From assembly GCF_000306785.1 (NCBI RefSeq), contig NC_017955.1, positions 1,426,001 to 1,490,000 on the forward strand: a stretch of 64,000 nucleotides of DNA, written 5' to 3'. Shown piece by piece: positions 1 to 64,000 of the stretch. The translations under genes were made by a program, and so were the position numbers. Position 1 is the first letter of the stretch; every line of letters starts with the position of its first letter. The notes beneath the pieces are model-generated. The model worked only from the letters and a program-made list of their open reading frames with translations. It ran no database searches and was not told the origin of the DNA. The DNA comes from Modestobacter italicus. GTDB taxonomy: Bacteria; Actinomycetota; Actinomycetes; Mycobacteriales; Geodermatophilaceae.

Positions 1-2
1 TG

Positions 3-275
3 CCCGACGCCCTGGCCCTGGTGCCCGCCGGCGCGACGCCGGTCGTGCTGCACACCGCGGTGCTGCCCTACGTCGAGGCGTCCCGCCGGGCGGCGTTCGT
101 GGAGACCGTGCGCGGCCTGCCGGTGCGCTGGGTGGCGCAGGAGGGGGCCGGCATGGTGCCCGGCACGGGCGAGCCGCACCCCGGCGGGTGGGGACCGTAC
201 TTCGTGCTGTCGCTGGACGGCCGGCCGCTGGCGCACACCGCGCCGCACGGTGGCCGGGTCGACTGGCTGGGCTGA
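3..275 (+). CDS. DUF2332 family protein, C-terminal part (5' end outside window)
   Basis: Only the last 90 or so codons lie in the window; the frame is open from the first bases. The tail carries the pattern I associate with the C terminus of DUF2332 proteins: a LHTAVLPYV stretch, an R-x-x-F helix, a WV-x-x-EG segment and a closing ALDGRPLAHT-PHG-like segment. The family is common in actinobacteria and has no assigned biochemical role. The gene ends just before a strong hairpin shared with the tRNA-His on the other strand. The true start cannot be given. Confidence 0.7.
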   Translation, partial: PDALALVPAGATPVVLHTAVLPYVEASRRAAFVETVRGLPVRWVAQEGAGMVPGTGEPHPGGWGPYFVLSLDGRPLAHTAPHGGRVDWLG

Positions 276-302
276 CCGCCGGACCCGGGCCCGGACACGG
301 CA

Positions 303-334
303 GAGGCCCTGGTCGGGGAACCGACCAGGGCCTC
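303..334. terminator. Bidirectional hairpin between DUF2332 gene and tRNA-His
   Basis: A perfect 14-bp stem (303-316 with 321-334) closes a GGAA tetraloop. It follows the DUF2332 stop on the plus strand and immediately follows the 3' end of the minus-strand tRNA, so it can serve both transcripts. There is no U-tract, as is usual in GC-rich actinobacteria. Confidence 0.8.
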
Positions 335-339
335 GTCGG

Positions 340-413
340 GGTGAGTGACGGGACTTGAACCCGCGACATCCAGGATCACAACCTGGCGCTCTACCAGCTG
401 AGCTACACCCACC
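340..413 (-). tRNA. tRNA-His (GTG anticodon)
   Basis: Read on the minus strand this folds into a complete cloverleaf: acceptor GTGGGTG with CACTCAC, D-arm GCTC/GAGC, anticodon arm CCAGG/CCTGG around TTGTGAT (anticodon GTG), and T-arm GCGGG/CCCGT with TTCAAGT. An extra G precedes the acceptor stem and faces C73, which is the identity feature of histidine tRNAs. CCA is not encoded. It lies just downstream of orn, a neighbourhood often seen in actinobacteria. Confidence 0.97.
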
Positions 414-474
414 ATGCACACCGGGCGGCTGGCGAGAGCCGGCCCGGTGGACGCGCCCACGATACCGGAGGGCC

Positions 475-1155
475 TCAGCCCTCTGCGGAGGCCGGGGTCT
501 CGGCCGGTGCCGCGTCGGCCGCGCCGGCCGCGAGCAGCGGGGCGAAGGCCGTCACCACGGCACCGGAGGCGGCCTGCGCGGCGGCGCTGTCCGGGCCGGG
601 TGCCGGGACGAACAGCGTCTGCCGGTAGTAGGCCAGCTCGCGGATCGACTCCAGGATGTCGGCCAGCGCGCGGTGGGCCAGGCCCTTGGGCGGCTGGGCG
701 AAGTAGACCCGCGGGAACCAGCGCCGGGCCAGCTCCTTGATCGAGGAGACGTCGATCATCCGGTAGTGCAGGTGGTCGTCGAGCAGCGGCATGTCCCGGG
801 CCAGGAAGCCCCGGTCGGTGCCGATCGAGTTGCCGCACAGCGGGGCGGTGCGCCGCTCGGGGACGAACCGCTTCACGTAGGCCAGCACCTGCTGCTCGGC
901 CTCGGCGAGGGTGACCGTCGAGGCGCGGACCTCCTCGGTCAGGCCCGACTTGGCGTGCATCTCGGTGACCACGTCGACCATGCCGGCCAGCGCGTCGTCG
1001 TCGGCGTGGATGATCACGTCGAGCCCCGGGTCCAGGACGTTGAGCTGGGAGTCGGTGACCACCACGGCCACCTCGATGAGCTTGTCGCCGACCAGGTCGA
1101 GCCCGGTCATCTCGCAGTCGATCCAGACCAGGTTGTTCGTTGCACTGTCCGCCAC
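475..1155 (-). CDS. orn: Oligoribonuclease (DEDDh 3'-5' exonuclease)
   Basis: Orn degrades 2-5 nt RNA fragments, including pGpG from c-di-GMP turnover, to mononucleotides in the cytoplasm. The DEDDh residues are visible: D and E in WIDCEMTG near the N terminus, D in NSIGTDRGF, and the H and D of [11 protein letters not shown]. The body has the usual length of about 190 residues and is followed by an Ala-rich tail of about 35 residues, giving 226 aa. I chose the GTG at 1155 because the longer open frame has no family similarity upstream. The c-di-GMP phosphodiesterase at 34.6 kb would produce its substrate. Confidence 0.95.
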
Positions 1156-1411
1156 GTGCGCGACCCTACGCAGGTCCGGCCACCGCAGCCGCCCAGCGGC
1201 GCCGATCCGGCCGATCCCGGTCCGGCATGCCGCAGCGGCCGGGCAGCCGACACGCCCGAGCGGGCCGGGGACGGCGGCGCGTCCCCCCGGGGAGCCCGGA
1301 ACGGGCGGGCCGATGACGTAACGTCGGGCCGGTCCGCTGCCGCGCCGTCGCCGCGCCGACCGCCGCCGGGCCCTCGCCCACCCCCGCCGCCCGTCCCTCC
1401 CTGGAGAGCCT

Positions 1412-3229
1412 GTGCTGATCCTCACGCCGACGCCGTTGCAGACGGCGGCCGAGCGTGCGTTCTTCGCCGAGCTGGCCGGCTGGGACACCGGCAGCGGCGT
1501 GCGCGGCGCCGTCGTGGCCTCGCTGCCGGTGGTCGAGGGGCCGATGGAGCGCCGCCAGGCCGACGCGGTGCTCTTCGTGCCCGAGGGCGTCGCCGTGGTC
1601 CGGGTGGTCGAGGTGCAGCGGAACTCCGGCGTCGTCACCGCCCGCGCCGACGGCGCCTGGACGATCGGCCCCGACGACGGGCCCGGCGACGTCCTGCAGC
1701 TCGACGGCGGCGGTTCCACCCCGCTCGAGGGCCTGATGAGCGCCGGCATGCACGCGGCCGTGACGCTGCGCAAGGCCGGCCTGGAGCCCGGCCGGATCGC
1801 CCGGCTCACCGTGCTCACCGGCCCGGTCACCGGCCTGGTCCCCGCCGACGGCGACCTGGGCGAGGGCGACCAGATCGCGCTGGTCGACCCGCGCTCGCTG
1901 CTGCTGGGCGTGGCCCGGGCCGCCCGCTACGCGGGCACCGACAACCCCCGGCTCTGGACGACGGCCGACGTGCGCGCCGCGGTCGAGGCCCTCGGCGTCG
2001 CCGGCCGCACCCCGACCGTCGAGGAGCTCAACGGCGAGGGCTTCCCGTACTCGCCCTACGTGCTCCGCCGTCCGGACCTGCTGACCCCGGCCGCGCTCAA
2101 CGCCTCCCCGAGCCGGGTCGCCGCCGCACCGCTGACCGGTGCCGGGGTCCAGCGGGTGGTCCCGCCCGGCCCGCTGGTCGACCCGGCCGCCGCGGCACGC
2201 GTCGCGGCGGCGGCTGTCCAGGCGCAGGAGGAGGCCGAGCGGGCCGCACCCGAGCCGGCAGCGCCGGCCGCCGCCGCGCCGGCGCCCGCCCCGGCCGCCC
2301 GACCCGCGGCGCCGACGTACCAGCCCACCGTGCCGGTGGAGCTGCGCCCGACCCGCTCCGGGGACACCCTGGCGCTGACCGGCGAGCCCGCGACCGCGGT
2401 GGCCGGTGGGCCGGGCGTGGTCGAGCCGCGCCCGGCGGCCGAGGACACCGGGGGCATCGGCGGGCTGTTCGGCGACGGCGGGACCGTCGCCGTCACGCCG
2501 TCCCGGCCGCCGCGCGAGCTGCCCCCGGAGCTGCGGCCCCGGCCCCTGGTGGGCGGGCCCCCGCCGACCGGCGGCAGCTCCGCCGCCGACACCGGGACGC
2601 CGGACCGGCGCCGCACGCTCGCGGTCGTGGCCGCGGCGGTCGTGCTGCTGCTCGTCGTGGCCGGCGTCGGCTTCTGGGCGCTGGGCAGCGGCGGGCAGGA
2701 CTCCCGCGCCGACGAGCCGGCCGCGACCACCAGCGCCGCCGCCCCGACGACCGCCCCGGCCGGCCCCGCCGTCGGGGCGACCGAGGTGGTCAACGGCACC
2801 ACCTTCACGCTGCGCGCGGTCGAGGTCGACGACACCTGCCGGGGCCACGCCTACGACGCCGTCGCCGCGTTCTTCGCCAGCTCCGACTGCGCCGGCCTGA
2901 CCAGGTCGCTGTGGTCGGCCGACGCCGGTGGCCAGCCCGCCGTCGTCTCGCTGTCCCGGGTGACCATGCCCGACGTCGCCAACGCGCAGGCGCTGCGCTC
3001 GCTGGCCGACACCGACGGCAGCGGCAACGTCAACGACCTGCTCCGCGAGGGCGTGCGCTACGACGGCGGCCCGGAGAAGCTGTCCCGGGCGGAGTACGCC
3101 AGCGCCCAGCAGGACACCACCGTGACCATCGTCGAGACCTCCTGGACCGGCCCCGCCGGCACCGCCTCGGCGCTGGACGGGCTGGCCAGCTCCGGGCTGT
3201 CCCTCCCGGACGTCGGCGGCTCGGACTAG
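1412..3229 (+). CDS. Membrane protein with NERD-like N-terminal domain
   Basis: The 605-aa protein has three parts. Residues 1 to about 200 include a stretch ([20 protein letters not shown], then a G-W pair) resembling the core of nuclease-related NERD domains, though the catalytic D/E/K set is not clear. Residues 200-395 are a low-complexity Ala/Pro linker. One transmembrane helix lies at about 400-425, followed by an exported domain of about 180 residues with two cysteines. The topology suggests a cytoplasmic N terminus and an extracytoplasmic C terminus. GTG start with GGAG 6 nt upstream. The stop overlaps the TetR gene stop on the other strand by 4 nt. Function unknown. Confidence 0.75.
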
Positions 3230-3822
3230 GCGGTCGCCGCCGCCACCGCCATGTCGGCGAGCAGCGCGGCCATCGCCGGGCGGGCCAGCCGCCCCGCGCT
3301 GTGCGGCGTGGAGTTGATCAGGCCGAAGACCGCGTGCGCCCGCGCCCGGCAGGCGGCCGTCGGGGCGTCGGGGTGCACCCGGGCGAGGACGGCGACCCAC
3401 TCCTCGACGTAGCTCCGCTGCAGCTGGCGCACCCGCCGGGCGTCGGGGTCGCTCAGCGCCCCCAGGTCCCGGTCCTGCACGGTGATCAGCGCGGGGTTGT
3501 CCAGGGCGAAGTCGACGTGGAAGTCGACCAGCGCGCGCAGCTGCGCTCCGGGGGAGTCGCCGGCCGCCGCGATCCGCTCGGTGCCGCCGGCCAGCAGCCG
3601 CTCGCTGATCCGCAGCAGCATCTCGGCGAGCATCGCGTCCTTGCTCGCGAAGTGCCGGTAGATCGCCGGGCCGGTGACGCCGACGGCCGCGCCGACGTCG
3701 TCCACCCCCACCGCGCGGGACCCGCGCTCGGCGAACAGCTGGGCCGCCGCGCGCAGGATCTGCTCCCGCCGCGACGGGTTCGCCGCGTCGCTGTGCAGCG
3801 CGCTGTCCTGCTGGGAGGTCAC
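3226..3822 (-). CDS. TetR family regulator of the adjacent acyl-CoA carboxylase locus
   Basis: The 198-aa protein has a TetR helix-turn-helix at about residues 18-65 (REQILRAAAQLFAERG, then GVTGPAIYRHFASKDAML) and a helical ligand domain behind it. It is divergent from accD1, and the 62-bp gap holds two near-identical dyads, so it very probably represses both itself and accD1. By analogy with regulators of branched-chain or acyl-CoA catabolism, the inducer may be an acyl-CoA; that is inference. The GTG start lies only 5 nt from the nearer dyad, which leaves no room for a Shine-Dalgarno and suggests a leaderless transcript. Confidence 0.92.
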   Translation of the reverse strand: MTSQQDSALHSDAANPSRREQILRAAAQLFAERGSRAVGVDDVGAAVGVTGPAIYRHFASKDAMLAEMLLRISERLLAGGTERIAAAGDSPGAQLRALVDFHVDFALDNPALITVQDRDLGALSDPDARRVRQLQRSYVEEWVAVLARVHPDAPTAACRARAHAVFGLINSTPHSAGRLARPAMAALLADMAVAAATA

Positions 3823-3827
3823 GCGAA

Positions 3828-3879
3828 GAGGTTAACCGCGGTTCACGCTGGACCAACAGAGTGAACCGTGGTTAACCTC
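3828..3879. promoter_or_regulatory. Paired TetR-type operators between tetR and accD1
   Basis: GAGGTTAACCGCGGTTCAC (3828-3846) and GTGAACCGTGGTTAACCTC (3861-3879) are inverted copies differing at one base. Each copy is itself almost palindromic (GTTAACC with GGTTCAC). The outer edges are 5 nt from the two GTG start codons, so a bound repressor would cover both promoter/start regions. Confidence 0.85.
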
Positions 3880-3884
3880 AGCCC

Positions 3885-5498
3885 GTGGACGCACCGGTGC
3901 TCTCCAGTGCCCCGCCGGCAGACCCGGCGGCGGCCGCGCGCAATGCCGCGCACCACGCCGCGCTGGCCGCCGGGCTGGCCGACGAGCTGGCCCGGGTCGC
4001 GCTCGGTGGCGGGGAACGGGCCCGCGAGCGGCACGTCGCCCGCGGCAAGCTGCTGCCCCGGGAGCGGGTCGACGCCCTGCTCGACCCGGGCAGCCCGTTC
4101 CTCGAGCTCTCGCCGCTGGCCGCGCACGGCCTCTACGACGGCGACGCGCCGGCCGCCGGGATCATCACCGGCATCGGCCGGGTGTCCGGGCGGGAGGTCG
4201 TCGTCGTCGCCAACGACGCCACCGTCAAGGGCGGCACCTACTACCCGGTGACGGTCAAGAAGCACCTGCGCGCGCAGGAGGTGGCGCTGCAGAACAAGCT
4301 GCCCTGCGTCTACCTGGTCGACTCCGGCGGCGCCTTCCTGCCGCTGCAGGACGAGGTCTTCCCCGACCGCGACCACTTCGGCCGGATCTTCTTCAACCAG
4401 GCCAACCTGTCCAAGGCCGGGGTCGCGCAGATCGCCGCCGTCCTCGGCTCGTGCACCGCCGGCGGGGCCTACGTGCCGGCGATGAGCGACGAGGCGGTCA
4501 TCGTCCGCGGCCAGGGCACCATCTTCCTGGGCGGCCCACCCCTGGTGAAGGCCGCTACGGGCGAGGAGGTCACCGCCGAGGACCTCGGCGGCGGCGAGCT
4601 GCACTCCCGGGTCAGCGGGGTGACCGACCACCTGGCCGAGGACGACGCGCACGCGCTGCAGATCGTCCGGCAGATCGTCGGCACCCTCGGCCCGCGCGAG
4701 CACCGCCCGTGGGACGTCGAGCCGGTCGAGGAGCCGCGGTACCCGGCGGAGAGCCTGTACGACGTCGTCCCGGTCGACACCCGCACGCCCTACGACGTCC
4801 GCGAGGTCATCGCCCGGCTGGTCGACGGCAGCCGGTTCGCCGAGTTCAAGTCGCTGTACGGGCAGACGCTGGTCACCGGCTTCGCCCGGCTGCACGGCCA
4901 CCCGGTGGGGATCATCGCCAACAACGGCGTGCTGTTCAGCGAGTCCGCGCTCAAGGGCGCGCACTTCATCGAGCTGTGCGACCGGCGCAGGATCCCGCTG
5001 CTGTTCCTGCAGAACATCTCCGGCTTCATGGTCGGCCGCGACTACGAGGCCGGCGGCATCGCCAAGCACGGCGCCAAGATGGTCACCGCCGTCGCCACCG
5101 CCCGGGTGCCCAAGCTGACCGTCGTCATCGGCGGCTCGTTCGGCGCCGGCAACTACTCGATGTGCGGCCGGGCGTACTCGCCCCGGTTCCTGTTCACCTG
5201 GCCCAACTCGCGCATCTCGGTGATGGGCGGCGAGCAGGCGGCGAGCGTGCTGGCCACGGTCCGCCGCGACGGCTTCGAGGCCCGCGGCCAGGACTGGTCG
5301 GCCGAGGACGAGGAGGCGTTCAAGGCGCCGATCCGCGACCGGTACGAGGAGCAGGGCCACCCGTTCCACGCCACGGCCCGGCTCTGGGACGACGGGGTCA
5401 TCGACCCGGCCCAGACCCGGACCGTGCTCGGGCTCGCGCTCTCCGCGTGCGCCAACGCCCCCCTGGAGGAGGTCGGCTATGGCGTCTTCCGCATGTGA
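3885..5498 (+). CDS. accD1: Acyl-CoA carboxylase carboxyltransferase (beta) subunit, methylcrotonyl-CoA type
   Basis: This subunit transfers CO2 from carboxybiotin to an acyl-CoA. The 537-aa length and the motifs [17 protein letters not shown] (about residue 210) and [13 protein letters not shown] (about 440) match the methylcrotonyl-CoA carboxylase beta group (M. tuberculosis AccD1, LiuB) rather than the propionyl-CoA group. The partner biotin subunit is at 6351 and an acyl-CoA dehydrogenase follows, which is the leucine-degradation arrangement. GTG start without a visible Shine-Dalgarno, just beyond the TetR operator. The expected accA1 neighbour is displaced by the ferritin locus. Confidence 0.93.
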
Positions 5499-5504
5499 CC
5501 GCGC

Positions 5505-5546
5505 CCCCGGGTGCCGCCGAGAGCGTGCTCCTGGCGGACCCCGGGG
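5505..5546. terminator. Convergent hairpin between accD1 and ferritin gene
   Basis: Arms 5505-5518 and 5533-5546 pair at 12 of 14 positions around a 14-nt loop. The hairpin starts 7 nt after the accD1 stop and ends 5 nt before the ferritin stop, so it probably ends both transcripts and would separate accD1 from accA1. Confidence 0.65.
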
Positions 5547-5550
5547 ACGG

Positions 5551-6075
5551 TCAGACGCCGGCGATGCGCGGGGCGGTGGGGTCGACGCCCTCGGGCAGGG
5601 TCTCCCGCTTCACGTAGTCCTCGATCTGCTCGACGTCGTGGGCGGACCGGCGGACGACGGCCAGCAGGTCGCTCATCTTGCTGACCTCCTCGACCTGCTC
5701 CTTGATGAACCACTGCATGAACTGGTCGGAGGAGTAGTCGTTCTCCCGCCGCGCGATGCCGATCAGCTCGTTGATCTGCTGGGTGACCCGCTTCTCCTGC
5801 TCGAGGGCCAGCGACACGGGGGTCACCACGTCCTCGAACGTGGTGACCGGGCCGACGACGCCGGGGATGGCCACGGGCGCGTCGGCGTCGAGCAGGTAGC
5901 GCACCATCATCATCGCGTGGTTGCGCTCCTCGACCGCCTGGTCGAAGAAGAGCTGCGCCATCTGCGGCATGGTCAGCTCGTCGAAGTACACCGCGATGGC
6001 GATGTACTGGTGGTGCGCGGCGAACTCGTGGCCGATCTGCTCGTTCAGCTTCTCGACGAAGGCGTCGGCGGCCAT
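5551..6075 (-). CDS. bfrB: Non-heme ferritin (BfrB-like iron storage protein)
   Basis: The 174-aa four-helix protein keeps the ferroxidase residues in EFAAHHQYIAIAVYFDE and QAVEERNHAMMM near the N terminus, and QFMQWFIKEQVEEV near residue 130. It resembles M. tuberculosis BfrB more than heme-containing bacterioferritin. It stores iron as a 24-mer in the cytoplasm. The ATG at 6075 has GAGGAG 7 nt upstream; a longer frame to 6153 has no support. An IdeR/DtxR-like box lies 76-94 bp upstream, and the mycobacterial bfrB gene is activated by IdeR, so iron-dependent induction is likely. Confidence 0.93.
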   Translation of the reverse strand: MAADAFVEKLNEQIGHEFAAHHQYIAIAVYFDELTMPQMAQLFFDQAVEERNHAMMMVRYLLDADAPVAIPGVVGPVTTFEDVVTPVSLALEQEKRVTQQINELIGIARRENDYSSDQFMQWFIKEQVEEVSKMSDLLAVVRRSAHDVEQIEDYVKRETLPEGVDPTAPRIAGV

Positions 6076-6150
6076 GGGTGCTCCTCGGTGCGGTGGGACG
6101 ACGTCCCCCGCACGGTAGCGGGCGACACGCCCGACGCCTCGACGGGGAGG

Positions 6151-6169
6151 CAAGGCATGGCTAACCTCA
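6151..6169. promoter_or_regulatory. IdeR/DtxR-like iron box
   Basis: CAAGGCATGGCTAACCTCA matches the 19-bp consensus TTAGGTTAGGCTAACCTAA at about 13 positions, with a nearly perfect right half (GGCTAACCT). It lies between the divergent ferritin gene and the small cysteine-rich gene, 4 nt before the start codon of the latter. The position suits activation of the ferritin gene and repression of the small gene under high iron. Confidence 0.6.
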
Positions 6170-6173
6170 CCCC

Positions 6174-6326
6174 GTGGGGAAGTCGGCCAAGTTGCCCAAG
6201 AAGAAGTGCTGCGTCGACAAGCCCCGGTGCGACCGGTGCCCGCTCCGCGCGCTCGCGGAGGGCACCCTCCCGGCCGGCTACACGGTCAAGAAGCGCCGGC
6301 TGGTCAAGGTCGCGAAAGCAGCCTGA
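6174..6326 (+). CDS. Small basic cysteine-rich protein (50 aa)
   Basis: GTG start at 6174. The peptide begins VGKSAKLPKKKCCVDKPRC and continues with DRCPLRALAEGT and a Lys/Arg-rich tail. The CC-x5-C-x2-C spacing suggests a metal-binding knot. I recall similar short KKCC...RC-x2-CP proteins as conserved actinobacterial hypotheticals, but know no function. Its coding region starts 4 nt after the iron box, so iron-linked expression is plausible. It runs toward accA1, 24 nt away, and may be co-transcribed with it. Confidence 0.65.
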   Translation: MGKSAKLPKKKCCVDKPRCDRCPLRALAEGTLPAGYTVKKRRLVKVAKAA

Positions 6327-6350
6327 GCGCGCCCTCCGCGCCCGCGGGGG

Positions 6351-8351
6351 GTGCTGACGGTGTTCGAGACCGTCCTGGTCGCCAACCGCGGCGAGATCGC
6401 CGTCCGGGTCATCCGGACCCTGCGGCGGATGGGCATCCGCTCCGTGGCGGTGCACAGCGACGCCGACATCGGCGCGCTGCACACCCGCCTCGCCGACGTC
6501 GCCGTGCCGATCGGCCCGGCGCCGGCCGCGCAGAGCTACCTGTCGATCGACCGGGTGCTGGACGCCGCCCGGCGCACCGGCGCCCAGGCGGTGCACCCCG
6601 GGTACGGGTTCCTCTCCGAGAACGTCGACTTCGCCCGGGCCTGCGCGGCCGCCGGCATCGTGTTCATCGGTCCGCCGGTCGACGCGATCGAGGCGATGGG
6701 CGACAAGATCCGGGCCAAGCAGACCGTGGCGGCGGCCGGCGTGCCGGTCGTCCCGGGGCGGACCGAGCCCGGCATGGACGACGACGCCGTCGCGCTCGCC
6801 GCGATCGAGGTCGGCTTCCCGGTGCTGCTCAAGCCCAGCGCGGGCGGTGGCGGCAAGGGCATGCGGGTGGTGCGCGGCCCCGACGAGCTGACCGAGCAGA
6901 TCGCCGGCGCCCGCCGCGAGGCCCGGGGCTCCTTCGGCGACGACACGCTGCTGGTCGAGCGGTACCTGGGCAACTCCCGGCACATCGAGGTGCAGGTCTT
7001 CGGCGACGCGCACGGCACCGTGGTCCACCTCGGGGAGCGCGAGTGCAGCCTGCAGCGCCGCCACCAGAAGGTGATCGAGGAGGCGCCCTCCCCGCTGCTG
7101 ACCACCGGCATGCGGGCCCGGATGGGCGGCGCGGCGGTGGAGGCGGCCCGCGCGGTCGGCTACACCGGCGCGGGCACGGTCGAGTTCATCGTCGACGCCG
7201 ACTCCCCGGACGACTTCTTCTTCCTGGAGATGAACACCCGGCTGCAGGTCGAGCACCCGGTCACCGAGTGCGTCACCGGGCTGGACCTGGTGGAGCTGCA
7301 GGTCCGGGTCGCGGCGGGGGAGCGGCTGCCGATCGCGCAGAGCGACGTCGTCCTGGACGGGCACGCCATCGAGGCCCGGGTCTACGCCGAGGACCCGGTC
7401 CGCGGGTTCCTGCCGCAGGCCGGGGACGTCGTGGGCCTGCTCGAGCCGGCCGGCCCCGGGATCCGGGTGGACAGCTCGCTGCGGGTCGGCGGGGTCGTGG
7501 GCACCGACTACGACCCGATGCTCGCGAAGGTGATCGCCTGGGGGCCGGACCGGGAGACCGCGCGGGCCCGGCTGGTCACGGCGCTGGGCGGTACCGCCGT
7601 CCTCGGGGTGGCCACCAACACCACGTTCCTGCGCGACCTGCTGAACGACCCCGACGTGGTCGCCGGCCGGCTGGACACCGGGCTGATCGAGCGGCGCGGC
7701 GAGGCGCTGACCCGCGCCGACCCGCCCCCGCCGCACGTGTACGCGGCCGCCGCGCTCGCCCTGCTGCTGGAGTCCGAGCCGGCCCGGGCCGCCGACCCGT
7801 GGGACGACACCTCCGGCTGGCGGCTCGGCGAGCCGGCCTGGACGGTCCGCTGGCTGCAGGCCACCGGCGGCCAGCCGGTGACCGTGCGGGTGCGCGGCCG
7901 GGCCGCGGCGGCCGAGGTGCAGGTCGCGGACGGCCCGCCGATGGCCGCCCGGGTCCGCCGGGACGACGACGTGCTCGCGGTGACCCTGGACGACGTGACC
8001 ACCCACGTCACCGCGGTGCACGCCGCGGGCACCGTGTGGATCGCCGTCGACGGCCACGTCGCGGCGCTGCGCGAGCACGAGCGGCTGGCGCCCCCGGACG
8101 CCGCGGCCGGGACCGACGGCACGGTGACCGCCCCCATGCCGGGGACGGTGACCGTGGTGCGGGTGTCCCTCGGTGACGAAGTCGCGGCGGGGACCCCGCT
8201 GCTCGTCGTCGAGGCGATGAAGATGGAGCACGTGCTGACCGCCCCGGTCACGGGGACGGTCACCGAGCTCCCGGTGACGGCCGGCCACCAGGTCCGGCTG
8301 GACGAGCGGGTGGCCGTGGTGACCCCACCGGCGCCGGGCGAGGAGGAGTAG
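6351..8351 (+). CDS. accA1: Acyl-CoA carboxylase biotin-containing alpha subunit
   Basis: This 666-aa protein joins a biotin carboxylase (residues 1-450, ANRGEIAVRVIRT at the start, ATP-grasp loop KPSAGGGGKGM near 160) to a C-terminal biotinyl domain with the EAMKMEH lysine near residue 622. It carboxylates its own biotin with ATP and bicarbonate for AccD1. The two subunits normally abut; here they are separated by the ferritin pair. GTG at 6351 is used, but the GTG at 6360 gives the more typical N terminus. The downstream dehydrogenase starts 2 nt after the stop, so the two are coupled. Confidence 0.94.
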   Translation: MLTVFETVLVANRGEIAVRVIRTLRRMGIRSVAVHSDADIGALHTRLADVAVPIGPAPAAQSYLSIDRVLDAARRTGAQAVHPGYGFLSENVDFARACAAAGIVFIGPPVDAIEAMGDKIRAKQTVAAAGVPVVPGRTEPGMDDDAVALAAIEVGFPVLLKPSAGGGGKGMRVVRGPDELTEQIAGARREARGSFGDDTLLVERYLGNSRHIEVQVFGDAHGTVVHLGERECSLQRRHQKVIEEAPSPLLTTGMRARMGGAAVEAARAVGYTGAGTVEFIVDADSPDDFFFLEMNTRLQVEHPVTECVTGLDLVELQVRVAAGERLPIAQSDVVLDGHAIEARVYAEDPVRGFLPQAGDVVGLLEPAGPGIRVDSSLRVGGVVGTDYDPMLAKVIAWGPDRETARARLVTALGGTAVLGVATNTTFLRDLLNDPDVVAGRLDTGLIERRGEALTRADPPPPHVYAAAALALLLESEPARAADPWDDTSGWRLGEPAWTVRWLQATGGQPVTVRVRGRAAAAEVQVADGPPMAARVRRDDDVLAVTLDDVTTHVTAVHAAGTVWIAVDGHVAALREHERLAPPDAAAGTDGTVTAPMPGTVTVVRVSLGDEVAAGTPLLVVEAMKMEHVLTAPVTGTVTELPVTAGHQVRLDERVAVVTPPAPGEEE

Positions 8352-8353
8352 AC

Positions 8354-9508
8354 GTGCTGGACTACCGGCTCGACGAGGAGACCGAGGCGCTGCGGAAGGT
8401 CGTCCGCGAGTTCGCCCTCGAGGTCGTGGCCCCGCAGATCGGCGGGTTCTACGAGCGCGACGAGTTCCCGACCGACATCGTGCGGCAGATGGGCGAGCTC
8501 GGGCTCTTCGGCCTGCCCTTCCCGGAGGAGTACGGCGGCTCGGGCGGGGACTACTTCACCCTCTGCGTGGCGCTGGAGGAGCTGGCCCGGGTGGACAGCT
8601 CGGTGGCGATCACCCTGGAGGCCGGCGTCTCGCTCGGCGCCATGCCGATCTTCCGGTTCGGCACCGAGGAGCAGAAGCAGCAGTGGCTGCCCCGGCTGTG
8701 CGCCGGGGAGGCGCTCGGGGCCTTCGGGCTCACCGAGGCCGGGGGCGGGTCCGACGCCGGCGCCACCCGCACCACCGCGCGCCTGGAGGACGGGCACTGG
8801 GTCGTCAACGGGTCCAAGTCCTTCATCACCAACTCCGGCACCGAGCTGACCGAGCTGGTCATCGTCACCGCGGTCACCGGCACCAAGGCCGACGGCGGGA
8901 AGGAGATCTCCGCGATCGCCGTCCCGTCGGGCACCGAGGGCTTCGCCGTCGGCAAGCGCTACTCCAAGGTCGGCTGGAACGCCTCCGACACCCGGGAGCT
9001 GAGCTTCACCGACGTCCGGGTGCCCGAGGCGAACCTGGTGGGGGAGCGGGGCCGCGGCTACGCGCAGTTCCTGTCGATCCTGGACGAGGGGCGGATCGCC
9101 ATCTCCGCGCTGGCCGTCGGGCTGGCCCAGGGGTGCGTGGACGAGTCGCTGAAGTACGCCGGCGAGCGGGAGGCGTTCGGGCAGACCATCGGCAAGAACC
9201 AGGCGGTGCAGTTCATGATCGCCGACATGGAGGTGCGGGCCTCCACCGCGCGGCTGGCCTACTACCGGGCCGCGGAGAAGATGCTGCGCGGCGAGCCGTT
9301 CAAGCGCGAGGCGTCGATCGCCAAGCTGTACAGCTCGGAGATGGCGATGGAGAACGCCCGCTACGCCGCGCAGGTGCACGGCGGCTACGGGTTCATGAAC
9401 GAGTTCCCGGTCGGCCGGTTCTACCGCGACGCGAAGATCCTGGAGATCGGCGAGGGCACCAGCGAGGTGCAGCGCATGCTCATCGCCCGCTCGCTCGGTC
9501 TCGGCTGA
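8354..9508 (+). CDS. Acyl-CoA dehydrogenase
   Basis: A 384-aa FAD enzyme introducing a 2,3 double bond into acyl-CoA and passing electrons to ETF. FAD-binding segments AFGLTEAGGGSDAG (about residue 125) and FITNSGTE are present. The C-terminal signature ILEIGEGTSEVQRMLIAR retains the usual catalytic Glu position. In M. tuberculosis the equivalent neighbour of accA1/accD1 is FadE19, and the context suggests isovaleryl- or a related branched-chain acyl-CoA. The alternative catalytic Glu used by isovaleryl-CoA dehydrogenases cannot be settled by eye. GTG start 2 nt after accA1. Confidence 0.93.
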   Translation: MLDYRLDEETEALRKVVREFALEVVAPQIGGFYERDEFPTDIVRQMGELGLFGLPFPEEYGGSGGDYFTLCVALEELARVDSSVAITLEAGVSLGAMPIFRFGTEEQKQQWLPRLCAGEALGAFGLTEAGGGSDAGATRTTARLEDGHWVVNGSKSFITNSGTELTELVIVTAVTGTKADGGKEISAIAVPSGTEGFAVGKRYSKVGWNASDTRELSFTDVRVPEANLVGERGRGYAQFLSILDEGRIAISALAVGLAQGCVDESLKYAGEREAFGQTIGKNQAVQFMIADMEVRASTARLAYYRAAEKMLRGEPFKREASIAKLYSSEMAMENARYAAQVHGGYGFMNEFPVGRFYRDAKILEIGEGTSEVQRMLIARSLGLG

Positions 9509-9613
9509 GCCGCACGGGGACGCCGGAGCCCCGCTCCGGGGCCCCGGGCTGCCATGGTGTCCGGCACGCACCCGCCGTGGGGCGCGGTGCGTGCCGGAGG
9601 CAGGGAGGCAGCC

Positions 9614-10351
9614 ATGAGCGGTGCCGGGTCCCGGTCAGACACCGGGGTGCTCGCCGGCGCCCGCGTCGGCGGCGGGGTGCGCACCCTGGTCGCCGCGGTG
9701 GTCGGCGCCTTCCTGCTGGTCGAGGCGCTGCTGCTGGGGCTCGGGCTGATGATCACCCGGGTGCTCGACGACGGGCCGGTGGAACGGGAGGAGCTCGACT
9801 TCGAGAACGCCGTCCTCGCCCGGCGCACGCCCACCTGGGACACCGTGTCGAGCTGGGGCACGGTGCTCGGCGCGACCTCGACCGTCGTCGCGCTCACCGC
9901 CGCCGGGTGCCTGGTGCTGGCCCTGCGGCGGCACGGCGCCCGGCTGCCGCTCTTCCTGGCGCTGGCCGTGATCGGCGAGACGCTGCTCTTCCTGCTGGCG
10001 GCAGCCCTGCTGGACCGGGTCCGCCCGCCGATCCCGCAGTTGGACGTCGCGCCACCGACCTCGAGCTTCCCCTCCGGGCACACGGCGGCCAGCGTCGCGC
10101 TGTGGGTCGGCCTGGCGCTGGGTGTGAGCCGCACCCGGCCCGGCCTCCGGCTGCGGGTCCTGTGCTGGTCGCTGGCGGTGGCGCTGCCGCTGTTCGTGCT
10201 GCTCAGCCGGCTCTACCGCGGGATGCACTGGCCCACCGACGTCCTCGCCAGCACCCTGTTCGCCCTGGTCTGGCTGCTGCTGCTGCGCGCTGTCCTGCTG
10301 CCCCGGGCGAGCCGGGCCGAGCCGAGCGGAGTCCCAGCGCTCGGGAAGTGA
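9614..10351 (+). CDS. PAP2 family membrane phosphatase
   Basis: This 245-aa protein has about six hydrophobic segments and the three PAP2 motifs: an RxRP segment (DRVRPPIPQ, about residue 133), the PSGH box (about 153) and SRLYRGMHWPTD (about 197) with the catalytic His. Such enzymes dephosphorylate phosphatidic acid, undecaprenyl diphosphate or similar lipids on the outer face of the membrane; the exact substrate is not evident. The ATG at 9614 has GGGAGG 6 nt upstream, so I prefer it to the GTG at 9554. Confidence 0.9.
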   Translation: MSGAGSRSDTGVLAGARVGGGVRTLVAAVVGAFLLVEALLLGLGLMITRVLDDGPVEREELDFENAVLARRTPTWDTVSSWGTVLGATSTVVALTAAGCLVLALRRHGARLPLFLALAVIGETLLFLLAAALLDRVRPPIPQLDVAPPTSSFPSGHTAASVALWVGLALGVSRTRPGLRLRVLCWSLAVALPLFVLLSRLYRGMHWPTDVLASTLFALVWLLLLRAVLLPRASRAEPSGVPALGK

Positions 10352-10371
10352 TGCGCTGGGACTCCACTGCG

Positions 10372-11385
10372 TCAGGCGGTGACGTCGACGAGGACCTTGC
10401 CCACGGCGCCGTCCTGCACGGCCTGGTGGGCGGCGGCGGTCTCGGCCAGCGGGTAGACGTGCAGCGGCAGCCCGGCGTCCTCACCGACGCGGACGGCGCC
10501 GTCCAGCACCGCCGCGTTGACGTCCTCGACGCCGAGCTCCTTGGCCCGCCGCGGCTCGGTGTAGACGAGCACGAACTGCCAGCGCGCGTTCGGGGCCATC
10601 TGGGCGCGCACCGGGATGGTCACCTCGGCGCCGCCGTCGTCGGCGTACATGGCGATCGAGCCGTACCGGCCGACGACCTGCGCGTCGACCGCGGCGTTGG
10701 CGGCGGCGGAGACCTCGACGATCGCGTCGACGCCGTGCGGGGCGATCTTCGTGACCTCGGCGACGACGTCCTGGGCCTTGTAGTTGACCACGTGGTCGGC
10801 GCCGGCCCGGGCGGCGAGCTGGGCCTTGTCCGGCCCGCTGACGGTCGTGATGACGGTGGCGTCGGCCCAGCGGGCGAGCTGGATCGCGGCGTTGCCGACG
10901 GCGCCCGCCCCGCCCTGGACCAGCACGGTGCGGCCGGTGAGGGTGCCGGGGCCGATCCGGTCGGGGAGGTGCTCGGCGACGGTCAGGCAGCGGTGCGCGG
11001 TCAGGAACGGGATGCCCAGGCTGGCGCCGAGCTCGAACGACGCGTCCGGGCCCAGCAGCACCGTCTGGCGGGCCGGGACGACGGTGTACTCGGCCGCCGT
11101 GCCGTGCGGCCGCTGCCAGGCGGCCTCCCAGATCCACACCCGCTCGCCGACCAGCACCGGGTCGACGCCCTCGCCGACGGCGTCGATGGTGCCCGAGCCG
11201 TCCTGGTCGGGCACCTGCCCGCCGGGTCCGGGCTCGGTCTTGCTGCGGGACTTCCAGTCGGTGGGGTTCACGCCGGAGAAGGCCAGGCGCACCCGGACCT
11301 CACCGGGACCGGGGTCGGGGGTGGGGCGGTCACCGAGCTGCAGGACGTCGGGACCACCGGGCTGGCTGTAGGAGATGGCTCGCAC
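10372..11385 (-). CDS. Zinc-independent MDR oxidoreductase (NADPH:quinone reductase-like)
   Basis: The 337-aa protein has the GroES-like N-terminal domain (SGVNPTDWK) and a Rossmann domain with VLVQGGAGAVGNAAIQLA near residue 155. The zinc-ligand cysteines of alcohol dehydrogenases are absent, as in quinone oxidoreductases. It probably reduces quinones or enones with NADPH in the cytoplasm. GTG start with AGGAAGG upstream. It is followed on the minus strand by whiB upstream and by convergent PAP2; no pathway link is visible. Confidence 0.88.
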   Translation of the reverse strand: MRAISYSQPGGPDVLQLGDRPTPDPGPGEVRVRLAFSGVNPTDWKSRSKTEPGPGGQVPDQDGSGTIDAVGEGVDPVLVGERVWIWEAAWQRPHGTAAEYTVVPARQTVLLGPDASFELGASLGIPFLTAHRCLTVAEHLPDRIGPGTLTGRTVLVQGGAGAVGNAAIQLARWADATVITTVSGPDKAQLAARAGADHVVNYKAQDVVAEVTKIAPHGVDAIVEVSAAANAAVDAQVVGRYGSIAMYADDGGAEVTIPVRAQMAPNARWQFVLVYTEPRRAKELGVEDVNAAVLDGAVRVGEDAGLPLHVYPLAETAAAHQAVQDGAVGKVLVDVTA

Positions 11386-11439
11386 GAGCCCTTCCTACCC
11401 CTGCCAGCCGGGCCGGCCACCCGTGGGTGACCAGCCGGT

Positions 11440-11793
11440 TCAGCTGGCGCGGCGACGGAGCCGGCGACGCTCGCGCTCGGACAGGCCGCCCCAGATGCCG
11501 AAGCGCTCGTCGTTGGCCAGCGCGTACTCCAGGCACTCGGACCGGACCTGGCAGCCGGTGCAGATCTTCTTGGCCTCGCGGGTCGAGCCGCCCTTCTCGG
11601 GGAAGAACGCCTCGGGGTCGGTCTCGGCGCAGAGCGCCTGCTCTTGCCAGCCCTGCTCCTCGGCGTCCATGCCGGGGAAGCCGGCGTCGAACACCGTCGC
11701 CAGGCCCAGCACGTCGGCCCCGTAGCTGACCGGGGTGGCCTCCACGGCGGCGGCCCGGTAGTCGTCCATCCACGTCACGTCGGCGATGCTCAC
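11440..11793 (-). CDS. whiB2: WhiB-family iron-sulfur regulator (WhiB2-like)
   Basis: The 117-aa protein has the four [4Fe-4S] ligands at C55, C78, C81 and C87, the turn GIWGG at 99-103 and an Arg-rich C terminus (ERERRRLRRR) for DNA contact. The segment ALCAETDPEAFFPEKGGS is typical of the WhiB2 (Streptomyces WhiB, mycobacterial WhmD) branch, which controls septation and development together with the main sigma factor. GTG start; a good housekeeping promoter lies 80-108 bp upstream. The subtype is inferred from sequence flavour and length. Confidence 0.9.
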   Translation of the reverse strand: MSIADVTWMDDYRAAAVEATPVSYGADVLGLATVFDAGFPGMDAEEQGWQEQALCAETDPEAFFPEKGGSTREAKKICTGCQVRSECLEYALANDERFGIWGGLSERERRRLRRRAS

Positions 11794-11845
11794 GATGCGT
11801 CCCCCTGCGTCTCGGTTCGGCGATCGTCACTCGACGACTGCCGTG

Positions 11846-11901
11846 GGTCACCGTCGGTGACCTGCTGGGTGAATTACACGGCTGTCGTCCAGGCGGGTCA
11901 A
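11846..11901 (-). promoter_or_regulatory. whiB promoter with palindrome in the 5' leader
   Basis: On the minus strand TTGACC (11901-11896), a 17-nt spacer and TGTAAT (11878-11873) form a near-consensus housekeeping promoter. Just past the predicted start of transcription lies the palindrome GGTCACCG-T-CGGTGACC (11846-11862), a candidate operator. In the rest of the 343-bp gap between whiB and the DUF885 gene (11794-12136) I see no gene or other clear signal. Confidence 0.65.
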
Positions 11902-12136
11902 ATGTCGTCGGCGTTACGCCCCGTCCCAGCAGTCACACCCGCCGCAGACACCTCAGGAGTGCTGGCGAGGAGGCTCGACGCGCCGGTAGAGGCGTCAGGT
12001 TCTGCCGACGGTGACGGGTCGGTTCGTCCACTTCGACGTGGCCCGGACCCGCCTCCCGGACGGCTCCGGAACACGGCGGACACGGCCCGGCCGGCGCCGT
12101 CCGGCAGTTCTGCACGACCGCCGGACGGCAGGCTCG

Positions 12137-13828
12137 TCACATCCGGGCGAGCTCCGCGGCGAGCGGGGCGAGGCCCAGCGGGCCGAGGTCGAGGACGGCG
12201 CGGTGCCAGGCCTTGAGGTCGAAGTCCGCCCCGCCGCGCAGCTGGGCCTGCTCCCGGCAGGTGAGGAAGACCCGCTCACCCACCTTGTAGACCGGCGCCT
12301 GGCCCGGCCAGCCCAGGTAGCGGTGCAGCTCGTCGACGCGCATCGCGTCCTCCATGTCGACGTGGGCGCGCAGGAAGGCCAACGCGACGTCGTAGGTCCA
12401 CCGGTCGCCGGTGGCCCGCCCGGCGGGGATCGGCAGGTCCAGGTGCACGCCGATGTCCAGCACCACCCGGGCCGCGCGCAGCTCCTGGGCGTCGAGCATG
12501 CCCAGCCGGTCGCCCGGGTCGTCGAGGAACCCGAGCTCGGCCATCAGCCGCTCGGAGTACAGCGCCCAGCCCTCGGCGTGCCCGGAGCAGGCGCACAGCA
12601 GCCGCTGCCAGCGGTTGAGCAGCGCGGCGTTGTGCACCGTCTCGGCGATCTGCAGGTGGTGGCCGGGGACGCCCTCGTGGAAGACCGTCGTGGTCTCCCG
12701 CCAGGTGGTCATGTCGGTGACGCCGTCGGGCAGCGACCACCACATCCGGCCGGGCCGGCTGAAGTCCTCGCTGGGGGCCGTGTAGTACACGCCCTCCCCG
12801 GACGTCGGGGTCAGCCGGCCCTCGATCCGCCGGACCGGCCCGGGGATGTCGAAGTGGACGCCGTCCAGGGCGGCGATCGCCCGGTCGGCGGTCTCCTGCA
12901 GCCAGGTCTGCAGCGCCTCCCGGCCGCGGACCTGGCGGGCCGGGTCGGCGTCCAGCGCGGCCACGGCGCCGGCGACGCCCTGCCCGGGGGCGATGGACTC
13001 GGCGACGGCCTCCTTCTCCGCGACGATCCGGGCCAGCTCCTCCCAGCCCCAGGCGTAGGTCTCCTCGAGGTCCAGGTCGATCCCGGCGTGGTAGCGCGAC
13101 TCGAGGGCGTAGCGCTCCCGGCCGACCCCGTCCGCCTCCGGCGCGGTGGGCAGCAGGCTGCCCTCGATGCGGTCGGCGAAGCCGAGCAGGGCGCCGGAGG
13201 TCTGCTGCGCGGCCCGCTCGAGGTCGCGGGTCAGGCCGGCGGACCCGGCGGGTGCGCCGGCCGCGAACCGGGCGAAGAAGCCGGGCCGCTCAGGGGTGCC
13301 GGCCCAGCGGCGGGCGATCTGCGCGCCGAGCCGCACCTGGCGGGCGGCGGCGGTGCGGCCGTGGCCGGCCGCGGACTCCAGGCCGACCGCGTAGCCGTCC
13401 AGCGCCGCCGGGAGGGCGGTCAGCCGGCGGGCGACGGTGGCCCAGTCCTGCTCGGTCGCGGTCGGCATCAGGTCGAACGACGAGCGGAAGGCCTGCAGCG
13501 GGCTGTCGACGGTGTTCAGGTCGGCCTGGGCCCAGCCGGCCTGGTAGCGGGCCAGCTCGGCGCCCAGCCGCTCCAGCAGGGCGCTGCGCGCGACGTCGTC
13601 CCGGCGGTCGACCGGCTCGATCCGCCCGGCCATGCCGATCGCCGCCGTCAGCAGCTGGGCGTGCGCGCCGTGCCCGTCGGGCGTGAGGTCGGGCCAGCGG
13701 TCGTCGTGCCCGGGCACACCGATGTAGGTGGCCACCGTCGGCTGCGAGGCGGCGTAGTCCTCGACGAAGCGGTCGGCGAGCTGGTCGAGTTCGGACGGCG
13801 GGCGGACGGGCTCTGTCACGCCGGTCAC
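12137..13828 (-). CDS. DUF885 family zinc metallopeptidase-like protein
   Basis: The 563-aa protein carries HEGVPGHHLQ near residue 385, the HExxxGHH zinc motif of the DUF885 family, and GHAEGWALYSERL about 35 residues later, which supplies the third ligand. Members are believed to be cytoplasmic or exported carboxypeptidase-like enzymes; substrates are mostly unknown. No signal peptide is visible, so it is probably cytoplasmic. GTG start. It stands alone on the minus strand between whiB and a cupin gene. Confidence 0.85.
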   Translation of the reverse strand: MTGVTEPVRPPSELDQLADRFVEDYAASQPTVATYIGVPGHDDRWPDLTPDGHGAHAQLLTAAIGMAGRIEPVDRRDDVARSALLERLGAELARYQAGWAQADLNTVDSPLQAFRSSFDLMPTATEQDWATVARRLTALPAALDGYAVGLESAAGHGRTAAARQVRLGAQIARRWAGTPERPGFFARFAAGAPAGSAGLTRDLERAAQQTSGALLGFADRIEGSLLPTAPEADGVGRERYALESRYHAGIDLDLEETYAWGWEELARIVAEKEAVAESIAPGQGVAGAVAALDADPARQVRGREALQTWLQETADRAIAALDGVHFDIPGPVRRIEGRLTPTSGEGVYYTAPSEDFSRPGRMWWSLPDGVTDMTTWRETTTVFHEGVPGHHLQIAETVHNAALLNRWQRLLCACSGHAEGWALYSERLMAELGFLDDPGDRLGMLDAQELRAARVVLDIGVHLDLPIPAGRATGDRWTYDVALAFLRAHVDMEDAMRVDELHRYLGWPGQAPVYKVGERVFLTCREQAQLRGGADFDLKAWHRAVLDLGPLGLAPLAAELARM

Positions 13829-13859
13829 GCTAGCGCCGGGGTCCGACGTCCGCTGCTGG

Positions 13860-14309
13860 TCAGTCGTCGGCGCCGTGGCCCTCGGGGAGCAGGCCCGGGA
13901 GGTTGACCACGATCGCCTCCTGGCTGCTGCGGGCGATCACCACCACCGCCTCGTCGTCGTGCGGGTTCTCCTCGCGGTGCGGGGTGAACGGCGGCACGAA
14001 GACGTAGTCACCGGGCCCGGTGGCCAGCCGGACCTCCACCCCACCCTCGGCGAAGACGAACTCCGGGTGCCCGCGCAGCACGTGGATGGCGGTCTCGGAG
14101 TCACCGTGGTGGTGGTCGCCGGAGCCGGTGTGCGGGGCCACGTGCGTCTGGCCCATCCACAGCCGCTGGGCGCCGACGGTCTGCGCGGACACCGCCTCCC
14201 GGCGGGTCATGCCCGCGGTCTGGCCGGTGTCGGCCGACAGCTCGTCGGCCCGGACGTGCCGCAGCGGGCGGTGCCAGTCGTCGGGGAGGTCCTGCTGCGA
14301 GGCGGCCAC
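13860..14309 (-). CDS. Cupin domain protein
   Basis: A 149-aa single-domain cupin. Motif 1 is PHTGSGDHHHGDSETAIHVL, with several His and Glu metal ligands, and motif 2 is GDYVFVPPFTPHREEN. It probably binds a divalent metal and may be an isomerase, a dioxygenase-like enzyme or a small-molecule sensor. GTG start at 14309 with GGAGGA about 7 nt upstream. It lies downstream of the sugar ABC operon but is separated from it by a strong hairpin, so it likely has its own promoter. Confidence 0.8.
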   Translation of the reverse strand: MAASQQDLPDDWHRPLRHVRADELSADTGQTAGMTRREAVSAQTVGAQRLWMGQTHVAPHTGSGDHHHGDSETAIHVLRGHPEFVFAEGGVEVRLATGPGDYVFVPPFTPHREENPHDDEAVVVIARSSQEAIVVNLPGLLPEGHGADD

Positions 14310-14390
14310 GTGCGGTCCTCCGGGGCTCGGGGTCGGGTGTCCCCCGACATGATCCGCACCACCGCTGGACGACGCCAGGGGCACGGACGC

Positions 14391-14429
14391 ACGACGCCCC
14401 CGCACGGTCGGGCCGGGCGGGGGCGTCGT
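14391..14429. terminator. Terminator of the sugar ABC operon
   Basis: A 12-bp stem (14391-14402 with 14418-14429) lies 15 nt past the permease stop codon on the minus strand. Confidence 0.7.
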
Positions 14430-14443
14430 GGGCGGGGGCCAGG

Positions 14444-15441
14444 TCAACTGGTCGACCGGGCGAACCGCTTCAGGCTGTCCAGCGCGATGGCGATGATGAT
14501 CACGGCGCCCTTGATCATCAGCTGGTAGAAGAACGGGACGTCCAGCAGCACGAGGCCGTTGGAGAGCACCCCGATGATCACCGCACCCACCAGCGTGCCG
14601 AAGATCCGGCCGCGGCCACCGGCGAGCGAGGTGCCGCCCAGCACCACGGCGGCGATCGCGTCCAGCTCGTAGCCGTTGCCGGCCGTCGGCTGGGCCGACA
14701 GGACCCGTGCGGAGAAGATCAGCCCGGCGACCCCGGCGGCTGCCCCGGAGAGCATGTAGGTCGACAGCAGGACCCGCTTGACGTTGATGCCGGCCAGCCG
14801 GGCCGCCTCGATGTTGCCGCCGACGGCGTACACGTGCCGGCCGAACCGGGTCCGCTCCAGCAGGAACCAGAACACCACGTAGACCACCAGCATCACGACC
14901 ACCGGCTGCGGGATGCCGGCGATGCTGCCGTTGCCGATGCCGCGGAAACCTAGGTCGGTGGCCACCAGCGGCTGGCCGTCGAGCATCGAGTACGCCAGGC
15001 CGCGCAGGTAGGTCAGCGAGCCCAGCGTCACGATGAAGGCCGGCAGTGCCAGCCAGGCGATGAGCGCGCCGTTGACCGCGCCGCAGAGCGCGCCGATCGC
15101 GATGCCGCCCAGCAGCGCCAGCGGCGTCGGCACCCCGTTGGTGGCCAGCAGGACGCCGCCCACCCCGGCCACGGCGAGGATCGAGCCGACCGACAGGTCG
15201 ATGCCCGCGGTCAGGATGACCACGGTCATCCCCGCGGCGAGGATCGCGTTGATCGACACCGAGCGGGCGACGTTGACCGCGTTGTCGACCGACAGGAAGT
15301 TCGGCGCGATCGCCGACATCAGCGCGATCAGCAGCAGCAGGACCAGGAAGATGCCGACCCGGTCCCACCAGTAGGCGACGGGGAAGCCGCGCTTCTCCGG
15401 CGGCTGGACGGTGGGGTCGGCGGGCGTGGTGGTGCTCGTGC

Positions 15442-15445
<4 letters not shown>
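14444..15445 (-). CDS. Sugar ABC transporter permease (RbsC type)
   Basis: The 333-aa protein has eight to ten hydrophobic segments and the hallmark GIDLSVGSILAV loop near residue 80 and EAARLAGI coupling segment near 225 of ribose/xylose/galactose-type permeases (CUT2). Its ATG overlaps the stop of the ATPase gene (ATGA at 15442-15445), so translation is coupled. Together with the genes at 15442 and 17022 it forms a complete importer; the sugar is not identified. Confidence 0.93.
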
Positions 15446-16995
<1,550 letters not shown>

Positions 16996-17021
16996 GAGTT
17001 CCTCCTGCCAGCCGGACCGGG

Positions 17022-17990
17022 TCACCAGCCCTGGTAGTCGGCCACGTTGTCCTTGGTGACGAGGGAGGGCGCCAGCAGGGTCACGCGCTCGGCCGGCTCG
17101 TCGCCGGCGACGATGCCCTGGCCGACCTCCAGCGCCTTCAGGGCCATGCCGCCCGGGTCCTGCGCCGCGCTCGCCGCGAAGTTGGAGGACGGGTCCTCGA
17201 GGGCGGTGACCGCCTCGGGGGAGCCGTCGACGCCGACGATCGTCACGCCGGTGCGGCCGGCCTGCTGGACGGCGAGGTCGGCGCCCAGGGCCTCCGGGTC
17301 GTTGATGGCGAAGATGCCCTTCACGTCCTGGTTGGCGGTGAGCATGTCGGTGGTCAGCGAGAGCCCGCTGGCGCGGTCGTTCTTGCCGGCCTGCCGGGCC
17401 ACCACCTTGACGCCGGTGTTGGCCGCGAGCACCTCCTCGCAGCCCTTCACCCGGTCCTGCGGTGCCGTGGTCGGGGTGCCCTCGACGACGAGGATGTTGC
17501 CGGTGCCGCCCAGCGCGTCGACCAGGGCCTGGCAGGACTGCCGGCCGGCCTCGACGTTGTCGGTGGTGACGGCGGCGTCGGCGCCCTCGGCGTCCACGTC
17601 GACGGCCACCACGGTGATGCCCGCGGCCTGGGCGCGGGCGACGGCCGAGGCGATGCCGCTGCTGTCGACGGCGTTGAGCAGGATCAGGTCCATCCCCTGC
17701 TGGATGAAGGTGTCGATCTGGTCGTTCTGGGTGCCGAGGTCCTGCCGCCCGTCCTGGACGTTCAGGTCGAAGCCCTGCTCCTTCGCCGCGTCCTCCATGC
17801 TCTTCTGCATCGAGGCGAAGAACGGGTTGGAGATGTCCTGGAGCATCAGCCCGACCTTGTCCACCTCGCCGTCGCCACCTCCGCCGCCACTGCCACCGGC
17901 GTTGTCGCCGTTGCTGCACGCGCTGAGCGCGACCGCGCTGAGCAGGACCAGGGCCGCGGACGTCTTCCGGGCCCGGAAGGGGGACAGCAT
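17022..17990 (-). CDS. Sugar ABC transporter substrate-binding lipoprotein (RbsB type)
   Basis: The 322-aa protein has a lipoprotein signal peptide ending in LSAC (about residue 25), a Gly/Ser linker and a periplasmic-binding-protein fold starting VDKVGLMLQDISNPFFASM, typical of ribose-type binding proteins. It is the first gene of the three-gene importer operon. ATG at 17990 has GGAGGAACC upstream. The divergent phosphomannose-isomerase-like gene hints at a hexose ligand such as mannose or fructose; that is inference. Confidence 0.93.
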   Translation of the reverse strand: MLSPFRARKTSAALVLLSAVALSACSNGDNAGGSGGGGGDGEVDKVGLMLQDISNPFFASMQKSMEDAAKEQGFDLNVQDGRQDLGTQNDQIDTFIQQGMDLILLNAVDSSGIASAVARAQAAGITVVAVDVDAEGADAAVTTDNVEAGRQSCQALVDALGGTGNILVVEGTPTTAPQDRVKGCEEVLAANTGVKVVARQAGKNDRASGLSLTTDMLTANQDVKGIFAINDPEALGADLAVQQAGRTGVTIVGVDGSPEAVTALEDPSSNFAASAAQDPGGMALKALEVGQGIVAGDEPAERVTLLAPSLVTKDNVADYQGW

Positions 17991-18060
17991 GGTGGTTCCT
18001 CCGTTGGACTCGCACTCGGGGGTGGGGGCGCGGCTCGGCGGGTCCACGGGCTCGGGACGC

Positions 18061-18079
18061 CGCTGTAGCCGGTACAGCG
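18061..18079. promoter_or_regulatory. Candidate operator between the sugar ABC operon and isomerase gene
   Basis: CGCTGTA and TACAGCG form a 7-bp dyad with a 5-nt spacer in the 263-bp divergent intergenic region, 71 bp upstream of the binding-protein start. LacI- or GntR-type repressors use such sites, but no regulator gene is adjacent. Confidence 0.35.
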
Positions 18080-18253
18080 CGCGGCAACATTAGCCCTGCT
18101 CAGGAGCGGGAGTGACGCAGGTCCCGTCCTGTGTCGCGTGCGGTCGCGCCGCCGTCCGGAGCCGACGTGCCGGCGGTGCGGACCCGCAGGGCATCCTGAC
18201 CGCGGGCCCGCGCCCACCGTCCGCACGCACCCGACCAGCACCCGAGGCGCCGC

Positions 18254-19252
18254 ATGCCGCTCGTCCCGCTCACCCTGGACCCCAACCAGCCCGCCGACCG
18301 CTTCTACGCCGGGGGTGCGCGCATCGCCGAGTTCCGGGGCACGCCGTGGGTGGGCGGGAACCTGCCCGAGGACTGGGTGGGGTCCAGCACGACGCTGTTC
18401 GGCGAGCACGAGCTCGGGTTGACCCGGCTGCCCGACGGCCGCCTGCTCCGTGACGTGGTCGCCGCCGACCCGGTCGGCTGGCTCGGGGCGGCGCACGTGG
18501 CCCGGTTCGGGGCCGACACCATGCTGCTGACCAAGCTGCTCGACGCGGGGCAACGGCTCCCGGTCCACCTCCACCCGGACGGCGCGTTCGCCGCCGAGCA
18601 CCTGCAGCGTGCGCACGGCAAGACCGAGGCGTGGGTCGTCCTGCGCGGCGGGGAGGTGCACCTCGGGCTGCGCCGGGACCTGGCGCCCGCGGAGGTGCGC
18701 CGGCTCGTGGCGGAGCAGGACGTCGAGGTGCTGCTGGCCGCGATGCACCGCGTCGAGGTGGCCCCGGGCGACGCCGTCCTGGTGCCGGCCGGCCTCCCGC
18801 ACGCCATCGGGGCCGGTGTCCTCCTCGTGGAGGTCCAGGAGCCCGAGGACCTGTCCATCCTGCTGGAGTGGCGGGGCTTCGCGCTCGACGGTGAGCGCGA
18901 CGGGCACCTCGGGCTCGGGTTCGACCTGGCGCTGCAGGCCGCCGACCTCAGCGGCTGGTCGCCCGAGCGCATCGACTCACTCGTCGTCCGCCGTCGCGGC
19001 CCGGGCCCCGTGCTGCCCGAGCGCGCCGCGGAGTTCTTCCGGGTGGACCGGGTGCTGGGGGGAGACCCCCTGGCCGCCTCCTTCGGGGTCGTGGTGGTCA
19101 CCCGGGGGCAGGGTCGGCTCCGGGCGGCGGACGACGGGTGGACGGCGACCGTCGGCGCCGGCCAGACCCTCCTCGTGCCGCACGGGGCCGGCGCCCTCGC
19201 GCTGGACGGCGACGTCGAGGCGCTGTGGTGCCGGCCGCCGCAGGCCGGCTGA
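18254..19252 (+). CDS. Class I mannose-6-phosphate isomerase-like protein
   Basis: The 332-aa protein contains two cupin-like halves. The type I phosphomannose isomerase signature is present as LPVHLHPDGAFAAEHLQ near residue 102, followed by GKTEAWVVL and, near residue 180, VPAGLPHAIG, giving the His/Glu zinc ligands. It would interconvert mannose-6-P and fructose-6-P or act on a related sugar. It is divergent from a ribose-type sugar importer, suggesting sugar catabolism. The match to housekeeping ManA is partial, so another sugar phosphate is possible. Confidence 0.75.
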   Translation: MPLVPLTLDPNQPADRFYAGGARIAEFRGTPWVGGNLPEDWVGSSTTLFGEHELGLTRLPDGRLLRDVVAADPVGWLGAAHVARFGADTMLLTKLLDAGQRLPVHLHPDGAFAAEHLQRAHGKTEAWVVLRGGEVHLGLRRDLAPAEVRRLVAEQDVEVLLAAMHRVEVAPGDAVLVPAGLPHAIGAGVLLVEVQEPEDLSILLEWRGFALDGERDGHLGLGFDLALQAADLSGWSPERIDSLVVRRRGPGPVLPERAAEFFRVDRVLGGDPLAASFGVVVVTRGQGRLRAADDGWTATVGAGQTLLVPHGAGALALDGDVEALWCRPPQAG

Positions 19253-19325
19253 CCTCCGCGCTTCAGCCGGGGCAGGTGGGGTAGGTCGCAGGGCAGCGAG
19301 TGTCCTGCGACGAAGGAGGAACAGC

Positions 19326-20156
19326 GTGACCACCAAGGTCGAGGAGTCGATCCAGGTCGACGTACCGGTCAGCACCGCCTACAACCAGTGGACCCAGTTC
19401 GAGGAGTTCCCGCACTTCATGGGCGGGGTCAGGGAGGTCCGGCAGCTCGGCGACCAGCGGCTGCACTGGGTGGCCGAGATCGCCGGCGTCCGGCGCGAGT
19501 GGGACGCCGCCGTCCTCGAGCAGGTCCCCGACCAGAAGGTCGCCTGGGCCGCCACCGGGGGAGCGACGAACGCCGGCGCCGTCCGGTTCACCCCGGCCGG
19601 GCCCGCCGCCACGGTGGTCCACCTGACCCTGGAGTACGAGCCCGAGGGCGTGGTGGAGAAGGCCGGGGACGCGCTCGGCATCGTCGGGCGCCAGGCCAAG
19701 TCCGACCTGGCCCGGTTCAAGGAGTTCATCGAGGACGCCGGCTACGAGAGCGGGGCGTGGCGCGGCACCGTCCAGCACGGCGTCAGCGCCGGCACGCCCG
19801 GTGTCGAGGACGCCGCGATGTCGCGGGGCGACAGCGGCAAGGCCGGGGTGTCGGCGACGACCGTCGTCGCCGGTGCCGCCGCGGTCGCCGCAGCCGCCGG
19901 TGCCGCGGTGGCGGCGTCGCGGAGCGGCTCGGAGGGCGAGCCCCCAAAAGCGACCGCGACGGTCCCGCCGCCGCAGCCGGCCGCGAGCCAGCCGGTGACC
20001 GTCGTCGACCAGCCCCCGCCGGACTCGGTGCGCGACGGCGTGCTGATCGAGGAGCACGACGCCGAGGGCTACACCGCGCCGTCCTCCACCGAGGGCGTCG
20101 AGCAGACGGTGCGCCGCGACGGCGACGACCCGATGGTCGGCGGCGGGAGCCGCTGA
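19326..20156 (+). CDS. SRPBCC (polyketide cyclase-like) protein with disordered C-terminal tail
   Basis: Residues 1-145 form a START/Bet v1-like domain (VPVSTAYNQWTQFEEFPHFM, EIAGVRREWDAAV), commonly annotated cyclase/dehydrase in actinobacteria. The rest (to 276 aa) includes a short hydrophobic Ala/Val stretch near residues 180-200 and a Pro-rich acidic tail. It may bind a hydrophobic ligand; the tail could tether it to the membrane. GTG at 19326 has GGAGGAACAGC upstream. A longer upstream frame is a shadow of the isomerase gene. Confidence 0.8.
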   Translation: MTTKVEESIQVDVPVSTAYNQWTQFEEFPHFMGGVREVRQLGDQRLHWVAEIAGVRREWDAAVLEQVPDQKVAWAATGGATNAGAVRFTPAGPAATVVHLTLEYEPEGVVEKAGDALGIVGRQAKSDLARFKEFIEDAGYESGAWRGTVQHGVSAGTPGVEDAAMSRGDSGKAGVSATTVVAGAAAVAAAAGAAVAASRSGSEGEPPKATATVPPPQPAASQPVTVVDQPPPDSVRDGVLIEEHDAEGYTAPSSTEGVEQTVRRDGDDPMVGGGSR

Positions 20157-20162
20157 GCGCGA

Positions 20163-20200
20163 CGGCCGGTGGCGGCGGCCCACACCGCCGCCACCGGCCG
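20163..20200. terminator. Bidirectional terminator
   Basis: A perfect 16-bp stem (20163-20178 with 20185-20200) with a 6-nt loop separates the convergent SRPBCC and amylosucrase genes, 6 nt from each stop. Confidence 0.85.
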
Positions 20201-20205
20201 GTCCG

Positions 20206-22236
20206 TCAGGGCTCGGCGTACCAGGCGAACCCCAGCCCGGGGACGACGAGCCCGCGGCCCCGCACCTCCAGCGGCCCGTCGCTGCTGAGCACCGGCGCGT
20301 AGGTGCCGAAACCGGTGACCGTGTCGGCGTCGACGACCGCCGGCATCGAGGCGAAGTTGGCCAGGCCCACGAAGGAGCCGCTGCGCGGGTGCCGGCGCCG
20401 CCAGACGAGCACCCGGTCGCTGCCCGCGGTCAGCACGCTCGGCTCGGCCCCGCCGCGCAGGGCCGGCAGTGCGCGCCGCACCTCGCCCATCTCGCGCAGC
20501 CCGGCGAACACCCGGCCCTCCAGCGTCGCCGGGTCGTGCCGGCGTCCGACCGCGGTCCAGTCCATCGGCGGGCGGTGCATCCACCGGTTGTCCGGGGCGC
20601 GCTCGGGGTCGGCCAGGTAGCCGGTGTCGTTGCGCATGCCGATCTCGTCGCCCATGTAGAGCAGCGGGATGCCGCCGAAGGAGAAGGCGACCGAGTACAT
20701 CAGCAGCAGCCGGCGCACCCCCCGGTCCAGGGCCGCGGCGTCGTCCTTCTCCAGGGCCGACTCGATGCCGCACAGCGAGGCCGCCGTCCCCGAGATCCGG
20801 GCGTCGCCGGTGAGCGGGTTCTCCTGGAACAGCGCCCCCCTCGCCGGGGAGTGCGGGAAGCGGCCGGAGAAGAAGTCGTTGAGGAAGCGCCGGTGCGCGT
20901 CACCGTCGGCGCCGATGGCCGCGGCGTCGGTGTCGCTGACCGCCCAGCCGATGTCGTCGTGCCCGCGCACGTAGGTCACCCAGCTCGCGCCGGTGGGGAT
21001 CGGCCGCATCCGGCGCAGCGCGGCGATCGCCAGCCGGGCGTCCTGCGCGGCCACGCTGCTCCACAGCAGCACCATCAGCTGGTTGTGGTAGGCCAGCTCG
21101 CACTCCGGCCGCTCCCGGGTGTGCGCCCCCAGGTAGGGCACCAGGTCCTCCGGCGCGACGATCGCCTCGGCCTTGAACACCACCGCCGGTGCCGCGACCC
21201 GGGTCAGCGCGTGCAGCAGCTGCACCAGGTCGTGGACCTCGGGCTGGTTCTGGCAGTTGGTGCCCAGCCGCTTCCACATGAACGGGATGGCGTCCATCCG
21301 GAACACCTCGACGCCGCGGTTGGCCAGCCAGGTGATCTCACCGAGCATCGCCAGGGTGACCTCGGGGTTGGCGTAGTCGAGGTCCCACTGGTAGCTCCAG
21401 AACGTCGTCCACACCCAGCCGCCGGCGCCGCCGCACGCCTCGGGCACCCAGCTGAACGAGCCGGGCGCCCGGTCGGGGAAGACCTCCGGGATGGTCGCCT
21501 CGTACGCGTCGGGCAGCCGGCGGTCGGGGAAGGCGGTGTAGAAGTCGGCGTAGGCCGGGTCGCCGGCCAGCCAGCCCCGCGCCCACGGGTGCTCCGCGGC
21601 GGTGTGGTTGAGCACCAGGTCGATGCACAGGCTCATGTCGTGCCGGCGCAGCGCCGCGGCGACCGCCTCGAGCTCGGCCATCGTGCCCAGCCGGGGGTCG
21701 ACCTCGCGGTAGTCGGCGACCGCGTAGCCCCCGTCGTTCTCGCCCTCGCGCGGCCGCAGCAGCGGCATCAGGTGCAGGTAGGTGGTGCCCAGCTCGGCGA
21801 GGTGGTCCAGCCGGGCGGGCAGCTGGCCGAGCGTGCCGCAGAACCGGTCGACGTAGCAGACGTAGCCCTGCATGCGCTCGCGCTGGAACCAGTGCGGGTC
21901 GATCTCCCGGCGCCGGTCCAGCACCCGCAGCTCCGCCGGCCGCTCGGCGGCGGCCGCGAGGACCAGCCGCAGGGCGCGGTCCAGCAGCTCCTCGGGGTCG
22001 GCCCGCTGGCCGTAGAGCGCGACGAGGGGGGCGTGCACGTCGACCAGCGCGACCTCGACCCGGGTCAGGAAGGCGTCGGCCTCGGCCGCCCCCAGCGCGG
22101 CCTCCGCGTCGGCGGCCAGCTGCGGCCGCAACCGCCGCCAGGCCTGCTCGGCGGCGCGGGGGCCGCCCGGGTCCACCGCGGTCACCGGCGCGGTCCCGGC
22201 CGCTCCCGGCTCCCCGGTGCGCCCTCCGTCGGGCAT
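20206..22236 (-). CDS. Amylosucrase (GH13 subfamily 4 glucosyltransferase)
   Basis: The 676-aa protein matches amylosucrase in length and layout: an all-helical N-terminal domain (residues 1-105), then a TIM barrel with GGYAVADYREVDPRLGT, DLVLNHTA, nucleophile D in EVFRMDAIPFMW (about 312), acid/base E in VFKAEAIVAPEDL (about 354) and RGHDDIGW (about 423). CQNQPEVHDL is a typical amylosucrase segment. It makes alpha-1,4-glucan from sucrose and releases fructose. No signal peptide, so it acts inside the cell. It follows the PHB depolymerase gene by 7 nt; both concern carbon reserves. Confidence 0.9.
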   Translation of the reverse strand: MPDGGRTGEPGAAGTAPVTAVDPGGPRAAEQAWRRLRPQLAADAEAALGAAEADAFLTRVEVALVDVHAPLVALYGQRADPEELLDRALRLVLAAAAERPAELRVLDRRREIDPHWFQRERMQGYVCYVDRFCGTLGQLPARLDHLAELGTTYLHLMPLLRPREGENDGGYAVADYREVDPRLGTMAELEAVAAALRRHDMSLCIDLVLNHTAAEHPWARGWLAGDPAYADFYTAFPDRRLPDAYEATIPEVFPDRAPGSFSWVPEACGGAGGWVWTTFWSYQWDLDYANPEVTLAMLGEITWLANRGVEVFRMDAIPFMWKRLGTNCQNQPEVHDLVQLLHALTRVAAPAVVFKAEAIVAPEDLVPYLGAHTRERPECELAYHNQLMVLLWSSVAAQDARLAIAALRRMRPIPTGASWVTYVRGHDDIGWAVSDTDAAAIGADGDAHRRFLNDFFSGRFPHSPARGALFQENPLTGDARISGTAASLCGIESALEKDDAAALDRGVRRLLLMYSVAFSFGGIPLLYMGDEIGMRNDTGYLADPERAPDNRWMHRPPMDWTAVGRRHDPATLEGRVFAGLREMGEVRRALPALRGGAEPSVLTAGSDRVLVWRRRHPRSGSFVGLANFASMPAVVDADTVTGFGTYAPVLSSDGPLEVRGRGLVVPGLGFAWYAEP

Positions 22237-22243
22237 CGGGCGG

Positions 22244-23485
22244 TCAGGCCGGCGAGGCCATCGGCCGGGCCTCGTCGGCCCCGGCGATGAAGTCGCGGAC
22301 CACGGGGTGGACCTCGGCGTCCCAGCGGGAACCGCTGAACACGCCGTAGTGGCCCACCCCCGGCTGCAGGTGGTGGTGCCTGCGGTCGGCCGGGATGCCG
22401 GTGCAGAGGGCGTGCGCGGCCTGGGTCTGCCCGGGGGAGCAGATGTCGTCGTCGGCGCCCTCGACGGTGAGCAGGTCCGTGCCGGAGATGGCCCCGGGAT
22501 CGACCGGGGTGCCGCGCCAGGTGAAGGTGCCGGTGGCGAGGTCGTTGTCCTGGAAGATGCGGCCGACCGTCTCGAGGTAGAACTCGGCCGGGACGTCCAT
22601 CACGGCGCCGTACTCGTCGTAGAAGGCGCGGGTGCTGGCGGCTCGCGCGGTCTCACCGGCGACCAGGTCCCGGTAGAGACGGGCGTGGGCGCTCAGGTGC
22701 CGCTTGGGGTTCATCGACATGAACGCGGTCAGCTGGACGACGCCGGGGTAGACCCGGCGCCCGGCGCCGGGGTACCGGGCGGGCACCCTGTCGATGAACC
22801 GGCGTTCGAAGGACGTCAGCGGCCTGGTCGCGGCCATCGTGTTGAGCCGGTTCGGGTTGACCCGGGTGTCGACCGGTCCGGCCATCAGGGTCAGGCTGCG
22901 CGGCTGGGCCTCGTCGCCGGCGGCGGCCAGCAGTGCGACGGCCGCGAGCACCGGGACGGCGGGCTGGCAGACGGCGACGACGTGGCAGCCGGGGCCGAGG
23001 TGGCGGAGCGCGTCCATGACGTGCTCGATGTACTCGTCCAGCCCGAAGCGGCCGTCCTCGACAGGGACGTCCCGGGCGTTGTGCCAGTCCAGGACGTACA
23101 CGTCGTGGTCGGACAGCAGGGTGCGGATGGCCGGCCGGATCAGCGTCGTGAAGTGCCCGGACATGGGCCCGACGACGAGCACCCGGGGCTGCCCGGTGAC
23201 CGACGGCTTCCGGAAGTGCAGCAGCGTGGCGAAGGGTGTGCTCGTCTCCGGGTGCTCGGACACCTCGGCCGGTCGGCCGCCGACCGGCACGGAGTCGATG
23301 CCGAACGCCGGCCGGTCGTGCGTCGGCCGGGCATGGGCGACGATGTCGCAGGCAGCCCGGAGGTGCCGGACGCCGGGCGCGGCGAGCGGCGCGGGCAGCG
23401 CGCTCAGCACCCGGGCGGTCCTCGCGGAGACCGCCACCGCCGGTGAGGTCAAGCGACGGTGCACTTCGTACGCGGCGTAGAGCAT
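22244..23485 (-). CDS. phaZ: Intracellular polyhydroxyalkanoate (PHB) depolymerase
   Basis: The 413-aa alpha/beta hydrolase resembles the PhaZ1-type intracellular depolymerases. A cysteine replaces serine in the nucleophile elbow (VVAVCQPAVP, about residue 170), with Asp in VEGADDDICSPGQ (about 345) and His in GVGHYGVFSG (about 385). It would mobilise stored PHB to 3-hydroxybutyrate units. The start MLYAAYEVHRR is characteristic of the family. It is likely the first gene of an operon with the amylosucrase. Confidence 0.9.
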   Translation of the reverse strand: MLYAAYEVHRRLTSPAVAVSARTARVLSALPAPLAAPGVRHLRAACDIVAHARPTHDRPAFGIDSVPVGGRPAEVSEHPETSTPFATLLHFRKPSVTGQPRVLVVGPMSGHFTTLIRPAIRTLLSDHDVYVLDWHNARDVPVEDGRFGLDEYIEHVMDALRHLGPGCHVVAVCQPAVPVLAAVALLAAAGDEAQPRSLTLMAGPVDTRVNPNRLNTMAATRPLTSFERRFIDRVPARYPGAGRRVYPGVVQLTAFMSMNPKRHLSAHARLYRDLVAGETARAASTRAFYDEYGAVMDVPAEFYLETVGRIFQDNDLATGTFTWRGTPVDPGAISGTDLLTVEGADDDICSPGQTQAAHALCTGIPADRRHHHLQPGVGHYGVFSGSRWDAEVHPVVRDFIAGADEARPMASPA

Positions 23486-23851
23486 GCAGACCTGCCTGTT
23501 GCGTCAGCGGAGGTGCAGTGGCGCACCTCACATTGCGGCACTGTATCGATGCGTCCGAGGAGTCCGCGCGGGAACACCGGCAGGGCGCGGGACGCGCAGC
23601 GGGCAGGCGGCCCGACCGGGCGCGTGCTCGTCAGGCCGAGGTGATCGAGCGGGTGTGCGCCCGCCGGCCGCGTCGGGACGGGCGGTGGCCATCCGCTCGG
23701 CGCTGGCAGGCCAGCGAGGCGATGCGACCGGTCACCGAGCGTCAGGACTGCCGGTGGTCCGGCGATCGTCCAGCTGTTCATCGACGGAGGCCGTCGACGG
23801 ACCCTCACCGGGTCCTACCGTCGAGTCCCCACACGGGGCCAGGAGGCGTCC
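23486..23851. other. 366-bp intergenic region between phaZ and SnoaL-like gene
   Basis: I see no convincing gene on either strand. It must hold divergent promoters. The only structure I note is the dyad GAGGTGC (23510-16) with GCACCTC (23523-29), 25-44 bp upstream of the phaZ start, a possible repressor site for phaZ. Confidence 0.4.
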
Positions 23852-24265
23852 ATGACGCGAGCAGCCACCGACAACGTCACCGTGATGCGGGGCGCCTACG
23901 AGGCCTTCGGCCGTGGGGACGTGCCTGCCGTGATCGCCCTGATGGACGACCGGGTCGAGTGGAACGAGGCCGAGGGGCACCCGTGGTACCCGGGCCGGCC
24001 GCTGCGCGGACCGCAGGAGGTCGTCGACGAGGTCTTCGTGCCGCTCGGCCGGGCCTACGAGGGCTTCCGCATCGACCTCGACCGGTTCCTCACCGACGGC
24101 GACACCGTGGTCGTGCAGTGCCGGTACCGCGCGACGAGGGCCCTCGCGACCGGTCGGCCCCTGGATGCCCAGGCGCTGCACGTCTGCGACCTGCGGGAGG
24201 GCAAGGTGGTCAGGTTCCAGCAGTACGTCGACACCCGTCAGCTCGCGGCGGTGCTGGGAGCCTGA
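23852..24265 (+). CDS. SnoaL-like / NTF2-fold protein
   Basis: A 137-aa single-domain protein of the nuclear-transport-factor-2 fold: an N-terminal helix pair (MRGAYEAFGRGDVPAVIALM) then DRVEWNEAEG and a beta-sheet cone ending KVVRFQQYVDTRQLA. Such proteins are small hydrolases, isomerases or ligand binders; no catalytic set is diagnostic here. ATG with AGGAGG 6 nt upstream. It converges on fbiC with a 9-nt gap. Role unknown. Confidence 0.8.
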   Translation: MTRAATDNVTVMRGAYEAFGRGDVPAVIALMDDRVEWNEAEGHPWYPGRPLRGPQEVVDEVFVPLGRAYEGFRIDLDRFLTDGDTVVVQCRYRATRALATGRPLDAQALHVCDLREGKVVRFQQYVDTRQLAAVLGA

Positions 24266-24274
24266 GCGCGGGCC

Positions 24275-26872
24275 TCAGACGAGCTTGAGGGTGAGCGCGG
24301 CCCGGCCGGCGTCGGTGCGGGCGGTGGCCATCCGCTCGGCGCTGGGCGTCCCGTACTCCGTCGTCCGCTGCCGGGCCGGGCGGCCGATGGCGGCGGCCAT
24401 CGCCTCCAGCTCGGCGATCGTCTTCAGCGACCCGTTGCCCGACCCGGCCATCCGGCTGATGGTCTCCTCCATCAGCGTGCCGCCCAGGTCGTTGGCGCCG
24501 CCGTTCAGCATCGCCTGCGTGCCGGTGTCGCCGAGCTTGACCCAGGAGGTCTGCACGTTGTCGATCCGGCCGTGCAGCAGCAGCCGCGCGACGGCGTGCA
24601 CCGCCCGGTTCTCCCGGTTCGTCGGCCCCGGACGGGCGACCCCGGCCAGGTAGATCGGGGCGTTGTGGTGCACGAAGGGCAGCAGCACGAACTCCCGGAA
24701 GCCACCCGTCTCGTCCTGCAGGGCGGCCAGCGTGCGCAGGTGGGCCACCCAGTGCGCGGGGGTGTCGACGTGCCCGTACATCATCGTGGAGGTGGTCGGC
24801 AGCCCGACCTGGTGCGCCGTCTTGACGATCTCCAGCCAGGCCGCGGCGGGCAGCTTGCCCTTGGTCAGCACCCACCGGACGTCGTCGTCCAGGATCTCCG
24901 CCGCCGTGCCGGGCAGGCTGTCCACCCCGGCCTCCTTGGCCGCGGTGAGGAAGTCGCGGTAGCTCAGCCCGGTGCGCGCCGACCCGTTCACCACCTCCAT
25001 GGGGGAGAAGGCGTGCAGGTGGATGTCGGGACGGCGGGACTTCACCTCCCGGGCCAGGTCGAGGTACGCCGTGCCGGGCAGGTCGGGGTGGATGCCGCCC
25101 TGCATGCAGATCTCGGTCGCGCCGCCGGCCCACGCCTCGTCGACCCGGTCGCCGACCTGCCGCATCGACAGGGTGAACGCGTCGGCGTCGGTGCGCCGCT
25201 GGGCGAACGCGCAGAACCGGCAGCCGGTGTAGCAGACGTTGGTGAAGTTGATGTTCCGGTTGACCACGTAGGTGACGTCGTCGCCGTTGACGTCCCGGCG
25301 GACCGCGTCGGCCAGCGCCGCGAGCGCCTCCAGGTCGGTGTCGTCGGCGCCCAGCAGCGCCAGGTACTCGGCGTCGCTCAGCCCGGCGGGGTCGGTCTCG
25401 GCGTGCCGCAGCGCGGCGTGCACCTCGGGGTCGCCGGCCGCGATCGCGGTGGAGTGCCCGTCCCGGGCGGACGTGGTCGCCTCGCGCAGCTCCGCCCAGT
25501 CGCCGTACACGGCGTCGAAGTCGCTGCGCCGGTCGCCGGTGCGCCCGACCGTGTCCACCTCGACGTGCAGGTCGACCCGGCCGCTCGACGTCCAGGCCTC
25601 GTCCGGCTCCTGCCACGGCAGCCCGACCGGCAGCCGGCCCTCGACCGCCAGGCCGTCGGGGCCGGCGAGGGCGACGACGTGCGGGCGCACCCGCGGGTCC
25701 AGCCACGGCTCGGGCTGCAGGACGTAGCCCGGCTGGGCGACCAGCCGCTCGCGCAGCGTGAAGCCGGCCTCGGCGGTGAGCGCGGCGAGCTTGTCGGTGT
25801 GGGGCCAGGGCCGCTCGGGGTTGACGTGGTCCGGCGTCAGGGGCGAGACCCCGCCCCAGTCGTCGACCCCGGCGCGCAGCAGCAGGCCGAGCTCGGTGGA
25901 GTCGGAGAGGTTCGGCGGTGCCTGCACCCGGGCGGCGGGTCCGAGCACCAGCCGGCTGACCGCGACGGCGGCGACGTACTCCTGCAGGCCGAGGTCGTCG
26001 TGGGCGGCCATCGCGGTGCGCGGCTTGGCCCGGAAGTTCTGCACGATGACCTCTTGCACGTGCTGGTGCCGGCGCGCGGAGGCCCGGATCTGCAGGATCG
26101 CGTCGACCCGCTCGGCATAGTCCTCGCCGATGCCCAGCAGCACCCCGGTGGTGAACGGGACGGCGGAGCGGCCGGCGTCCTCGAGCACCCGCAGCCGGAC
26201 GGCGGGCTCCTTGTCGGGGCTGCCGAAGTGCGGGCCGCCGCGCTCGGACCACAGCCGGGTCGCGGTCGTCTCCAGCATCATGCCCATCGAGGCGGCGACT
26301 GGCTTGAGCCGCTGGATCTCCTCCCAGCTGAGCACGCCGGGGTTGAGGTGCGGGAGCAGCCCGGTCTCCTCCAGCACCCGGATCGACATCGCCCGGAGGT
26401 AGCCCAGCGTGGAGTCGAAGCCGTGCGCCTCGAGCCACTCGGCGGCGACCGGCCAGCGCTCCTCCGGGCGGTCGCCGAGGGTGAACAGCGCCTCCTTGCA
26501 GCCCAGCGCGGCGCCCTGGCGGGCGATCTCCAGCACCTCGTCCGGCGACAGGAACGGTGCCTTGCCCTCGGCGCGCAGCTGCCCGGGCGTGGTCACGAAC
26601 GTGCAGTAGTGGCAGCGGTCGCGGCACAGGTGGGTGAGCGGGATGAACACCTTGCGGCTGTAGGTGACCACCCCGGGGCGCCCGGCCGAGGCCAGCCCGG
26701 CGTCGCGGACCCGGGAGGCGGCGGTCAGCAGCCGGTCCAGCGGCTCGCCCTCGGCCAGCCCGCGGGCGTGCAGCAGCGTCTCGGCCTCGGTGGCGTCCAG
26801 GGTCACCCCGCGATCGGCGCGGACCAGGGCGCGGCGCAGGGCGGACTCGGACGGAGCGGGCATGGCGGGCAT
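24275..26872 (-). CDS. fbiC: FO synthase (CofG-CofH fusion), coenzyme F420 biosynthesis
   Basis: FbiC joins two radical-SAM enzymes that build the deazaflavin FO from tyrosine and the 5-amino-6-ribitylamino uracil intermediate. Both cluster motifs are intact: CRDRCHYC at about residues 83-90 (CofG) and CYTGCRFC at about 547-554 (CofH). The 865-aa length is normal for the actinobacterial fusion. I chose the ATG at 26872 (AGGA 6 nt upstream) over the GTG at 26896. The organism therefore makes F420, which the LLM oxidoreductases in this window may use. Other F420 genes are not here. Confidence 0.96.
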
Positions 26873-26930
26873 CGGTCCTGACGCTAACCCCGGCACGTGA
26901 CGCCCGCGTTCCCCGCCCTGCGTTCCACCA

Positions 26931-26981
26931 CCGAAGGCGCGCTCTTGGCGGCTAGGACGACCGCCAGAGGCGCGCCTTCGG
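26931..26981. terminator. Terminator of the flavin reductase gene
   Basis: A long imperfect stem (26931-26951 with 26961-26981: 12 bp, a 3-nt bulge, then 6 bp) starts 2 nt after the flavin reductase stop on the minus strand and lies upstream of fbiC. Confidence 0.75.
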
Positions 26982-26983
26982 CG

Positions 26984-27496
26984 TCAGGGACGGCGGAGGG
27001 GGTGGCCGGCGCCGTCGGTCCAGCGGCCGCGCAGCCGCAGCAGCGGGTCGCCCTCGGCGGCGAGCACCGGCAGCGCCTCGACCGACAACAGCACCAGCAC
27101 GTGGCTGCCCGCCTCGACCACCGAGGCGACCCGGCAGTCCAGCGCGGCGAGCGCCCCGTCGAGGGCGATCGCGTCGCTGACCGGCGCCCGCTGCCAGGGC
27201 ACCGACTCCAGCAGGTGCCGGGCCGAGGGCCGCCCCGCGGAGGAGAACCGGCTGGCCAGGATCGCCTGGTCGGCGGCCAGCACGTTGAGCACGCCGGACC
27301 CGACGGACTGCAGCACCTCGGCCGGGTAGCCGTCGGCGGCCAGCCCGATCGCCACCAGCGGCGGGTCGGCGGACACGCTCATCACCGAGGTCACCGTCGT
27401 CCCGACGTCGTCGATGTCGTCGCGCACGGTCAGCAGCACGACGCCGGCGGCGTACTGGCGCAGGGCGGCTGAGTACTCCGCGGGATCGACCGGCAT
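26984..27496 (-). CDS. Flavin reductase-like FMN-binding protein
   Basis: A 170-aa split-barrel protein of the flavin reductase family; the typical segments AAGVVLLTVRD, TVTSVMSVSADPPLVAIGL and LAADQAILASRFS are present near the N terminus and residue 75. It would reduce FMN or FAD with NAD(P)H for a partner monooxygenase such as an LLM or NtaA-type enzyme. It is divergent from a flavoprotein gene whose start lies 36 nt away. No dedicated partner is adjacent. Confidence 0.85.
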   Translation of the reverse strand: MPVDPAEYSAALRQYAAGVVLLTVRDDIDDVGTTVTSVMSVSADPPLVAIGLAADGYPAEVLQSVGSGVLNVLAADQAILASRFSSAGRPSARHLLESVPWQRAPVSDAIALDGALAALDCRVASVVEAGSHVLVLLSVEALPVLAAEGDPLLRLRGRWTDGAGHPLRRP

Positions 27497-27531
27497 GGCG
27501 GTCAGTGGAGCACAACAGACAGGATGGCCGG

Positions 27532-28953
27532 GTGACAGACGCGGAGCAGACGTACGACGTCATCGTCCTGGGCGCCGGTTCGACCGGGGAGAACGTCGCC
27601 GACATCGCCGTGCGGGGTGGCCTCACCGCCGTCCTCGTGGAGAGCGAGCTCGTCGGCGGGGAGTGCTCCTACTGGGCGTGCATGCCCAGCAAGACGCTGC
27701 TGCGGGGCAGCGAGGCCATCGCCGCGGCGCGCGCCGTGCGCGGTGCGGCGGAGGCGGTCACCGGCGAGCAGGACGTCGCCGCCACGCTGGCCCGCCGCGA
27801 CGACTTCACCAGCCACTGGGACGACGCCGGCCAGGTGAGCTGGGTCGACGGGGCCGGCATCGCGCTGGTCCGGGGGCACGGGCGGCTGGCGGGGGAGAAG
27901 CGGGTCGTGGTCGCCCAGCCCGACGGCACCGAGCTCGTGCTGGTCGCCCGGCACGCGGTCGCGGTCTGCACCGGCTCCCGGGCCGCCGTCCCCCCGGTCG
28001 ACGGGCTCGCCGACATCCAGCCCTGGACGCCGCGGGAGGCGACCAGCGCCAAGGAGGCGCCGGGCCGGCTGCTGGTGCTCGGCGGCGGCTACGTCGGCTG
28101 CGAGATGGCCACCGCCTGGCAGCAGCTGGGCGCCTCGGTGACGCTGCTCCAGCACGGCGAGCGGGTGCTGCCCGACCTCGAGCCCGCCGCCGGCGACGCG
28201 GTCGCCGCCTCGCTGCGCGCGCTCGGCGTCGACCTGCGGCTCGGCACCCGGGTCGACTCCGCCCGGCGGGAGGGCGGCGAGGTGGTGCTCGGCTGCGGCG
28301 ACGAGGAGGTCCGCGGCGACGAGGTGCTCGTCGCGACCGGCCGGACGGCGAACTCCGACGCCATCGGCCTGGAGACCGTCGGGCTCGAGCCGGGCGGGTA
28401 CCTGGAGGTCGACGAGACGCTGCAGGTGGCGGGTGTGCCGTGGCTCTACGGCGTCGGCGACGTCAACGGCCGCGCGCTGCTCACCCACATGGGCAAGTAC
28501 CAGGCCCGGCAGGCCGGCCACGCCATCGTGACCCGCGCCCGCGGCGAGCAGGTGGACCTCGGCGACTGGTCGCCGTCCGTGGCCACCGCCGACCGCCGGG
28601 CCACCCCCAGCGTCGTCTTCACCGACCCGCAGGTGGCGGCGGTGGGGCTGACGGCCGCGCAGGCGGAGGAGCAGGGACTGCCGCACCGGGTGGTCGAGTA
28701 CGCGATCGGCGGCGTCGCGGGCGCGGGCGTCTACGCCGACGGCTACACCGGGACGGCGATCGCCGTCGTCGACACCGACCGGGAGGTGCTGCTCGGGGTC
28801 ACCTTCATCGGCCCGGGCGTGGCCGAGCTGCTCCACTCGGCGACGATCGCGGTGGTCGGCGAGGTGCCGATCAGCCGGCTCTGGCACGCCGTCCCCTCCT
28901 ATCCCACGATCAGCGAGGTGTGGCTGCGCCTGCTCGAGACCTGGCGGGGCTGA
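27532..28953 (+). CDS. Pyridine nucleotide-disulfide oxidoreductase (lipoamide dehydrogenase-like)
   Basis: The roughly 473-aa flavoprotein has an FAD-binding VIVLGAGSTGENVA, the redox pair in GGECSYWACMPSK (cysteines about residues 44 and 49), an NAD-binding LVLGGGYVGCEMA near 185 and a C-terminal interface domain. The C-x4-C spacing is that of lipoamide or mycothione reductases, but the C-terminal HP-x-E segment is replaced by VPSYPTISE, where the usual His is not seen. The disulfide substrate is thus uncertain. The GTG at 27532 has AGGA 7 nt upstream. The NAD kinase follows by 3 nt. Confidence 0.85.
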   Translation: MTDAEQTYDVIVLGAGSTGENVADIAVRGGLTAVLVESELVGGECSYWACMPSKTLLRGSEAIAAARAVRGAAEAVTGEQDVAATLARRDDFTSHWDDAGQVSWVDGAGIALVRGHGRLAGEKRVVVAQPDGTELVLVARHAVAVCTGSRAAVPPVDGLADIQPWTPREATSAKEAPGRLLVLGGGYVGCEMATAWQQLGASVTLLQHGERVLPDLEPAAGDAVAASLRALGVDLRLGTRVDSARREGGEVVLGCGDEEVRGDEVLVATGRTANSDAIGLETVGLEPGGYLEVDETLQVAGVPWLYGVGDVNGRALLTHMGKYQARQAGHAIVTRARGEQVDLGDWSPSVATADRRATPSVVFTDPQVAAVGLTAAQAEEQGLPHRVVEYAIGGVAGAGVYADGYTGTAIAVVDTDREVLLGVTFIGPGVAELLHSATIAVVGEVPISRLWHAVPSYPTISEVWLRLLETWRG

Positions 28954-28956
28954 CCG

Positions 28957-29883
28957 GTGCACGACGGCAGCCGGATCGGGCTGGTGCTGCACCCGGTCCG
29001 CAACTGCGGCGGGGCGGTGGGTCAGGTGGCCGCCTGGACCTCGACCCACGAGGTCGAGCTGGTCGCCGCGGCCGCCGACGTCGAGCGGCTCGGGCTGCGC
29101 GGCGTGACCCCGGTCGACGTCGAGGAGCTCGCCGGCAGCGTCGACGGGCTGATCGCGCTCGGCGGCGACGGCACGCTGCTCGGGGCGATGCGGCTGGTGG
29201 CGGCCAAGCCGGTGCCGGTGCTGGGGGTCAACTTCGGCCGGCTGGGCTTCCTCACCGAGGTGGAGGCGCGCGAGCTGGACGGCGCGCTGACCGCGATGGC
29301 CGAGGGGCGCTCGACGATCGAGCCGCGCAGCTGCCTGGTCGTCCGCGGGCCGGGCTGGGAGGCGGTCGCGTTCAACGACGTCGTCCTCGCCCGGGTGCCG
29401 GGCCAGGGTCAGGTGGAGGGCGTGCTGTCGGTGTCCGGACGGCGGTACGGCCGGTACCGCTGCGACAGCCTCATCGTGTCCAGCCCGATGGGCTCCACGG
29501 CCTACAACTACGCCGCCGGCGGACCGGTGATGAGCCCGGGCGCGGAGGGCGTGCTGGTCACCCCGTCGGCGCCGATGAGCGGGATCAGCCGCACGGTCAT
29601 GGTGGGGCCGGCCGAGCCGCTGTCGCTGGAGATCACCGGCGGCCGGCCGGCCATGGAGATCGACGGCGTCTGGTCCGGCGAGTGCGCGGTCGGGGACGTG
29701 GTGGAGGTGACCACCCGCCCGGACGCCGGGCTGCTCGTCCGGATCACCGACTCCCGCGCCGCCGACCGCAGCCGGGTGAAGCTCTCCCTGCTCGACCTGC
29801 CGCTGCTGCCCGACGAGCTGGTCGAGCTGGTGCCCGACGACCTGCGGCCGCCGCACGCGCCGCAACCGGCCGTTCCCGAGTGA
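28957..29883 (+). CDS. nadK: NAD kinase
   Basis: The 308-aa protein carries the GGDGT motif at about residues 69-73, FNDVVL in place of the more common NE/D segment, and SSPMGSTAYNYAAGGP near 178, all diagnostic of ATP-NAD kinases. It makes NADP from NAD. Actinobacterial nadK usually sits next to tlyA and recN; here it follows a disulfide oxidoreductase, so it could be a second paralogue supplying NADPH for that reductase. GTG start 3 nt after the preceding stop. Confidence 0.92.
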   Translation: MHDGSRIGLVLHPVRNCGGAVGQVAAWTSTHEVELVAAAADVERLGLRGVTPVDVEELAGSVDGLIALGGDGTLLGAMRLVAAKPVPVLGVNFGRLGFLTEVEARELDGALTAMAEGRSTIEPRSCLVVRGPGWEAVAFNDVVLARVPGQGQVEGVLSVSGRRYGRYRCDSLIVSSPMGSTAYNYAAGGPVMSPGAEGVLVTPSAPMSGISRTVMVGPAEPLSLEITGGRPAMEIDGVWSGECAVGDVVEVTTRPDAGLLVRITDSRAADRSRVKLSLLDLPLLPDELVELVPDDLRPPHAPQPAVPE

Positions 29884-29967
29884 GCGGGGCTGTCGATCCG
29901 GGGCGGTGCCGTTCGTACAGAGGGTGAGAGCCGGCGACGGGCCGGTTCCGCCAGGGAGGAGCACCCC

Positions 29968-30315
29968 ATGACCCAGTACCTGCTCAGCGTCGTCGAGCCC
30001 ACCGGTGACGGCACGCTGCCGCCGGACCTCGACCGGATCATGGCCGACGTCGGCGAGGTCGACCGGCAGATGCGCGAGGCCGGCGTGTGGGTGTTCGCCG
30101 GCGGCCTGCACGCCCCGAAGACGGCCACCGTCGTCCGGGTCGCCGACGGCGAGGTACTCACCACCGACGGGCCCTACGCCGAGGGCAAGGAGCACCTGGG
30201 CGGCTTCACGATCATCGAGGCGCCGGACCTGGACGTGGCGCTCCGCTGGGGTACGGAGCTGGCCCGGGCCACCCGGCTGCCGATCGAGGTGCGCCCCTTC
30301 CAGGGCGGGGAGTGA
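29968..30315 (+). CDS. YciI/DGPF-domain protein partnered with the sigma factor
   Basis: The 115-aa protein has the DGPF-type signature [19 protein letters not shown] near residue 70 and belongs to the YciI-like family. Genes of this type are the recurrent neighbours of ECF42 sigma factors; their biochemical role is unresolved. The stop overlaps the sigma factor start (GTGA at 30312-30315), so the two are translated together. ATG start with a GGGAGGAG leader. Confidence 0.92.
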
Positions 30316-31541
30316 CCCCGGGCGTGCCGGTCGAGCAGGCGGTCGAGCAGGTGTTCCGCGAGCAGTACGCCCGCGCGGTCGCCGTCCTGGTGCGGGTCTT
30401 CGGGGACGTCGACGTCGCCGAGGAGGCGGTCGCCGATGCGTTCACCACGGCGGTGCAGCGTTGGCCGGAGGACGGCGTCCCGCCCAGCCCGGCCGGCTGG
30501 ATCATCACCACGGCCCGCCACCGCGCCGTCGACCGGCTCCGGCGGGAGGCCTCCCGCGACGACCGGCACGCCCAGGCCGCGCTGCTGCACGCCCGCGACG
30601 AGCCGGTGGACGTCGGCGCGGTGTCCGACGACCGGCTGCGGCTGGTGTTCACCTGCTGCCACCCGGCGCTCGCGCCGCCGGCCCAGGTGGCGCTCACGCT
30701 GCGGCTGATCGGCGGGCTCAGCACCGCCGAGATCGCCCGCGCCTTCCTGGTGCCCGAACCGACCATGGCCCAGCGGCTGGTGCGGGCGAAGGCGAAGATC
30801 CGCGACGCCCGCATCCCGTACCGGGTGCCCGGCGCCGACGAGCTGCCCGCACGGCTCGGTCCGGTGCTGGCGGTGGTCTACCTCGTGTTCACCGAGGGCC
30901 ACACCGCCAGCGCCGGGGAGGCGCTGGGCCGCGCCGACCTCTGCGCCGAGGGGATCCGGCTCGGCCGGCTGCTGCACGAGCTGCTCCCCGACGAGCCGGA
31001 GGTGACCGGCCTGCTGGCGCTGATGCTGCTCACCGAGTCCCGCCGGCCGGCCCGGACCACCGCCGACGGCGAGCTGGTGCTGCTGGCCGACCAGGACCGC
31101 CGACGCTGGGACCGGGCGCTGGTGGCCGAGGGGCAGGCGCTGGTCCGGGAGTGCCTGCGCCGCGGCGAGCCCGGGCCCTACCAGGTGCAGGCGGCGGTCA
31201 ACGCGGTGCACAGCGACGCCCCGACCGCTGCCGACACCGACTGGCGGCAGGTCGTCGCGCTCTACGACCTGCTGCTCGCGCTGACCCCCACCCCGGTGGT
31301 GGCGCTGCACCGGGCCGTGGCGGTCGCGGAGGTGGCGGGGCCCGCGGCCGGGCTGGCGCTGGTCGAGCAGCTCAGCCTGCCCGGGCACCTGGTGCACGCT
31401 GTCCGGGCCGACCTGCTGCGCCGGCTGGACCGGCGGGCCGATGCTGAGCAGGCCTACGCCGCGGCGGTCGAGCTGGCCGGCAACGGTGCCGAGCGCGCCT
31501 TCCTCGAGCGCCGGCTGACCGAGCTCGGGCTGCCTGGCTGA
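30312..31541 (+). CDS. ECF42-type RNA polymerase sigma factor with C-terminal TPR-like extension
   Basis: Residues 1-185 hold the sigma-2 region ([18 protein letters not shown]) and sigma-4 region ([24 protein letters not shown]). The remaining 220 residues are the helical extension typical of ECF42 ([27 protein letters not shown]). ECF42 members lack an anti-sigma factor and are thought to be controlled through this extension. Overlap with the DGPF gene supports the call. The GTG at 30312 is used; a GTG 12 nt downstream is possible. Confidence 0.93.
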
Positions 31542-31629
31542 CCTCGGAGCGCAGGCTGGGCCTGGGTACCGACCTGGTGCAGGATGTGACCCAGGTCACG
31601 CCCTGGTGGCCACGAGCGGAGGAGCAGCC

Positions 31630-31899
31630 ATGCCGGAGGTACCGCAGCCCGTCACCGACAACAGCGTCAAGGTGCGCCAGCTGACCCACTACCAGTTCAG
31701 CTGGACGGCCGGGGAAGCAGGCAAGCCGGGCACCTACACCCTGCAGCTCGTCCTCGACCAGGGAGCGTGGGAAGAGGTGCTCACGCTGGACCCTGACGAC
31801 GCCGACAACCTCCAGGACCTGCTGACGAACACCGCGACGGTCCACTACGACATCGACCGGCGGGTGCTCATGTTCGGGGTCACCCCGACCGGGAGCTGA
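31630..31899 (+). CDS. Hypothetical protein, 89 aa
   Basis: ATG at 31630 with GGAGGAGCAGCC just upstream, which is better than the in-frame ATG at 31606. The small acidic protein has no signal peptide, membrane helix or motif I recognise; the composition (YTLQLVLDQGAWEEVLTLDP) suggests a compact beta fold. It stands alone between the sigma factor and a convergent transglutaminase-like gene. I would not assign a function. Confidence 0.7.
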   Translation: MPEVPQPVTDNSVKVRQLTHYQFSWTAGEAGKPGTYTLQLVLDQGAWEEVLTLDPDDADNLQDLLTNTATVHYDIDRRVLMFGVTPTGS

Positions 31900-31913
31900 C
31901 GAGGGGCGGGCTT

Positions 31914-32699
31914 TCAGGGCAGCGGGAACGGCTCGTCGTCCGGGGCGGGGAGGTCGCCGTCGACCGTGGCGGTGACGGTCATCGCGCCCAGCGTGGCCCG
32001 GCCGCCGAAGAGCGAGAGGAACGCGGTGTCGGCGGCGTCCCGGCCGGAGCAGATCCGGACCAGGGACGACGTCGGTGCCAGCCGGGTGGCGTCCACGGTC
32101 TGCCACACGCCGTCCACGTCGGCCTCCACGACCGCGTGGAAGTCCATCGGGGAGAGCCCGGGGGCGTAGACGGCGACCAGCCGGGCGGGCACCTCCAGTG
32201 CGCGGAGCAGCGTGATGGTCAGGTGCGCGTAGTCGCGGCAGACCCCCTGGCCCAGCAGCAGGGTGTCGACGGCGGTGTCCACCGGCCGGCTGGAGCCCGA
32301 GGTGTAGACCAGCCGCCGGCCCACCCAGGCGGCGACGTCGGCGACCAGCCGGGCCCGCGGGGTCGTCCGGTCGAACTCGGTGCCCGCGTACCCCTCGAGC
32401 TGGTCCGAGGGGCAGTAGCGGCTGGGGCGCAGGTACTCGGCCCACTCCGCCGGGGTCACCTCGCGGGGGCTGCCGCCGGACTCGACGTGCGCGGTGTAGG
32501 CGATGGTCGACTCGCCGGCGCCGAGCTCCAGCCGGTGCACGCGGGCGCCGGGGACGGCGATCTCCTCGGTGGGCACCGGCCGTCCGTCGGTCAGCACGGT
32601 CAGCTGCTCGCCGGCCGGGGCGGCGACGGCGACCTGCAGCAGCGCGGTCGCCGGCACGGGGGAGGAGACGGTGAGGGAGCAGGCCACGTCGGTGCGCAT
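31914..32699 (-). CDS. Transglutaminase-like cysteine protease family protein
   Basis: The 261-aa protein has the papain-like triad of bacterial transglutaminase-like enzymes: Cys in LLGQGVCRDYAHL (about residue 160), His in MDFHAVVEADV (about 197) and Asp in VDATR (about 213). An N-terminal beta-domain of about 110 residues precedes it, as in related proteins. Probably an amidase or peptidase; substrate unknown and no signal peptide seen. The ATG at 32699 was chosen; the longer open frame upstream is non-coding. Stop 14 nt from the convergent neighbour. Confidence 0.88.
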   Translation of the reverse strand: MRTDVACSLTVSSPVPATALLQVAVAAPAGEQLTVLTDGRPVPTEEIAVPGARVHRLELGAGESTIAYTAHVESGGSPREVTPAEWAEYLRPSRYCPSDQLEGYAGTEFDRTTPRARLVADVAAWVGRRLVYTSGSSRPVDTAVDTLLLGQGVCRDYAHLTITLLRALEVPARLVAVYAPGLSPMDFHAVVEADVDGVWQTVDATRLAPTSSLVRICSGRDAADTAFLSLFGGRATLGAMTVTATVDGDLPAPDDEPFPLP

Positions 32700-32776
32700 G
32701 ACCGCCGATCCTCGCCGTCCCTCGTGTCGGGCGCGTGACCGGGGGATGTGCGTTCCGCCACGGGACCCGGGGGGAC

Positions 32777-32815
32777 GCTCGTGCTCTGCTGCCTGCCAGG
32801 CAGCAGAGCACGAGC
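32777..32815. repeat. 39-bp near-perfect palindrome
   Basis: Two 19-bp perfect arms (32777-32795 and 32797-32815) flank one base. It lies in the region between the divergent transglutaminase-like and SGNH hydrolase genes, so it is not a terminator of either gene by position. It could be a mobile REP-type element or a large operator. Confidence 0.7.
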
Positions 32816-32867
32816 GGGCCGGGACCCCCGGTCGGTGCGGGCACGGGGGCGTGGTGCAGTAGGGGAC

Positions 32868-33698
32868 GTGCAGCCGGGCAGCGACCGTCGGACGTGGCAG
32901 CGCTACATCGCGCTGGGGGACTCGTTCACCGAGGGGTTGAGCGACCCGGACCCCGCCGGCCCGGACGCCTACCGGGGCTGGGCGGACCGGCTGGCCGGGC
33001 ACCTCGCCGCCGCCGCGCCGTCCGGGGCCGTCGAGTACGCCAACCTGGCGATCCGCGGCCGGCTGCTGGCGCAGGTGCTCGCCGAGCAGGTGCCGGTGGC
33101 GCTGGCCGCGGGGCCGGACCTGGTGAGCCTGGTGGCCGGCGGCAACGACCTGCTCCGCCCGGGCGCCGACCCGGACCGGCTCGCCGCGGACCTGGAGGCG
33201 GCGGTCGTCTCGTTCCGGCGGGCCGGTGCCGACGTGCTGCTGGCGACCGGCGTCGACCCCCGGCAGACCCCGATCATCCGGCGCACCCGAGGCCGGGTCG
33301 CGGTCTTCAACGCCCATCTCTGGTCGATCGCCGCGCGGCAGGGCGCCGTGGTGCTGGACCAGTGGGGAGCGGCCTGGCTCCAGGACGCCCGGCTGTGGGA
33401 CCCGGGCGACCGGATCCACCTCACCGCCGAGGGGCACCGGCGGACGGCGCTGGCCGCGGCGGCCGCGCTCGGGGTGCCGGTGGCCGGGGACGGCACCGAC
33501 TGGCGGACGCCGCTGGAGAAAGGCCCGCCGCGGCCGGCCCGCGAGGTGCTGGCGCAGGAGCTGGCCTGGGTGCGCGGCTTCGTGGTGCCGTGGGTCGGTC
33601 GCCGGCTGCGCGGCCGGTCCTCGGGCGACGGGCGGGCGGCCAAGCGGCCGCAGCTCGAACGGTTGGACACCACCTTCTCGTCCGTGATCGATTCGTGA
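32868..33698 (+). CDS. SGNH/GDSL family hydrolase
   Basis: The 276-aa enzyme shows the four SGNH blocks: block I YIALGDSFTEGL (Ser near residue 20), Gly block (ANLAIRG), Asn block SLVAGGNDLL near 88, and block V DRIHLTAEGH with Asp and His near 182. It is a cytoplasmic esterase or lipase; no signal peptide is visible from this start. The GTG at 32868 precedes QPGSDRRTWQRYIALGD; the longer ORF upstream runs through the palindrome and is rejected. Confidence 0.88.
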   Translation: MQPGSDRRTWQRYIALGDSFTEGLSDPDPAGPDAYRGWADRLAGHLAAAAPSGAVEYANLAIRGRLLAQVLAEQVPVALAAGPDLVSLVAGGNDLLRPGADPDRLAADLEAAVVSFRRAGADVLLATGVDPRQTPIIRRTRGRVAVFNAHLWSIAARQGAVVLDQWGAAWLQDARLWDPGDRIHLTAEGHRRTALAAAAALGVPVAGDGTDWRTPLEKGPPRPAREVLAQELAWVRGFVVPWVGRRLRGRSSGDGRAAKRPQLERLDTTFSSVIDS

Positions 33699-33775
33699 CC
33701 TGGGGACCCATCCGGTCCGGGTGCTGACCCCGAACTCCTGTCGTTGCGTCACTCGCTCACGACTTGGAGTCAGAC

Positions 33776-34468
33776 ATGAACCGCAAGAGCGCCACTCGCA
33801 AGGGCTTCGTCGCCGCCGCCGCGCTCAGCGCCGTCATCGGGCTGTCCGCCTGCGGGACCAACGACGTCGACACCGCCCAGGCCGCCGACTCGACCAGCAG
33901 CTCGGTCTCGGTGCCCAAGCCCGCCGCGGTCGTCCGCGCCATCCCGGGCGGCGACACCGCCGTCACCCTCGACTCGGGCTTCGTCAGCGCGCTCGGCACG
34001 CTGGGCCTGACCCCGGGCGTCACCGGCACCGCCACCCTCGACGGCACGACCGGCGTCGTCGACTTCCCGATCACCGGCGGCACCGTGACCCTGTACGACC
34101 GCGAGTCCGGCTACCGCCCGTGGGTCCAGGGGGTCATCTTCCACGACGGCAGCGGCCTGACCCTGGCCGCCGGTGGGACCACCGTCGAGCTGAGCAACTT
34201 CGCCATCGACCCGGGCAAGCCCGCCCGGCTCTTCGGCGACGTGACCGTCAACGGTGAGCTGGCCGCCCCCAACGCGCCGCTGTTCAACCTCGACGGCAGC
34301 ACGCTGTCCGCGCCGACGATGGGCGCCGACGGCTCCGCCGTGCTCGACGGCACCACCGTCAAGCTCTCCGACGAGGCCGCCGGGCTGCTGAACTCCACCT
34401 TCAAGACCGACGCCCTCGCCGGCGGCCTGGTCATCGGCACCTCGACGATCACCGTCGAGACCAAGTAA
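33776..34468 (+). CDS. Secreted lipoprotein of unknown function
   Basis: The 230-aa protein begins with a lipoprotein signal peptide (MNRKSATRKGFVAAAALSAV, lipobox LSAC with Cys near residue 25), then a Ser/Thr linker and a beta-rich domain (VTLDSGFVSALGTLGLTPGV, DRESGYRPWVQGVIFHDGSG). I do not recognise the domain. It is probably anchored to the outer face of the membrane. ATG at 33776 with GGAG upstream. A strong hairpin follows, so it is monocistronic. Confidence 0.8.
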   Translation: MNRKSATRKGFVAAAALSAVIGLSACGTNDVDTAQAADSTSSSVSVPKPAAVVRAIPGGDTAVTLDSGFVSALGTLGLTPGVTGTATLDGTTGVVDFPITGGTVTLYDRESGYRPWVQGVIFHDGSGLTLAAGGTTVELSNFAIDPGKPARLFGDVTVNGELAAPNAPLFNLDGSTLSAPTMGADGSAVLDGTTVKLSDEAAGLLNSTFKTDALAGGLVIGTSTITVETK

Positions 34469-34476
34469 CGCGAGGA

Positions 34477-34511
34477 CCTCTGCCCCGCGCTCCGCGCGGA
34501 CCCGGCAGAGG
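34477..34511. terminator. Terminator after the lipoprotein gene
   Basis: Nested stems CCTCTGCC/GGCAGAGG (34477-84 with 34504-11) and CCGCGC/GCGCGG lie 9 nt after the lipoprotein stop. Confidence 0.8.
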
Positions 34512-34579
34512 GACCCCTCCCGCCCGTGCGGCGGGTGCTCGAGCCGACCGGCGTCCTCGCCGGCCGGCTCGAGCCGCGT

Positions 34580-36931
34580 TCAGGTCCGGTCGCCGACCTG
34601 CGGCACGTCGCCGGTGCGCGGGCCGAGCCGCTGCTGGAAGGACTCCAGCCACGGCCGCAGCCCGGAGAAGTCGGTCGGATCGTCGGTCAGCGACCGCAGG
34701 TCGCCGAACGCGACGGGCTCCCGCGGCTCGGGCACGCCGGCGATGTCGGCGGCGCCGTTGGCCCGCAGCAGCTCGCGCAGCTCGAGGAAGGCGCGGGACG
34801 GCCGGAAGACCCCGGGGTCGAAACCGGGCTCCGGCGCGGGCTCCGCTGCCCGCTCGACGGTCTCGGCCTCGCTGGCCTCAGCCGGCGCGTCCTCGGCCGG
34901 CTCGGCCTCGACGACCTCGACGTCCTCGATCTCGACGTCCTCGACCTCGGGCAGCTCGCCGGTGTCCGCCGGCGATGCGGGGAGCACGGTCGTGGCCGGC
35001 AGGACGAAGGCGTCCAGCTGGGGGACGGCGGCCGAGCGCAGGCTCGGGCCGGTGTCGGCCTCGGGGCCCCACTCGTCCTCGGTCGGGTCGTGCAGCTCGC
35101 TGACCGGCACCGGGGCCACGTCGGCGGTCCCGGCCACCGCGGCCGGCCGGTCGGTGTCGAGGTCGGGCAGCTCCTCGAGCTCGCGTGCGGGCAGCGGAGC
35201 CGGGCGGCCGAAGGCGTAGCCCTGGGCCATCGAGCAGCCGTGCTCGCGCAGCCAGCGGGCCTGCTCGCCGTCCTCGATGCCCTCGGCGATGACCTGCAGG
35301 CCCATGCCCTGCCCCAGCTGGAGCAGGCCCTGGACCAGGGCGGCGGTGGCCGGTTCGGCGACCACGTCGGCGACGAAGGAGCGGTCGATCTTCAGCGTGT
35401 GGATGGGCAGCCGGTGCAGCGCGGTGATGGCCGAGTAGCCGGTGCCGAAGTCGTCCAGCGCCAGCGTCACGCCGGTCTCGGTGACCGTGTCCACGGCGTG
35501 CAGCGTGGCGTCGGCGGCGAAGAGCGCCGTCGACTCGGTGATCTCCAGCTCCAGCCGCTCCGGGGCCAGCCCGGACTCGGCCAGGGCGTCGGCGACGAGC
35601 TCGCTGAAACCGGGCTCGGCCAGGTGCCGGGCGGAGATGTTGACGTGCACGCGCAGGTCGGCGTCCCAGCCGGCGGCGTCCCAGCAGGCCTGGTGCAGCA
35701 CCCAGGCGCCCAGCCGGGAGGTGAGCCGGTTGTCCTCGGCGGCGGAGAGGAACGCGCCGGGCGGCAGCAGCCCGCGGGTGGGGTGCTGCCAGCGGATGAG
35801 GGCCTCGTAGCCGAGCAGGTGCTCGTCGGACAGCGCCACGATCGGTTGGTAGAACAACCGCAGCTCACCGGCCTCCAGCGCGTGCCGCAGGTCGGTCTCC
35901 AGCTGCAGCTGGTCGACGTAGCCCTCGCCGACGGCGTCGTCGTGCACCTCGACGCGGCCGCGGCCACCGCTGGCCTTGGCCCGGGCGAGGGCGCTGTGCG
36001 CCTGGCGCAGCAGCGCCTCCGGGGCGAGGTCCGAGCCGAGCGTCATGCCGACGCTGGCCGACAGGGTGATCTCCCGGTCGAGCACGTGGAACGGCTCGTC
36101 CAGGACGGAGAGCAGCCGGTCGGCGAGCGTGCGCAGCGCCTCGACGTCCTCGACCTCCTCGGCCAGCACGAGGAACTCGTCGGCCCCGAAGCGGACCGCG
36201 GTGTCCTCGACCCGGGTGCTCCAGCGCAGCCGGTCGGCGACCTGGCACAGCAGCTGGTCACCGCCCTCGTGGCCGAGGGAGTCGTTGACGGCGGTGAACC
36301 GGTCCAGGTCCAGGTGCAGCAGGCCGACCGAGGTGCCGCGGCGGCGGGAGACGGCGAGGGCGCGCTGCAGCCGCTCGGTCAGCGCGCGGCGGTTGGGCAG
36401 CCCAGTCAGGGCGTCGGTGTACGCGCGGCGGACCAGGTCCTCCTCCACGCGCCGGCGGTCGGTGACGTCGACCATCGCGACCACCACGAACTGCGGCTCG
36501 CCGTTGCTGCGGTGGACCAGCTCCTGGGACTGGTGCACCCAGATGCTCTCGCCGTCGGCCCGCCGCAGCCGGCGCTCACCGACGACCTCGAGCTGCGGGT
36601 CGAGCAGCGGGGTGCCGGGCACGTGCTCGGTCGCGCGGTCGCCCACCGGCACGTCGTCCGGGTGGGTGAGCAGGTCGAGGTGCCGGCCGACCAGGGCACC
36701 GGAGGTGCGCCCGGTGAGCTCGCACATGGCCCGGTTCGCGACCAGCAGGTGCCCGTCGGGGGAGACGACGGCCTTGGCGATCGGCGCGGCGAGGAACAGG
36801 GCGCGGAAGAGCTGACCGCGGTCGGCGAGCAGCACGTCGGCTGCACGCAGCCGCTGCCCGGCAGCGCCGGTGGGCCCGGAGGCGCCGGACGACTCGGGGG
36901 CGGAGAGGGTCACCGGGACAGGGTGGCCCAT
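34580..36931 (-). CDS. PAS-GGDEF-EAL c-di-GMP enzyme with acidic C-terminal tail
   Basis: The 783-aa protein has a PAS domain (residues about 40-160), a diguanylate cyclase domain with RFGADEF near 247 and an EAL phosphodiesterase domain (about 345-590) with EALIRW, VNIS, LEITES, ALDDFGTGYS, KIDRSF and AEGIE all present. GADEF replaces the canonical GGDEF, a tolerated variant in many active cyclases. All EAL metal and catalytic residues appear intact, so the protein could make or hydrolyse c-di-GMP. The last 190 residues are Ala/Glu-rich and probably disordered. No membrane segment. Confidence 0.93.
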   Translation of the reverse strand: MGHPVPVTLSAPESSGASGPTGAAGQRLRAADVLLADRGQLFRALFLAAPIAKAVVSPDGHLLVANRAMCELTGRTSGALVGRHLDLLTHPDDVPVGDRATEHVPGTPLLDPQLEVVGERRLRRADGESIWVHQSQELVHRSNGEPQFVVVAMVDVTDRRRVEEDLVRRAYTDALTGLPNRRALTERLQRALAVSRRRGTSVGLLHLDLDRFTAVNDSLGHEGGDQLLCQVADRLRWSTRVEDTAVRFGADEFLVLAEEVEDVEALRTLADRLLSVLDEPFHVLDREITLSASVGMTLGSDLAPEALLRQAHSALARAKASGGRGRVEVHDDAVGEGYVDQLQLETDLRHALEAGELRLFYQPIVALSDEHLLGYEALIRWQHPTRGLLPPGAFLSAAEDNRLTSRLGAWVLHQACWDAAGWDADLRVHVNISARHLAEPGFSELVADALAESGLAPERLELEITESTALFAADATLHAVDTVTETGVTLALDDFGTGYSAITALHRLPIHTLKIDRSFVADVVAEPATAALVQGLLQLGQGMGLQVIAEGIEDGEQARWLREHGCSMAQGYAFGRPAPLPARELEELPDLDTDRPAAVAGTADVAPVPVSELHDPTEDEWGPEADTGPSLRSAAVPQLDAFVLPATTVLPASPADTGELPEVEDVEIEDVEVVEAEPAEDAPAEASEAETVERAAEPAPEPGFDPGVFRPSRAFLELRELLRANGAADIAGVPEPREPVAFGDLRSLTDDPTDFSGLRPWLESFQQRLGPRTGDVPQVGDRT

Positions 36932-37009
36932 CCCGCGCCGTCAGCCCGGGAACCCGGGCCGCAGTCAAGTGTTCGTGCCGTCACTCACGGTGAGGAGAAA
37001 CCACTCCGG

Positions 37010-37411
37010 TCACGGGGTGCTCGTCGTGCCACACCGGATGCGCGCCGCACGGCGCCGGGACGGCGCAGCGGGCGGGAAGACCTCGTCCTCCCCGATGAGG
37101 GAGACCAGCCGCGCGACCGGGCGGCTGCGGCGCACCAGCCGCAGGCTGCGCCCGTGCGCGGCGGCGATCGCGTGCGCACCGGTCAGCGCGCGGAGCCCAC
37201 CGGCGTCGCAGAACGTGACGTCGGCCGCATCCAGCTGCCAGCTCCGGTCGGCACGCGTGGCGAGGATCTCCACGGCCTCGAGCAGGTGGTGGGCGGAGTC
37301 CCGGTCCAGCTCGCCGGCCACCCGCACCCGGGCGTGGGGCAGGTCGACCGAGACGGCGAGGGACGACGGGTCGACCGGGGACGGCCCGGTCGAGGGGGAC
37401 GAGGTGACCAC
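37010..37411 (-). CDS. STAS-domain (anti-sigma antagonist-like) protein 1
   Basis: The 133-aa protein holds a STAS fold (LAVSVDLPHARVRVAGELD, then DAADVTFCDAGGLRAL near residue 78). In classical anti-sigma antagonists the phosphorylated Ser sits at this D-S-(S)-G-L loop; here it reads CDAGGL, so the site appears absent. It may act as a constitutive binder in a partner-switch network. GTG at 37411 with GGGAG upstream. The gene downstream of it is the c-di-GMP enzyme. A close paralogue follows at 37570. Confidence 0.82.
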   Translation of the reverse strand: MVTSSPSTGPSPVDPSSLAVSVDLPHARVRVAGELDRDSAHHLLEAVEILATRADRSWQLDAADVTFCDAGGLRALTGAHAIAAAHGRSLRLVRRSRPVARLVSLIGEDEVFPPAAPSRRRAARIRCGTTSTP

Positions 37412-37569
37412 GGTTCTCCCGGTGGCAGGGGGCGGCGCGTCCGGCGGCGGTGCTGGCCGCGCGGACGGTCGTGCGGGAGCCTCGTTCAGCTCCGGAACCG
37501 ACCGTATTCGGAACCGGTCGCGACACGCCAGACCCGCCCTCCGCGCACCGCGGCACCGGCGTGTCGCGG

Positions 37570-37911
37570 TCAGCCGGCGAGCTGCCGGTCGAGCCCGCTG
37601 AGCCGCAGCAGCCGGTCGACGCACCGGCTGGCCCGCACCAGCCGCAGCTCGCGACCGTGCGCCACGGCCAGGGCGTGCGCCGCGGCCAGCGCCCGCAGGC
37701 CGCCGGCGTCGCACCAGGTCACGGCGGTGGCGTCGACCACCCAGCACGGCTGGTCGGTGCCGGCCAGCCCGGCGAGCGCATCGACGAGGTGGTGGGCGCG
37801 GTCGCGGTCGAGCTCACCGGAGAGGACCACGGTGGCGCAGGACCACTGGACGGAGACGGTCAGCGAGGCCGGTTCGTCGAGCGGGCAGGGGATCTCGGTC
37901 AGAGCGAGCAC
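37570..37911 (-). CDS. STAS-domain protein 2, tandem paralogue
   Basis: The 113-aa protein is strongly similar to the neighbour at 37010 across its whole length (GELDRDRAHHL, WCDAGGLRAL, AHGRELRLVRASR). It too lacks the phosphorylatable Ser (CDAGGL). The pair looks like an old tandem duplication with strongly diverged termini. GTG at 37911 follows a GGGGAG motif. Its role is inferred to be regulatory; no anti-sigma or sigma gene is adjacent. Confidence 0.82.
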   Translation of the reverse strand: MLALTEIPCPLDEPASLTVSVQWSCATVVLSGELDRDRAHHLVDALAGLAGTDQPCWVVDATAVTWCDAGGLRALAAAHALAVAHGRELRLVRASRCVDRLLRLSGLDRQLAG

Positions 37912-38054
37912 GGGGGGCTCCCCACGGTGCAGCGCGGGGGTGGGCGACCCGTGGGCTCCGGGTCGCGGACGCCTCCGCGGGCGTGCGTGCGGCCGGAGCT
38001 TCGACCGAGCACCGACCGTACGCCCGCCGCGGGGACCGTGCGGGTCGGGCGCGG

Positions 38055-38360
38055 TCAGCCCTCGCTGACGGTCACGCCCGGGGAGAACGCCACGTAGCCG
38101 GCGAAGTCGGTGCCCACGCGGTCCACCGCCGAGGGCATGAGGTCGGGGTAGCTCCAGGCGCCGTCCTTCGTGGTGCCCTTCGGGGTGACGACGTCCCAGT
38201 ACTGGGCCGGGCCCTTCCACGGGCAGGTGTAGGGCGTCGGGCTCTCGCTGAGCGCGCCCGGCGCGACCGCGGACGGCGGGAAGTACCAGTTGCCCTCGAT
38301 CCGGACGAGCTCGGACTCCGGGGCCTCGGCGATGACGGTGCCGTCGACGGTGGCGCGCAT
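38055..38360 (-). CDS. DUF427 family protein
   Basis: The 101-aa protein shows the DUF427 pattern: MRATVDGTVIAEAPESELVR, then NWYFPPSAV, a central TPYTCPWKGPAQYWDV and FSPGVTV at the end. This family, sometimes called nucleotidyltransferase-like, has no settled function. ATG at 38360 has GAGGAG 7 nt upstream. Divergent from the LLM oxidoreductase gene. Confidence 0.9.
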   Translation of the reverse strand: MRATVDGTVIAEAPESELVRIEGNWYFPPSAVAPGALSESPTPYTCPWKGPAQYWDVVTPKGTTKDGAWSYPDLMPSAVDRVGTDFAGYVAFSPGVTVSEG

Positions 38361-38498
38361 GTGGTGCTCCTCGGGTCGGTGTGCCGGTGGACACAGCGGG
38401 CAACGCGCGCACCGGCCGATCCCATCCCGCCGGCCGTCCGGGAACACCGCGGGCCCCGCCGGTGCTCCAGCCCGCGAACACGACGAGAGGTGAGTGCG

Positions 38499-39542
38499 GT
38501 GGACAAGCGGATCGGTTTCCTGTCCTTCGGGCACTGGCAGCCCATCCCGGGCTCGCAGGTGCGGACCGGGCGGGACGCGCTGGTGCAGAGCGTCGAGCTG
38601 GCAGAGGCCGCCGAGGAGCTCGGCCTGGACGGCGCCTACGTGCGGGTGCACCACTTCGCCCGGCAGCTGGCCTCGCCGTTCCCGCTGCTGACCGCGATGG
38701 CGATGCGGACCTCCCGGATCGAGCTGGGCACCGGCGTGATCGACATGCGCTACGAGAACCCGCTGTACATGGCCGAGGAGGCCGCGTCCGCCGACCTGCT
38801 GAGCGCCGGGCGCCTGCAGCTCGGGGTCAGCCGCGGGTCACCGGAGACCGCGCTGCGCGGCTCGGAGGCGTTCGGCTACGTCCCGCCGGCGGACGGCGAC
38901 GACGCCGGGCTGGCCCGGGAGAAGACCGGCCTGTTCCTGGCCGCGATCAGCGGCGCCACCGTGGTCGACGCCGACCCGCGGATGACCGGCGGGGCGTCCG
39001 GCCGGCTCGCGGTCCAGCCGCAGTCCCCGGGCCTGCGGGAGCGCATCTGGTGGGGATCGGGCACCCGCAGCACCGCGGTGTGGACCGCGCAGCAGGGGAT
39101 GAACCTGATGAGCTCCACGCTGCTGAGCGAGGACACCGGGGTGCCCTTCGACGAGCTGCAGGCCGAGCAGATCGCGCTCTACCGCGCGGCCTGGGCCGAG
39201 ACCGGCTGGGAGCACGAGCCGCGGGTCTCGGTCAGCCGCAGCGTCATGCCGATCACCAGCGACCTGGACCGGCAGTACTTCGGCTCCGAGCGCGGCAGCG
39301 GCGACCAGGTCGGCCTCCTGGAGGGGGTGCGCGCCCGGTTCGGCAAGAGCTACGTCGGTGAGCCCGACCAGCTGGCCGAGGACCTGGCCAAGGACGCCGC
39401 CGTCCGGGACGCCGACACACTGCTGCTGACCGTGCCCAACATGCTCGGCGTGGAGTACAACGCCCGGCTGCTGGAGACCGTCGTCCGGCACGTCGCCCCG
39501 GCCATCGGCTGGGTGCCGCCGGGGGAGCGCGCCGCTGGCTGA
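38499..39542 (+). CDS. LLM-class flavin-dependent oxidoreductase
   Basis: The 347-aa luciferase-like protein has a TIM-barrel start (RIGFLSFGHWQP) with SRIELGTGVIDMRYENPLYMAEE near residue 72 and LQLGVSRGSPE near 107. Members use FMN or F420; this genome makes F420 (fbiC), so either is possible. The GTG at 38499 fits GAGAGG at 10 nt; a GTG at 38490 is too close to it. Its stop lies 4 bp from the IS insertion, which left the gene intact. Confidence 0.88.
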   Translation: MDKRIGFLSFGHWQPIPGSQVRTGRDALVQSVELAEAAEELGLDGAYVRVHHFARQLASPFPLLTAMAMRTSRIELGTGVIDMRYENPLYMAEEAASADLLSAGRLQLGVSRGSPETALRGSEAFGYVPPADGDDAGLAREKTGLFLAAISGATVVDADPRMTGGASGRLAVQPQSPGLRERIWWGSGTRSTAVWTAQQGMNLMSSTLLSEDTGVPFDELQAEQIALYRAAWAETGWEHEPRVSVSRSVMPITSDLDRQYFGSERGSGDQVGLLEGVRARFGKSYVGEPDQLAEDLAKDAAVRDADTLLLTVPNMLGVEYNARLLETVVRHVAPAIGWVPPGERAAG

Positions 39543-39546
39543 GCCC

Positions 39547-40984
39547 TCGGTAGCACGGGGCAGCGTTGAAGTTCTCGGATCTTGACTTGAGGTGATGGCT
39601 CTCGGTTCCGAGGAGTCATCACATGCCGGTCACTACTCTCGCCCTGACCGCGGAGCTGCCTGAGCTCGGTGGGTCGCTGAGCTGGTCGCAGCTGGAGGCA
39701 TGGGCGGTGGCGATGCGCGAGGAACTGCCGGCGGCAGCCCTGGCTGCGGCGTTGGAGGAGCTGCAGGACAGGCTCATCGATCGGGTGTGTGGCCGGAAGT
39801 GGCTGCCGGTGCGGGAGCTGCCGGCGCCGTTCGGCTGCCCGGGGTGTGGGGTGATGAGCGACTTCGAGCGCAAGGGCAAGCGCACCCGGCTGCGGAAGTT
39901 CAGCACCGCCGCGGGGGTGGTGGAGATCCGGCTGGCCAACGTCGGCTGCCGGTCCTGCCGGCGGGTGTTCGCCCCACTGCTCCTGCTGCTGGATCTGTCG
40001 GGCAAGAGGCGCACCGACCGGCTGATGGTGGAACTGGCCGAGCTGGCCACGCAGATGTCCTTCGCCCGGGCCGGTGCGGTCGCCGCCTCCTTCGGGCTGC
40101 CGGGCTCGGCCGGGCGGGCGCATGCCGCGGTGGCCGATCTGGCGCCGCTGCTCGATGGCGTCGGGCGCCCGGACGTGCCCGGAGCGCCCGCCGGTGCCCA
40201 GGTGGTCATCTTCGATGGCACCGGGATGCGTGCGGGGCGGCGCCGGTTGGGCGTCAACGGCAACATCGCCCTGGGCGTGACCGGGAGGGGCGGGCCGCGC
40301 CGGCGGCGGCGGGCCACCACGACCCTGCTCGGGCTGACCGTGGGCCAACCGTGGTCGGCGATGGCCGACCAGCTCCGCGACCTGCGCCCGCCGGCGATGG
40401 TCGTCGTCGACGGTGAACTGGCGATCACCACGCTGGCCCAGACGCTGTGGCCCGACGTGCCGATCCAGCGCTGCTGGTGGCACCTGCCCCGCGCACTGCG
40501 CTGGGCCCTCTACGCCGACAAGGCACCAGCAGCCTGGGCCAACACCAGGCGCACCGAGCTGACCGACCTTCTGCACCGGGTCGCCCGTGAACGCCTCACC
40601 CACGCCCAGGCGCTGGCCGCCTACGACGCCTTCACCGCGAGTGTCACCGCCGAGGGCCACCACGCCGCCGGTGAGCTGCTCGCCGGCGCCCGCGACCAGG
40701 TCTTCACCTGCCTGCGCCCCGAACTCCGCGCCCGCCTGGCCCACCTCGGCGGACCCGAACTCGGCTCCGGTGTCCTCGAGCGGGTCATGCGCGAACTCAA
40801 CGCCCGCACCGACATCGGCGGCAGCCGCTGGTCCATCGAAGGCCTACGCGACCTGCTGACCGTGAAGCTGGCCCAGATGACCGACCACCCGGCGTGGACC
40901 ACACTGACCCAGTCCCTACGCCCACCCAACGCCATCGCCTTCAACATCAAGACGCTGAACTTCAACGCTGCTTGACGCTACCGA
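39547..40984 (+). mobile_element. Intact insertion sequence, 1438 bp, with terminal inverted repeats
   Basis: The ends TCGGTAGC and GCTACCGA begin imperfect inverted repeats of about 28 bp that also share the inner block GCAGCGTTGAAGTTC (left 39547-39574, right 40957-40984). A 4-bp direct repeat GCCC (39543-39546 and 40985-40988) flanks the element. It contains one full-length transposase gene. The left flank ends with the LLM gene stop TGA and the right flank begins with TCA, the stop of the minus-strand neighbour, so the ancestral sequence was TGA-GCCC-TCA. Confidence 0.92.
39623..40975 (+). CDS. Transposase with zinc-ribbon N terminus and DDE-like core
   Basis: The 450-aa protein has a CPGCG...CRSCRR zinc ribbon at about residues 72-115, aspartates in VVIFDGTGMRAG (about 196) and MVVVDGELAITT (about 257), the segment CWWHLPRALRW (about 285) and the C-terminal RELNARTDIGGSRWSIEGL (about 395). 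It resembles the UPF0236/ISLre2 and ISH6-like group, but the 4-bp target duplication is unusual for these, so I leave the family open. No internal stop or frameshift is seen, so it may be active. Confidence 0.88.
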   Translation: MPVTTLALTAELPELGGSLSWSQLEAWAVAMREELPAAALAAALEELQDRLIDRVCGRKWLPVRELPAPFGCPGCGVMSDFERKGKRTRLRKFSTAAGVVEIRLANVGCRSCRRVFAPLLLLLDLSGKRRTDRLMVELAELATQMSFARAGAVAASFGLPGSAGRAHAAVADLAPLLDGVGRPDVPGAPAGAQVVIFDGTGMRAGRRRLGVNGNIALGVTGRGGPRRRRRATTTLLGLTVGQPWSAMADQLRDLRPPAMVVVDGELAITTLAQTLWPDVPIQRCWWHLPRALRWALYADKAPAAWANTRRTELTDLLHRVARERLTHAQALAAYDAFTASVTAEGHHAAGELLAGARDQVFTCLRPELRARLAHLGGPELGSGVLERVMRELNARTDIGGSRWSIEGLRDLLTVKLAQMTDHPAWTTLTQSLRPPNAIAFNIKTLNFNAA

Positions 40985-40988
40985 GCCC

Positions 40989-41174
40989 TCAGCGGTGGCC
41001 GGCCGCCCGCTCCAGCACCCACCCCGTGCCGCCGCACCCGTGCGGCAGGGGCGGGAACCGGTGGCCCTTCACGTCGGTGGACTCGTAGCTGTGGCTGCAC
41101 GCGTCGTCGCAGCGGTAGATGCCGCTCGCCGGGACGATCTGGCCGGGGTGGTACGTGGGCGGGCTCTCGGGCAC
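40989..41174 (-). CDS. Small Cys-containing conserved protein, 61 aa
   Basis: The GTG at 41174 has AGGAGCAGCA just upstream. The peptide (PPTYHPGQIVPASGIYRCDD, then STDVKGHRFPPLP and HGCGGTGW) is compact with three cysteines and resembles a recurring KGHRFPPLP-type small protein, of the kind that starts with a PG-x-x-x-P-x-S-G-x-Y motif. Function unknown; the Cys/His content hints at metal binding. It converges on the LLM gene, and the IS sits between the two stops without damaging it. Confidence 0.75.
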   Translation of the reverse strand: MPESPPTYHPGQIVPASGIYRCDDACSHSYESTDVKGHRFPPLPHGCGGTGWVLERAAGHR

Positions 41175-41270
41175 TGCTGCTCCTGGCGTCGGTCGCAGTC
41201 ACGCTGCTCGCCGGGCCTTGGCTCGGCCGTTGGGGTCCGCTACCCGGGGTCCCTGGCCGCCACACCGCCG

Positions 41271-41876
41271 TCAGCCGGCGAGGTGCCGCCAGCGCCACCC
41301 GTCGGCGGTCCGAGGGTACTGCAGCCGGCGGCTCGCGGAGTCGACGCCGCCGGCCCAGAAGGTCAGCTCCACCGGCTGCAGCCGGTAGCCGACCCAGCTG
41401 GGTGCCTGCGTCCGGAGCGGCCCCACCGGAGCGGCCGCCCACCGGCGGAGGCGTTCGTCGCGGTTCAGCGCGGCCAGCTCGTCGGTGTTGCACCAGGCCA
41501 GCCGGCGCAGGTGGTCCGAGCGGGCGGCCCACGCCGCGGCGACCGACTCCGCGGCATCGGGCACCACCTCCCCGCGCAGCACCAGCTGGCGGGTGAACCC
41601 GGGCCAGAGCACCACCATGCTGGCCCGGGGGAGGGCGGCCAGCTCGGCCACCTTCCGGCTGGCCGCGGAGGTGTGGAAGGCGAACCCGGTCTCGTCGAAC
41701 GCGGTCAGCAGCACGGTGCGGGCGTCCGGGCAGCCGTCGGTCCCCAGCGTCCCGAGGGTCACCTGCGGGCGGTCCGGCTCGTCGTCGGCGGGCAGCCACT
41801 CGCGGGCCAGGGTCAGCGGGTCGGCGGGCGGTGTGCCGTCGGCGTGCAGGTCGAACAGCTCCACCGCCGCGCTCAC
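41271..41876 (-). CDS. Pyridoxamine 5'-phosphate oxidase-like FMN protein
   Basis: The 201-aa split-barrel flavoprotein has the PdxH-type segments CPDARTVLLTAFDETGFAFH (near residue 50), SRKVAEL, and WVGYRLQPVELTFWAGG near 165. It may oxidise pyridoxamine phosphate, or be a recruited FMN oxidase of the catabolic cluster. The GTG overlaps the stop of the FAD-linked oxidase upstream (GTGA, 41873-41876), so the pair is co-translated; that argues for a specialised, not housekeeping, role. Confidence 0.82.
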   Translation of the reverse strand: MSAAVELFDLHADGTPPADPLTLAREWLPADDEPDRPQVTLGTLGTDGCPDARTVLLTAFDETGFAFHTSAASRKVAELAALPRASMVVLWPGFTRQLVLRGEVVPDAAESVAAAWAARSDHLRRLAWCNTDELAALNRDERLRRWAAAPVGPLRTQAPSWVGYRLQPVELTFWAGGVDSASRRLQYPRTADGWRWRHLAG

Positions 41877-43216
41877 GAGACGGCGCCTTTGGTCGGGCCG
41901 GCGTAGTCGGGGTTGAGCTTGCCGGGGTTGAGCAGGCCCTGCGGGTCGGTGCGCCGCGCCGTCTCCACCGTCCGGGCGAGCTGGAAGTCGACGTTCCACT
42001 GGTGCGGGTTGTGCACGCCGACGCCGAGCTCGTTGAGGGCCCGGATGCCGTCGAGCACCTGCTCCGGGCTGCGGTACACACCGGCGAGCATGCCGATCGG
42101 GCCGCTGTGCCCGATCTCCTGGTGCAGCATCCCGCCCTCGTACACGGCGTGCACCTCGTCGATCCGGTCGATCAGCGCGGCGCCGGAGACCTCGAGGTGG
42201 AAGTAGACGCCCGGGGCGCTCTTCTGCAGCCACTCGATGGGGTGGTTGTAGCTGAGCATGCTCAGCGTCAACGCCGTCTGGGCGCCCTCGCGCACGTCCT
42301 CGACCCGGCCGCCACCTGCCTCGACGATCTCGGTGGCCCGGCGCACGGTGCGCTCGTCGGCGATCACCCGGACGCTCGCCCGACCCTCGGGCAGCGCGGG
42401 GTCGGCCGGCAGGGTGGCGGTGATCTCCGGGGTGTCCGCCGAGACCAGCCGGGGGCGCGGCTCCAGCGCGGCGAGGTCGCGCAGCACCGCCTGGGCGCTG
42501 CGGAAGTCCGGGAAGCTGGCGTACAGGCCGCGCCAGTCCTGCAGCGGCTCGAGTCGCACCGTCGCGCGGGCGATGACCCCCGCGGTGCCGTAGTTGTGCA
42601 CGAACAGCTGCGCCTCGTCACCCTCGACGTGCACGAGCTCGGGGGAGCCGGTGCCGTGCACGACGTCCAGCGCCGCGACGAAGCCGGCGTCGTTCGTGCC
42701 GTGCACGATGCTGCCGGTGCCGCCGGACCCGCCGGCCAGGAACCCGCCCACCGACGACTGCGCGGTCGAGGGGTACATCCACAGCTGCTGGCCCGTGGCG
42801 TGCGCGGCCCGCTCCAGGGTCACCATCGGCGTGCCCGCCTCCGCGGTGACGAAGCCGTCGCCGACCTCCACCACCGCCCGCGCCCGGGACAGGTCGAGCA
42901 CCAGGCCGCCGGCCATCGGGATGCCCTGCCCGTAGTTGCCGGTGCCCTTGCCGCGCGGGGTGACCGGGACGCCGTGCCGGACGGCGGCGGCGACGGCCTG
43001 GCCGATCTGCTCCGCCGAGGTCGGGAAGGCGACCAGGTCGGCCAGCCCGAGCGGCAGCAGCTCGCTGATGATGGGGCTCATCCGCGCGCCGTCGACCGAG
43101 GCGCGTTCCCGGGCCCGGGGCTCCGTGCTGACGTTGCGCGCGCCGAGCAGCTCGACCAGCTCGGCCTCCAGGTCGGCGACGGCGGAGGAGGTGGGCGGTG
43201 AGACGGAGAGGGTCAC
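41873..43216 (-). CDS. FAD-linked oxidase (VAO/PCMH type), paralogue A
   Basis: The 447-aa protein has the FAD-binding motif PVTPRGKGTGNYGQGIP near residue 85 and SSVGGFLAGGSGGTGS near 160, followed by a C-terminal cap with GLLNPGKL at the end, all typical of GlcD-type oxidases. It shares clear similarity with the gene at 54196 (GKGTGNYGQ, GGFLAGG-GGTGS, GLLNPGKL). It probably oxidises a hydroxy acid, amine or lactam. It heads a two-gene operon with the PdxH-like protein. A GTTAC-n6-GTGAC site precedes it. Confidence 0.88.
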   Translation of the reverse strand: MTLSVSPPTSSAVADLEAELVELLGARNVSTEPRARERASVDGARMSPIISELLPLGLADLVAFPTSAEQIGQAVAAAVRHGVPVTPRGKGTGNYGQGIPMAGGLVLDLSRARAVVEVGDGFVTAEAGTPMVTLERAAHATGQQLWMYPSTAQSSVGGFLAGGSGGTGSIVHGTNDAGFVAALDVVHGTGSPELVHVEGDEAQLFVHNYGTAGVIARATVRLEPLQDWRGLYASFPDFRSAQAVLRDLAALEPRPRLVSADTPEITATLPADPALPEGRASVRVIADERTVRRATEIVEAGGGRVEDVREGAQTALTLSMLSYNHPIEWLQKSAPGVYFHLEVSGAALIDRIDEVHAVYEGGMLHQEIGHSGPIGMLAGVYRSPEQVLDGIRALNELGVGVHNPHQWNVDFQLARTVETARRTDPQGLLNPGKLNPDYAGPTKGAVS

Positions 43217-43239
43217 GCGGTCGATGGAAACGCGCGGCG

Positions 43240-43255
43240 GTTACGACCGTGTGAC
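43240..43255. promoter_or_regulatory. Candidate GlnR-type half-site pair
   Basis: GTTAC-n6-GTGAC (43240-44, 43251-55) lies 24 bp upstream of the FAD oxidase start and 52 bp upstream of the reductase start. Both half-sites match gTnAc with 11-bp phasing. The same TTAC-n6-GTGAC arrangement occurs at 54126. Confidence 0.4.
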
Positions 43256-43306
43256 CTCTTCGGGTCATCGGCGTCGCGGTGCCGACCGGTGTGCAGAATC
43301 CGGCCG

Positions 43307-44266
43307 GTGAGCTTCTTCTCCGACGTCGAACGCGACCTCGTCGTCGCCGCCCGGACCGACCTCGCCGACGGCGTCGTCGCGCTGGACCTGGTCGCCCACA
43401 ACGACCGCGACCTGCCCGTCTGGACGCCGGGCTCGCACGTCGACGTGCTGCTGCGCCCGGGGCTGGAACGGCAGTACTCGTTGTGCGGCGACACCGCCGA
43501 CCGGTCCCGCTGGCGGATCGCGGTGCTCCGTGAGGAGAGCGGCCGGGGTGGCTCGGTCGCGCTGCACGACGAGGTGGCGGTCGGGCAGCGGCTGCGGGTC
43601 CGCGGGCCGCGCAACCACTTCGCCTTCGAGGTCACCCCGGGCACCCGGTACCGCTTCATCGCCGGCGGCATCGGGATCACCCCGCTGCGCGCGATGGTCG
43701 TCGCCGCCGATGCCGCGGGCGCCGACTGGACGCTGGACTACGCCGGCCGCTCGCGCCGCACGATGGCGTTCGCCGACGAGCTGGCCGGCGCCCACCCGGA
43801 CCGGGTCCGGCTGCACGCCGCGGACGAGGGTGGCCGGCTGGACGCCGTCGCGCTGCTGGCCGAGGCGGGCGCGGACACCGCCGTCTACGTGTGCGGTCCG
43901 ACCCGGCTGATCGACGCGGTGGAGGCCGCCGGCCGGTCGGGGCAGGCGCTGCACACCGAGCGGTTCGAGGCCAAGGAGTTCGGTGAGCCGGTCTGGCCGG
44001 ACCCGTTCGAGGTCGAGCTGGCGCTGTCCGGGGAGACGGTCGTCGTGGAGCCCGGGGTGAGCGTGCTGGACGCCGTCGCCGAGGCCGGCGTCGTGGTGCT
44101 CTCCTCCTGCCGGGTGGGCACCTGCGGGACGTGCGAGACCCCGGTGCTGGAGGGCGAGGTGGAGCACCGGGACTCCGTGCTCACCCCCGCCGAGCAGGCC
44201 GACGACACCGCGATGATGATCTGCGTCTCCCGCGCCGCCGGCCCCCGCCTCGTCCTCGACCTCTGA
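43307..44266 (+). CDS. Oxygenase reductase, phthalate-dioxygenase-reductase type (FMN, NAD, [2Fe-2S])
   Basis: The 319-aa protein has an FMN domain (ERQYSLCGD, about residue 62), an NAD domain (FIAGGIGITPLRAM near 120; VYVCGPTRLIDA near 198) and a C-terminal plant-type ferredoxin (VLSSCRVGTCGTCE near 265, plus C in MMICVSRA). It passes electrons from NADH to a Rieske oxygenase. No oxygenase gene is adjacent; the only one in view is at 52981, 9 kb away, and likely its partner. GTG at 43307 is preferred; 43289 is also in frame. Confidence 0.9.
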   Translation: MSFFSDVERDLVVAARTDLADGVVALDLVAHNDRDLPVWTPGSHVDVLLRPGLERQYSLCGDTADRSRWRIAVLREESGRGGSVALHDEVAVGQRLRVRGPRNHFAFEVTPGTRYRFIAGGIGITPLRAMVVAADAAGADWTLDYAGRSRRTMAFADELAGAHPDRVRLHAADEGGRLDAVALLAEAGADTAVYVCGPTRLIDAVEAAGRSGQALHTERFEAKEFGEPVWPDPFEVELALSGETVVVEPGVSVLDAVAEAGVVVLSSCRVGTCGTCETPVLEGEVEHRDSVLTPAEQADDTAMMICVSRAAGPRLVLDL

Positions 44267-44273
44267 CCCCCTC

Positions 44274-44318
44274 GGGCTCTCGGTACAGGAAGCCCGGGGC
44301 TCTCTGTACCGAGAGCCC
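44274..44318. terminator. Terminator of the reductase gene
   Basis: A 15-bp perfect stem (44274-44288 with 44304-44318) with a 15-nt loop lies 8 nt after the reductase stop. Confidence 0.8.
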
Positions 44319-44329
44319 CCGGGCCGGTT

Positions 44330-44401
44330 TCGGCGCCGAGACCTGACCGGGGTTCGGCGCCGAAACCTGCGCCGGGGTCGGCGCCGGGACCTGGACGGCG
44401 G
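44330..44401. repeat. Three 24-bp tandem repeats
   Basis: TCGGCGCCGAGACCTG, TCGGCGCCGAAACCTG and TCGGCGCCGGGACCTG begin at 44330, 44354 and 44378, giving an exact 24-bp period. Each unit contains the palindrome CGGCGCCG. The array sits between the reductase terminator and the reductase-like folate gene. Confidence 0.8.
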
Positions 44402-44414
44402 GGTGCGGCGGGTC

Positions 44415-44441
44415 GGAATGTCGGCGAAACCGGCCGGGAAC
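44415..44441 (+). promoter_or_regulatory. Candidate GlnR box upstream of folate-reductase-like gene
   Basis: GGAAT-n6-GAAAC-n6-GGAAC gives three half-sites with 11-bp phasing and a perfect GAAAC. It ends 22 bp before the GTG at 44464, so the promoter would be very close, or the true start may be farther downstream. Confidence 0.5.
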
Positions 44442-44463
44442 ACGCCTCGGCGACCCTGCGGCG

Positions 44464-45462
44464 GTGACCGCGCCGTCCTGCCCGAAGTCGATGACGCACG
44501 GCCCGTGCGGCGGGGTCGGCGTCGACGGCGGGTGCGAGGCGGCGCCCGGCCCGTGCGTGTTCCTCGGCCGGCCGACCGTGCGGTGGGCCGGGGACGACGT
44601 CCACCCGCCGGCGCCCGAGGCGCCGTTGCTGGCCCTCATGCGGCAGCGGCCGGTGGTGGTCGCCGACCTGCCGGCCGCGCCGCTGTCCCGCGAGTCGCTG
44701 GTGCGCGGTGCCGACGTCCTGGCCGGCAGCGTCGACGCCGTGCTGCTCGGGGACTCCGGCGGCGCCCGCGTGCAGTTCCCGCCGGCGTACCGGGCCGCGC
44801 TCGTGCAGGCGCGGGGGGTGCCGGCCTGGGCGGGGCTCACCTGCCGGGACCGGAACCGGGTGGCGCTGGAGGGCGAGCTCGCGGCGCTGGCCGACACCGG
44901 TGCCGCGGCCGTGCACTGCGTGACCGGCGACCACACCTCGCTCGGCGACCGGCCCGACGCCCGTCCCGTCTTCGACCTGGACTCCACCGAACTGGCCGCC
45001 CGGGCCGCCACGGCCGGGCTGCTGGTCTCGGTCGCCGAGGCGCCGGCCGGACCACCGGTGGCCCAGCGGCCGGAGCGGCTGGCGGAGAAGGTGCGGGCCG
45101 GTGCGCAGGTCTGCGTGGTCAACCACTGCGGGGGTCCGGACGCGGTCGCCGACTTCGTCGCCGCCGCGGTCGCCGCCGGGGCCGACGTGCCGTTCGTGGT
45201 CTGCGTGGCCGTCGCCCTGGACCCGGCCTCGGCGGCCGAGCTGCGGCGCTTCCCGGGCCTGGTGCTGCCGGCGGGCTACCTCGCCTCGATCGAGTCGGCC
45301 CGGGACCCGCACCGGGCCGGGGTCTCCGCCGCGGTCGCGCTCGCCGAGGCCTGCCTGTCCGTCCCCGGGGTGCGCGGCGTCGACCTGTCCGCCGTCGCGC
45401 CACCGGGTCGCGAACTGTCCACGGCCGACGCACTGGCCACGATCGGGAAGGCACTCTCATGA
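44464..45462 (+). CDS. Methylenetetrahydrofolate-reductase-like protein with MetV-like Cys motif
   Basis: The 332-aa protein starts with CPKSMTHGPCGGVG (Cys 6, 15) and GGCEAAPGPC (Cys 24, 31), like the MetV/MTHFR C-terminal cysteine motif, followed by a roughly 270-residue TIM-barrel-like region (AVLLGDSGGARVQFPP, AGLTCRDRNR, HCVTGDH). It thus combines a short metal-binding cap with a MetF-like domain. It might oxidise or reduce folate-bound C1 units released by demethylation. Overlaps the next gene by ATGA. Confidence 0.65.
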   Translation: MTAPSCPKSMTHGPCGGVGVDGGCEAAPGPCVFLGRPTVRWAGDDVHPPAPEAPLLALMRQRPVVVADLPAAPLSRESLVRGADVLAGSVDAVLLGDSGGARVQFPPAYRAALVQARGVPAWAGLTCRDRNRVALEGELAALADTGAAAVHCVTGDHTSLGDRPDARPVFDLDSTELAARAATAGLLVSVAEAPAGPPVAQRPERLAEKVRAGAQVCVVNHCGGPDAVADFVAAAVAAGADVPFVVCVAVALDPASAAELRRFPGLVLPAGYLASIESARDPHRAGVSAAVALAEACLSVPGVRGVDLSAVAPPGRELSTADALATIGKALS

Positions 45463-46703
45463 CCCTGCTGCTCCAGTCGGTCACCGACCTGGACGGCCGG
45501 CGCGTCGACGTCCGCCTCGACGGGGACACCGTCGCGGCGGTCGCCCCCGCGCTGGCCGTCGAGCCCGGCGACGACGTCCTCGACCTCACCGGGCACCTGC
45601 TGCTCCCGGCGCCCGCCGAGCCGCACGCCCACCTGGACAAGGCGCTGACCAGCCACCGGGCGCCCAACCGCACCGGCGACCTGGCCGGGGCGGTGGTCGC
45701 GATCCGGGAGATCGCCGCCGGGTTCACCCACGAGGACCTGGTCGAGCGGGCCACCCGGGCGGCGCACGAGTACCTGGCGAACGGGACGACGGCGATCCGG
45801 ACCCACGCCGACGTCGGTGCGCACTCGGGCACCCGGCACGTCCGCGCGCTGCTGGAGGTGCGCGACGCGCTGGCCGGACTGGTCGACGTGCAGGTGGTCG
45901 CCCTGGCCTCCTCGCCGTGGTCGCCGGCGGAGGCCGTCGGCAACGCGCGCCTGCTGGAGGAGGCGGTCGAGCTGGGCGTGGACCTGGTGGGCGGTGCGCC
46001 GCACATGTGGGACGACCGCGACGCGGGGCTGCAGCTGTCCTTCGACGCCGCCGTCCGGCACGGGCTGCCGCTGGACCTGCACACCGACGAGACGCTGGAC
46101 CCCACCGCGCAGGGGTTGCTGGCGCTGGCCCGGCGGGTGCTGTCCACCGGCTTCGCCCAGGGGGCGACCGCGAGCCACTGCGTGAGCCTGGGCGTGCACC
46201 CGCTGGAGGTCGCCCGCGCGACGGCGGCCGAGGTCGCCCGCGCCGGGGTCGGCGTGGTCGCGCTGCCGCAGACCAACCTCTACCTGCAGGGCCGGGACGT
46301 CGAGGTGGCCCGGCCCCGGGGGCTGACCGCCGTCCGGGCGCTGCTCGACGCCGGGGCGACCCTCGGCGCCGGCGGGGACAACCTGCGCGACCCGTTCAAC
46401 CCGATGGGCCGGGCCGACGCCTGCGAGGCCGCCTCGCTGCTGGTCACCTCCGGCCACCTGTCCACCCGCGAGGCGTGGACGGCGGTCAGCGCCGGGGCGC
46501 GGGCCTGCATGGGGCTGCCGGTGCCGGCGGTCGCCGTCGGCTCGGTGGCCGAGTTCGTGGCGATCGAGGCGGAGAGCCTGGACGCCGCGGTGGCCGGGGC
46601 CGGCACCGCCCGGACGGTCCTCTCGCGGGGCCGGGTCGTCGCCTCCAGCCGGGTGACGCGGGCGGTCAACGGTCCGGTCCCGTCCGCTGTGGCCAACTCG
46701 TGA
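45459..46703 (+). CDS. Cytosine-deaminase-like amidohydrolase
   Basis: The 414-aa amidohydrolase has the cytosine deaminase layout: PAEPHAHLDKALTS near residue 55 (HxH), LDLHTDETLD near 205, ASHCVSLGVHP near 240 and AGGDNLRDPFNPMG near 305. Metal and catalytic residues appear intact. Relatives deaminate or hydrolyse N-heterocycles such as cytosine, creatinine analogues or triazines. The ATG overlaps the folate-enzyme gene, so both are one unit. It is followed by the ABC transporter, whose promoter overlaps the end of this gene. Confidence 0.85.
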   Translation: MTLLLQSVTDLDGRRVDVRLDGDTVAAVAPALAVEPGDDVLDLTGHLLLPAPAEPHAHLDKALTSHRAPNRTGDLAGAVVAIREIAAGFTHEDLVERATRAAHEYLANGTTAIRTHADVGAHSGTRHVRALLEVRDALAGLVDVQVVALASSPWSPAEAVGNARLLEEAVELGVDLVGGAPHMWDDRDAGLQLSFDAAVRHGLPLDLHTDETLDPTAQGLLALARRVLSTGFAQGATASHCVSLGVHPLEVARATAAEVARAGVGVVALPQTNLYLQGRDVEVARPRGLTAVRALLDAGATLGAGGDNLRDPFNPMGRADACEAASLLVTSGHLSTREAWTAVSAGARACMGLPVPAVAVGSVAEFVAIEAESLDAAVAGAGTARTVLSRGRVVASSRVTRAVNGPVPSAVANS

Positions 46704-46762
46704 CGGACGGCGCGCGGCGTTCACCGACGGCACACGCGCCGGAAACAGAGGCCGCAGAGGGT
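46687..46762 (+). promoter_or_regulatory. 76-bp promoter module A with GlnR-like box, upstream of ABC ATPase
   Basis: Within the module TTCAC-n6-CACAC-n6-GAAAC-n6-CGCAG (46720-46757) gives AC dinucleotides repeated at 11-bp steps, as in GlnR boxes. The module matches 49921-49996 at about 63 of 76 positions without gaps. It lies 65-102 bp upstream of the ATPase start and overlaps the 3' end of the deaminase gene. Confidence 0.6.
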
Positions 46763-46821
46763 GGGTGCCGTCCGCACCACCGACCGGCCACGTGTTCGGT
46801 CCCTGAGCCAGGGAGCTGCCG

Positions 46822-47595
46822 ATGAGCACGCTCGCGCCCACCGTCCCGGCCACCGCCACCCGCGCGCGGGTCCTGCACTTCCGCGACGTCGCCAAGGCCT
46901 TCCCGGACGGGACGGTCGCCCTCGAGGGGGTGGACCTGGACATCCGCCGCGGTGAGTTCGTCACCGTCGTCGGCCCGTCCGGCTGCGGGAAGAGCACCCT
47001 GCTGCGGATCGCCTCGGGCCTGTCCCCGGCCACCGGCGGGGAGGTCGAGATCGAGGCGGCCCGGATCGGCTACGTCTTCCAGGACGCCACCCTGCTGCCC
47101 TGGCGCTCGGTGCTGAAGAACGTGCAGCTGCTGGCCGAGCTGCACGGCATGAGCAAGACCGCGACGAACCAGGCCTCCCGGGACGCCATCGACCTGGTGG
47201 GCCTGGCCGGCCACGAGAAGAAGCTGCCGCGGGCGCTGTCGGGCGGCATGAAGATGCGCGCCTCGCTGGCCCGCTCGCTCACCCTCGACCCGGACCTGTT
47301 CCTCTTCGACGAGCCGTTCGGCGCGCTGGACGAGATCACCCGCGAGCGCCTCAACGACGAGCTGATCCGGCTCTTCCATGCCAAGGGCTTCGGCGCGCTG
47401 TTCATCACCCACTCGGTGAGCGAGGCCGTCTACATGTCGACCCGGGTGATGGTCATGAGCGGCCGGCCCGGTCACATCGTCGACACCTTCGAGGTCCCGT
47501 TCGGCGCCGACCGCACCCCGGAGCTGCGCTTCACCCCCGAGTTCGCCGCGCTGGCCGGTCAGGTCTCGCACGCCCTGCGGGCGGGTCACTCGTGA
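46822..47595 (+). CDS. ABC transporter ATPase (nitrate/sulfonate/pyrimidine-precursor type)
   Basis: The 257-aa ATPase has Walker A GPSGCGKST near residue 52, signature LSGGMKMR near 143 and Walker B LFLFDEPFGALDE near 165. Its sequence is close to the SsuB/TauB/ThiZ group. It energises the permease encoded next, which overlaps its stop (GTGA, 47592-47595). ATG at 46822 with GGGAGC upstream. The associated binding protein is encoded at 50164 after an oxidoreductase. Confidence 0.92.
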   Translation: MSTLAPTVPATATRARVLHFRDVAKAFPDGTVALEGVDLDIRRGEFVTVVGPSGCGKSTLLRIASGLSPATGGEVEIEAARIGYVFQDATLLPWRSVLKNVQLLAELHGMSKTATNQASRDAIDLVGLAGHEKKLPRALSGGMKMRASLARSLTLDPDLFLFDEPFGALDEITRERLNDELIRLFHAKGFGALFITHSVSEAVYMSTRVMVMSGRPGHIVDTFEVPFGADRTPELRFTPEFAALAGQVSHALRAGHS

Positions 47596-48533
47596 CCACC
47601 CTGGACAACCGCGCGGCCAGCTCCGCGCCCGACTCGGAGGAGCCCGCCGTGGCGACCACCGCCGTGACGACCACCGCGGAGACACCGGCCCCGGTGGCCG
47701 CGAGCGGTGCGGGCACCGCCCCGCTGGTCCGCCGGCGGCGCGGACGCAAGCGGCTGACCGACGCGCTGCTGCCGATCGGCGTCTTCGTGGTGCTGCTGGG
47801 CATCTGGTACGCGATCACCTACCTGGTGCTGGACCCCGCCCGGCGGTTCCTGATGCCGGCGCCGCACACGATCATCACCGACGCCCTGCTCGACGGGCCG
47901 ACGATGGAGAAGATCGGCGAGGCCCTCGGCCGCACCATCACGGTCACCTTCGTCGGCCTGGTCATCGCGATCGTGATCGGCATGGCCTGGGCGATCGCGA
48001 TGAGCCAGAGCCGGACGGTCGAGCGCTCGCTGTTCCCCTACGCCGTCGCGCTGCAGTGCGTCCCGATCCTCGCCCTCGTGCCGCTCATCGGGTTCTGGTT
48101 CGACTACGGCTTCAGCTCGCGGGTGATCGTCTGCGTGATGATCGCGCTGTTCCCGGTCGTGTCGAACACGCTGTTCGGCCTGCAGTCGGTCGACCGGGGC
48201 ATGCACGAGCTGTTCGACCTGCACGGCGCCGGCCGGCTCACCCGGCTGCTCAAGCTGCAGCTGCCGGCCGCCATGCCGGCCATCTTCGCCGGGTTCCGCA
48301 TCTCCGCCGGGCTCTCGGTGGTCGGCGCGATCGTCGGTGACCTCTTCTTCCGCAAGGGCAACCCGGGCCTGGGCGTGCTGCTGAACAACTTCAGCTCGCG
48401 GCTGCAGGGCGCCGAGCTGTTCCTCACGATCATCGTGGCCGCCGCCCTCGGCATCGCCGTCTTCGCGCTCTTCGGCTGGCTCGGCAAGCTCGCCGTCGGC
48501 CGCTGGTACGACCAGAGCCGCGACGCCGCATGA
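47592..48533 (+). CDS. ABC transporter permease (SsuC/TauC/ThiX-like)
   Basis: The 313-aa protein has an Ala/Thr-rich N-terminal tail of about 55 residues, then six membrane segments. The coupling segment ELFDLHGAGRLTRLLKLQLPAAMPAIFAGFR (from about residue 207; written here in part as motif) contains the typical EAA-like region. It forms the channel for the importer. The GTG overlaps the ATPase stop, and its stop overlaps the next start (ATGA). Confidence 0.9.
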   Translation: MTTLDNRAASSAPDSEEPAVATTAVTTTAETPAPVAASGAGTAPLVRRRRGRKRLTDALLPIGVFVVLLGIWYAITYLVLDPARRFLMPAPHTIITDALLDGPTMEKIGEALGRTITVTFVGLVIAIVIGMAWAIAMSQSRTVERSLFPYAVALQCVPILALVPLIGFWFDYGFSSRVIVCVMIALFPVVSNTLFGLQSVDRGMHELFDLHGAGRLTRLLKLQLPAAMPAIFAGFRISAGLSVVGAIVGDLFFRKGNPGLGVLLNNFSSRLQGAELFLTIIVAAALGIAVFALFGWLGKLAVGRWYDQSRDAA

Positions 48534-49912
48534 CCCGACCGCTGACCCTCGGGATCTTCCAGCGGATGGGCCCCGGTGGGGTCACCGGCGGCAGCTGGCG
48601 GCACCCCGACGACACCTCCGCGGCGTACCTCACGATCGAGCACTGGACGGGGCTGGCCCGGAGGTTCGAGGACGCCGGGCTGGACTTCCTCTTCCTGGCC
48701 GACAGCTACGGCTACCCCACGCTCCACGACCGGGTCATCGACCTGGCGGTCGCCGACGCGATCAACTTCCCCGCGGCCGACCCGGTGGTCCTGGTCTCGG
48801 CCATCGCGGCGGCGACCAGCCGGCTGGGCGTGGTCGTCACCGCGTCCACCACGGTGGACAAGCCGCAGGTGCTCGCCCGGCGCTTCGCCACGCTGGACCA
48901 CCTGACCCGCGGCCGGATCGGGTGGAACATCGTCACCGGTGCCGCGCAGGCGTCCTCGGCCCGGCTGTTCGGCGAGCAGATGATGCCGCACGACGAGCGC
49001 TACGCCATGGCCGAGGACTCCGTGCAGCTGGCGCTGAAGCTGTGGGAGACCTCCTGGGAGGACGACGCCCTCCGGCTGGACAAGGCGGGCGGCGTCCACG
49101 CCGACCCGGCCAAGGTGCACGAGATCGACCACGAGGGTCCGTACTTCCGGGCGCACGGCCTGCTCACCGTGCCGCCCTCGCCGCAGCGCACGCCGCTGCT
49201 GTTCCAGGCCGGCACCTCCGGCCGCGGCCGTGACTTCGCGGCCACCTACGCGGAGTCGGTCTTCCTGGCCGGGGGCGACCCCGACCACGTGGCCGCCAAC
49301 ATCGCCGACATCCGCCGCCGCGCCGTCGGGTACGGCCGCGAGCCGGACGCGATCAAGTTCCTGGTGGGCGCCATGTTCGTGACCGCGCCCACCGAGGCCG
49401 CGGCGCAGGCCGAACGGCAGCGGATGCTGGACCTGTCCACGCTGGAGAACGCCGCAGCGGCCTACGCCTTCTTCACCGGCCTGGACCTGCTCGCGATGGA
49501 CCTCGACGGCCCGCTGACCGGGCGCACGCAGCAGGGGCAGAGCAGCGTCGACCGCTTCACCGGGGCGAACGGGGCGCCGGTCGCCACGGTCCGCCAGGTG
49601 CTGGAGGACCACCGGCGCAACGGGGTCAACGGCACCGTGTTCGTCGGCGAGCCCGAGCACGTCGTCGACCAGGCCGAGGCGTTCGTCCAGCGCACCGGCG
49701 CCGACGGCTTCCTCGTCCAGCCCTACGTCACCCCGGGCACCTACGACGACCTCATCGACCTGGTGCTGCCGGTGATGCGTGCGCGGGGCCTGGCCAAGGA
49801 GGCCTACGAGGGCGCCACGCTGCGCGCGCACCTCTTCGGTGCCGGGCGCGACCGGCTGCCGGCCTCGCACGTGGGCCGCCGGACGGCGCCCGAACGTGCG
49901 GCGATGGTGTGA
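48530..49912 (+). CDS. NtaA/SnaA/DszA-type FMN-dependent monooxygenase
   Basis: The 460-aa LLM protein has the family hallmarks: N-terminal TLGIFQRMGPGG, a GRIGWNIVTGAA segment near residue 124, and PLLFQAGTSGRGRDFAATYAE near 222. Members use reduced FMN from a separate reductase to cleave C-N or C-S bonds in chelators, sulfones and other compounds. Its position between the permease and the binding protein suggests it acts on the imported substrate. ATG overlaps the permease stop. The free flavin reductase at 26984 is a possible electron donor. Confidence 0.9.
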   Translation: MTRPLTLGIFQRMGPGGVTGGSWRHPDDTSAAYLTIEHWTGLARRFEDAGLDFLFLADSYGYPTLHDRVIDLAVADAINFPAADPVVLVSAIAAATSRLGVVVTASTTVDKPQVLARRFATLDHLTRGRIGWNIVTGAAQASSARLFGEQMMPHDERYAMAEDSVQLALKLWETSWEDDALRLDKAGGVHADPAKVHEIDHEGPYFRAHGLLTVPPSPQRTPLLFQAGTSGRGRDFAATYAESVFLAGGDPDHVAANIADIRRRAVGYGREPDAIKFLVGAMFVTAPTEAAAQAERQRMLDLSTLENAAAAYAFFTGLDLLAMDLDGPLTGRTQQGQSSVDRFTGANGAPVATVRQVLEDHRRNGVNGTVFVGEPEHVVDQAEAFVQRTGADGFLVQPYVTPGTYDDLIDLVLPVMRARGLAKEAYEGATLRAHLFGAGRDRLPASHVGRRTAPERAAMV

Positions 49913-49920
49913 GCCGGCCG

Positions 49921-49996
49921 CTGTGGCCAAGTCGTGATGCACCGCGAGCGCCGTTCACCGCCGACACACGCAGCCGAAACAGTCGCCGCAGAGGGT
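49921..49996 (+). promoter_or_regulatory. 76-bp promoter module B with GlnR-like box, upstream of binding protein
   Basis: Same module as at 46687. TTCAC-n6-CACAC-n6-GAAAC-n6-CGCAG occupies 49954-49991. The distance to the start codon (173 bp) is larger than in module A. Confidence 0.6.
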
Positions 49997-50163
49997 GACC
50001 ACGGTCGTACACCGACGGGTGACCGGTCCCAGCCGGCAGCCGTCGCCGCGCCCTCCCCGGCGCTGCCGCACCAGCCCGCACCAGCCCCGTGCCGCGCACC
50101 GTCGCCGGCCCGGTGACGGCGCCCCGAGCCTGAGGCGCCGCCCTCCCAGCCCCTAGGAGCACG

Positions 50164-51333
50164 ATGCGCATCACCCGGACCACGGCAGGCGTCGCTGCGG
50201 CGACCATGCTGGCCCTCTCCCTCGCCGCCTGCGGTGGCGGGGACGACGACGCCGCGTCGGCCGCCCCCTCCGGCGACGTCGGCAGCACCGACCTGGCGGC
50301 CGCCGGCTGCCCGGACACCGTCGTCGTCCAGACCGACTGGAACCCCGAGGCCGAGCACGGCGGGCTCTACGAGTCGCTGGGCGACGACTACGAGATCGAC
50401 TCGGACAACAAGGTCGTCAGCGGCACGCTGATCGACAGCGCCGGCGACAGCACCGGTGTGAAGCTGGAGATCCGCGCCGGCGGGCCGGCGATCGGCTTCC
50501 AGACGGTCACCTCGCAGATGTACGCCGACGACTCGATCACCCTGGGCTACATCGCCACCGACGAGGCGATCCAGCTGTCGGACACGCAGCCGACGACGGC
50601 GGTCCTCGCACCGCTGGAGAAGTCACCCACGATGATCATGTGGGACCCGGAGACCTACCCCGACGTCACCAGCATCGCCGACCTGGGCACGACCGACGCC
50701 ACCGTCCGCTACTTCGACGGCTCGGCGTACATGGCCTACCTGACCGGCTCCGGGGTGTTGAAGGCCGACCAGGTCGACGGCTCCTACGACGGCACCCCGA
50801 GCGGCTTCGTCGCCGCCGGTGGCGAGGCTGCCCAGCAGGGCTTCGCCTCGGCCGAGCCCTACATCTACAAGAACGAGGTCGACGCCTGGGGCAAGGACGT
50901 GGACTACCAGCTGGTCTACGACGCCGGGTTCCAGCCCTACCAGTCGTCGATCTCGGTGCGCACCGATGACCTGGAGGGCATGTCCGGCTGCCTGGAGGCG
51001 CTGGTGCCGCTCATGCAGCAGGCCGACCTGGACTACCTCGAGGACCCGTCGCGGGTCAACGACGTCATCCTGGAGCTGGTCGAGGAGTACGACACCGGCT
51101 GGGTGTACTCGCAGGGCGTCGCCGACTACTCGGTGCAGACCCAGGCCGACCTCGGTCTGGTCGGCAACGGGAACGACGGCACGCACGGCAACTTCGACAC
51201 CGCCCGCGTGCAGACGCTGATCGACCAGACCACGCCGATCTTCACCGAGCAGGGCACCGCGCCCAAGTCGGGGATCACCCCGGACGACCTGGTGACCAAC
51301 GAGTTCATCGACACGGCCATCGGCCTCAACTGA
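50164..51333 (+). CDS. ABC transporter substrate-binding lipoprotein (NMT1/THI5-like)
   Basis: The 389-aa protein has a lipoprotein signal peptide with LAAC (Cys near residue 22) and an acidic linker, then CPDTVVVQTDWNPEAEHGGLY, which resembles NMT1/THI5-type binding proteins that bind pyrimidine precursors or nitrogen heterocycles. It supplies the importer at 46822-48533 and carries the second copy of the 76-bp module. A strong terminator follows. The ligand cannot be read from sequence. Confidence 0.88.
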   Translation: MRITRTTAGVAAATMLALSLAACGGGDDDAASAAPSGDVGSTDLAAAGCPDTVVVQTDWNPEAEHGGLYESLGDDYEIDSDNKVVSGTLIDSAGDSTGVKLEIRAGGPAIGFQTVTSQMYADDSITLGYIATDEAIQLSDTQPTTAVLAPLEKSPTMIMWDPETYPDVTSIADLGTTDATVRYFDGSAYMAYLTGSGVLKADQVDGSYDGTPSGFVAAGGEAAQQGFASAEPYIYKNEVDAWGKDVDYQLVYDAGFQPYQSSISVRTDDLEGMSGCLEALVPLMQQADLDYLEDPSRVNDVILELVEEYDTGWVYSQGVADYSVQTQADLGLVGNGNDGTHGNFDTARVQTLIDQTTPIFTEQGTAPKSGITPDDLVTNEFIDTAIGLN

Positions 51334-51353
51334 CCCGAGGCCCGGCCCACCCG

Positions 51354-51389
51354 CTGCGCCGGCAGTCCCCGCGGGGACTGCCGGCGCAG
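51354..51389. terminator. Terminator of the binding protein gene
   Basis: A 17-bp perfect stem (51354-51370 with 51373-51389) with a 2-nt centre follows the stop by 20 nt. Confidence 0.75.
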
Positions 51390-51406
51390 TGCCGTCCCGG
51401 GGCCGA

Positions 51407-51473
51407 GCACGCGCGCACTTTCGCGCGATGAAGCACGCGCACTTTCGCGCGATGAAGCACGCGTGCTTCATCG
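51407..51473. repeat. Short repeat cluster with 24-bp palindrome
   Basis: The unit GCACGCG(CG)CACTTTCGCGCGATGAA occurs twice (51407-51432 and 51433-51456), followed by an inverted half-copy that closes the perfect palindrome CGATGAAGCACG-CGTGCTTCATCG (51450-51473). It resembles intergenic REP-type elements. Confidence 0.75.
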
Positions 51474-51538
51474 GGATCGAGCGCGAGGTCCGCGTCCCGG
51501 GGCGCGCCGCCGGCGGGCAGGCCCCGGGACGGCGGCGC

Positions 51539-52906
51539 TCAGCGGCTGTCGACCTCGGCGCGCAGCCGGGCCATCCGCTCGTGCACCTGGGCCTCCACCT
51601 CGGTCGACGCCGGGTCGCACAGCGTGGCGCCCTCGGCGACCTGCCGGCCACCCACGTACACCGCGTGCAGGTTGCGCAGTGAGCAGGCCAGCACGTAGGT
51701 GCCGTAGGCGTCCCACACCGGCCCGGTGTCGGGACGGCGGGGGTCGACGACCAGGAAGTCGGCGTAGCGCCCGACCCGCAGCGTGCCCACGGAGTCGTCG
51801 ATGCCGAGCACCTCGGCCGAGCCGCGGGTGTGCAGCGCGAGGACGTCGCGGACCGGCATCGCGGCCGGGTCGTGGTGGGTGGCCCGGAGCAGGGCCAGCG
51901 CGGTGCGCATGTTGTTCCACGGATCGCTGACGTCGGTGCACGACTGGTCGTCCAGCCCCATGCCCACCCGCATGCCCAGCTCGCGGATCCGGGGGATCTG
52001 CGCGACCCCGGAGGCCAGCCGGCCGTTGCTCATCGGCTGCCAGCTCATCCCGCAGCCGGCGGCCGCGGCGGCCTGCAGGATCTCGTCGGTGGTCTGGATG
52101 AAGTGCCCGAACACCAGGTCCGGGCCCAGCGCGCCGGCCTCGGCGTACCAGGCGAACTTCGACTGCTGCAGCTCCACCTCGTTCGGGTTCTCCAGGAAGT
52201 GCGGCTGGTTGAGCAGGCCGTGCCGGCGCATCGCGGCGACCTCCAGCGTCGCCGCGTCCCGGGACGACGCCCACTGCACCGTGCCGCTGATGGCCAGCCG
52301 CAGGTGCAGGTCGGGGTCGGCGGTGGCGGCCAGGGCCACCACGTCGTCGAGCTGGGCCAGGGCGGCGTCGGTGTCCACGTCGCCCTGGCCGAGCATCACG
52401 CTGTGCACGTGCCGGAGCCCGGCGTCGACCTTGGCCCGCAGCTGCGCGTGCTGGAACCCGGTGTCCGGCAGCGCGGAGTCGAACCGGGCGACGCCGGCGG
52501 ACTCCTTCTCGAAGCGCAGCCCGGCGTCGCTGAAGTCGAAGGCGGTGGTGATGCCGTTGCGCAGGAAGTCCTGGGCCCCGTGCCGGGTCATCCAGTAGAT
52601 GTCGTCGGTGTCGGCGGCCGCGGTGTAGCGGGTCATCGCCTCGATCCAGCCGTACAGCGTCTGGTCCATGCCCAGCCCGCGCGAGCCGGAGGTGAACAGG
52701 TGGCTGTGCGCGGAGACGAAGCCGGGTCCGACCAGCGCGCCACCGGCGTCGAGCGTCTCGTCGGCGGCGACGCCGGCCGGGGGCTCGCCGGGTTCCACGG
52801 CGGTCAGCCGGCCGTCGTCCCCGACGGTGAACCAGCCCGGGAACGGGTCGGGGCGATCGGGGTCCAGGGTCAGCAGGACGGCGTTGCGCACGAGAAGTCG
52901 GGTCAC
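51539..52906 (-). CDS. Amidohydrolase family protein (TrzN/SsnA-like)
   Basis: The 455-aa TIM-barrel hydrolase has metal ligands HSH in GFVSAHSHLF (about residue 67), H and E in LLNQPHFLENPNE (about 230), H in LVFGHFIQ (about 262) and D in GMGLDDQSC (about 315). Related enzymes hydrolyse or deaminate s-triazines, guanine analogues and other N-heterocycles. It lies just downstream of the Rieske oxygenase on the same strand, separated by a hairpin. GTG start. Confidence 0.88.
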   Translation of the reverse strand: MTRLLVRNAVLLTLDPDRPDPFPGWFTVGDDGRLTAVEPGEPPAGVAADETLDAGGALVGPGFVSAHSHLFTSGSRGLGMDQTLYGWIEAMTRYTAAADTDDIYWMTRHGAQDFLRNGITTAFDFSDAGLRFEKESAGVARFDSALPDTGFQHAQLRAKVDAGLRHVHSVMLGQGDVDTDAALAQLDDVVALAATADPDLHLRLAISGTVQWASSRDAATLEVAAMRRHGLLNQPHFLENPNEVELQQSKFAWYAEAGALGPDLVFGHFIQTTDEILQAAAAAGCGMSWQPMSNGRLASGVAQIPRIRELGMRVGMGLDDQSCTDVSDPWNNMRTALALLRATHHDPAAMPVRDVLALHTRGSAEVLGIDDSVGTLRVGRYADFLVVDPRRPDTGPVWDAYGTYVLACSLRNLHAVYVGGRQVAEGATLCDPASTEVEAQVHERMARLRAEVDSR

Positions 52907-52931
52907 GACCGGACGATGCCGGGACCACGTT

Positions 52932-52963
52932 GCGGCCCGGTGACGGTCAGGTCACCGGGCCGC
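52932..52963. terminator. Hairpin between Rieske gene and amidohydrolase
   Basis: A 13-bp perfect stem (52932-52944 with 52951-52963) with a 6-nt loop lies 17 nt after the Rieske stop and 26 nt before the amidohydrolase start. It may attenuate rather than end the operon. Confidence 0.6.
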
Positions 52964-52980
52964 GCGTCACGGGCGGGACG

Positions 52981-54039
52981 TCAGCCGGGCGACCAGCGGC
53001 CGGTGACCAGCTCGGTGTACATCCGCCGCAGCAGCAGGCTGTTGCGGTCGGCCTTGGCATGCGCGTTGAGCCGCGGGGCCAGCGGGAAGGCCGCGGGCAG
53101 CCGGTTGAGCAGGTCGGCGTCCTCCTGCTCCACGACGTCGTCGAAGGCGACGATGTCGGCGGCCGGGCGGTCCTCCTCGCGGTCGGTGCGCAGCACCGTC
53201 TGGATGATCGTGCAGCGCTCGTCGTCGACCGGGGTGATCGCCTTGAGCATCACGTGGCCCAGCCCGTCCGGGTAGGTGATGTGCAGGGCCATGAAGAACG
53301 GCAGGTGCACCTGGCTGACCGTCGAGCGCACGGTCGAGCCGGTCTCGCCGGGGCGGGCCTCCACCGGCACCTCGCTGCGGGTGACGAAGCCGTAGGGCGT
53401 CCGCTCGAGCTCGGCCTCGGTCAGCTCGGCGTTGTCCGGGTTGCCGAAGGTGTTCTTGTGCACGAACGCCACGTGCCCGGGGTCGACGTTGTTCTCCACC
53501 AGGTGCATCGCCGTGCAGTCGAAGTCCCACTGCTTCTCCGGCACGGTCCGCCAGCCGGGCGCGCCCCACTCCGGGACCTCGGGCAGGTCGGCCAACGGAC
53601 CGCCCTCGTCCTCACCGGCCAGGCACACCCACACCATCCCGTAGCGCTCCTGGGCGCGGACCATGGTGAGCCCGCTCTTCGTCGGGTGCGGCGCGGTCGG
53701 GAACTGCGGGATCCGCTGGGTGTGACCCTGCGCGTCCCACTCCCAGCCGTGGTACGGGCAGACCAGGTGGCAGTCCTTCACCCAGCCCATCGACAGCGGG
53801 GCGTCGCGGTGCGCGCAGCGGTTCCAGGCGACGCTGACCGGCCCGCCCGGCACCGGTCGCCAGACGACCAGCTCCCGGCCGAGCACGGTGCGCTGCACCG
53901 GACCGTCCGTGACCGCGTCGCTGAAGCAGGCCGCGTACCAGAAGCGGCGGAAGACCGGGTGCTCGGAGAGCACCAGGTGGTCGGGGCCGTGGTGGGTGGT
54001 CTCGCGGGTCGCCGTCTGCTCGGTCTCGGTGATCGTCAT
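52981..54039 (-). CDS. Rieske non-heme iron oxygenase (demethylase-like)
   Basis: The 352-aa protein has a Rieske cluster C-x-H-x16-C-x2-H (NRCAHRDAPLSMGWVKDCHL with VCPYHGW, about residues 73-95) and the mononuclear iron site in ENNVDPGHVAFVHKNTFG near 170. It resembles vanillate O-demethylase and pheophorbide-type oxygenases, which often remove O- or N-methyl groups as formaldehyde. Electrons likely come from the reductase at 43307. ATG at 54039 with GGAAGG upstream is better than the upstream frame. Stop close to a terminator. Confidence 0.92.
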   Translation of the reverse strand: MTITETEQTATRETTHHGPDHLVLSEHPVFRRFWYAACFSDAVTDGPVQRTVLGRELVVWRPVPGGPVSVAWNRCAHRDAPLSMGWVKDCHLVCPYHGWEWDAQGHTQRIPQFPTAPHPTKSGLTMVRAQERYGMVWVCLAGEDEGGPLADLPEVPEWGAPGWRTVPEKQWDFDCTAMHLVENNVDPGHVAFVHKNTFGNPDNAELTEAELERTPYGFVTRSEVPVEARPGETGSTVRSTVSQVHLPFFMALHITYPDGLGHVMLKAITPVDDERCTIIQTVLRTDREEDRPAADIVAFDDVVEQEDADLLNRLPAAFPLAPRLNAHAKADRNSLLLRRMYTELVTGRWSPG

Positions 54040-54125
54040 CGGGGTGTCCTTCCCTCCCCGGGTCGCTCGCGCCATCCGCGCGACCTCGGGCACCGGCGAG
54101 GCTGCCCGGCGGGGGTGTCGCCGCC

Positions 54126-54141
54126 ATTACGCGGCGGTGAC
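54126..54141. promoter_or_regulatory. Candidate GlnR-type half-site pair
   Basis: ATTAC-n6-GTGAC (54126-30, 54137-41) lies between the divergent Rieske and FAD oxidase genes. It has the same TTAC-n6-GTGAC arrangement as the site before the paralogous oxidase at 43216. Confidence 0.4.
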
Positions 54142-54195
54142 GAGTCGTCTCGCGCTGCTCATCCCGGGGAAATGCCGGCACGCCACGGTGTCCGG

Positions 54196-55485
54196 ATGCG
54201 CGATCTCGTGGCACGGCTCCGGCAGGCACTGGGCGACGACGCGGTCTCCACCGACCCCCGGGTCCGGCGCACCGCGTCCACCGACTGGGCGTCGATGTCC
54301 CCGGTGCTGGCCGCGAAGCTCCCCGCCGGGCTGGCCGACGCCGTCGCCTTCCCCGCGGACCCGGCCGGGCTGGCCCGGACCGTGGCGCTGGCGCACGCGG
54401 CCGGGGTGCCGGTGACCCCGCGCGGCAAGGGCACCGGGAACTACGGGCAGGCGATCCCGCTGCGCGACGGGCTGGTCGTCGACCTGACCCGGTCCCGGCG
54501 GGTGGTCGACGTCGGCGCGGGCTGGATCACGGCCGAGGCCGGGACGCCCTTCGTCACCCTCGAGGCGGCCGCCCGGCGCACCGGGCAGGAGCTGGCGATG
54601 TTCCCCTCGACCGTGGGCAGCACGCTCGGCGGCTTCCTCGCCGGCGGCGCCGGGGGCACCGGCTCGATCGAGAACGGCTGGCTGTGGAGCGGCTTCGTCA
54701 CCGGGCTGGACGTCGTCCCGTGCACCGGCGCCGAGGAGCTGGTCCACCTGGCGGGGGCGGACACCGCGCCGCTGCTGCACGCCTACGGCACGACCGGCGT
54801 GATCGCCTCGGCCACCGTCCGGCTGCGCCCGCGGCGGGACTGGACGGCGCTGTTCGCCTCTTTCCCCGCCGAGGCCGACGCCGTCGCGGCCGGGCTGGCG
54901 CTGATGTCCCTGGACCCCGCGCCACGGCTGGTCTCGGTCGACGAGCCGGGCATCGTGGCGGCCCTGCCGGTGGACCCGGCGATCCCGAGGGACCGGTGCA
55001 GCCTGCGGGCGATCGTGGACACCGGGGTGCTGGCCGCGGCCCGGCAGGTGGTGCGTGCGGCCGGCGGCCGGGTGGAGGAGGTCCGCGCGGGCGGCCCGGC
55101 GCTGCTGACCTCGCTGTCGTTCAACCACGCGACCCACCGGGTGCAGAAGGTCCGGCCAGGGCTGGCGCACCTCCAGGTCGGGGGGCCGGCGCTGGTTGAG
55201 CGGGCGGCGGAGGTGCGGGCGCTGCTGCCGGGGGCGCTGGTGCACCTGGACGGGCTCGGCGGCCCGGACGGTCCGGGGTTCGTCGGGCTGCTGCTCACCC
55301 GGTACACCACCGAGCAGGCGCTGTACGAGGCGATGGACGCGCTGCGCGGCCTCGGCGTGCACGTCAGCGACCCGCACACCTGGGAGCTCGCGGAGCCGCT
55401 GGACGACGTCCGCCGGGCCGCCGCCCGCTTCGACCCGGCCGGACTGCTCAACCCGGGCAAGCTGCCGGCCGCCGTCCCCGCCTGA
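54196..55485 (+). CDS. FAD-linked oxidase (VAO/PCMH type), paralogue B
   Basis: The 429-aa protein is a paralogue of the oxidase at 41873, with GVPVTPRGKGTGNYGQAIP near residue 75, STLGGFLAGGAGGTGS near 145 and GLLNPGKLP at the end. It is divergent from the Rieske gene. The ATG at 54196 lacks a strong Shine-Dalgarno; the in-frame ATG at 54172 has GGGGA directly against it, so the start is uncertain. Function inferred as oxidation of a cluster intermediate. Confidence 0.87.
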   Translation: MRDLVARLRQALGDDAVSTDPRVRRTASTDWASMSPVLAAKLPAGLADAVAFPADPAGLARTVALAHAAGVPVTPRGKGTGNYGQAIPLRDGLVVDLTRSRRVVDVGAGWITAEAGTPFVTLEAAARRTGQELAMFPSTVGSTLGGFLAGGAGGTGSIENGWLWSGFVTGLDVVPCTGAEELVHLAGADTAPLLHAYGTTGVIASATVRLRPRRDWTALFASFPAEADAVAAGLALMSLDPAPRLVSVDEPGIVAALPVDPAIPRDRCSLRAIVDTGVLAAARQVVRAAGGRVEEVRAGGPALLTSLSFNHATHRVQKVRPGLAHLQVGGPALVERAAEVRALLPGALVHLDGLGGPDGPGFVGLLLTRYTTEQALYEAMDALRGLGVHVSDPHTWELAEPLDDVRRAAARFDPAGLLNPGKLPAAVPA

Positions 55486-55530
55486 GTGGAGTGCCACGGC
55501 GCGGAGAACGCGCCCGTGGCACTCCACTCA
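55483..55530. terminator. Convergent terminator whose stem includes both stop codons
   Basis: A 17-bp perfect stem (55483-55499 with 55514-55530) carries the stop TGA of the plus-strand oxidase at its left end and the TCA stop of the minus-strand gene at its right end. Confidence 0.85.
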
Positions 55531-57099
55531 CGCCGCGGCGCGGGCGCCGTGCCGGCGCAGCACCACCGACGCGGCGTTGCGGCCCGACGCGCCCCACACA
55601 CCGGCGCCGGGGAACGTGCCGGCGCCGGTGAGGAACAGCCCGCGCACCGGCGTCTCGTAGCGGGTGAGCTCGCGGTCCCGGCCCAGCAGTGCGGCCAGCG
55701 GGCCGCCGGCGAAGGAGGGGGCGTAGCCGCGGGTCATGCCGAAGTCGCGCTCGTAGTCCTCCGGGGTCACCACCCGCCAGCGCCGGACCCCGTCGAGGAA
55801 GCCCGGCTCGACCTGGGCGGCGTAGGCCGTCAGCCAGCGCTGCGGTTCGGTCGAGGAGGCCCAGCCGCCGGGCAGCGAGTACGGCGTCCACAGCACCTCG
55901 AGGCTGAACACGTGGTCGTCGCCGACCGCCATCGTCGGGTCCAGCACCGAGGGCGTGTTGACCAGCAGCATGGGCCGTGGCGCGACGCGCCCCTCCGGCA
56001 GCAGGGCGTGCGCAGCGGCGATCTCGGTCAGCGGGGGAGCGATCGTGGTGGTGGGCACGTGCTGGTCGAACGGCCCGGTGGCGGCCAGCAGCGCGTCGTC
56101 GACCTGCGGCAGCCGGGGCAGCCGGGAGACCACCGCGTCGATCTTCGACTCGTAGCCGTCCGGCGTCGGGCGCGCCGCCCACCGGGCGGTCATCGCGGCG
56201 GCGCCGGACGGCGGGGAGCCGAGCCAGTCGACCAGGGCCTGCCGCGGGTCGACGGCGCAGACCACCGCGGGCGCCTCGACCACCTCCCCGGTGCTCAGCC
56301 GCACGCCGCGCACGCCGGGGCCCTCGACGAGCACCTCGGCGACCCGGGCCCCGGTGCGCACCCGGCCGCCGGCCGCGACCAGGGCCGCGTGCACCGCCGC
56401 GGGCAGGGCGCCCGACCCCCCGACCGGGCGACCGATCCCGACCAGGTGCCGCATCGCGAGGCCGGTGGCCCCCAGCCCGGTGCCCGGGGTGCCGGCGGTC
56501 ACGCCCCACACGGCCGGGCCGGTGGTGAAGGCACCGGCGACGAGCGACTCGTCGGTCAGGTACCGCTGCAGCACGGCGCCCACGCTGCGCCGGGACCAGT
56601 CCAGCAGCCGGGGCAGCGCGGTGGCCCGCCGGTCGGCCAGCCGGCGCAGCACCGCGCCCGGGGTGGGCGGGGCCGAGGTCAGCTCCACCAGCAGCCGGGC
56701 CACCGGGAGGGCGTCGGCGAGGTAGCGGCGGTAGCCGTCGACCTGGGTCGGGTGGGTGACGGCGAGGGCGTCGATGGTCCGGTCGACGTCCCGGAACTGG
56801 ACGAACGGTGCGGCGCCGGGGGAGTCCCAGGAGACGTGCAGGGCCTGCGGGTCGACGTCGAGGTAGCTCAGCCCGTGGGCGGCGAGGTCGAGCTCGTCGG
56901 CGATGGCCGTGGTGCGGACCATGGTGTGGTCGCAGTTGCACACGTTGACCCGGGCGCCGTCCAGCGCGTCGACGGTGGACGCGCATCCGCCGGTGGTGCC
57001 GCGTGCCTCGAGCACCACGACGTCCAGCCCGGCACGGGCCAGGTAGGCGGCGCACACCAGCCCGTTGTGCCCGCCGCCGACCACGATGACGTCTGCCAC
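55528..57099 (-). CDS. Phytoene-desaturase-like FAD-dependent oxidoreductase
   Basis: The 523-aa protein begins DVIVVGGGHNGLVCAAYLAR (dinucleotide-binding) and has the motif GLFLTGAGTFPGAGVWGASG near 495, as in CrtI-like and related FAD oxidoreductases. Carotenoid genes are absent, so its neighbours suggest another role, for example desaturating or oxidising a cluster metabolite. GTG start; its stop lies inside the convergent terminator. Six nt separate it from the formamidase gene upstream. Confidence 0.85.
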   Translation of the reverse strand: MADVIVVGGGHNGLVCAAYLARAGLDVVVLEARGTTGGCASTVDALDGARVNVCNCDHTMVRTTAIADELDLAAHGLSYLDVDPQALHVSWDSPGAAPFVQFRDVDRTIDALAVTHPTQVDGYRRYLADALPVARLLVELTSAPPTPGAVLRRLADRRATALPRLLDWSRRSVGAVLQRYLTDESLVAGAFTTGPAVWGVTAGTPGTGLGATGLAMRHLVGIGRPVGGSGALPAAVHAALVAAGGRVRTGARVAEVLVEGPGVRGVRLSTGEVVEAPAVVCAVDPRQALVDWLGSPPSGAAAMTARWAARPTPDGYESKIDAVVSRLPRLPQVDDALLAATGPFDQHVPTTTIAPPLTEIAAAHALLPEGRVAPRPMLLVNTPSVLDPTMAVGDDHVFSLEVLWTPYSLPGGWASSTEPQRWLTAYAAQVEPGFLDGVRRWRVVTPEDYERDFGMTRGYAPSFAGGPLAALLGRDRELTRYETPVRGLFLTGAGTFPGAGVWGASGRNAASVVLRRHGARAAA

Positions 57100-57105
57100 G
57101 CCGGC

Positions 57106-58218
57106 TCAGCCGCCGAACAGGGCGGCCGGTCGGTCACCGGTCACCTCGCGGAGGTCCGCCTTGCGGATGGCGGCGTGCACCCCGGCGACGACGTCGACGA
57201 CCTGGGACACCGAGAAGTCCACGGCGGCGGACAGGTAGGCCAGCGACGTCGCCCGGTCGACGTCGAAGCCGTGCTGCATCAGGCCCAGCGCCCGGCGCAC
57301 GCAGTCCCGCATCGCCTCGCCGAGGTCCTCGTCGAGGCCGATCGGCACCCACAGCTGCGGTGTCTCGCCGAGCGGCAGCAGCTCGGCGATGCCGGGACGC
57401 AGGTCGGCAGCCCGGGTGGAGGTGATCCGCAGGGTCGCCCGCAGCGGTGCCTCGAAGGCGGTGAGCGCCACCTCGCCGTCGCCCATCGCGTAGTGCGGGT
57501 CGCCCACGTGCACCCCGGCGCCAGGCACCTGCACGCGCAGGTGCAGCCGGCTGCCCACGCCGAGCACCGAGACGTCGAGGTTGCCGCCGTGCCGGCCGGG
57601 CGGGGTCGAGTGCAGCCGGCCCGGGGTGGCCACCCCCACCAACCCGAGGAAGGGGCGCAGCGGGAACCGGAGCGAGCGGCCGGGGCGTCCGGGCACCCCG
57701 ATCACGCCCTCGTCGCCGTCCACCGTCGCGAAGACGCTGACCGTGCCGGGGACCACGGGCAGCTCGCCGGGGAGCGCGCCCTTGCCGTGCCGGTTGGAGA
57801 TGACGCCGTACCCGGCGCGCAGCTGCAGGTCGAGCACCTCCACGGTCACCACGTCGCCCGGCTCGGCACCCCGGACGGCGATCGGCCCGGTCACCACGTG
57901 CGGGCCGCCCTCGCTGCCCGCCGGCCGCAGCCCCGACGCCGCGATGGCCACCGCGTCGCCGAGCACGTCGGCGGCGGCCACCCCGTGCCCGCCGAAGAAG
58001 GCCACCGGGTCGCGGCCCTGGTCCTCGAGCACGCCCTCGTGGCTGACGGTGTCGACGACGACGGTGTCCCCGGGGTCGATGGTCAGCACCGGCCGGTCCT
58101 CGGCGCCGGGCAGCCAGCCCCAGGAGGCGGTCTCCGGTGTCGTCGGCAGGTACCGCGCCCGGGGGTCGAGTGCCTCGCCGGGCTGGAGCGGGCCGGGTGC
58201 CCGCTGCGTGGTGGTCAT
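57106..58218 (-). CDS. Acetamidase/formamidase
   Basis: The 370-aa protein matches the acetamidase/formamidase family by YGVISNRHGKGALPGE, VHVGDPHYAMGDGEVALTA and AAVDFSVSQVVDVVAGVHA. The catalytic metal-binding set was not checked residue by residue. It hydrolyses formamide, acetamide or other short amides to ammonia and acid. The ATG at 58218 is preferred; a GTG about 33 nt upstream falls in the candidate GlnR box. It is likely co-transcribed with the CrtI-like gene. Confidence 0.88.
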   Translation of the reverse strand: MTTTQRAPGPLQPGEALDPRARYLPTTPETASWGWLPGAEDRPVLTIDPGDTVVVDTVSHEGVLEDQGRDPVAFFGGHGVAAADVLGDAVAIAASGLRPAGSEGGPHVVTGPIAVRGAEPGDVVTVEVLDLQLRAGYGVISNRHGKGALPGELPVVPGTVSVFATVDGDEGVIGVPGRPGRSLRFPLRPFLGLVGVATPGRLHSTPPGRHGGNLDVSVLGVGSRLHLRVQVPGAGVHVGDPHYAMGDGEVALTAFEAPLRATLRITSTRAADLRPGIAELLPLGETPQLWVPIGLDEDLGEAMRDCVRRALGLMQHGFDVDRATSLAYLSAAVDFSVSQVVDVVAGVHAAIRKADLREVTGDRPAALFGG

Positions 58219-58241
58219 GGCCGCGACGGTGGCCGAGTCCG

Positions 58242-58279
58242 GTGTCACGGCGGTCCGGCGCTCGTGAACATCGTGTGTC
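58242..58279 (-). promoter_or_regulatory. Candidate GlnR box with four phased half-sites
   Basis: On the minus strand, AC dinucleotides recur at exact 11-bp steps (GACAC, TTCAC, CGGAC, GACAC; AC-n9 four times). The box lies 24-61 bp upstream of the formamidase start and 93-130 bp upstream of the divergent amidase. Confidence 0.55.
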
Positions 58280-58371
58280 CTGGTCCGGCGACGGTTGCCC
58301 CGACCGGGGGCGGGTGCCAGGGTCCGTCCGGTCGTGCCGGTCGGCCGACGTCCTGGGGAAGGGGCCCGATC

Positions 58372-59856
58372 GTGCGCCACGTCGTCGACGACGGCCGGGC
58401 CGTCGCACCCCGGTCGCTCGCCGGGCGGGACGGGACCGGCCTGCTGGCCGAGCTGGCGGAGGGATCGGTCTCGGCGGAGGAGCTGCTCGAGGAGCACGTC
58501 CGGCTGCTCACCGGCCCGGGCAGCGCGCTGGGCGCGGTCGTCGACGCGGACGTGCCGGCGGCCCGGCGGGCCGCGGCGGAGGTCGATCGCCGTCGGGCCC
58601 GCGGCGAGCAGCTGCCGGCCCTGGCCGGCCTGCCGGTGACGATCAAGGACAGCTTCGACGCGGCGGGCCTGCGGACCTCCCACGGCCGGCTGTCCGACGC
58701 CCGGCCGGCCACCGTCGACGCACCGCTGGTGCGCCGGGTGCGGGCGGCCGGCGCGGTGGTGCTGGGCAAGACCAGCGTGCCGGTGTACCTCGACGACCAC
58801 CAGGCGTCGACCGAGCTGGGCACCGCGCGCAACCCGCACGACCTCGACCGCACCCCGGGTGGCTCCTCCAGCGGTGCCGGTGCCGCGGTCGCGGCGGGGT
58901 TGTCGGTGGCGGACTTCGGCAGCGACCTCGCCGGGTCCCTGCGGGTGCCCAGCGCCTGGTGCGGGCTCTTCGGCCACCGGCCCAGCAACGGCATCGTCTC
59001 CAAGCTGGGGCACATGCCGTGGCCGCAGGGCGGGCTGCTGGAGCCCGCGGTCTCCTCGGTCGGGCCGATGGTGCGCTCGGCGCGCGACCTGGAGCTGTTC
59101 CTCGACGTCCTGGTCGGGGTGGAGGGTCCGGCCACACGGGCCTGGCGGCTGGAGCTGCCGCCGCCGTCGGTCGACGCACTGGACCAGGTGCGGGTGGCGG
59201 TGTGGCTCGACGACCCTGCGGCGCCGGTCGACGCGGAGACCCGCGCCGCGCTGACCGGCTTCGCCGACCGGCTCGCCGACGCCGGCTGCCGGGTCGAGGA
59301 GCTGACCGACGCCCCGGTCGCCGGTCAGGCGGCGCTGGACCTGTTCACCCGGCTGCAGGCCGGGGAGGTCGTGCACGGGCTGGACGAGGCGGCGTGGCAG
59401 GCCAGCCGGGAGCTGGCGGCCCGGGCCGGGGACGAGCCCGACGTGCTGGCGGCCCGCCGGTCCGTGCAGACGCTGCGGGACGCGCTCGACGACCGGGAGG
59501 ACCAGTGGGCGACGGTGACCCGCTGGGACCGGGTCTTCGACCGGGTCGACGTCGTCCTCTGCCCGGCCGTGCCGTGCGCCGCGCCCGCGCTGTCCGACGT
59601 GCCGGCGTCCCGGCGGACGCTGGAGCTCGACGGGCGGGTGCTGCCGGCTGCGGACACGGTCTGGGCGTGGAGCCGGCTCACCGGCATCGGCATGGGCCCG
59701 GCCACCGTCGCCCCGGTCGGTCGGGGCGCCCGGTCGGGGCTGCCGATCGGGGCGCAGCTGCTCGGCCGGTACCTCGACGACCGCACCCCGCTGCGGGTCG
59801 CGGCCCTGCTCGAGGAGGCCGGGGTGCTCCGGTTCGAGCCCCCCGCGGGGTGGTGA
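58372..59856 (+). CDS. Amidase (amidase signature family)
   Basis: The 494-aa amidase has the Lys of VTIKDSFD near residue 90, the Gly/Ser-rich GGSSSGAGAAVAAG near 163 and the nucleophile segment GSDLAGSLRVP near 185, giving the Ser-cisSer-Lys triad. It hydrolyses amides to ammonia plus acid, in keeping with the cluster. GTG at 58372 with GGGGAAGGGG about 7 nt upstream. Its stop converges with the next amidohydrolase. Substrate range cannot be told. Confidence 0.9.
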   Translation: MRHVVDDGRAVAPRSLAGRDGTGLLAELAEGSVSAEELLEEHVRLLTGPGSALGAVVDADVPAARRAAAEVDRRRARGEQLPALAGLPVTIKDSFDAAGLRTSHGRLSDARPATVDAPLVRRVRAAGAVVLGKTSVPVYLDDHQASTELGTARNPHDLDRTPGGSSSGAGAAVAAGLSVADFGSDLAGSLRVPSAWCGLFGHRPSNGIVSKLGHMPWPQGGLLEPAVSSVGPMVRSARDLELFLDVLVGVEGPATRAWRLELPPPSVDALDQVRVAVWLDDPAAPVDAETRAALTGFADRLADAGCRVEELTDAPVAGQAALDLFTRLQAGEVVHGLDEAAWQASRELAARAGDEPDVLAARRSVQTLRDALDDREDQWATVTRWDRVFDRVDVVLCPAVPCAAPALSDVPASRRTLELDGRVLPAADTVWAWSRLTGIGMGPATVAPVGRGARSGLPIGAQLLGRYLDDRTPLRVAALLEEAGVLRFEPPAGW

Positions 59857-59868
59857 GCGCCGGCCGGG

Positions 59869-61176
59869 TCAGCGGGCCCGGCGGCGCGCCAGCAGGTCGC
59901 GCAGCCGGCTGACCACCGCCGCCTCCGGGACGGTCTGCAGCACGCCGTCCCGGACGACGACCCGCCCGGCCACGACCACGTGCCGGGGCCGGCGGCCGGG
60001 CGCGGCCCACAGCAGCCCGGCGACCGGGTCGGCGAGGCCGGCGTCGGCGACCCCGGTGACGTCCCAGCAGACCAGGTCCGCCCGGGCGCCCACCTCGAGC
60101 CGGCCCAGGTCGGTCCGCCCCAGCCCGTCGGCCGAGCCGCGGGTCGCCCAGCCCAGCACCTCCCGGGCGCTCACCGGCCGGCCCACCAGCGGCGCCACCT
60201 GCAGGGCCAGCCGGGCGTCGGCCAGCAGGTGCCCGGCGTCGTTGAAGCCGCCGCCGCTGGTGCCCAGCCCGACCGGCACCCCGGCGTCGGCCAGCGCGGC
60301 CATCGGCGCGACGCCCCAGCCCATCGGCAGGTCGCAGCCCGGGGCGTGGGTGGCGGTGACCCCGGCGGCCGCCAGCCGGGCGACCTCCGCGCCGGTCACC
60401 CCGCACAGGTGCGCGAGGGTGACGTCGGGAGCCAGCCAGCCCCACTCCTCGAGCAGCTCCAGCGGACGACGGCCGTAGCGCTCGGCGGCGACGACCACGT
60501 CGACCTGCTCGTTGGCCTGGGTGCGCCGGCGGAGCCCGTGGGCCGCCGCGACCTCACCGAGCAGCCGGAAGGTGTCGGGGGAGTCGCTGTGCACCCCGGC
60601 CGGGCCGACGGCCACCTGCAGCACGCCGTCCTCGGTCACCCCGCCGTGCGGCACCAGCGCCTGCGCGATCGCCGCCGCCGAGGTGGCCGCGGTCTCCGCG
60701 TCGTCGCGGGCGCTGCCGCGGACGAACGCCACCCGTGCGCCCAGCTCGCGGGCGGCGGTGGCGGTGGCCGTGGCGATGCCCACGCCGTCGTCGGCGAGCG
60801 GCGGCCAGGTGAGGTGGTGGTCGGCGACGGTGGTCACGCCGCAGAGCAGCGCCTCGGCCAGCCCCGCGGACGCGGCGGCGTACGCCAGCTCGTCGTCCAC
60901 CCCGACCGCGGCGTAGGCCGCGGCCATGGTCGGCAGCCACTGCGCCATCGGGACGCCGCGGGTGCCGGGCAGCGTGCGGAACGCGGTCTGCAGCAGGTGG
61001 TGGTGGGCGTTGACCAGGCCCGGCGTCACGACGCAGCCGGTCGCGTCCAGCACCTCACCCGCCGCCCCGGACCCCAGGACGGCGACCCGGCCGTCGTCCC
61101 CGCAGCCGACGTCGGCGCCGGCCAGCTCCTCCCCGGCGCCGGTGGACACGGCCAGGGCACCTCGTACGTTCAGCAC
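59869..61176 (-). CDS. Amidohydrolase of the 8-oxoguanine-deaminase/atrazine type with altered active site
   Basis: The 435-aa protein resembles hydroxydechloroatrazine ethylaminohydrolase and 8-oxoguanine deaminase, with NAHHHLLQTAFRTLPG near residue 60 and TLAHLCGV near 250. But the expected H-x-x-E (THLAE) reads TQANEQ and the GVDG aspartate segment reads LGTSGGGFND, so two conserved ligand positions look lost. It may be inactive or use another mechanism. GTG start at 61176. Divergent from creatininase with a GlnR-like box between. Confidence 0.8.
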   Translation of the reverse strand: MLNVRGALAVSTGAGEELAGADVGCGDDGRVAVLGSGAAGEVLDATGCVVTPGLVNAHHHLLQTAFRTLPGTRGVPMAQWLPTMAAAYAAVGVDDELAYAAASAGLAEALLCGVTTVADHHLTWPPLADDGVGIATATATAARELGARVAFVRGSARDDAETAATSAAAIAQALVPHGGVTEDGVLQVAVGPAGVHSDSPDTFRLLGEVAAAHGLRRRTQANEQVDVVVAAERYGRRPLELLEEWGWLAPDVTLAHLCGVTGAEVARLAAAGVTATHAPGCDLPMGWGVAPMAALADAGVPVGLGTSGGGFNDAGHLLADARLALQVAPLVGRPVSAREVLGWATRGSADGLGRTDLGRLEVGARADLVCWDVTGVADAGLADPVAGLLWAAPGRRPRHVVVAGRVVVRDGVLQTVPEAAVVSRLRDLLARRRAR

Positions 61177-61219
61177 GCCGGGGACCCTGGCAGCCCCGTG
61201 TTCCGCGCAGGTGACGCCT

Positions 61220-61246
61220 GGAACGCGGCCGTCACCGGAGCGCAAC
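61220..61246 (+). promoter_or_regulatory. Candidate GlnR box upstream of creatininase
   Basis: GGAAC-n6-GTCAC-n6-GCAAC is a close match to the GAAAC/GTNAC alternation with correct spacing. It ends 24 bp before the creatininase start and lies 44-70 bp upstream of the divergent amidohydrolase start, a better place for activation of the latter. Confidence 0.6.
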
Positions 61247-61269
61247 GACCGGCACCTAGCGTCCGCCGG

Positions 61270-62046
61270 GTGACCGCCCGACTGCTCACCGAGCTCACCG
61301 CCCCCGCCCTCACCGCAGCCCTCGGGCCGGACAGCGTCATCGTGCTGCCGACCGGCGCGCTGGAGCAGCACGGCCCGCACCTGCCGGTGGCCACCGACCT
61401 GATCACCGCGCAGACCCTGGCCGAGCTGGCCGTCGAGCAGTTCGGCGACGAGCTGGACCTGTGGCTGCTGCCGCCGCTGGCCTACACCAAGTCCAACGAG
61501 CACGCCTGGTCCTCGGGCACCTTCTGGCTGTCCGCGGCGACGCTGACCGCGGTGCTGTTCGACATCGCCCGCTGCGTGGCGAAGACCCCGGCCCGCCGGC
61601 TGGCCTTCCTCAACGGGCACGGCGGGAACTCCGCGCTGCTCCAGGTCGCCGCCCGGGACATCCGGCTGGAGACCGGGCTGCGCACCTTCACCATGCACCC
61701 CGCGCTGCCGGCCGACCACGGTGGCGAGAGCCCGGCCGACGAGCTGGGCATGGGCGTCCACGGCGGGCTGGAGGAGACCTCGCTGATGCTCCACCTGCGT
61801 CCCGAGCTGGTCGACATGTCCCAGGCCGAGCGCTGGGTGCCCGAGCACCTCGACGAGTACAAGCACGTCCGCTTCGGCGGCACCGTCTCCTTCGGCTGGA
61901 CGTCGGACGAGTTCGGCCCGGCCGGGGTGATCGGCGACGCGAGCCAGGCCACCGCGGCCCGCGGCGAGGAGCGGACCAAGGCGATGGTCGCCTACCTCGG
62001 TGAGGCCTTCGCCGAGGTCGCCCGGTTCGACCCCGCGCCGCGATGA
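61270..62046 (+). CDS. Creatininase family amidohydrolase
   Basis: The 258-aa protein shows the creatininase metal set: E and H in GALEQHGPHLP (about residue 30), D in VATDL, H in NGHGGNSALL near 118 and E in HGGLEETSLML near 166. Members open cyclic amides such as creatinine, or act on other lactams. GTG start; the ATG of the next gene overlaps its stop (ATGA at 62043-62046). First gene of a four-gene operon. Confidence 0.88.
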   Translation: MTARLLTELTAPALTAALGPDSVIVLPTGALEQHGPHLPVATDLITAQTLAELAVEQFGDELDLWLLPPLAYTKSNEHAWSSGTFWLSAATLTAVLFDIARCVAKTPARRLAFLNGHGGNSALLQVAARDIRLETGLRTFTMHPALPADHGGESPADELGMGVHGGLEETSLMLHLRPELVDMSQAERWVPEHLDEYKHVRFGGTVSFGWTSDEFGPAGVIGDASQATAARGEERTKAMVAYLGEAFAEVARFDPAPR

Positions 62047-62789
62047 CCGGGCGGCTCACCGGCCGCCGGGTGGTGGTCACCGGAGCCGCCCGCGGCATCG
62101 GGGCCGAGATCGCCCGCACCTTCGCCGCCGAGGGCGCCCGGCTGGCACTCCTGGACCGGCTGGCCGACGAGGTCGGTGCGGTGGCCGCCGAGGTGGGCGG
62201 CCGGGGGTACGCCGTCGACCTCGCCGACGTGGCGGCCACCCGGGAGGTCACCGGGAAGGCGATCGCCGAGCTGGGCGGCGTGGACGTGCTGGTCAACAAC
62301 GCCGGGATCCTGCGGCTCACCCCGCTGCTGGAGATCGACCCGGCCGAGTGGGACGAGGTGTTCGCGGTGAACACCCGGGCGATGCTGGTGACCACGCAGG
62401 TCGCCGTCCGGGCGATGACCGCCGACCCGGGCCGGGGCGTCCGCAAGATCGTCAACATGGCGAGCATGGGCGGCAAGGCCGGTGGCGGGGGCCAGGCGCA
62501 CTACGCGGCGTCCAAGGCCGCCGTCATCGCGCTGACCCGGGCCGCCGCCGCGGAGCTCGGCCCGCTGGGCATCACCGTCAACTGCCTGTGCCCGGGGTTC
62601 GTGCTCACCGAGATGGGTGCCGGCACCCGCACCGAGGACGACGTCGCGGCCTGGTCCGCGCTCTCCCCGCTCGGCCGGCTCGGCGAACCCCGGGACGTCG
62701 CCCGCGCGGCGCTGTTCCTCGCCTGCGAGGACTCGGACTACCTCACCGGCGACGCGCTCAACGTGACCGGCGGGATGATCACGCATTGA
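62043..62789 (+). CDS. Short-chain dehydrogenase/reductase
   Basis: A classical SDR of 248 aa with GAARGIGAEIA near residue 15, NNAGI near 88, Ser in VNMASMGG near 140 and YAASK near 155, which complete the catalytic set. It oxidises or reduces a hydroxyl/keto group using NAD(P). Its stop overlaps the next gene (TTGA), and its context suggests a step after ring opening. Confidence 0.9.
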   Translation: MTGRLTGRRVVVTGAARGIGAEIARTFAAEGARLALLDRLADEVGAVAAEVGGRGYAVDLADVAATREVTGKAIAELGGVDVLVNNAGILRLTPLLEIDPAEWDEVFAVNTRAMLVTTQVAVRAMTADPGRGVRKIVNMASMGGKAGGGGQAHYAASKAAVIALTRAAAAELGPLGITVNCLCPGFVLTEMGAGTRTEDDVAAWSALSPLGRLGEPRDVARAALFLACEDSDYLTGDALNVTGGMITH

Positions 62790-63529
62790 CCGGACGCAAC
62801 AGCTGGGGTCTGGGCCCCGACGCGGTCGACCTGCGCCGGCCGCCGCAGCCGGCACGCCCGGTGGAGCTCGCCGCGCTGCCGCAGCGGCTGACCGTGGACC
62901 TCGCCCGCACCGCGGTCGTCGTGGTCGACATGCAGAACGACTTCTGCGCTCCCGACGGGTGGCTCGCCTCGAGCGGCGTCGACGTCTCGGCTGCCGCCGC
63001 GCCGGCTGCGGCCCTGGAGCGGGCGCTGCCCCGGCTGCGCGGCTCGGGGGTCCCGGTGGTCTGGCTGAACTGGGGCAACCGGCCCGACCGGGCGAACCTG
63101 CCGCCCGGTGTCCGGCACGTCTACGACCCCGACGGCGCGAGCACCGGCATCGGCGACCCGCTGCCCAACGGCTCGCACGTGCTGGAGCTGGGCTCCTGGT
63201 CGGCCGCGGTGGTCGACGGGCTCACCGTCGACCCGGGCGACCTGCACGTGGCCAAGTACCGGATGAGCGGCTTCTGGGACACCCCGCTGGACTCGGTGCT
63301 GCGCAACCTGCGGGTCGACACCCTGCTGTTCGCCGGGGTCAACGTCGACCAGTGCGTGCTGGCCACGCTCGTCGACGCCGCCTGCCTCGGCTACGACGTC
63401 GTGCTGGTCGAGGACCTGTGCGGCACCACCTCCCCGGAGTTCTGCACCGAGGCGACGGTCTACAACGTGCGCCAGTGCTTCGGCTTCACCACCACCTCGG
63501 CCGAGCTGCTCGCCGGCCTCCCTGCCTGA
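62786..63529 (+). CDS. Isochorismatase-family amidohydrolase (RutB/biuret hydrolase-like)
   Basis: The 247-aa protein has the Asp in VVVDMQNDF near residue 46, Lys in HVAKYRMSGFWDTPLDSVLR near 155 and Cys in VNVDQCVLATL near 190. The motif block KYRMSGFWDTPLDSVLRNL and TEATVYNVRQCFGF resembles RutB (ureidoacrylate amidohydrolase) and biuret hydrolases, so it probably cleaves a carbamoyl or ureido group, giving CO2 and NH3. It starts with TTG overlapping the SDR stop (62786-62789), since no ATG or GTG fits. Confidence 0.87.
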   Translation: MTGRNSWGLGPDAVDLRRPPQPARPVELAALPQRLTVDLARTAVVVVDMQNDFCAPDGWLASSGVDVSAAAAPAAALERALPRLRGSGVPVVWLNWGNRPDRANLPPGVRHVYDPDGASTGIGDPLPNGSHVLELGSWSAAVVDGLTVDPGDLHVAKYRMSGFWDTPLDSVLRNLRVDTLLFAGVNVDQCVLATLVDAACLGYDVVLVEDLCGTTSPEFCTEATVYNVRQCFGFTTTSAELLAGLPA

Positions 63530-63558
63530 CCCTCCGACCCACCCGCAAGGAGCCCCCC

Positions 63559-63996
63559 ATGGCCGCTGCACCCGTCGTCAAGTCGCTGGCGGAGATCACC
63601 CCGCACTACATCGGCGAGAACCGCACCGTGCGGCTCGCCGTGCTGTCCGGCCCCGCCGACGGGTCCAGCACCACCGTCGTCCTGGAGATCTGGGAGCCGG
63701 GTGGCTCCCAGCCGGACAACTCGCACGAGGAGTCGACGGAGACCTTCGTGGTCCTGCAGGGGACGGCGCGGGCGCACAGCGACGAGCACGTCGCGGACCT
63801 GGTGGCCGGCAACGTCATCGTGCTGCCGGCCACCTCGGTGCACCACATCGTCAACTCCTCGCCGACCGAGCGGCTGTACACGATCACGGTGATGGAGAAC
63901 GACGGCGGCTTCGCTGACCTGATCCTCACCGGCCCGGAGGCGTTCCTGGACGACGCGGACGCCGCCGTGCTGGGCGCCGTCCTCACCGGGGTCTGA
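63559..63996 (+). CDS. Cupin protein, last gene of the creatininase operon
   Basis: A single-domain cupin of 145 aa, with motif 1 QPDNSHEESTETFVVLQG near residue 52 and GNVIVLPATSVHHIVN near 86, giving His/Glu metal ligands. ATG at 63559 with AAGGAG 6 nt upstream; 29 nt after the isochorismatase stop. It could be a cyclase, an oxygenase of the last intermediate, or a ligand-binding accessory protein. The frame ends 4 bp before the window edge. Confidence 0.85.
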   Translation: MAAAPVVKSLAEITPHYIGENRTVRLAVLSGPADGSSTTVVLEIWEPGGSQPDNSHEESTETFVVLQGTARAHSDEHVADLVAGNVIVLPATSVHHIVNSSPTERLYTITVMENDGGFADLILTGPEAFLDDADAAVLGAVLTGV

Positions 63997-64000
63997 CCCG

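Follow-up and report, generated by a model that had tools for sequence, protein, structure and literature searches.

A locus in the soil bacterium Modestobacter italicus is, with a probability that we put at about 0.6, a modular nitrogen-scavenging island whose core imports, deaminates and oxidatively opens a pteridine, that is, a ring of the pterin or folate type; the genes for such a route have scarcely been described. It was found in a 64,000-nucleotide stretch (contig NC_017955.1, positions 1,426,001 to 1,490,000; hereafter the window). Judged by gene content across genomes, the locus consists of a constant core plus modules that are gained or lost, and the core is common to Alpha-, Beta- and Gammaproteobacteria and Actinomycetota.

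Gene content and extent of the island

The earlier note on this DNA had listed a set of enzymes acting on C-N bonds, and the set is real: each enzyme was recovered by profile search, every one inside positions 41271-63996 (Table 1). Recovered were a Rieske/VanA_C oxygenase, a PDR-type reductase, an NtaA/DmoA monooxygenase, an ABC importer and two FAD_binding_4 oxidases, along with CodA-like, TrzN-/8-oxoguanine-deaminase-like and PRK08204-like amidohydrolases, a creatininase, a RutB/BiuH-like isochorismatase, FmdA and an amidase. The names given to the enzymes are valid at the family level but not as equivalogs, since nearly all scores fell below the curated cut-offs (RutB, 132 of 378 bits; creatininase, 98 of 235; 8-oxoguanine deaminase, 260 of 532). 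The two FAD oxidases stood, but a third FAD enzyme, CrtO-like, had been overlooked; an MTHFR-like protein, a PNPOx-like protein, an SDR and a cupin were likewise absent from the earlier list.

Table 1. Genes and GlnR-type boxes of the island, in window coordinates unless marked.
Feature	Position	Strand	Evidence or remark
LLM-type flavin monooxygenase	38490..39542	+	Bac_luciferase 98 bits
PNPOx-like flavoprotein	41271..41876	-	PNPOx_N (longer frame); PhzG/PdxH-like below cut-off
FADox1, VAO-fold flavoenzyme, 6v42 family	41873..43216	-	phmmer 6v42 E 2e-44; FAD_binding_4
GlnR-type box, FADox1/PDR divergent promoter	43240..43255	-	exact match
PDR/VanB-type NAD-FAD-2Fe2S reductase	43289..44266	+	Fer2 + NAD_binding_1
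Short MTHFR-like protein	44464..45462	+	PF02219 34 bits; N-terminal CPKSM.HGPCGG...C motif
CodA-like amidohydrolase, proposed pterin deaminase	45459..46703	+	catalytic residues, trees, identities
ABC importer ATPase (NtrC/TauB type)	46822..47595	+	profile search
ABC importer permease	47592..48533	+	profile search
NtaA/DmoA-family FMN monooxygenase	48530..49912	+	TIGR03860 449 bits (cut-off 279.7)
Substrate-binding lipoprotein of importer	50164..51333	+	21/112 family genomes
AmHy1, COG0402-type amidohydrolase	51539..52906	-	metal ligands retained in window protein
GlnR-type box upstream of AmHy1	52929..52944	-	exact match, intergenic
Rieske non-haem iron oxygenase, NdmA/SxtT-like	52981..54093	-	solved relatives SxtDIOX, SxtT, NdmA, NdmB
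FADox2, second 6v42-family flavoenzyme	54172..55485	+	
CrtO/amine-oxidase-like FAD enzyme	55528..57099	-	Amino_oxidase 63 bits; CrtO 189 bits, below cut-off
FmdA/AmdA-family amidase	57106..58248	-	PF03069
Amidase-signature hydrolase	58372..59856	+	PF01425 250 bits (longer frame)
AmHy2, TrzN-like amidohydrolase	59869..61176	-	TrzN 212 bits
Two GlnR-type boxes, AmHy2/creatininase divergent promoter	61200-61215; 61231-61246	-; +	exact matches
Creatininase-family amidohydrolase	61270..62046	+	PF02633 217 bits (longer frame); 21/112 genomes
SDR oxidoreductase	62043..62789	+	profile search
Isochorismatase-fold hydrolase, RutB/BiuH-like	62786..63529	+	PF00857 130 bits; RutB 132/378 bits
Cupin	63559..63996	+	last island gene inside window
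AtzH-AtzE-type amidase, FADox3 (third 6v42-type flavoenzyme), VOC protein	genome 1490001-1493341		

The island is larger than first described, extending over about 38.5-67.3 kb in window numbering with its frames intact. On one side the block continues beyond the window (L004 4001-7341; Table 1, last row). On the other, the LLM gene is a conserved neighbour of the PNPOx gene in relatives, and a transposase ORF lies here between it and the remaining island; its orthologues (77-91%) adjoin the cluster in G106 (L093), G079 (L102) and G078 (L131). The PNPOx-like gene adjoins FADox1 in short clusters. The G+C content of the island was not distinguishable from that of its surroundings.

The earlier note had also called the importer NMT1-type. 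An ABC importer is present and its binding protein is homologous to NMT1-family proteins, with an E value of 9e-12 to a Rhizobium NMT1-type protein, the partner proteins being from proteobacterial clusters, but the binding protein itself did not match the NMT1 profile even at E 0.1. A PDB sequence search with the binding-protein profile returned noise only, and a structure prediction from a seven-row alignment (pLDDT 39) was excluded from interpretation. The importer ATPase is 64% identical to its counterpart in Nitratireductor OM-1.

Conserved core and variable modules

The binding protein, the CodA-like deaminase and the creatininase occur in an identical set of 21 genomes among 112 of the family, spanning at most 17 kb in 19 of the 21. 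Such a pattern means more than a chance neighbourhood, and the comparison across the family that the earlier note had proposed as a check did not bear out a chance assembly. In the phylum, the binding protein was found in 18 of 396 genomes, including its own; nine of the 16 phylum loci around it had no CodA-like or creatininase match of at least 45%, so that this family of importers extends beyond the cluster.

Other genes are less constant. FADox1 was found in 19 of the 112 family genomes and the Rieske oxygenase in 12, all within the 21 that bear the core; the isochorismatase-fold hydrolase was found in 13, of which 12 are among the 21. In G066 and G080, neither the Rieske gene nor the isochorismatase-cupin-AtzHE block is linked to the core. 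The MTHFR-like protein has orthologues (49-86%) in long clusters, Trebonia and Galbitalea, and the CrtO-like enzyme, absent from G106 (L092), accompanies long clusters and occurs in other classes too. The PDR reductase was present (at least 45% identity) in all 16 other FADox1 loci, and the Rieske gene was missing from the locus in 11 of the 17 loci with FADox1 and PDR, the window counted. The PDR reductase is thus the probable electron donor of FADox1. It may perhaps also feed the Rieske oxygenase, a pairing weakened by the presence table, in which PDR tracks the flavoenzyme instead. NtaA occurs in nine of the 112 genomes, including its own; the other eight copies are 36-48% identical and outside the cluster, and at the other loci there was no match of at least 45% and one of 26% (L095). 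By this distribution, NtaA is a passenger private to this genome. One complete route of about 22 kb had been claimed. What stands is a conserved unit for the catabolism of a C-N-rich heterocycle, though not a single invariant route; NtaA is private to the genome, and PDR follows the flavoenzyme rather than the Rieske oxygenase.

Proteobacterial counterparts

An NMT1-type importer, a CodA-like deaminase and a 6v42-type oxygenase, mostly with creatininase and RidA, were found together on plasmids of Nitratireductor, Rhizobium, Palleronia, Comamonadaceae, Roseateles, Pantoea, Leisingera, Paroceanicella and Agrobacterium. The window likewise has a 6v42-family oxygenase linked to CodA-like, importer and creatininase genes (BLAST against Rhizobium, Palleronia and OM-1). 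The statement that the island matches no described pathway was therefore too pessimistic, and the relatedness of its flavoenzymes to 6v42, as a clue to the substrate, had been overlooked.

FADox1, FADox2 and FADox3 are all related to PDB entry 6v42, their top solved relative by both sequence and fold. The function of 6v42 is known from its entry title alone ("flavin oxygenase ... involved in folate catabolism"), and a literature search found no paper bearing the entry code. The Rhizobium plasmid oxygenase aligned to 6v42 with 719 bits over 458 residues and is evidently its orthologue; FADox3 is 34% identical to this enzyme. Against the proteobacterial set, identities were 28-35% for the window flavoenzymes and 27-33% for the CodA-like protein, and with values this low the substrate may have shifted. 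The flavoenzyme tree left the placement of FADox3 and the root without resolution. The CodA-like protein retains all catalytic residues (HxH, H, E, H, D) of a deaminase active site of the EC 3.5.4.11 type. HLDK and DN motifs were present in 16 of 16 aligned cluster proteins and absent from E. coli CodA. We propose this protein as a candidate pterin deaminase.

Compared with the Rhizobium-type cluster, with which it shares the NMT1-related ABC importer, CodA-like deaminase, 6v42-family flavoenzyme and creatininase, the island has neither RidA nor a small NAD(P)H reductase but carries a PDR/VanB reductase instead, as in Pantoea. RidA was present in nine of ten proteobacterial regions read, whereas two RidA query proteins (E 1e-6) gave no match in the window, L004, L005 or the other actinobacterial loci; nor did the actinobacterial loci hold a homologue of the small reductase. 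The island also has two or three flavoenzyme paralogues, GlnR-type boxes, and the additional Rieske, MTHFR-like, CrtO-like, AmHy1/2, isochorismatase, AtzHE, FmdA and amidase genes. Plasmid searches with the window FADox2 (E 1e-30) and CodA-like protein (E 1e-40) returned nothing, and a search with the binding protein gave a single link, to Nitratireductor OM-1. Several loci are flanked by xanthine-dehydrogenase-type genes, in keeping with the pteridine reading given here.

GlnR-type boxes

Using the consensus gTnAc-n6-GaAAc given in PMC3087709, four exact GlnR-type boxes were found in the window part of the island, all intergenic and between island genes. The FADox1/PDR promoter box was free of mismatches in all distinct genomes in which both genes are adjacent (15 of 15, the window counted). 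For the AmHy2/creatininase promoter, 16 of 18 distinct genomes, again including the window, had one or more exact boxes, and the other two had a box with one mismatch. These counts treat L012 and L131 as one genome and leave out non-adjacent pairs (FADox1/PDR in L076 and L118; AmHy2/creatininase in L076, L095 and L118), and some promoter borders were extrapolated from tblastn ends. One-mismatch boxes were not enriched in the window (27 observed, 27.1 expected), amtB had one-mismatch boxes only, and the G066 core locus (L095) had no exact box. Eight exact matches were also obtained in seven of ten loci from Proteobacteria, in which GlnR would not be expected; all eight lay inside annotated genes, and one match on its own is therefore of little weight. 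The shared nitrogen response suggested earlier is borne out, as far as sequence tells, by the conservation of the boxes in island promoters, and GlnR probably activates transcription of the island when nitrogen is short.

Proposed pathway and alternatives

In the proposed pathway, the ABC importer would take up a pteridine and the CodA-like enzyme would strip its 2-amino group, converting pterin to lumazine and ammonia. One or more 6v42-type flavin oxygenases, supplied by the PDR reductase, would then oxidise and open the ring. The resulting amides and ureides would be cleaved to ammonia and carbon dioxide by hydrolases of the creatininase, amidase, RutB, AtzE and FmdA families. Where the locus is of the long type, the MTHFR-like protein and the NdmA/SxtT-like Rieske oxygenase may process substituted, e.g., N-methylated, forms.

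The core of importer, CodA-like enzyme, creatininase, flavoenzyme and PDR might instead act on one ring only, with Rieske/MTHFR and isochorismatase-cupin-AtzHE-FmdA-amidase as separate routes for related compounds that just happen to be neighbours. The loci that have FADox1 and PDR and no Rieske gene fit such a mosaic, as does the unlinked position of the Rieske gene and the isochorismatase-cupin-AtzHE block in G066 and G080; these modules nevertheless accompany the core even when unlinked, 12 of 12 Rieske and 12 of 13 isochorismatase genomes being among the 21, and we consider this arrangement possible but rather doubtful. It is unlikely that a locus of this kind has some other bicyclic N-heterocycle as its natural substrate, for example a purine or xanthine with N-methyl groups, which an NdmA-like Rieske enzyme would demethylate and the deaminases and flavoenzymes would open. 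The solved relatives of the Rieske oxygenase (SxtDIOX, 163 bits; SxtT, 153; NdmA, 138; NdmB, 124), the closeness of AmHy1 and AmHy2 to 8-oxoguanine deaminase and TrzN, and the xanthine-dehydrogenase-type genes near several loci would suit this substrate, but of the 21 family genomes with the core only 12 have the Rieske enzyme, so that the core works without it, and the family to which the core flavoenzyme belongs indicates folate.

CodA-like enzymes belong to the family of creatinine deaminase, and together with the creatininase-family protein they could suggest use of creatinine or hydantoin. However, the creatininase score is far below its equivalog cut-off, no creatinase or hydantoinase was among the best matches of the scanned island genes, and the oxygenases and importer would be left without a role, which makes this substrate very improbable. 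C-N hydrolase genes are common in actinobacteria and NtaA is a passenger, yet a chance neighbourhood of unrelated hydrolases is refuted by co-occurrence: the identical pattern in 21 of 112 genomes, the core shared across phyla and the common promoter boxes leave it practically no probability.

Returning to the pteridine, the locus might even encode a complete GlnR-switched actinobacterial route that mineralises the folate pteridine ring, C1-substituted folates included, a tentative extension that we think more likely wrong than right. The Rieske and MTHFR-like proteins would remove the methyl group, the CodA-like enzyme would deaminate, the paralogous 6v42-type oxygenases would open both rings and the AtzE/RutB/FmdA set would release the remaining nitrogen. 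Folate would thereby count among the ordinary nitrogen sources in soil, used through one core cluster from Rhizobium plasmids to Geodermatophilaceae. If the pteridine reading as such is right, it already identifies, at one stroke and across Proteobacteria and Actinomycetota, an importer, a deaminase, a flavoenzyme that opens the ring and the hydrolases. How bacteria break down folate and free pterins after the first two enzymes is posed as an open question in PMC9513972, whose discussion asks if and by what means they degrade the pteroic acid that builds up and the deaminated form of it. This was the one relevant paper in a literature search on genes for folate catabolism, on pterin deaminase and on 6v42; no description of a ring-opening gene set was found in the search. 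No carboxypeptidase G was noticed among the island genes. The M20 peptidase encoded next to the binding protein in L075 was considered as a carboxypeptidase G and rejected, as it scores as an allantoate amidohydrolase/carbamoylase.

Comparison with known systems

The Variovorax pterin deaminase is described in PMC9513972 as a 399-residue protein whose gene is followed downstream by a conserved "endoribonuclease" gene; the protein is 37.0% identical to Arad3529 of Agrobacterium. The Variovorax sp. F1/Arad3529 enzyme and the window CodA-like protein are both amidohydrolases of about 400 residues, a likeness drawn from the published description. Among the cluster deaminases, that of Pantoea resembles the Variovorax sp. 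F1 enzyme in size (399 residues) and in its adjoining RidA gene, but shares only 28% identity with the Rhizobium deaminase. The Comamonadaceae deaminase, unlike the Variovorax enzyme, has 451 residues and no adjoining RidA; it is 36% identical to that of Rhizobium, against the 37.0% between Variovorax and Arad3529.

With the caffeine N-demethylases NdmA and NdmB, the island shares the Rieske oxygenase family and a nearby NAD-linked reductase, but the relationship is distant (138 bits by profile), the reductase tracks the flavoenzyme, and NdmC, NdmD and NdmE were not among the matches. With the Rut pyrimidine pathway, the island has in common a RutB-like isochorismatase-fold hydrolase and nearby LLM monooxygenases, but neither RutA nor RutB has an orthologue by score (NtaA, 54 of 498 bits for RutA; the RutB-like protein as in Table 1). 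From the s-triazine pathway, the island has a TrzN-like AmHy2, an AtzH-AtzE-type amidase and a BiuH-like hydrolase (108 of 370 bits). AtzD and AtzF equivalogs were absent among the matches of the scanned genes, and AmHy2 differs in having Q and S at metal/catalytic positions (Q220 and S307), substitutions seen in eight of eight aligned orthologues, including the window protein.

Gene Content and Conservation of the Island

The genome is a single contig of 5.58 Mb, of which the window covers positions 1,426,001-1,490,000; base composition is uniform. Profile searches found every enzyme named in the earlier note, which had proposed a nitrogen-scavenging island here. The names held as families but not as reactions, since nearly all equivalog scores fell below the curated cut-offs. 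The island also contains genes absent from that proposal (PNPOx-like, MTHFR-like, SDR, cupin and a third, CrtO-like FAD enzyme), and beyond the window the block extends to an AtzH-AtzE-type amidase, a VOC protein and a third flavoenzyme related to PDB entry 6v42, titled as a flavin oxygenase involved in folate catabolism. PNPOx is separated from the conserved LLM gene by a transposase ORF, unlike in loci L102 and L131, where these two genes directly adjoin.

Features with coordinates
Feature	Location	Strand	Remarks
Transposase ORF	window 39623-40975	+	ISH6-like, 194 bits, under the cut-off of 240
AmHy2 (TrzN-like amidohydrolase)	window 59869-61176	-	
Further member of the binding-protein family	G000:C1:810947-812044 (L089)		outside the island; 44% identical
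Xanthine-dehydrogenase-type genes	L009 about 1150-4820		near a lone Rieske gene
CodA-like match with one internal TGA	G093:C1:265819-267042		decay or sequencing error
CrtO-like gene in two tblastn pieces	L133 4944-6440 (G084)		decay or sequencing error

Among 112 Geodermatophilaceae genomes, the importer's substrate-binding lipoprotein (E cut-off 1e-10), the CodA-like protein (1e-60) and creatininase (1e-60) occurred in an identical set of 21 and in none of the others. In 19 of these 21 the three genes were no more than 17 kb apart on a single contig. The two exceptions, G096 and G082, are fragmented assemblies of about 70% completeness with the genes on separate contigs. FADox1, the flavoenzyme next to the PDR/VanB-type reductase (PDR), was found in 19 genomes and the Rieske oxygenase in 12, every one among the 21, as were 12 of the 13 genomes with the isochorismatase-like protein, the other being a partial match in a fragmented assembly. 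The synteny comparison that the earlier note had called for found the core genes kept as a unit, and it is nearly certain that the island is a true unit, a conserved catabolic locus. Its distribution is patchy, since the core is carried by only 8 of the 23 genomes of the genus. The NtaA-type monooxygenase is a passenger: it occurs in nine family genomes including our own, the other eight matches are only 36-48% identical, and in the three of those eight that carry the core it is on a different contig.

Modular Organization

Best tblastn matches of at least 45% identity suggest a core module of importer, CodA-like protein and creatininase; a second of PNPOx, FADox1, PDR and the amidohydrolases AmHy1 and AmHy2; a third of the Rieske and MTHFR-like genes with the isochorismatase-cupin-AtzHE-FmdA-amidase block; and a fourth of the CrtO-like, LLM and SDR genes. 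FADox1 was accompanied by PDR in 17 distinct genomes, including that of the window, and 11 of these had no Rieske gene in the locus (L076, L096-L101, L103-L105, L118). Nine of the eleven are family members with no Rieske match anywhere at E 1e-60, while Galbitalea (L118) has a match elsewhere in the genome (L014). In G066 and G080, the Rieske gene and the isochorismatase-cupin-AtzHE block are likewise located elsewhere. Since PDR stays with FADox1 even where the Rieske gene is missing or distant, it most likely serves the flavoenzyme.

In the wider phylum, the binding protein was present in 18 of 396 sampled genomes, including our own, and regions from 16 of the other 17 were examined. Seven (L075, L076, L077, L078, L081, L083 and L091) had CodA-like and creatininase matches of at least 45%; six of these carry the CrtO-like gene without FADox1 or Rieske, and L076 alone has the FADox1-PDR set. 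The other nine, some on short contigs, lack such matches, with weaker CodA-like matches in two (L086, 39%; L087, 34%). The importer family thus extends beyond genomes that have the cluster.

Proteobacterial Counterparts and Proposed Pteridine Catabolism

A plasmid search with the window's binding protein gave a single match, on a plasmid of Nitratireductor sp. OM-1, in a cluster with creatininase, a CodA-like protein, an FAD-binding oxidoreductase, importer and Rid protein, together with a Rieske oxygenase with its ferredoxin and reductase. The OM-1 CodA-like and flavoenzyme queries each matched 136 plasmid records, 109 of them named Rhizobium. In nine further annotated regions picked from these lists, the importer, CodA-like amidohydrolase and 6v42-type oxygenase were always found together (the Leisingera importer ATPase, which is unannotated, was located by tblastn), and creatininase and RidA were each present in eight, Haematobacter lacking both. 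In the Pantoea cluster, a PDR/VanB reductase replaces the small NAD(P)H reductase, as in the window. The Rhizobium flavoenzyme scored 719 bits against 6v42 and is, by sequence, evidently its orthologue. Identities between window and proteobacterial proteins were 28-35% for flavoenzymes, 27-33% for CodA-like proteins and 32-39% for creatininase. FADox1 and FADox2 grouped in the flavoenzyme tree (96/94), which did not resolve the root or the position of FADox3. In profile searches the NMT1/THI5 family matched the binding proteins from Rhizobium, Agrobacterium, Palleronia and Pantoea, but not those from OM-1 and the window. Klebsiella pneumoniae plasmids (records H88 and H89) also carry a 6v42-type flavoenzyme, 39% identical.

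PMC9513972 describes a 399-residue pterin deaminase from Variovorax sp. F1, which shares 37.0% identity with Arad3529 from Agrobacterium radiobacter, and a conserved "endoribonuclease" gene downstream of the deaminase in V. paradoxus. RidA proteins fall in the endoribonuclease L-PSP family in profile searches. The Pantoea deaminase has 399 residues and an adjoining RidA, as in Variovorax, yet shares no more than 28% identity with the Rhizobium deaminase; that of Comamonadaceae is 36% identical to the Rhizobium protein, but has 451 residues and no adjoining RidA. This likeness fits in part, and we regard the cluster deaminases as putative orthologues of the characterised pterin deaminases. The window CodA-like protein retains HxH, H, E, H and D; its HLDK and DN motifs recur in every one of the 16 aligned cluster proteins, whereas E. 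coli CodA has HLDT and DD. The deaminase tree separated six actinobacterial (98/99) from ten proteobacterial rows (96/98); the branch of E. coli CodA is long, and the tree did not resolve how it joins the two groups. On balance, we favour pteridine catabolism as the function of the locus, at somewhat better than even odds.

AmHy2 retains HxH and a later His, but when aligned to CodA, Q220 replaces the third metal-binding His and S307 the catalytic Asp. Because both substitutions are invariant in all eight aligned orthologues, the conserved AmHy2 may have an activity other than ordinary deamination. The solved structures closest to the Rieske oxygenase are SxtDIOX, SxtT, NdmA and NdmB, which act on substrates that are purine-like or rich in guanidine groups. 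The Rhizobium operon has xanthine-dehydrogenase-type genes on its flanks, and molybdenum hydroxylase genes of this type were among the best eight matches per query in L009, L076, L081, L083, L084, L091, L100 and L118, close to the cluster or, in L009, to the lone Rieske gene.

Probable Nitrogen Control

The GlnR consensus is given in PMC3087709 as gTnAc-n6-GaAAc and GTnAC-n6-GTnAC. Exact matches to GTNAC-n6-GNAAC numbered four in the window against 0.76 expected, with four or more in 0 of 100 shuffles, and all four fall in intergenic gaps of the island, 5.7% of its length in total. The whole genome has 52 exact boxes, compared to 11 for the reversed control, and the Poisson chance of at least four per 22.7 kb is 7e-5. 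One-mismatch boxes were not enriched in the window. Where the flanking genes are neighbours, all 15 distinct genomes had an exact box in the FADox1/PDR promoter, and 16 of 18 had one in the AmHy2/creatininase promoter (one mismatch in the remaining two), although these genomes are related and the counts are not independent trials. Visual inspection of the FADox1/PDR alignment showed the box columns to be more conserved than the flanks. Like the lack of one-mismatch enrichment, two further results speak against such control: no exact box was found in the G066 core locus (L095), and ten proteobacterial loci contained eight exact matches, all inside genes. Judging from these motifs, transcription of the locus is probably nitrogen-controlled, and a role in nitrogen acquisition is likely. 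Two boxes with one mismatch each also precede an ammonium transporter match, at distances of about 160 and 200 bases.
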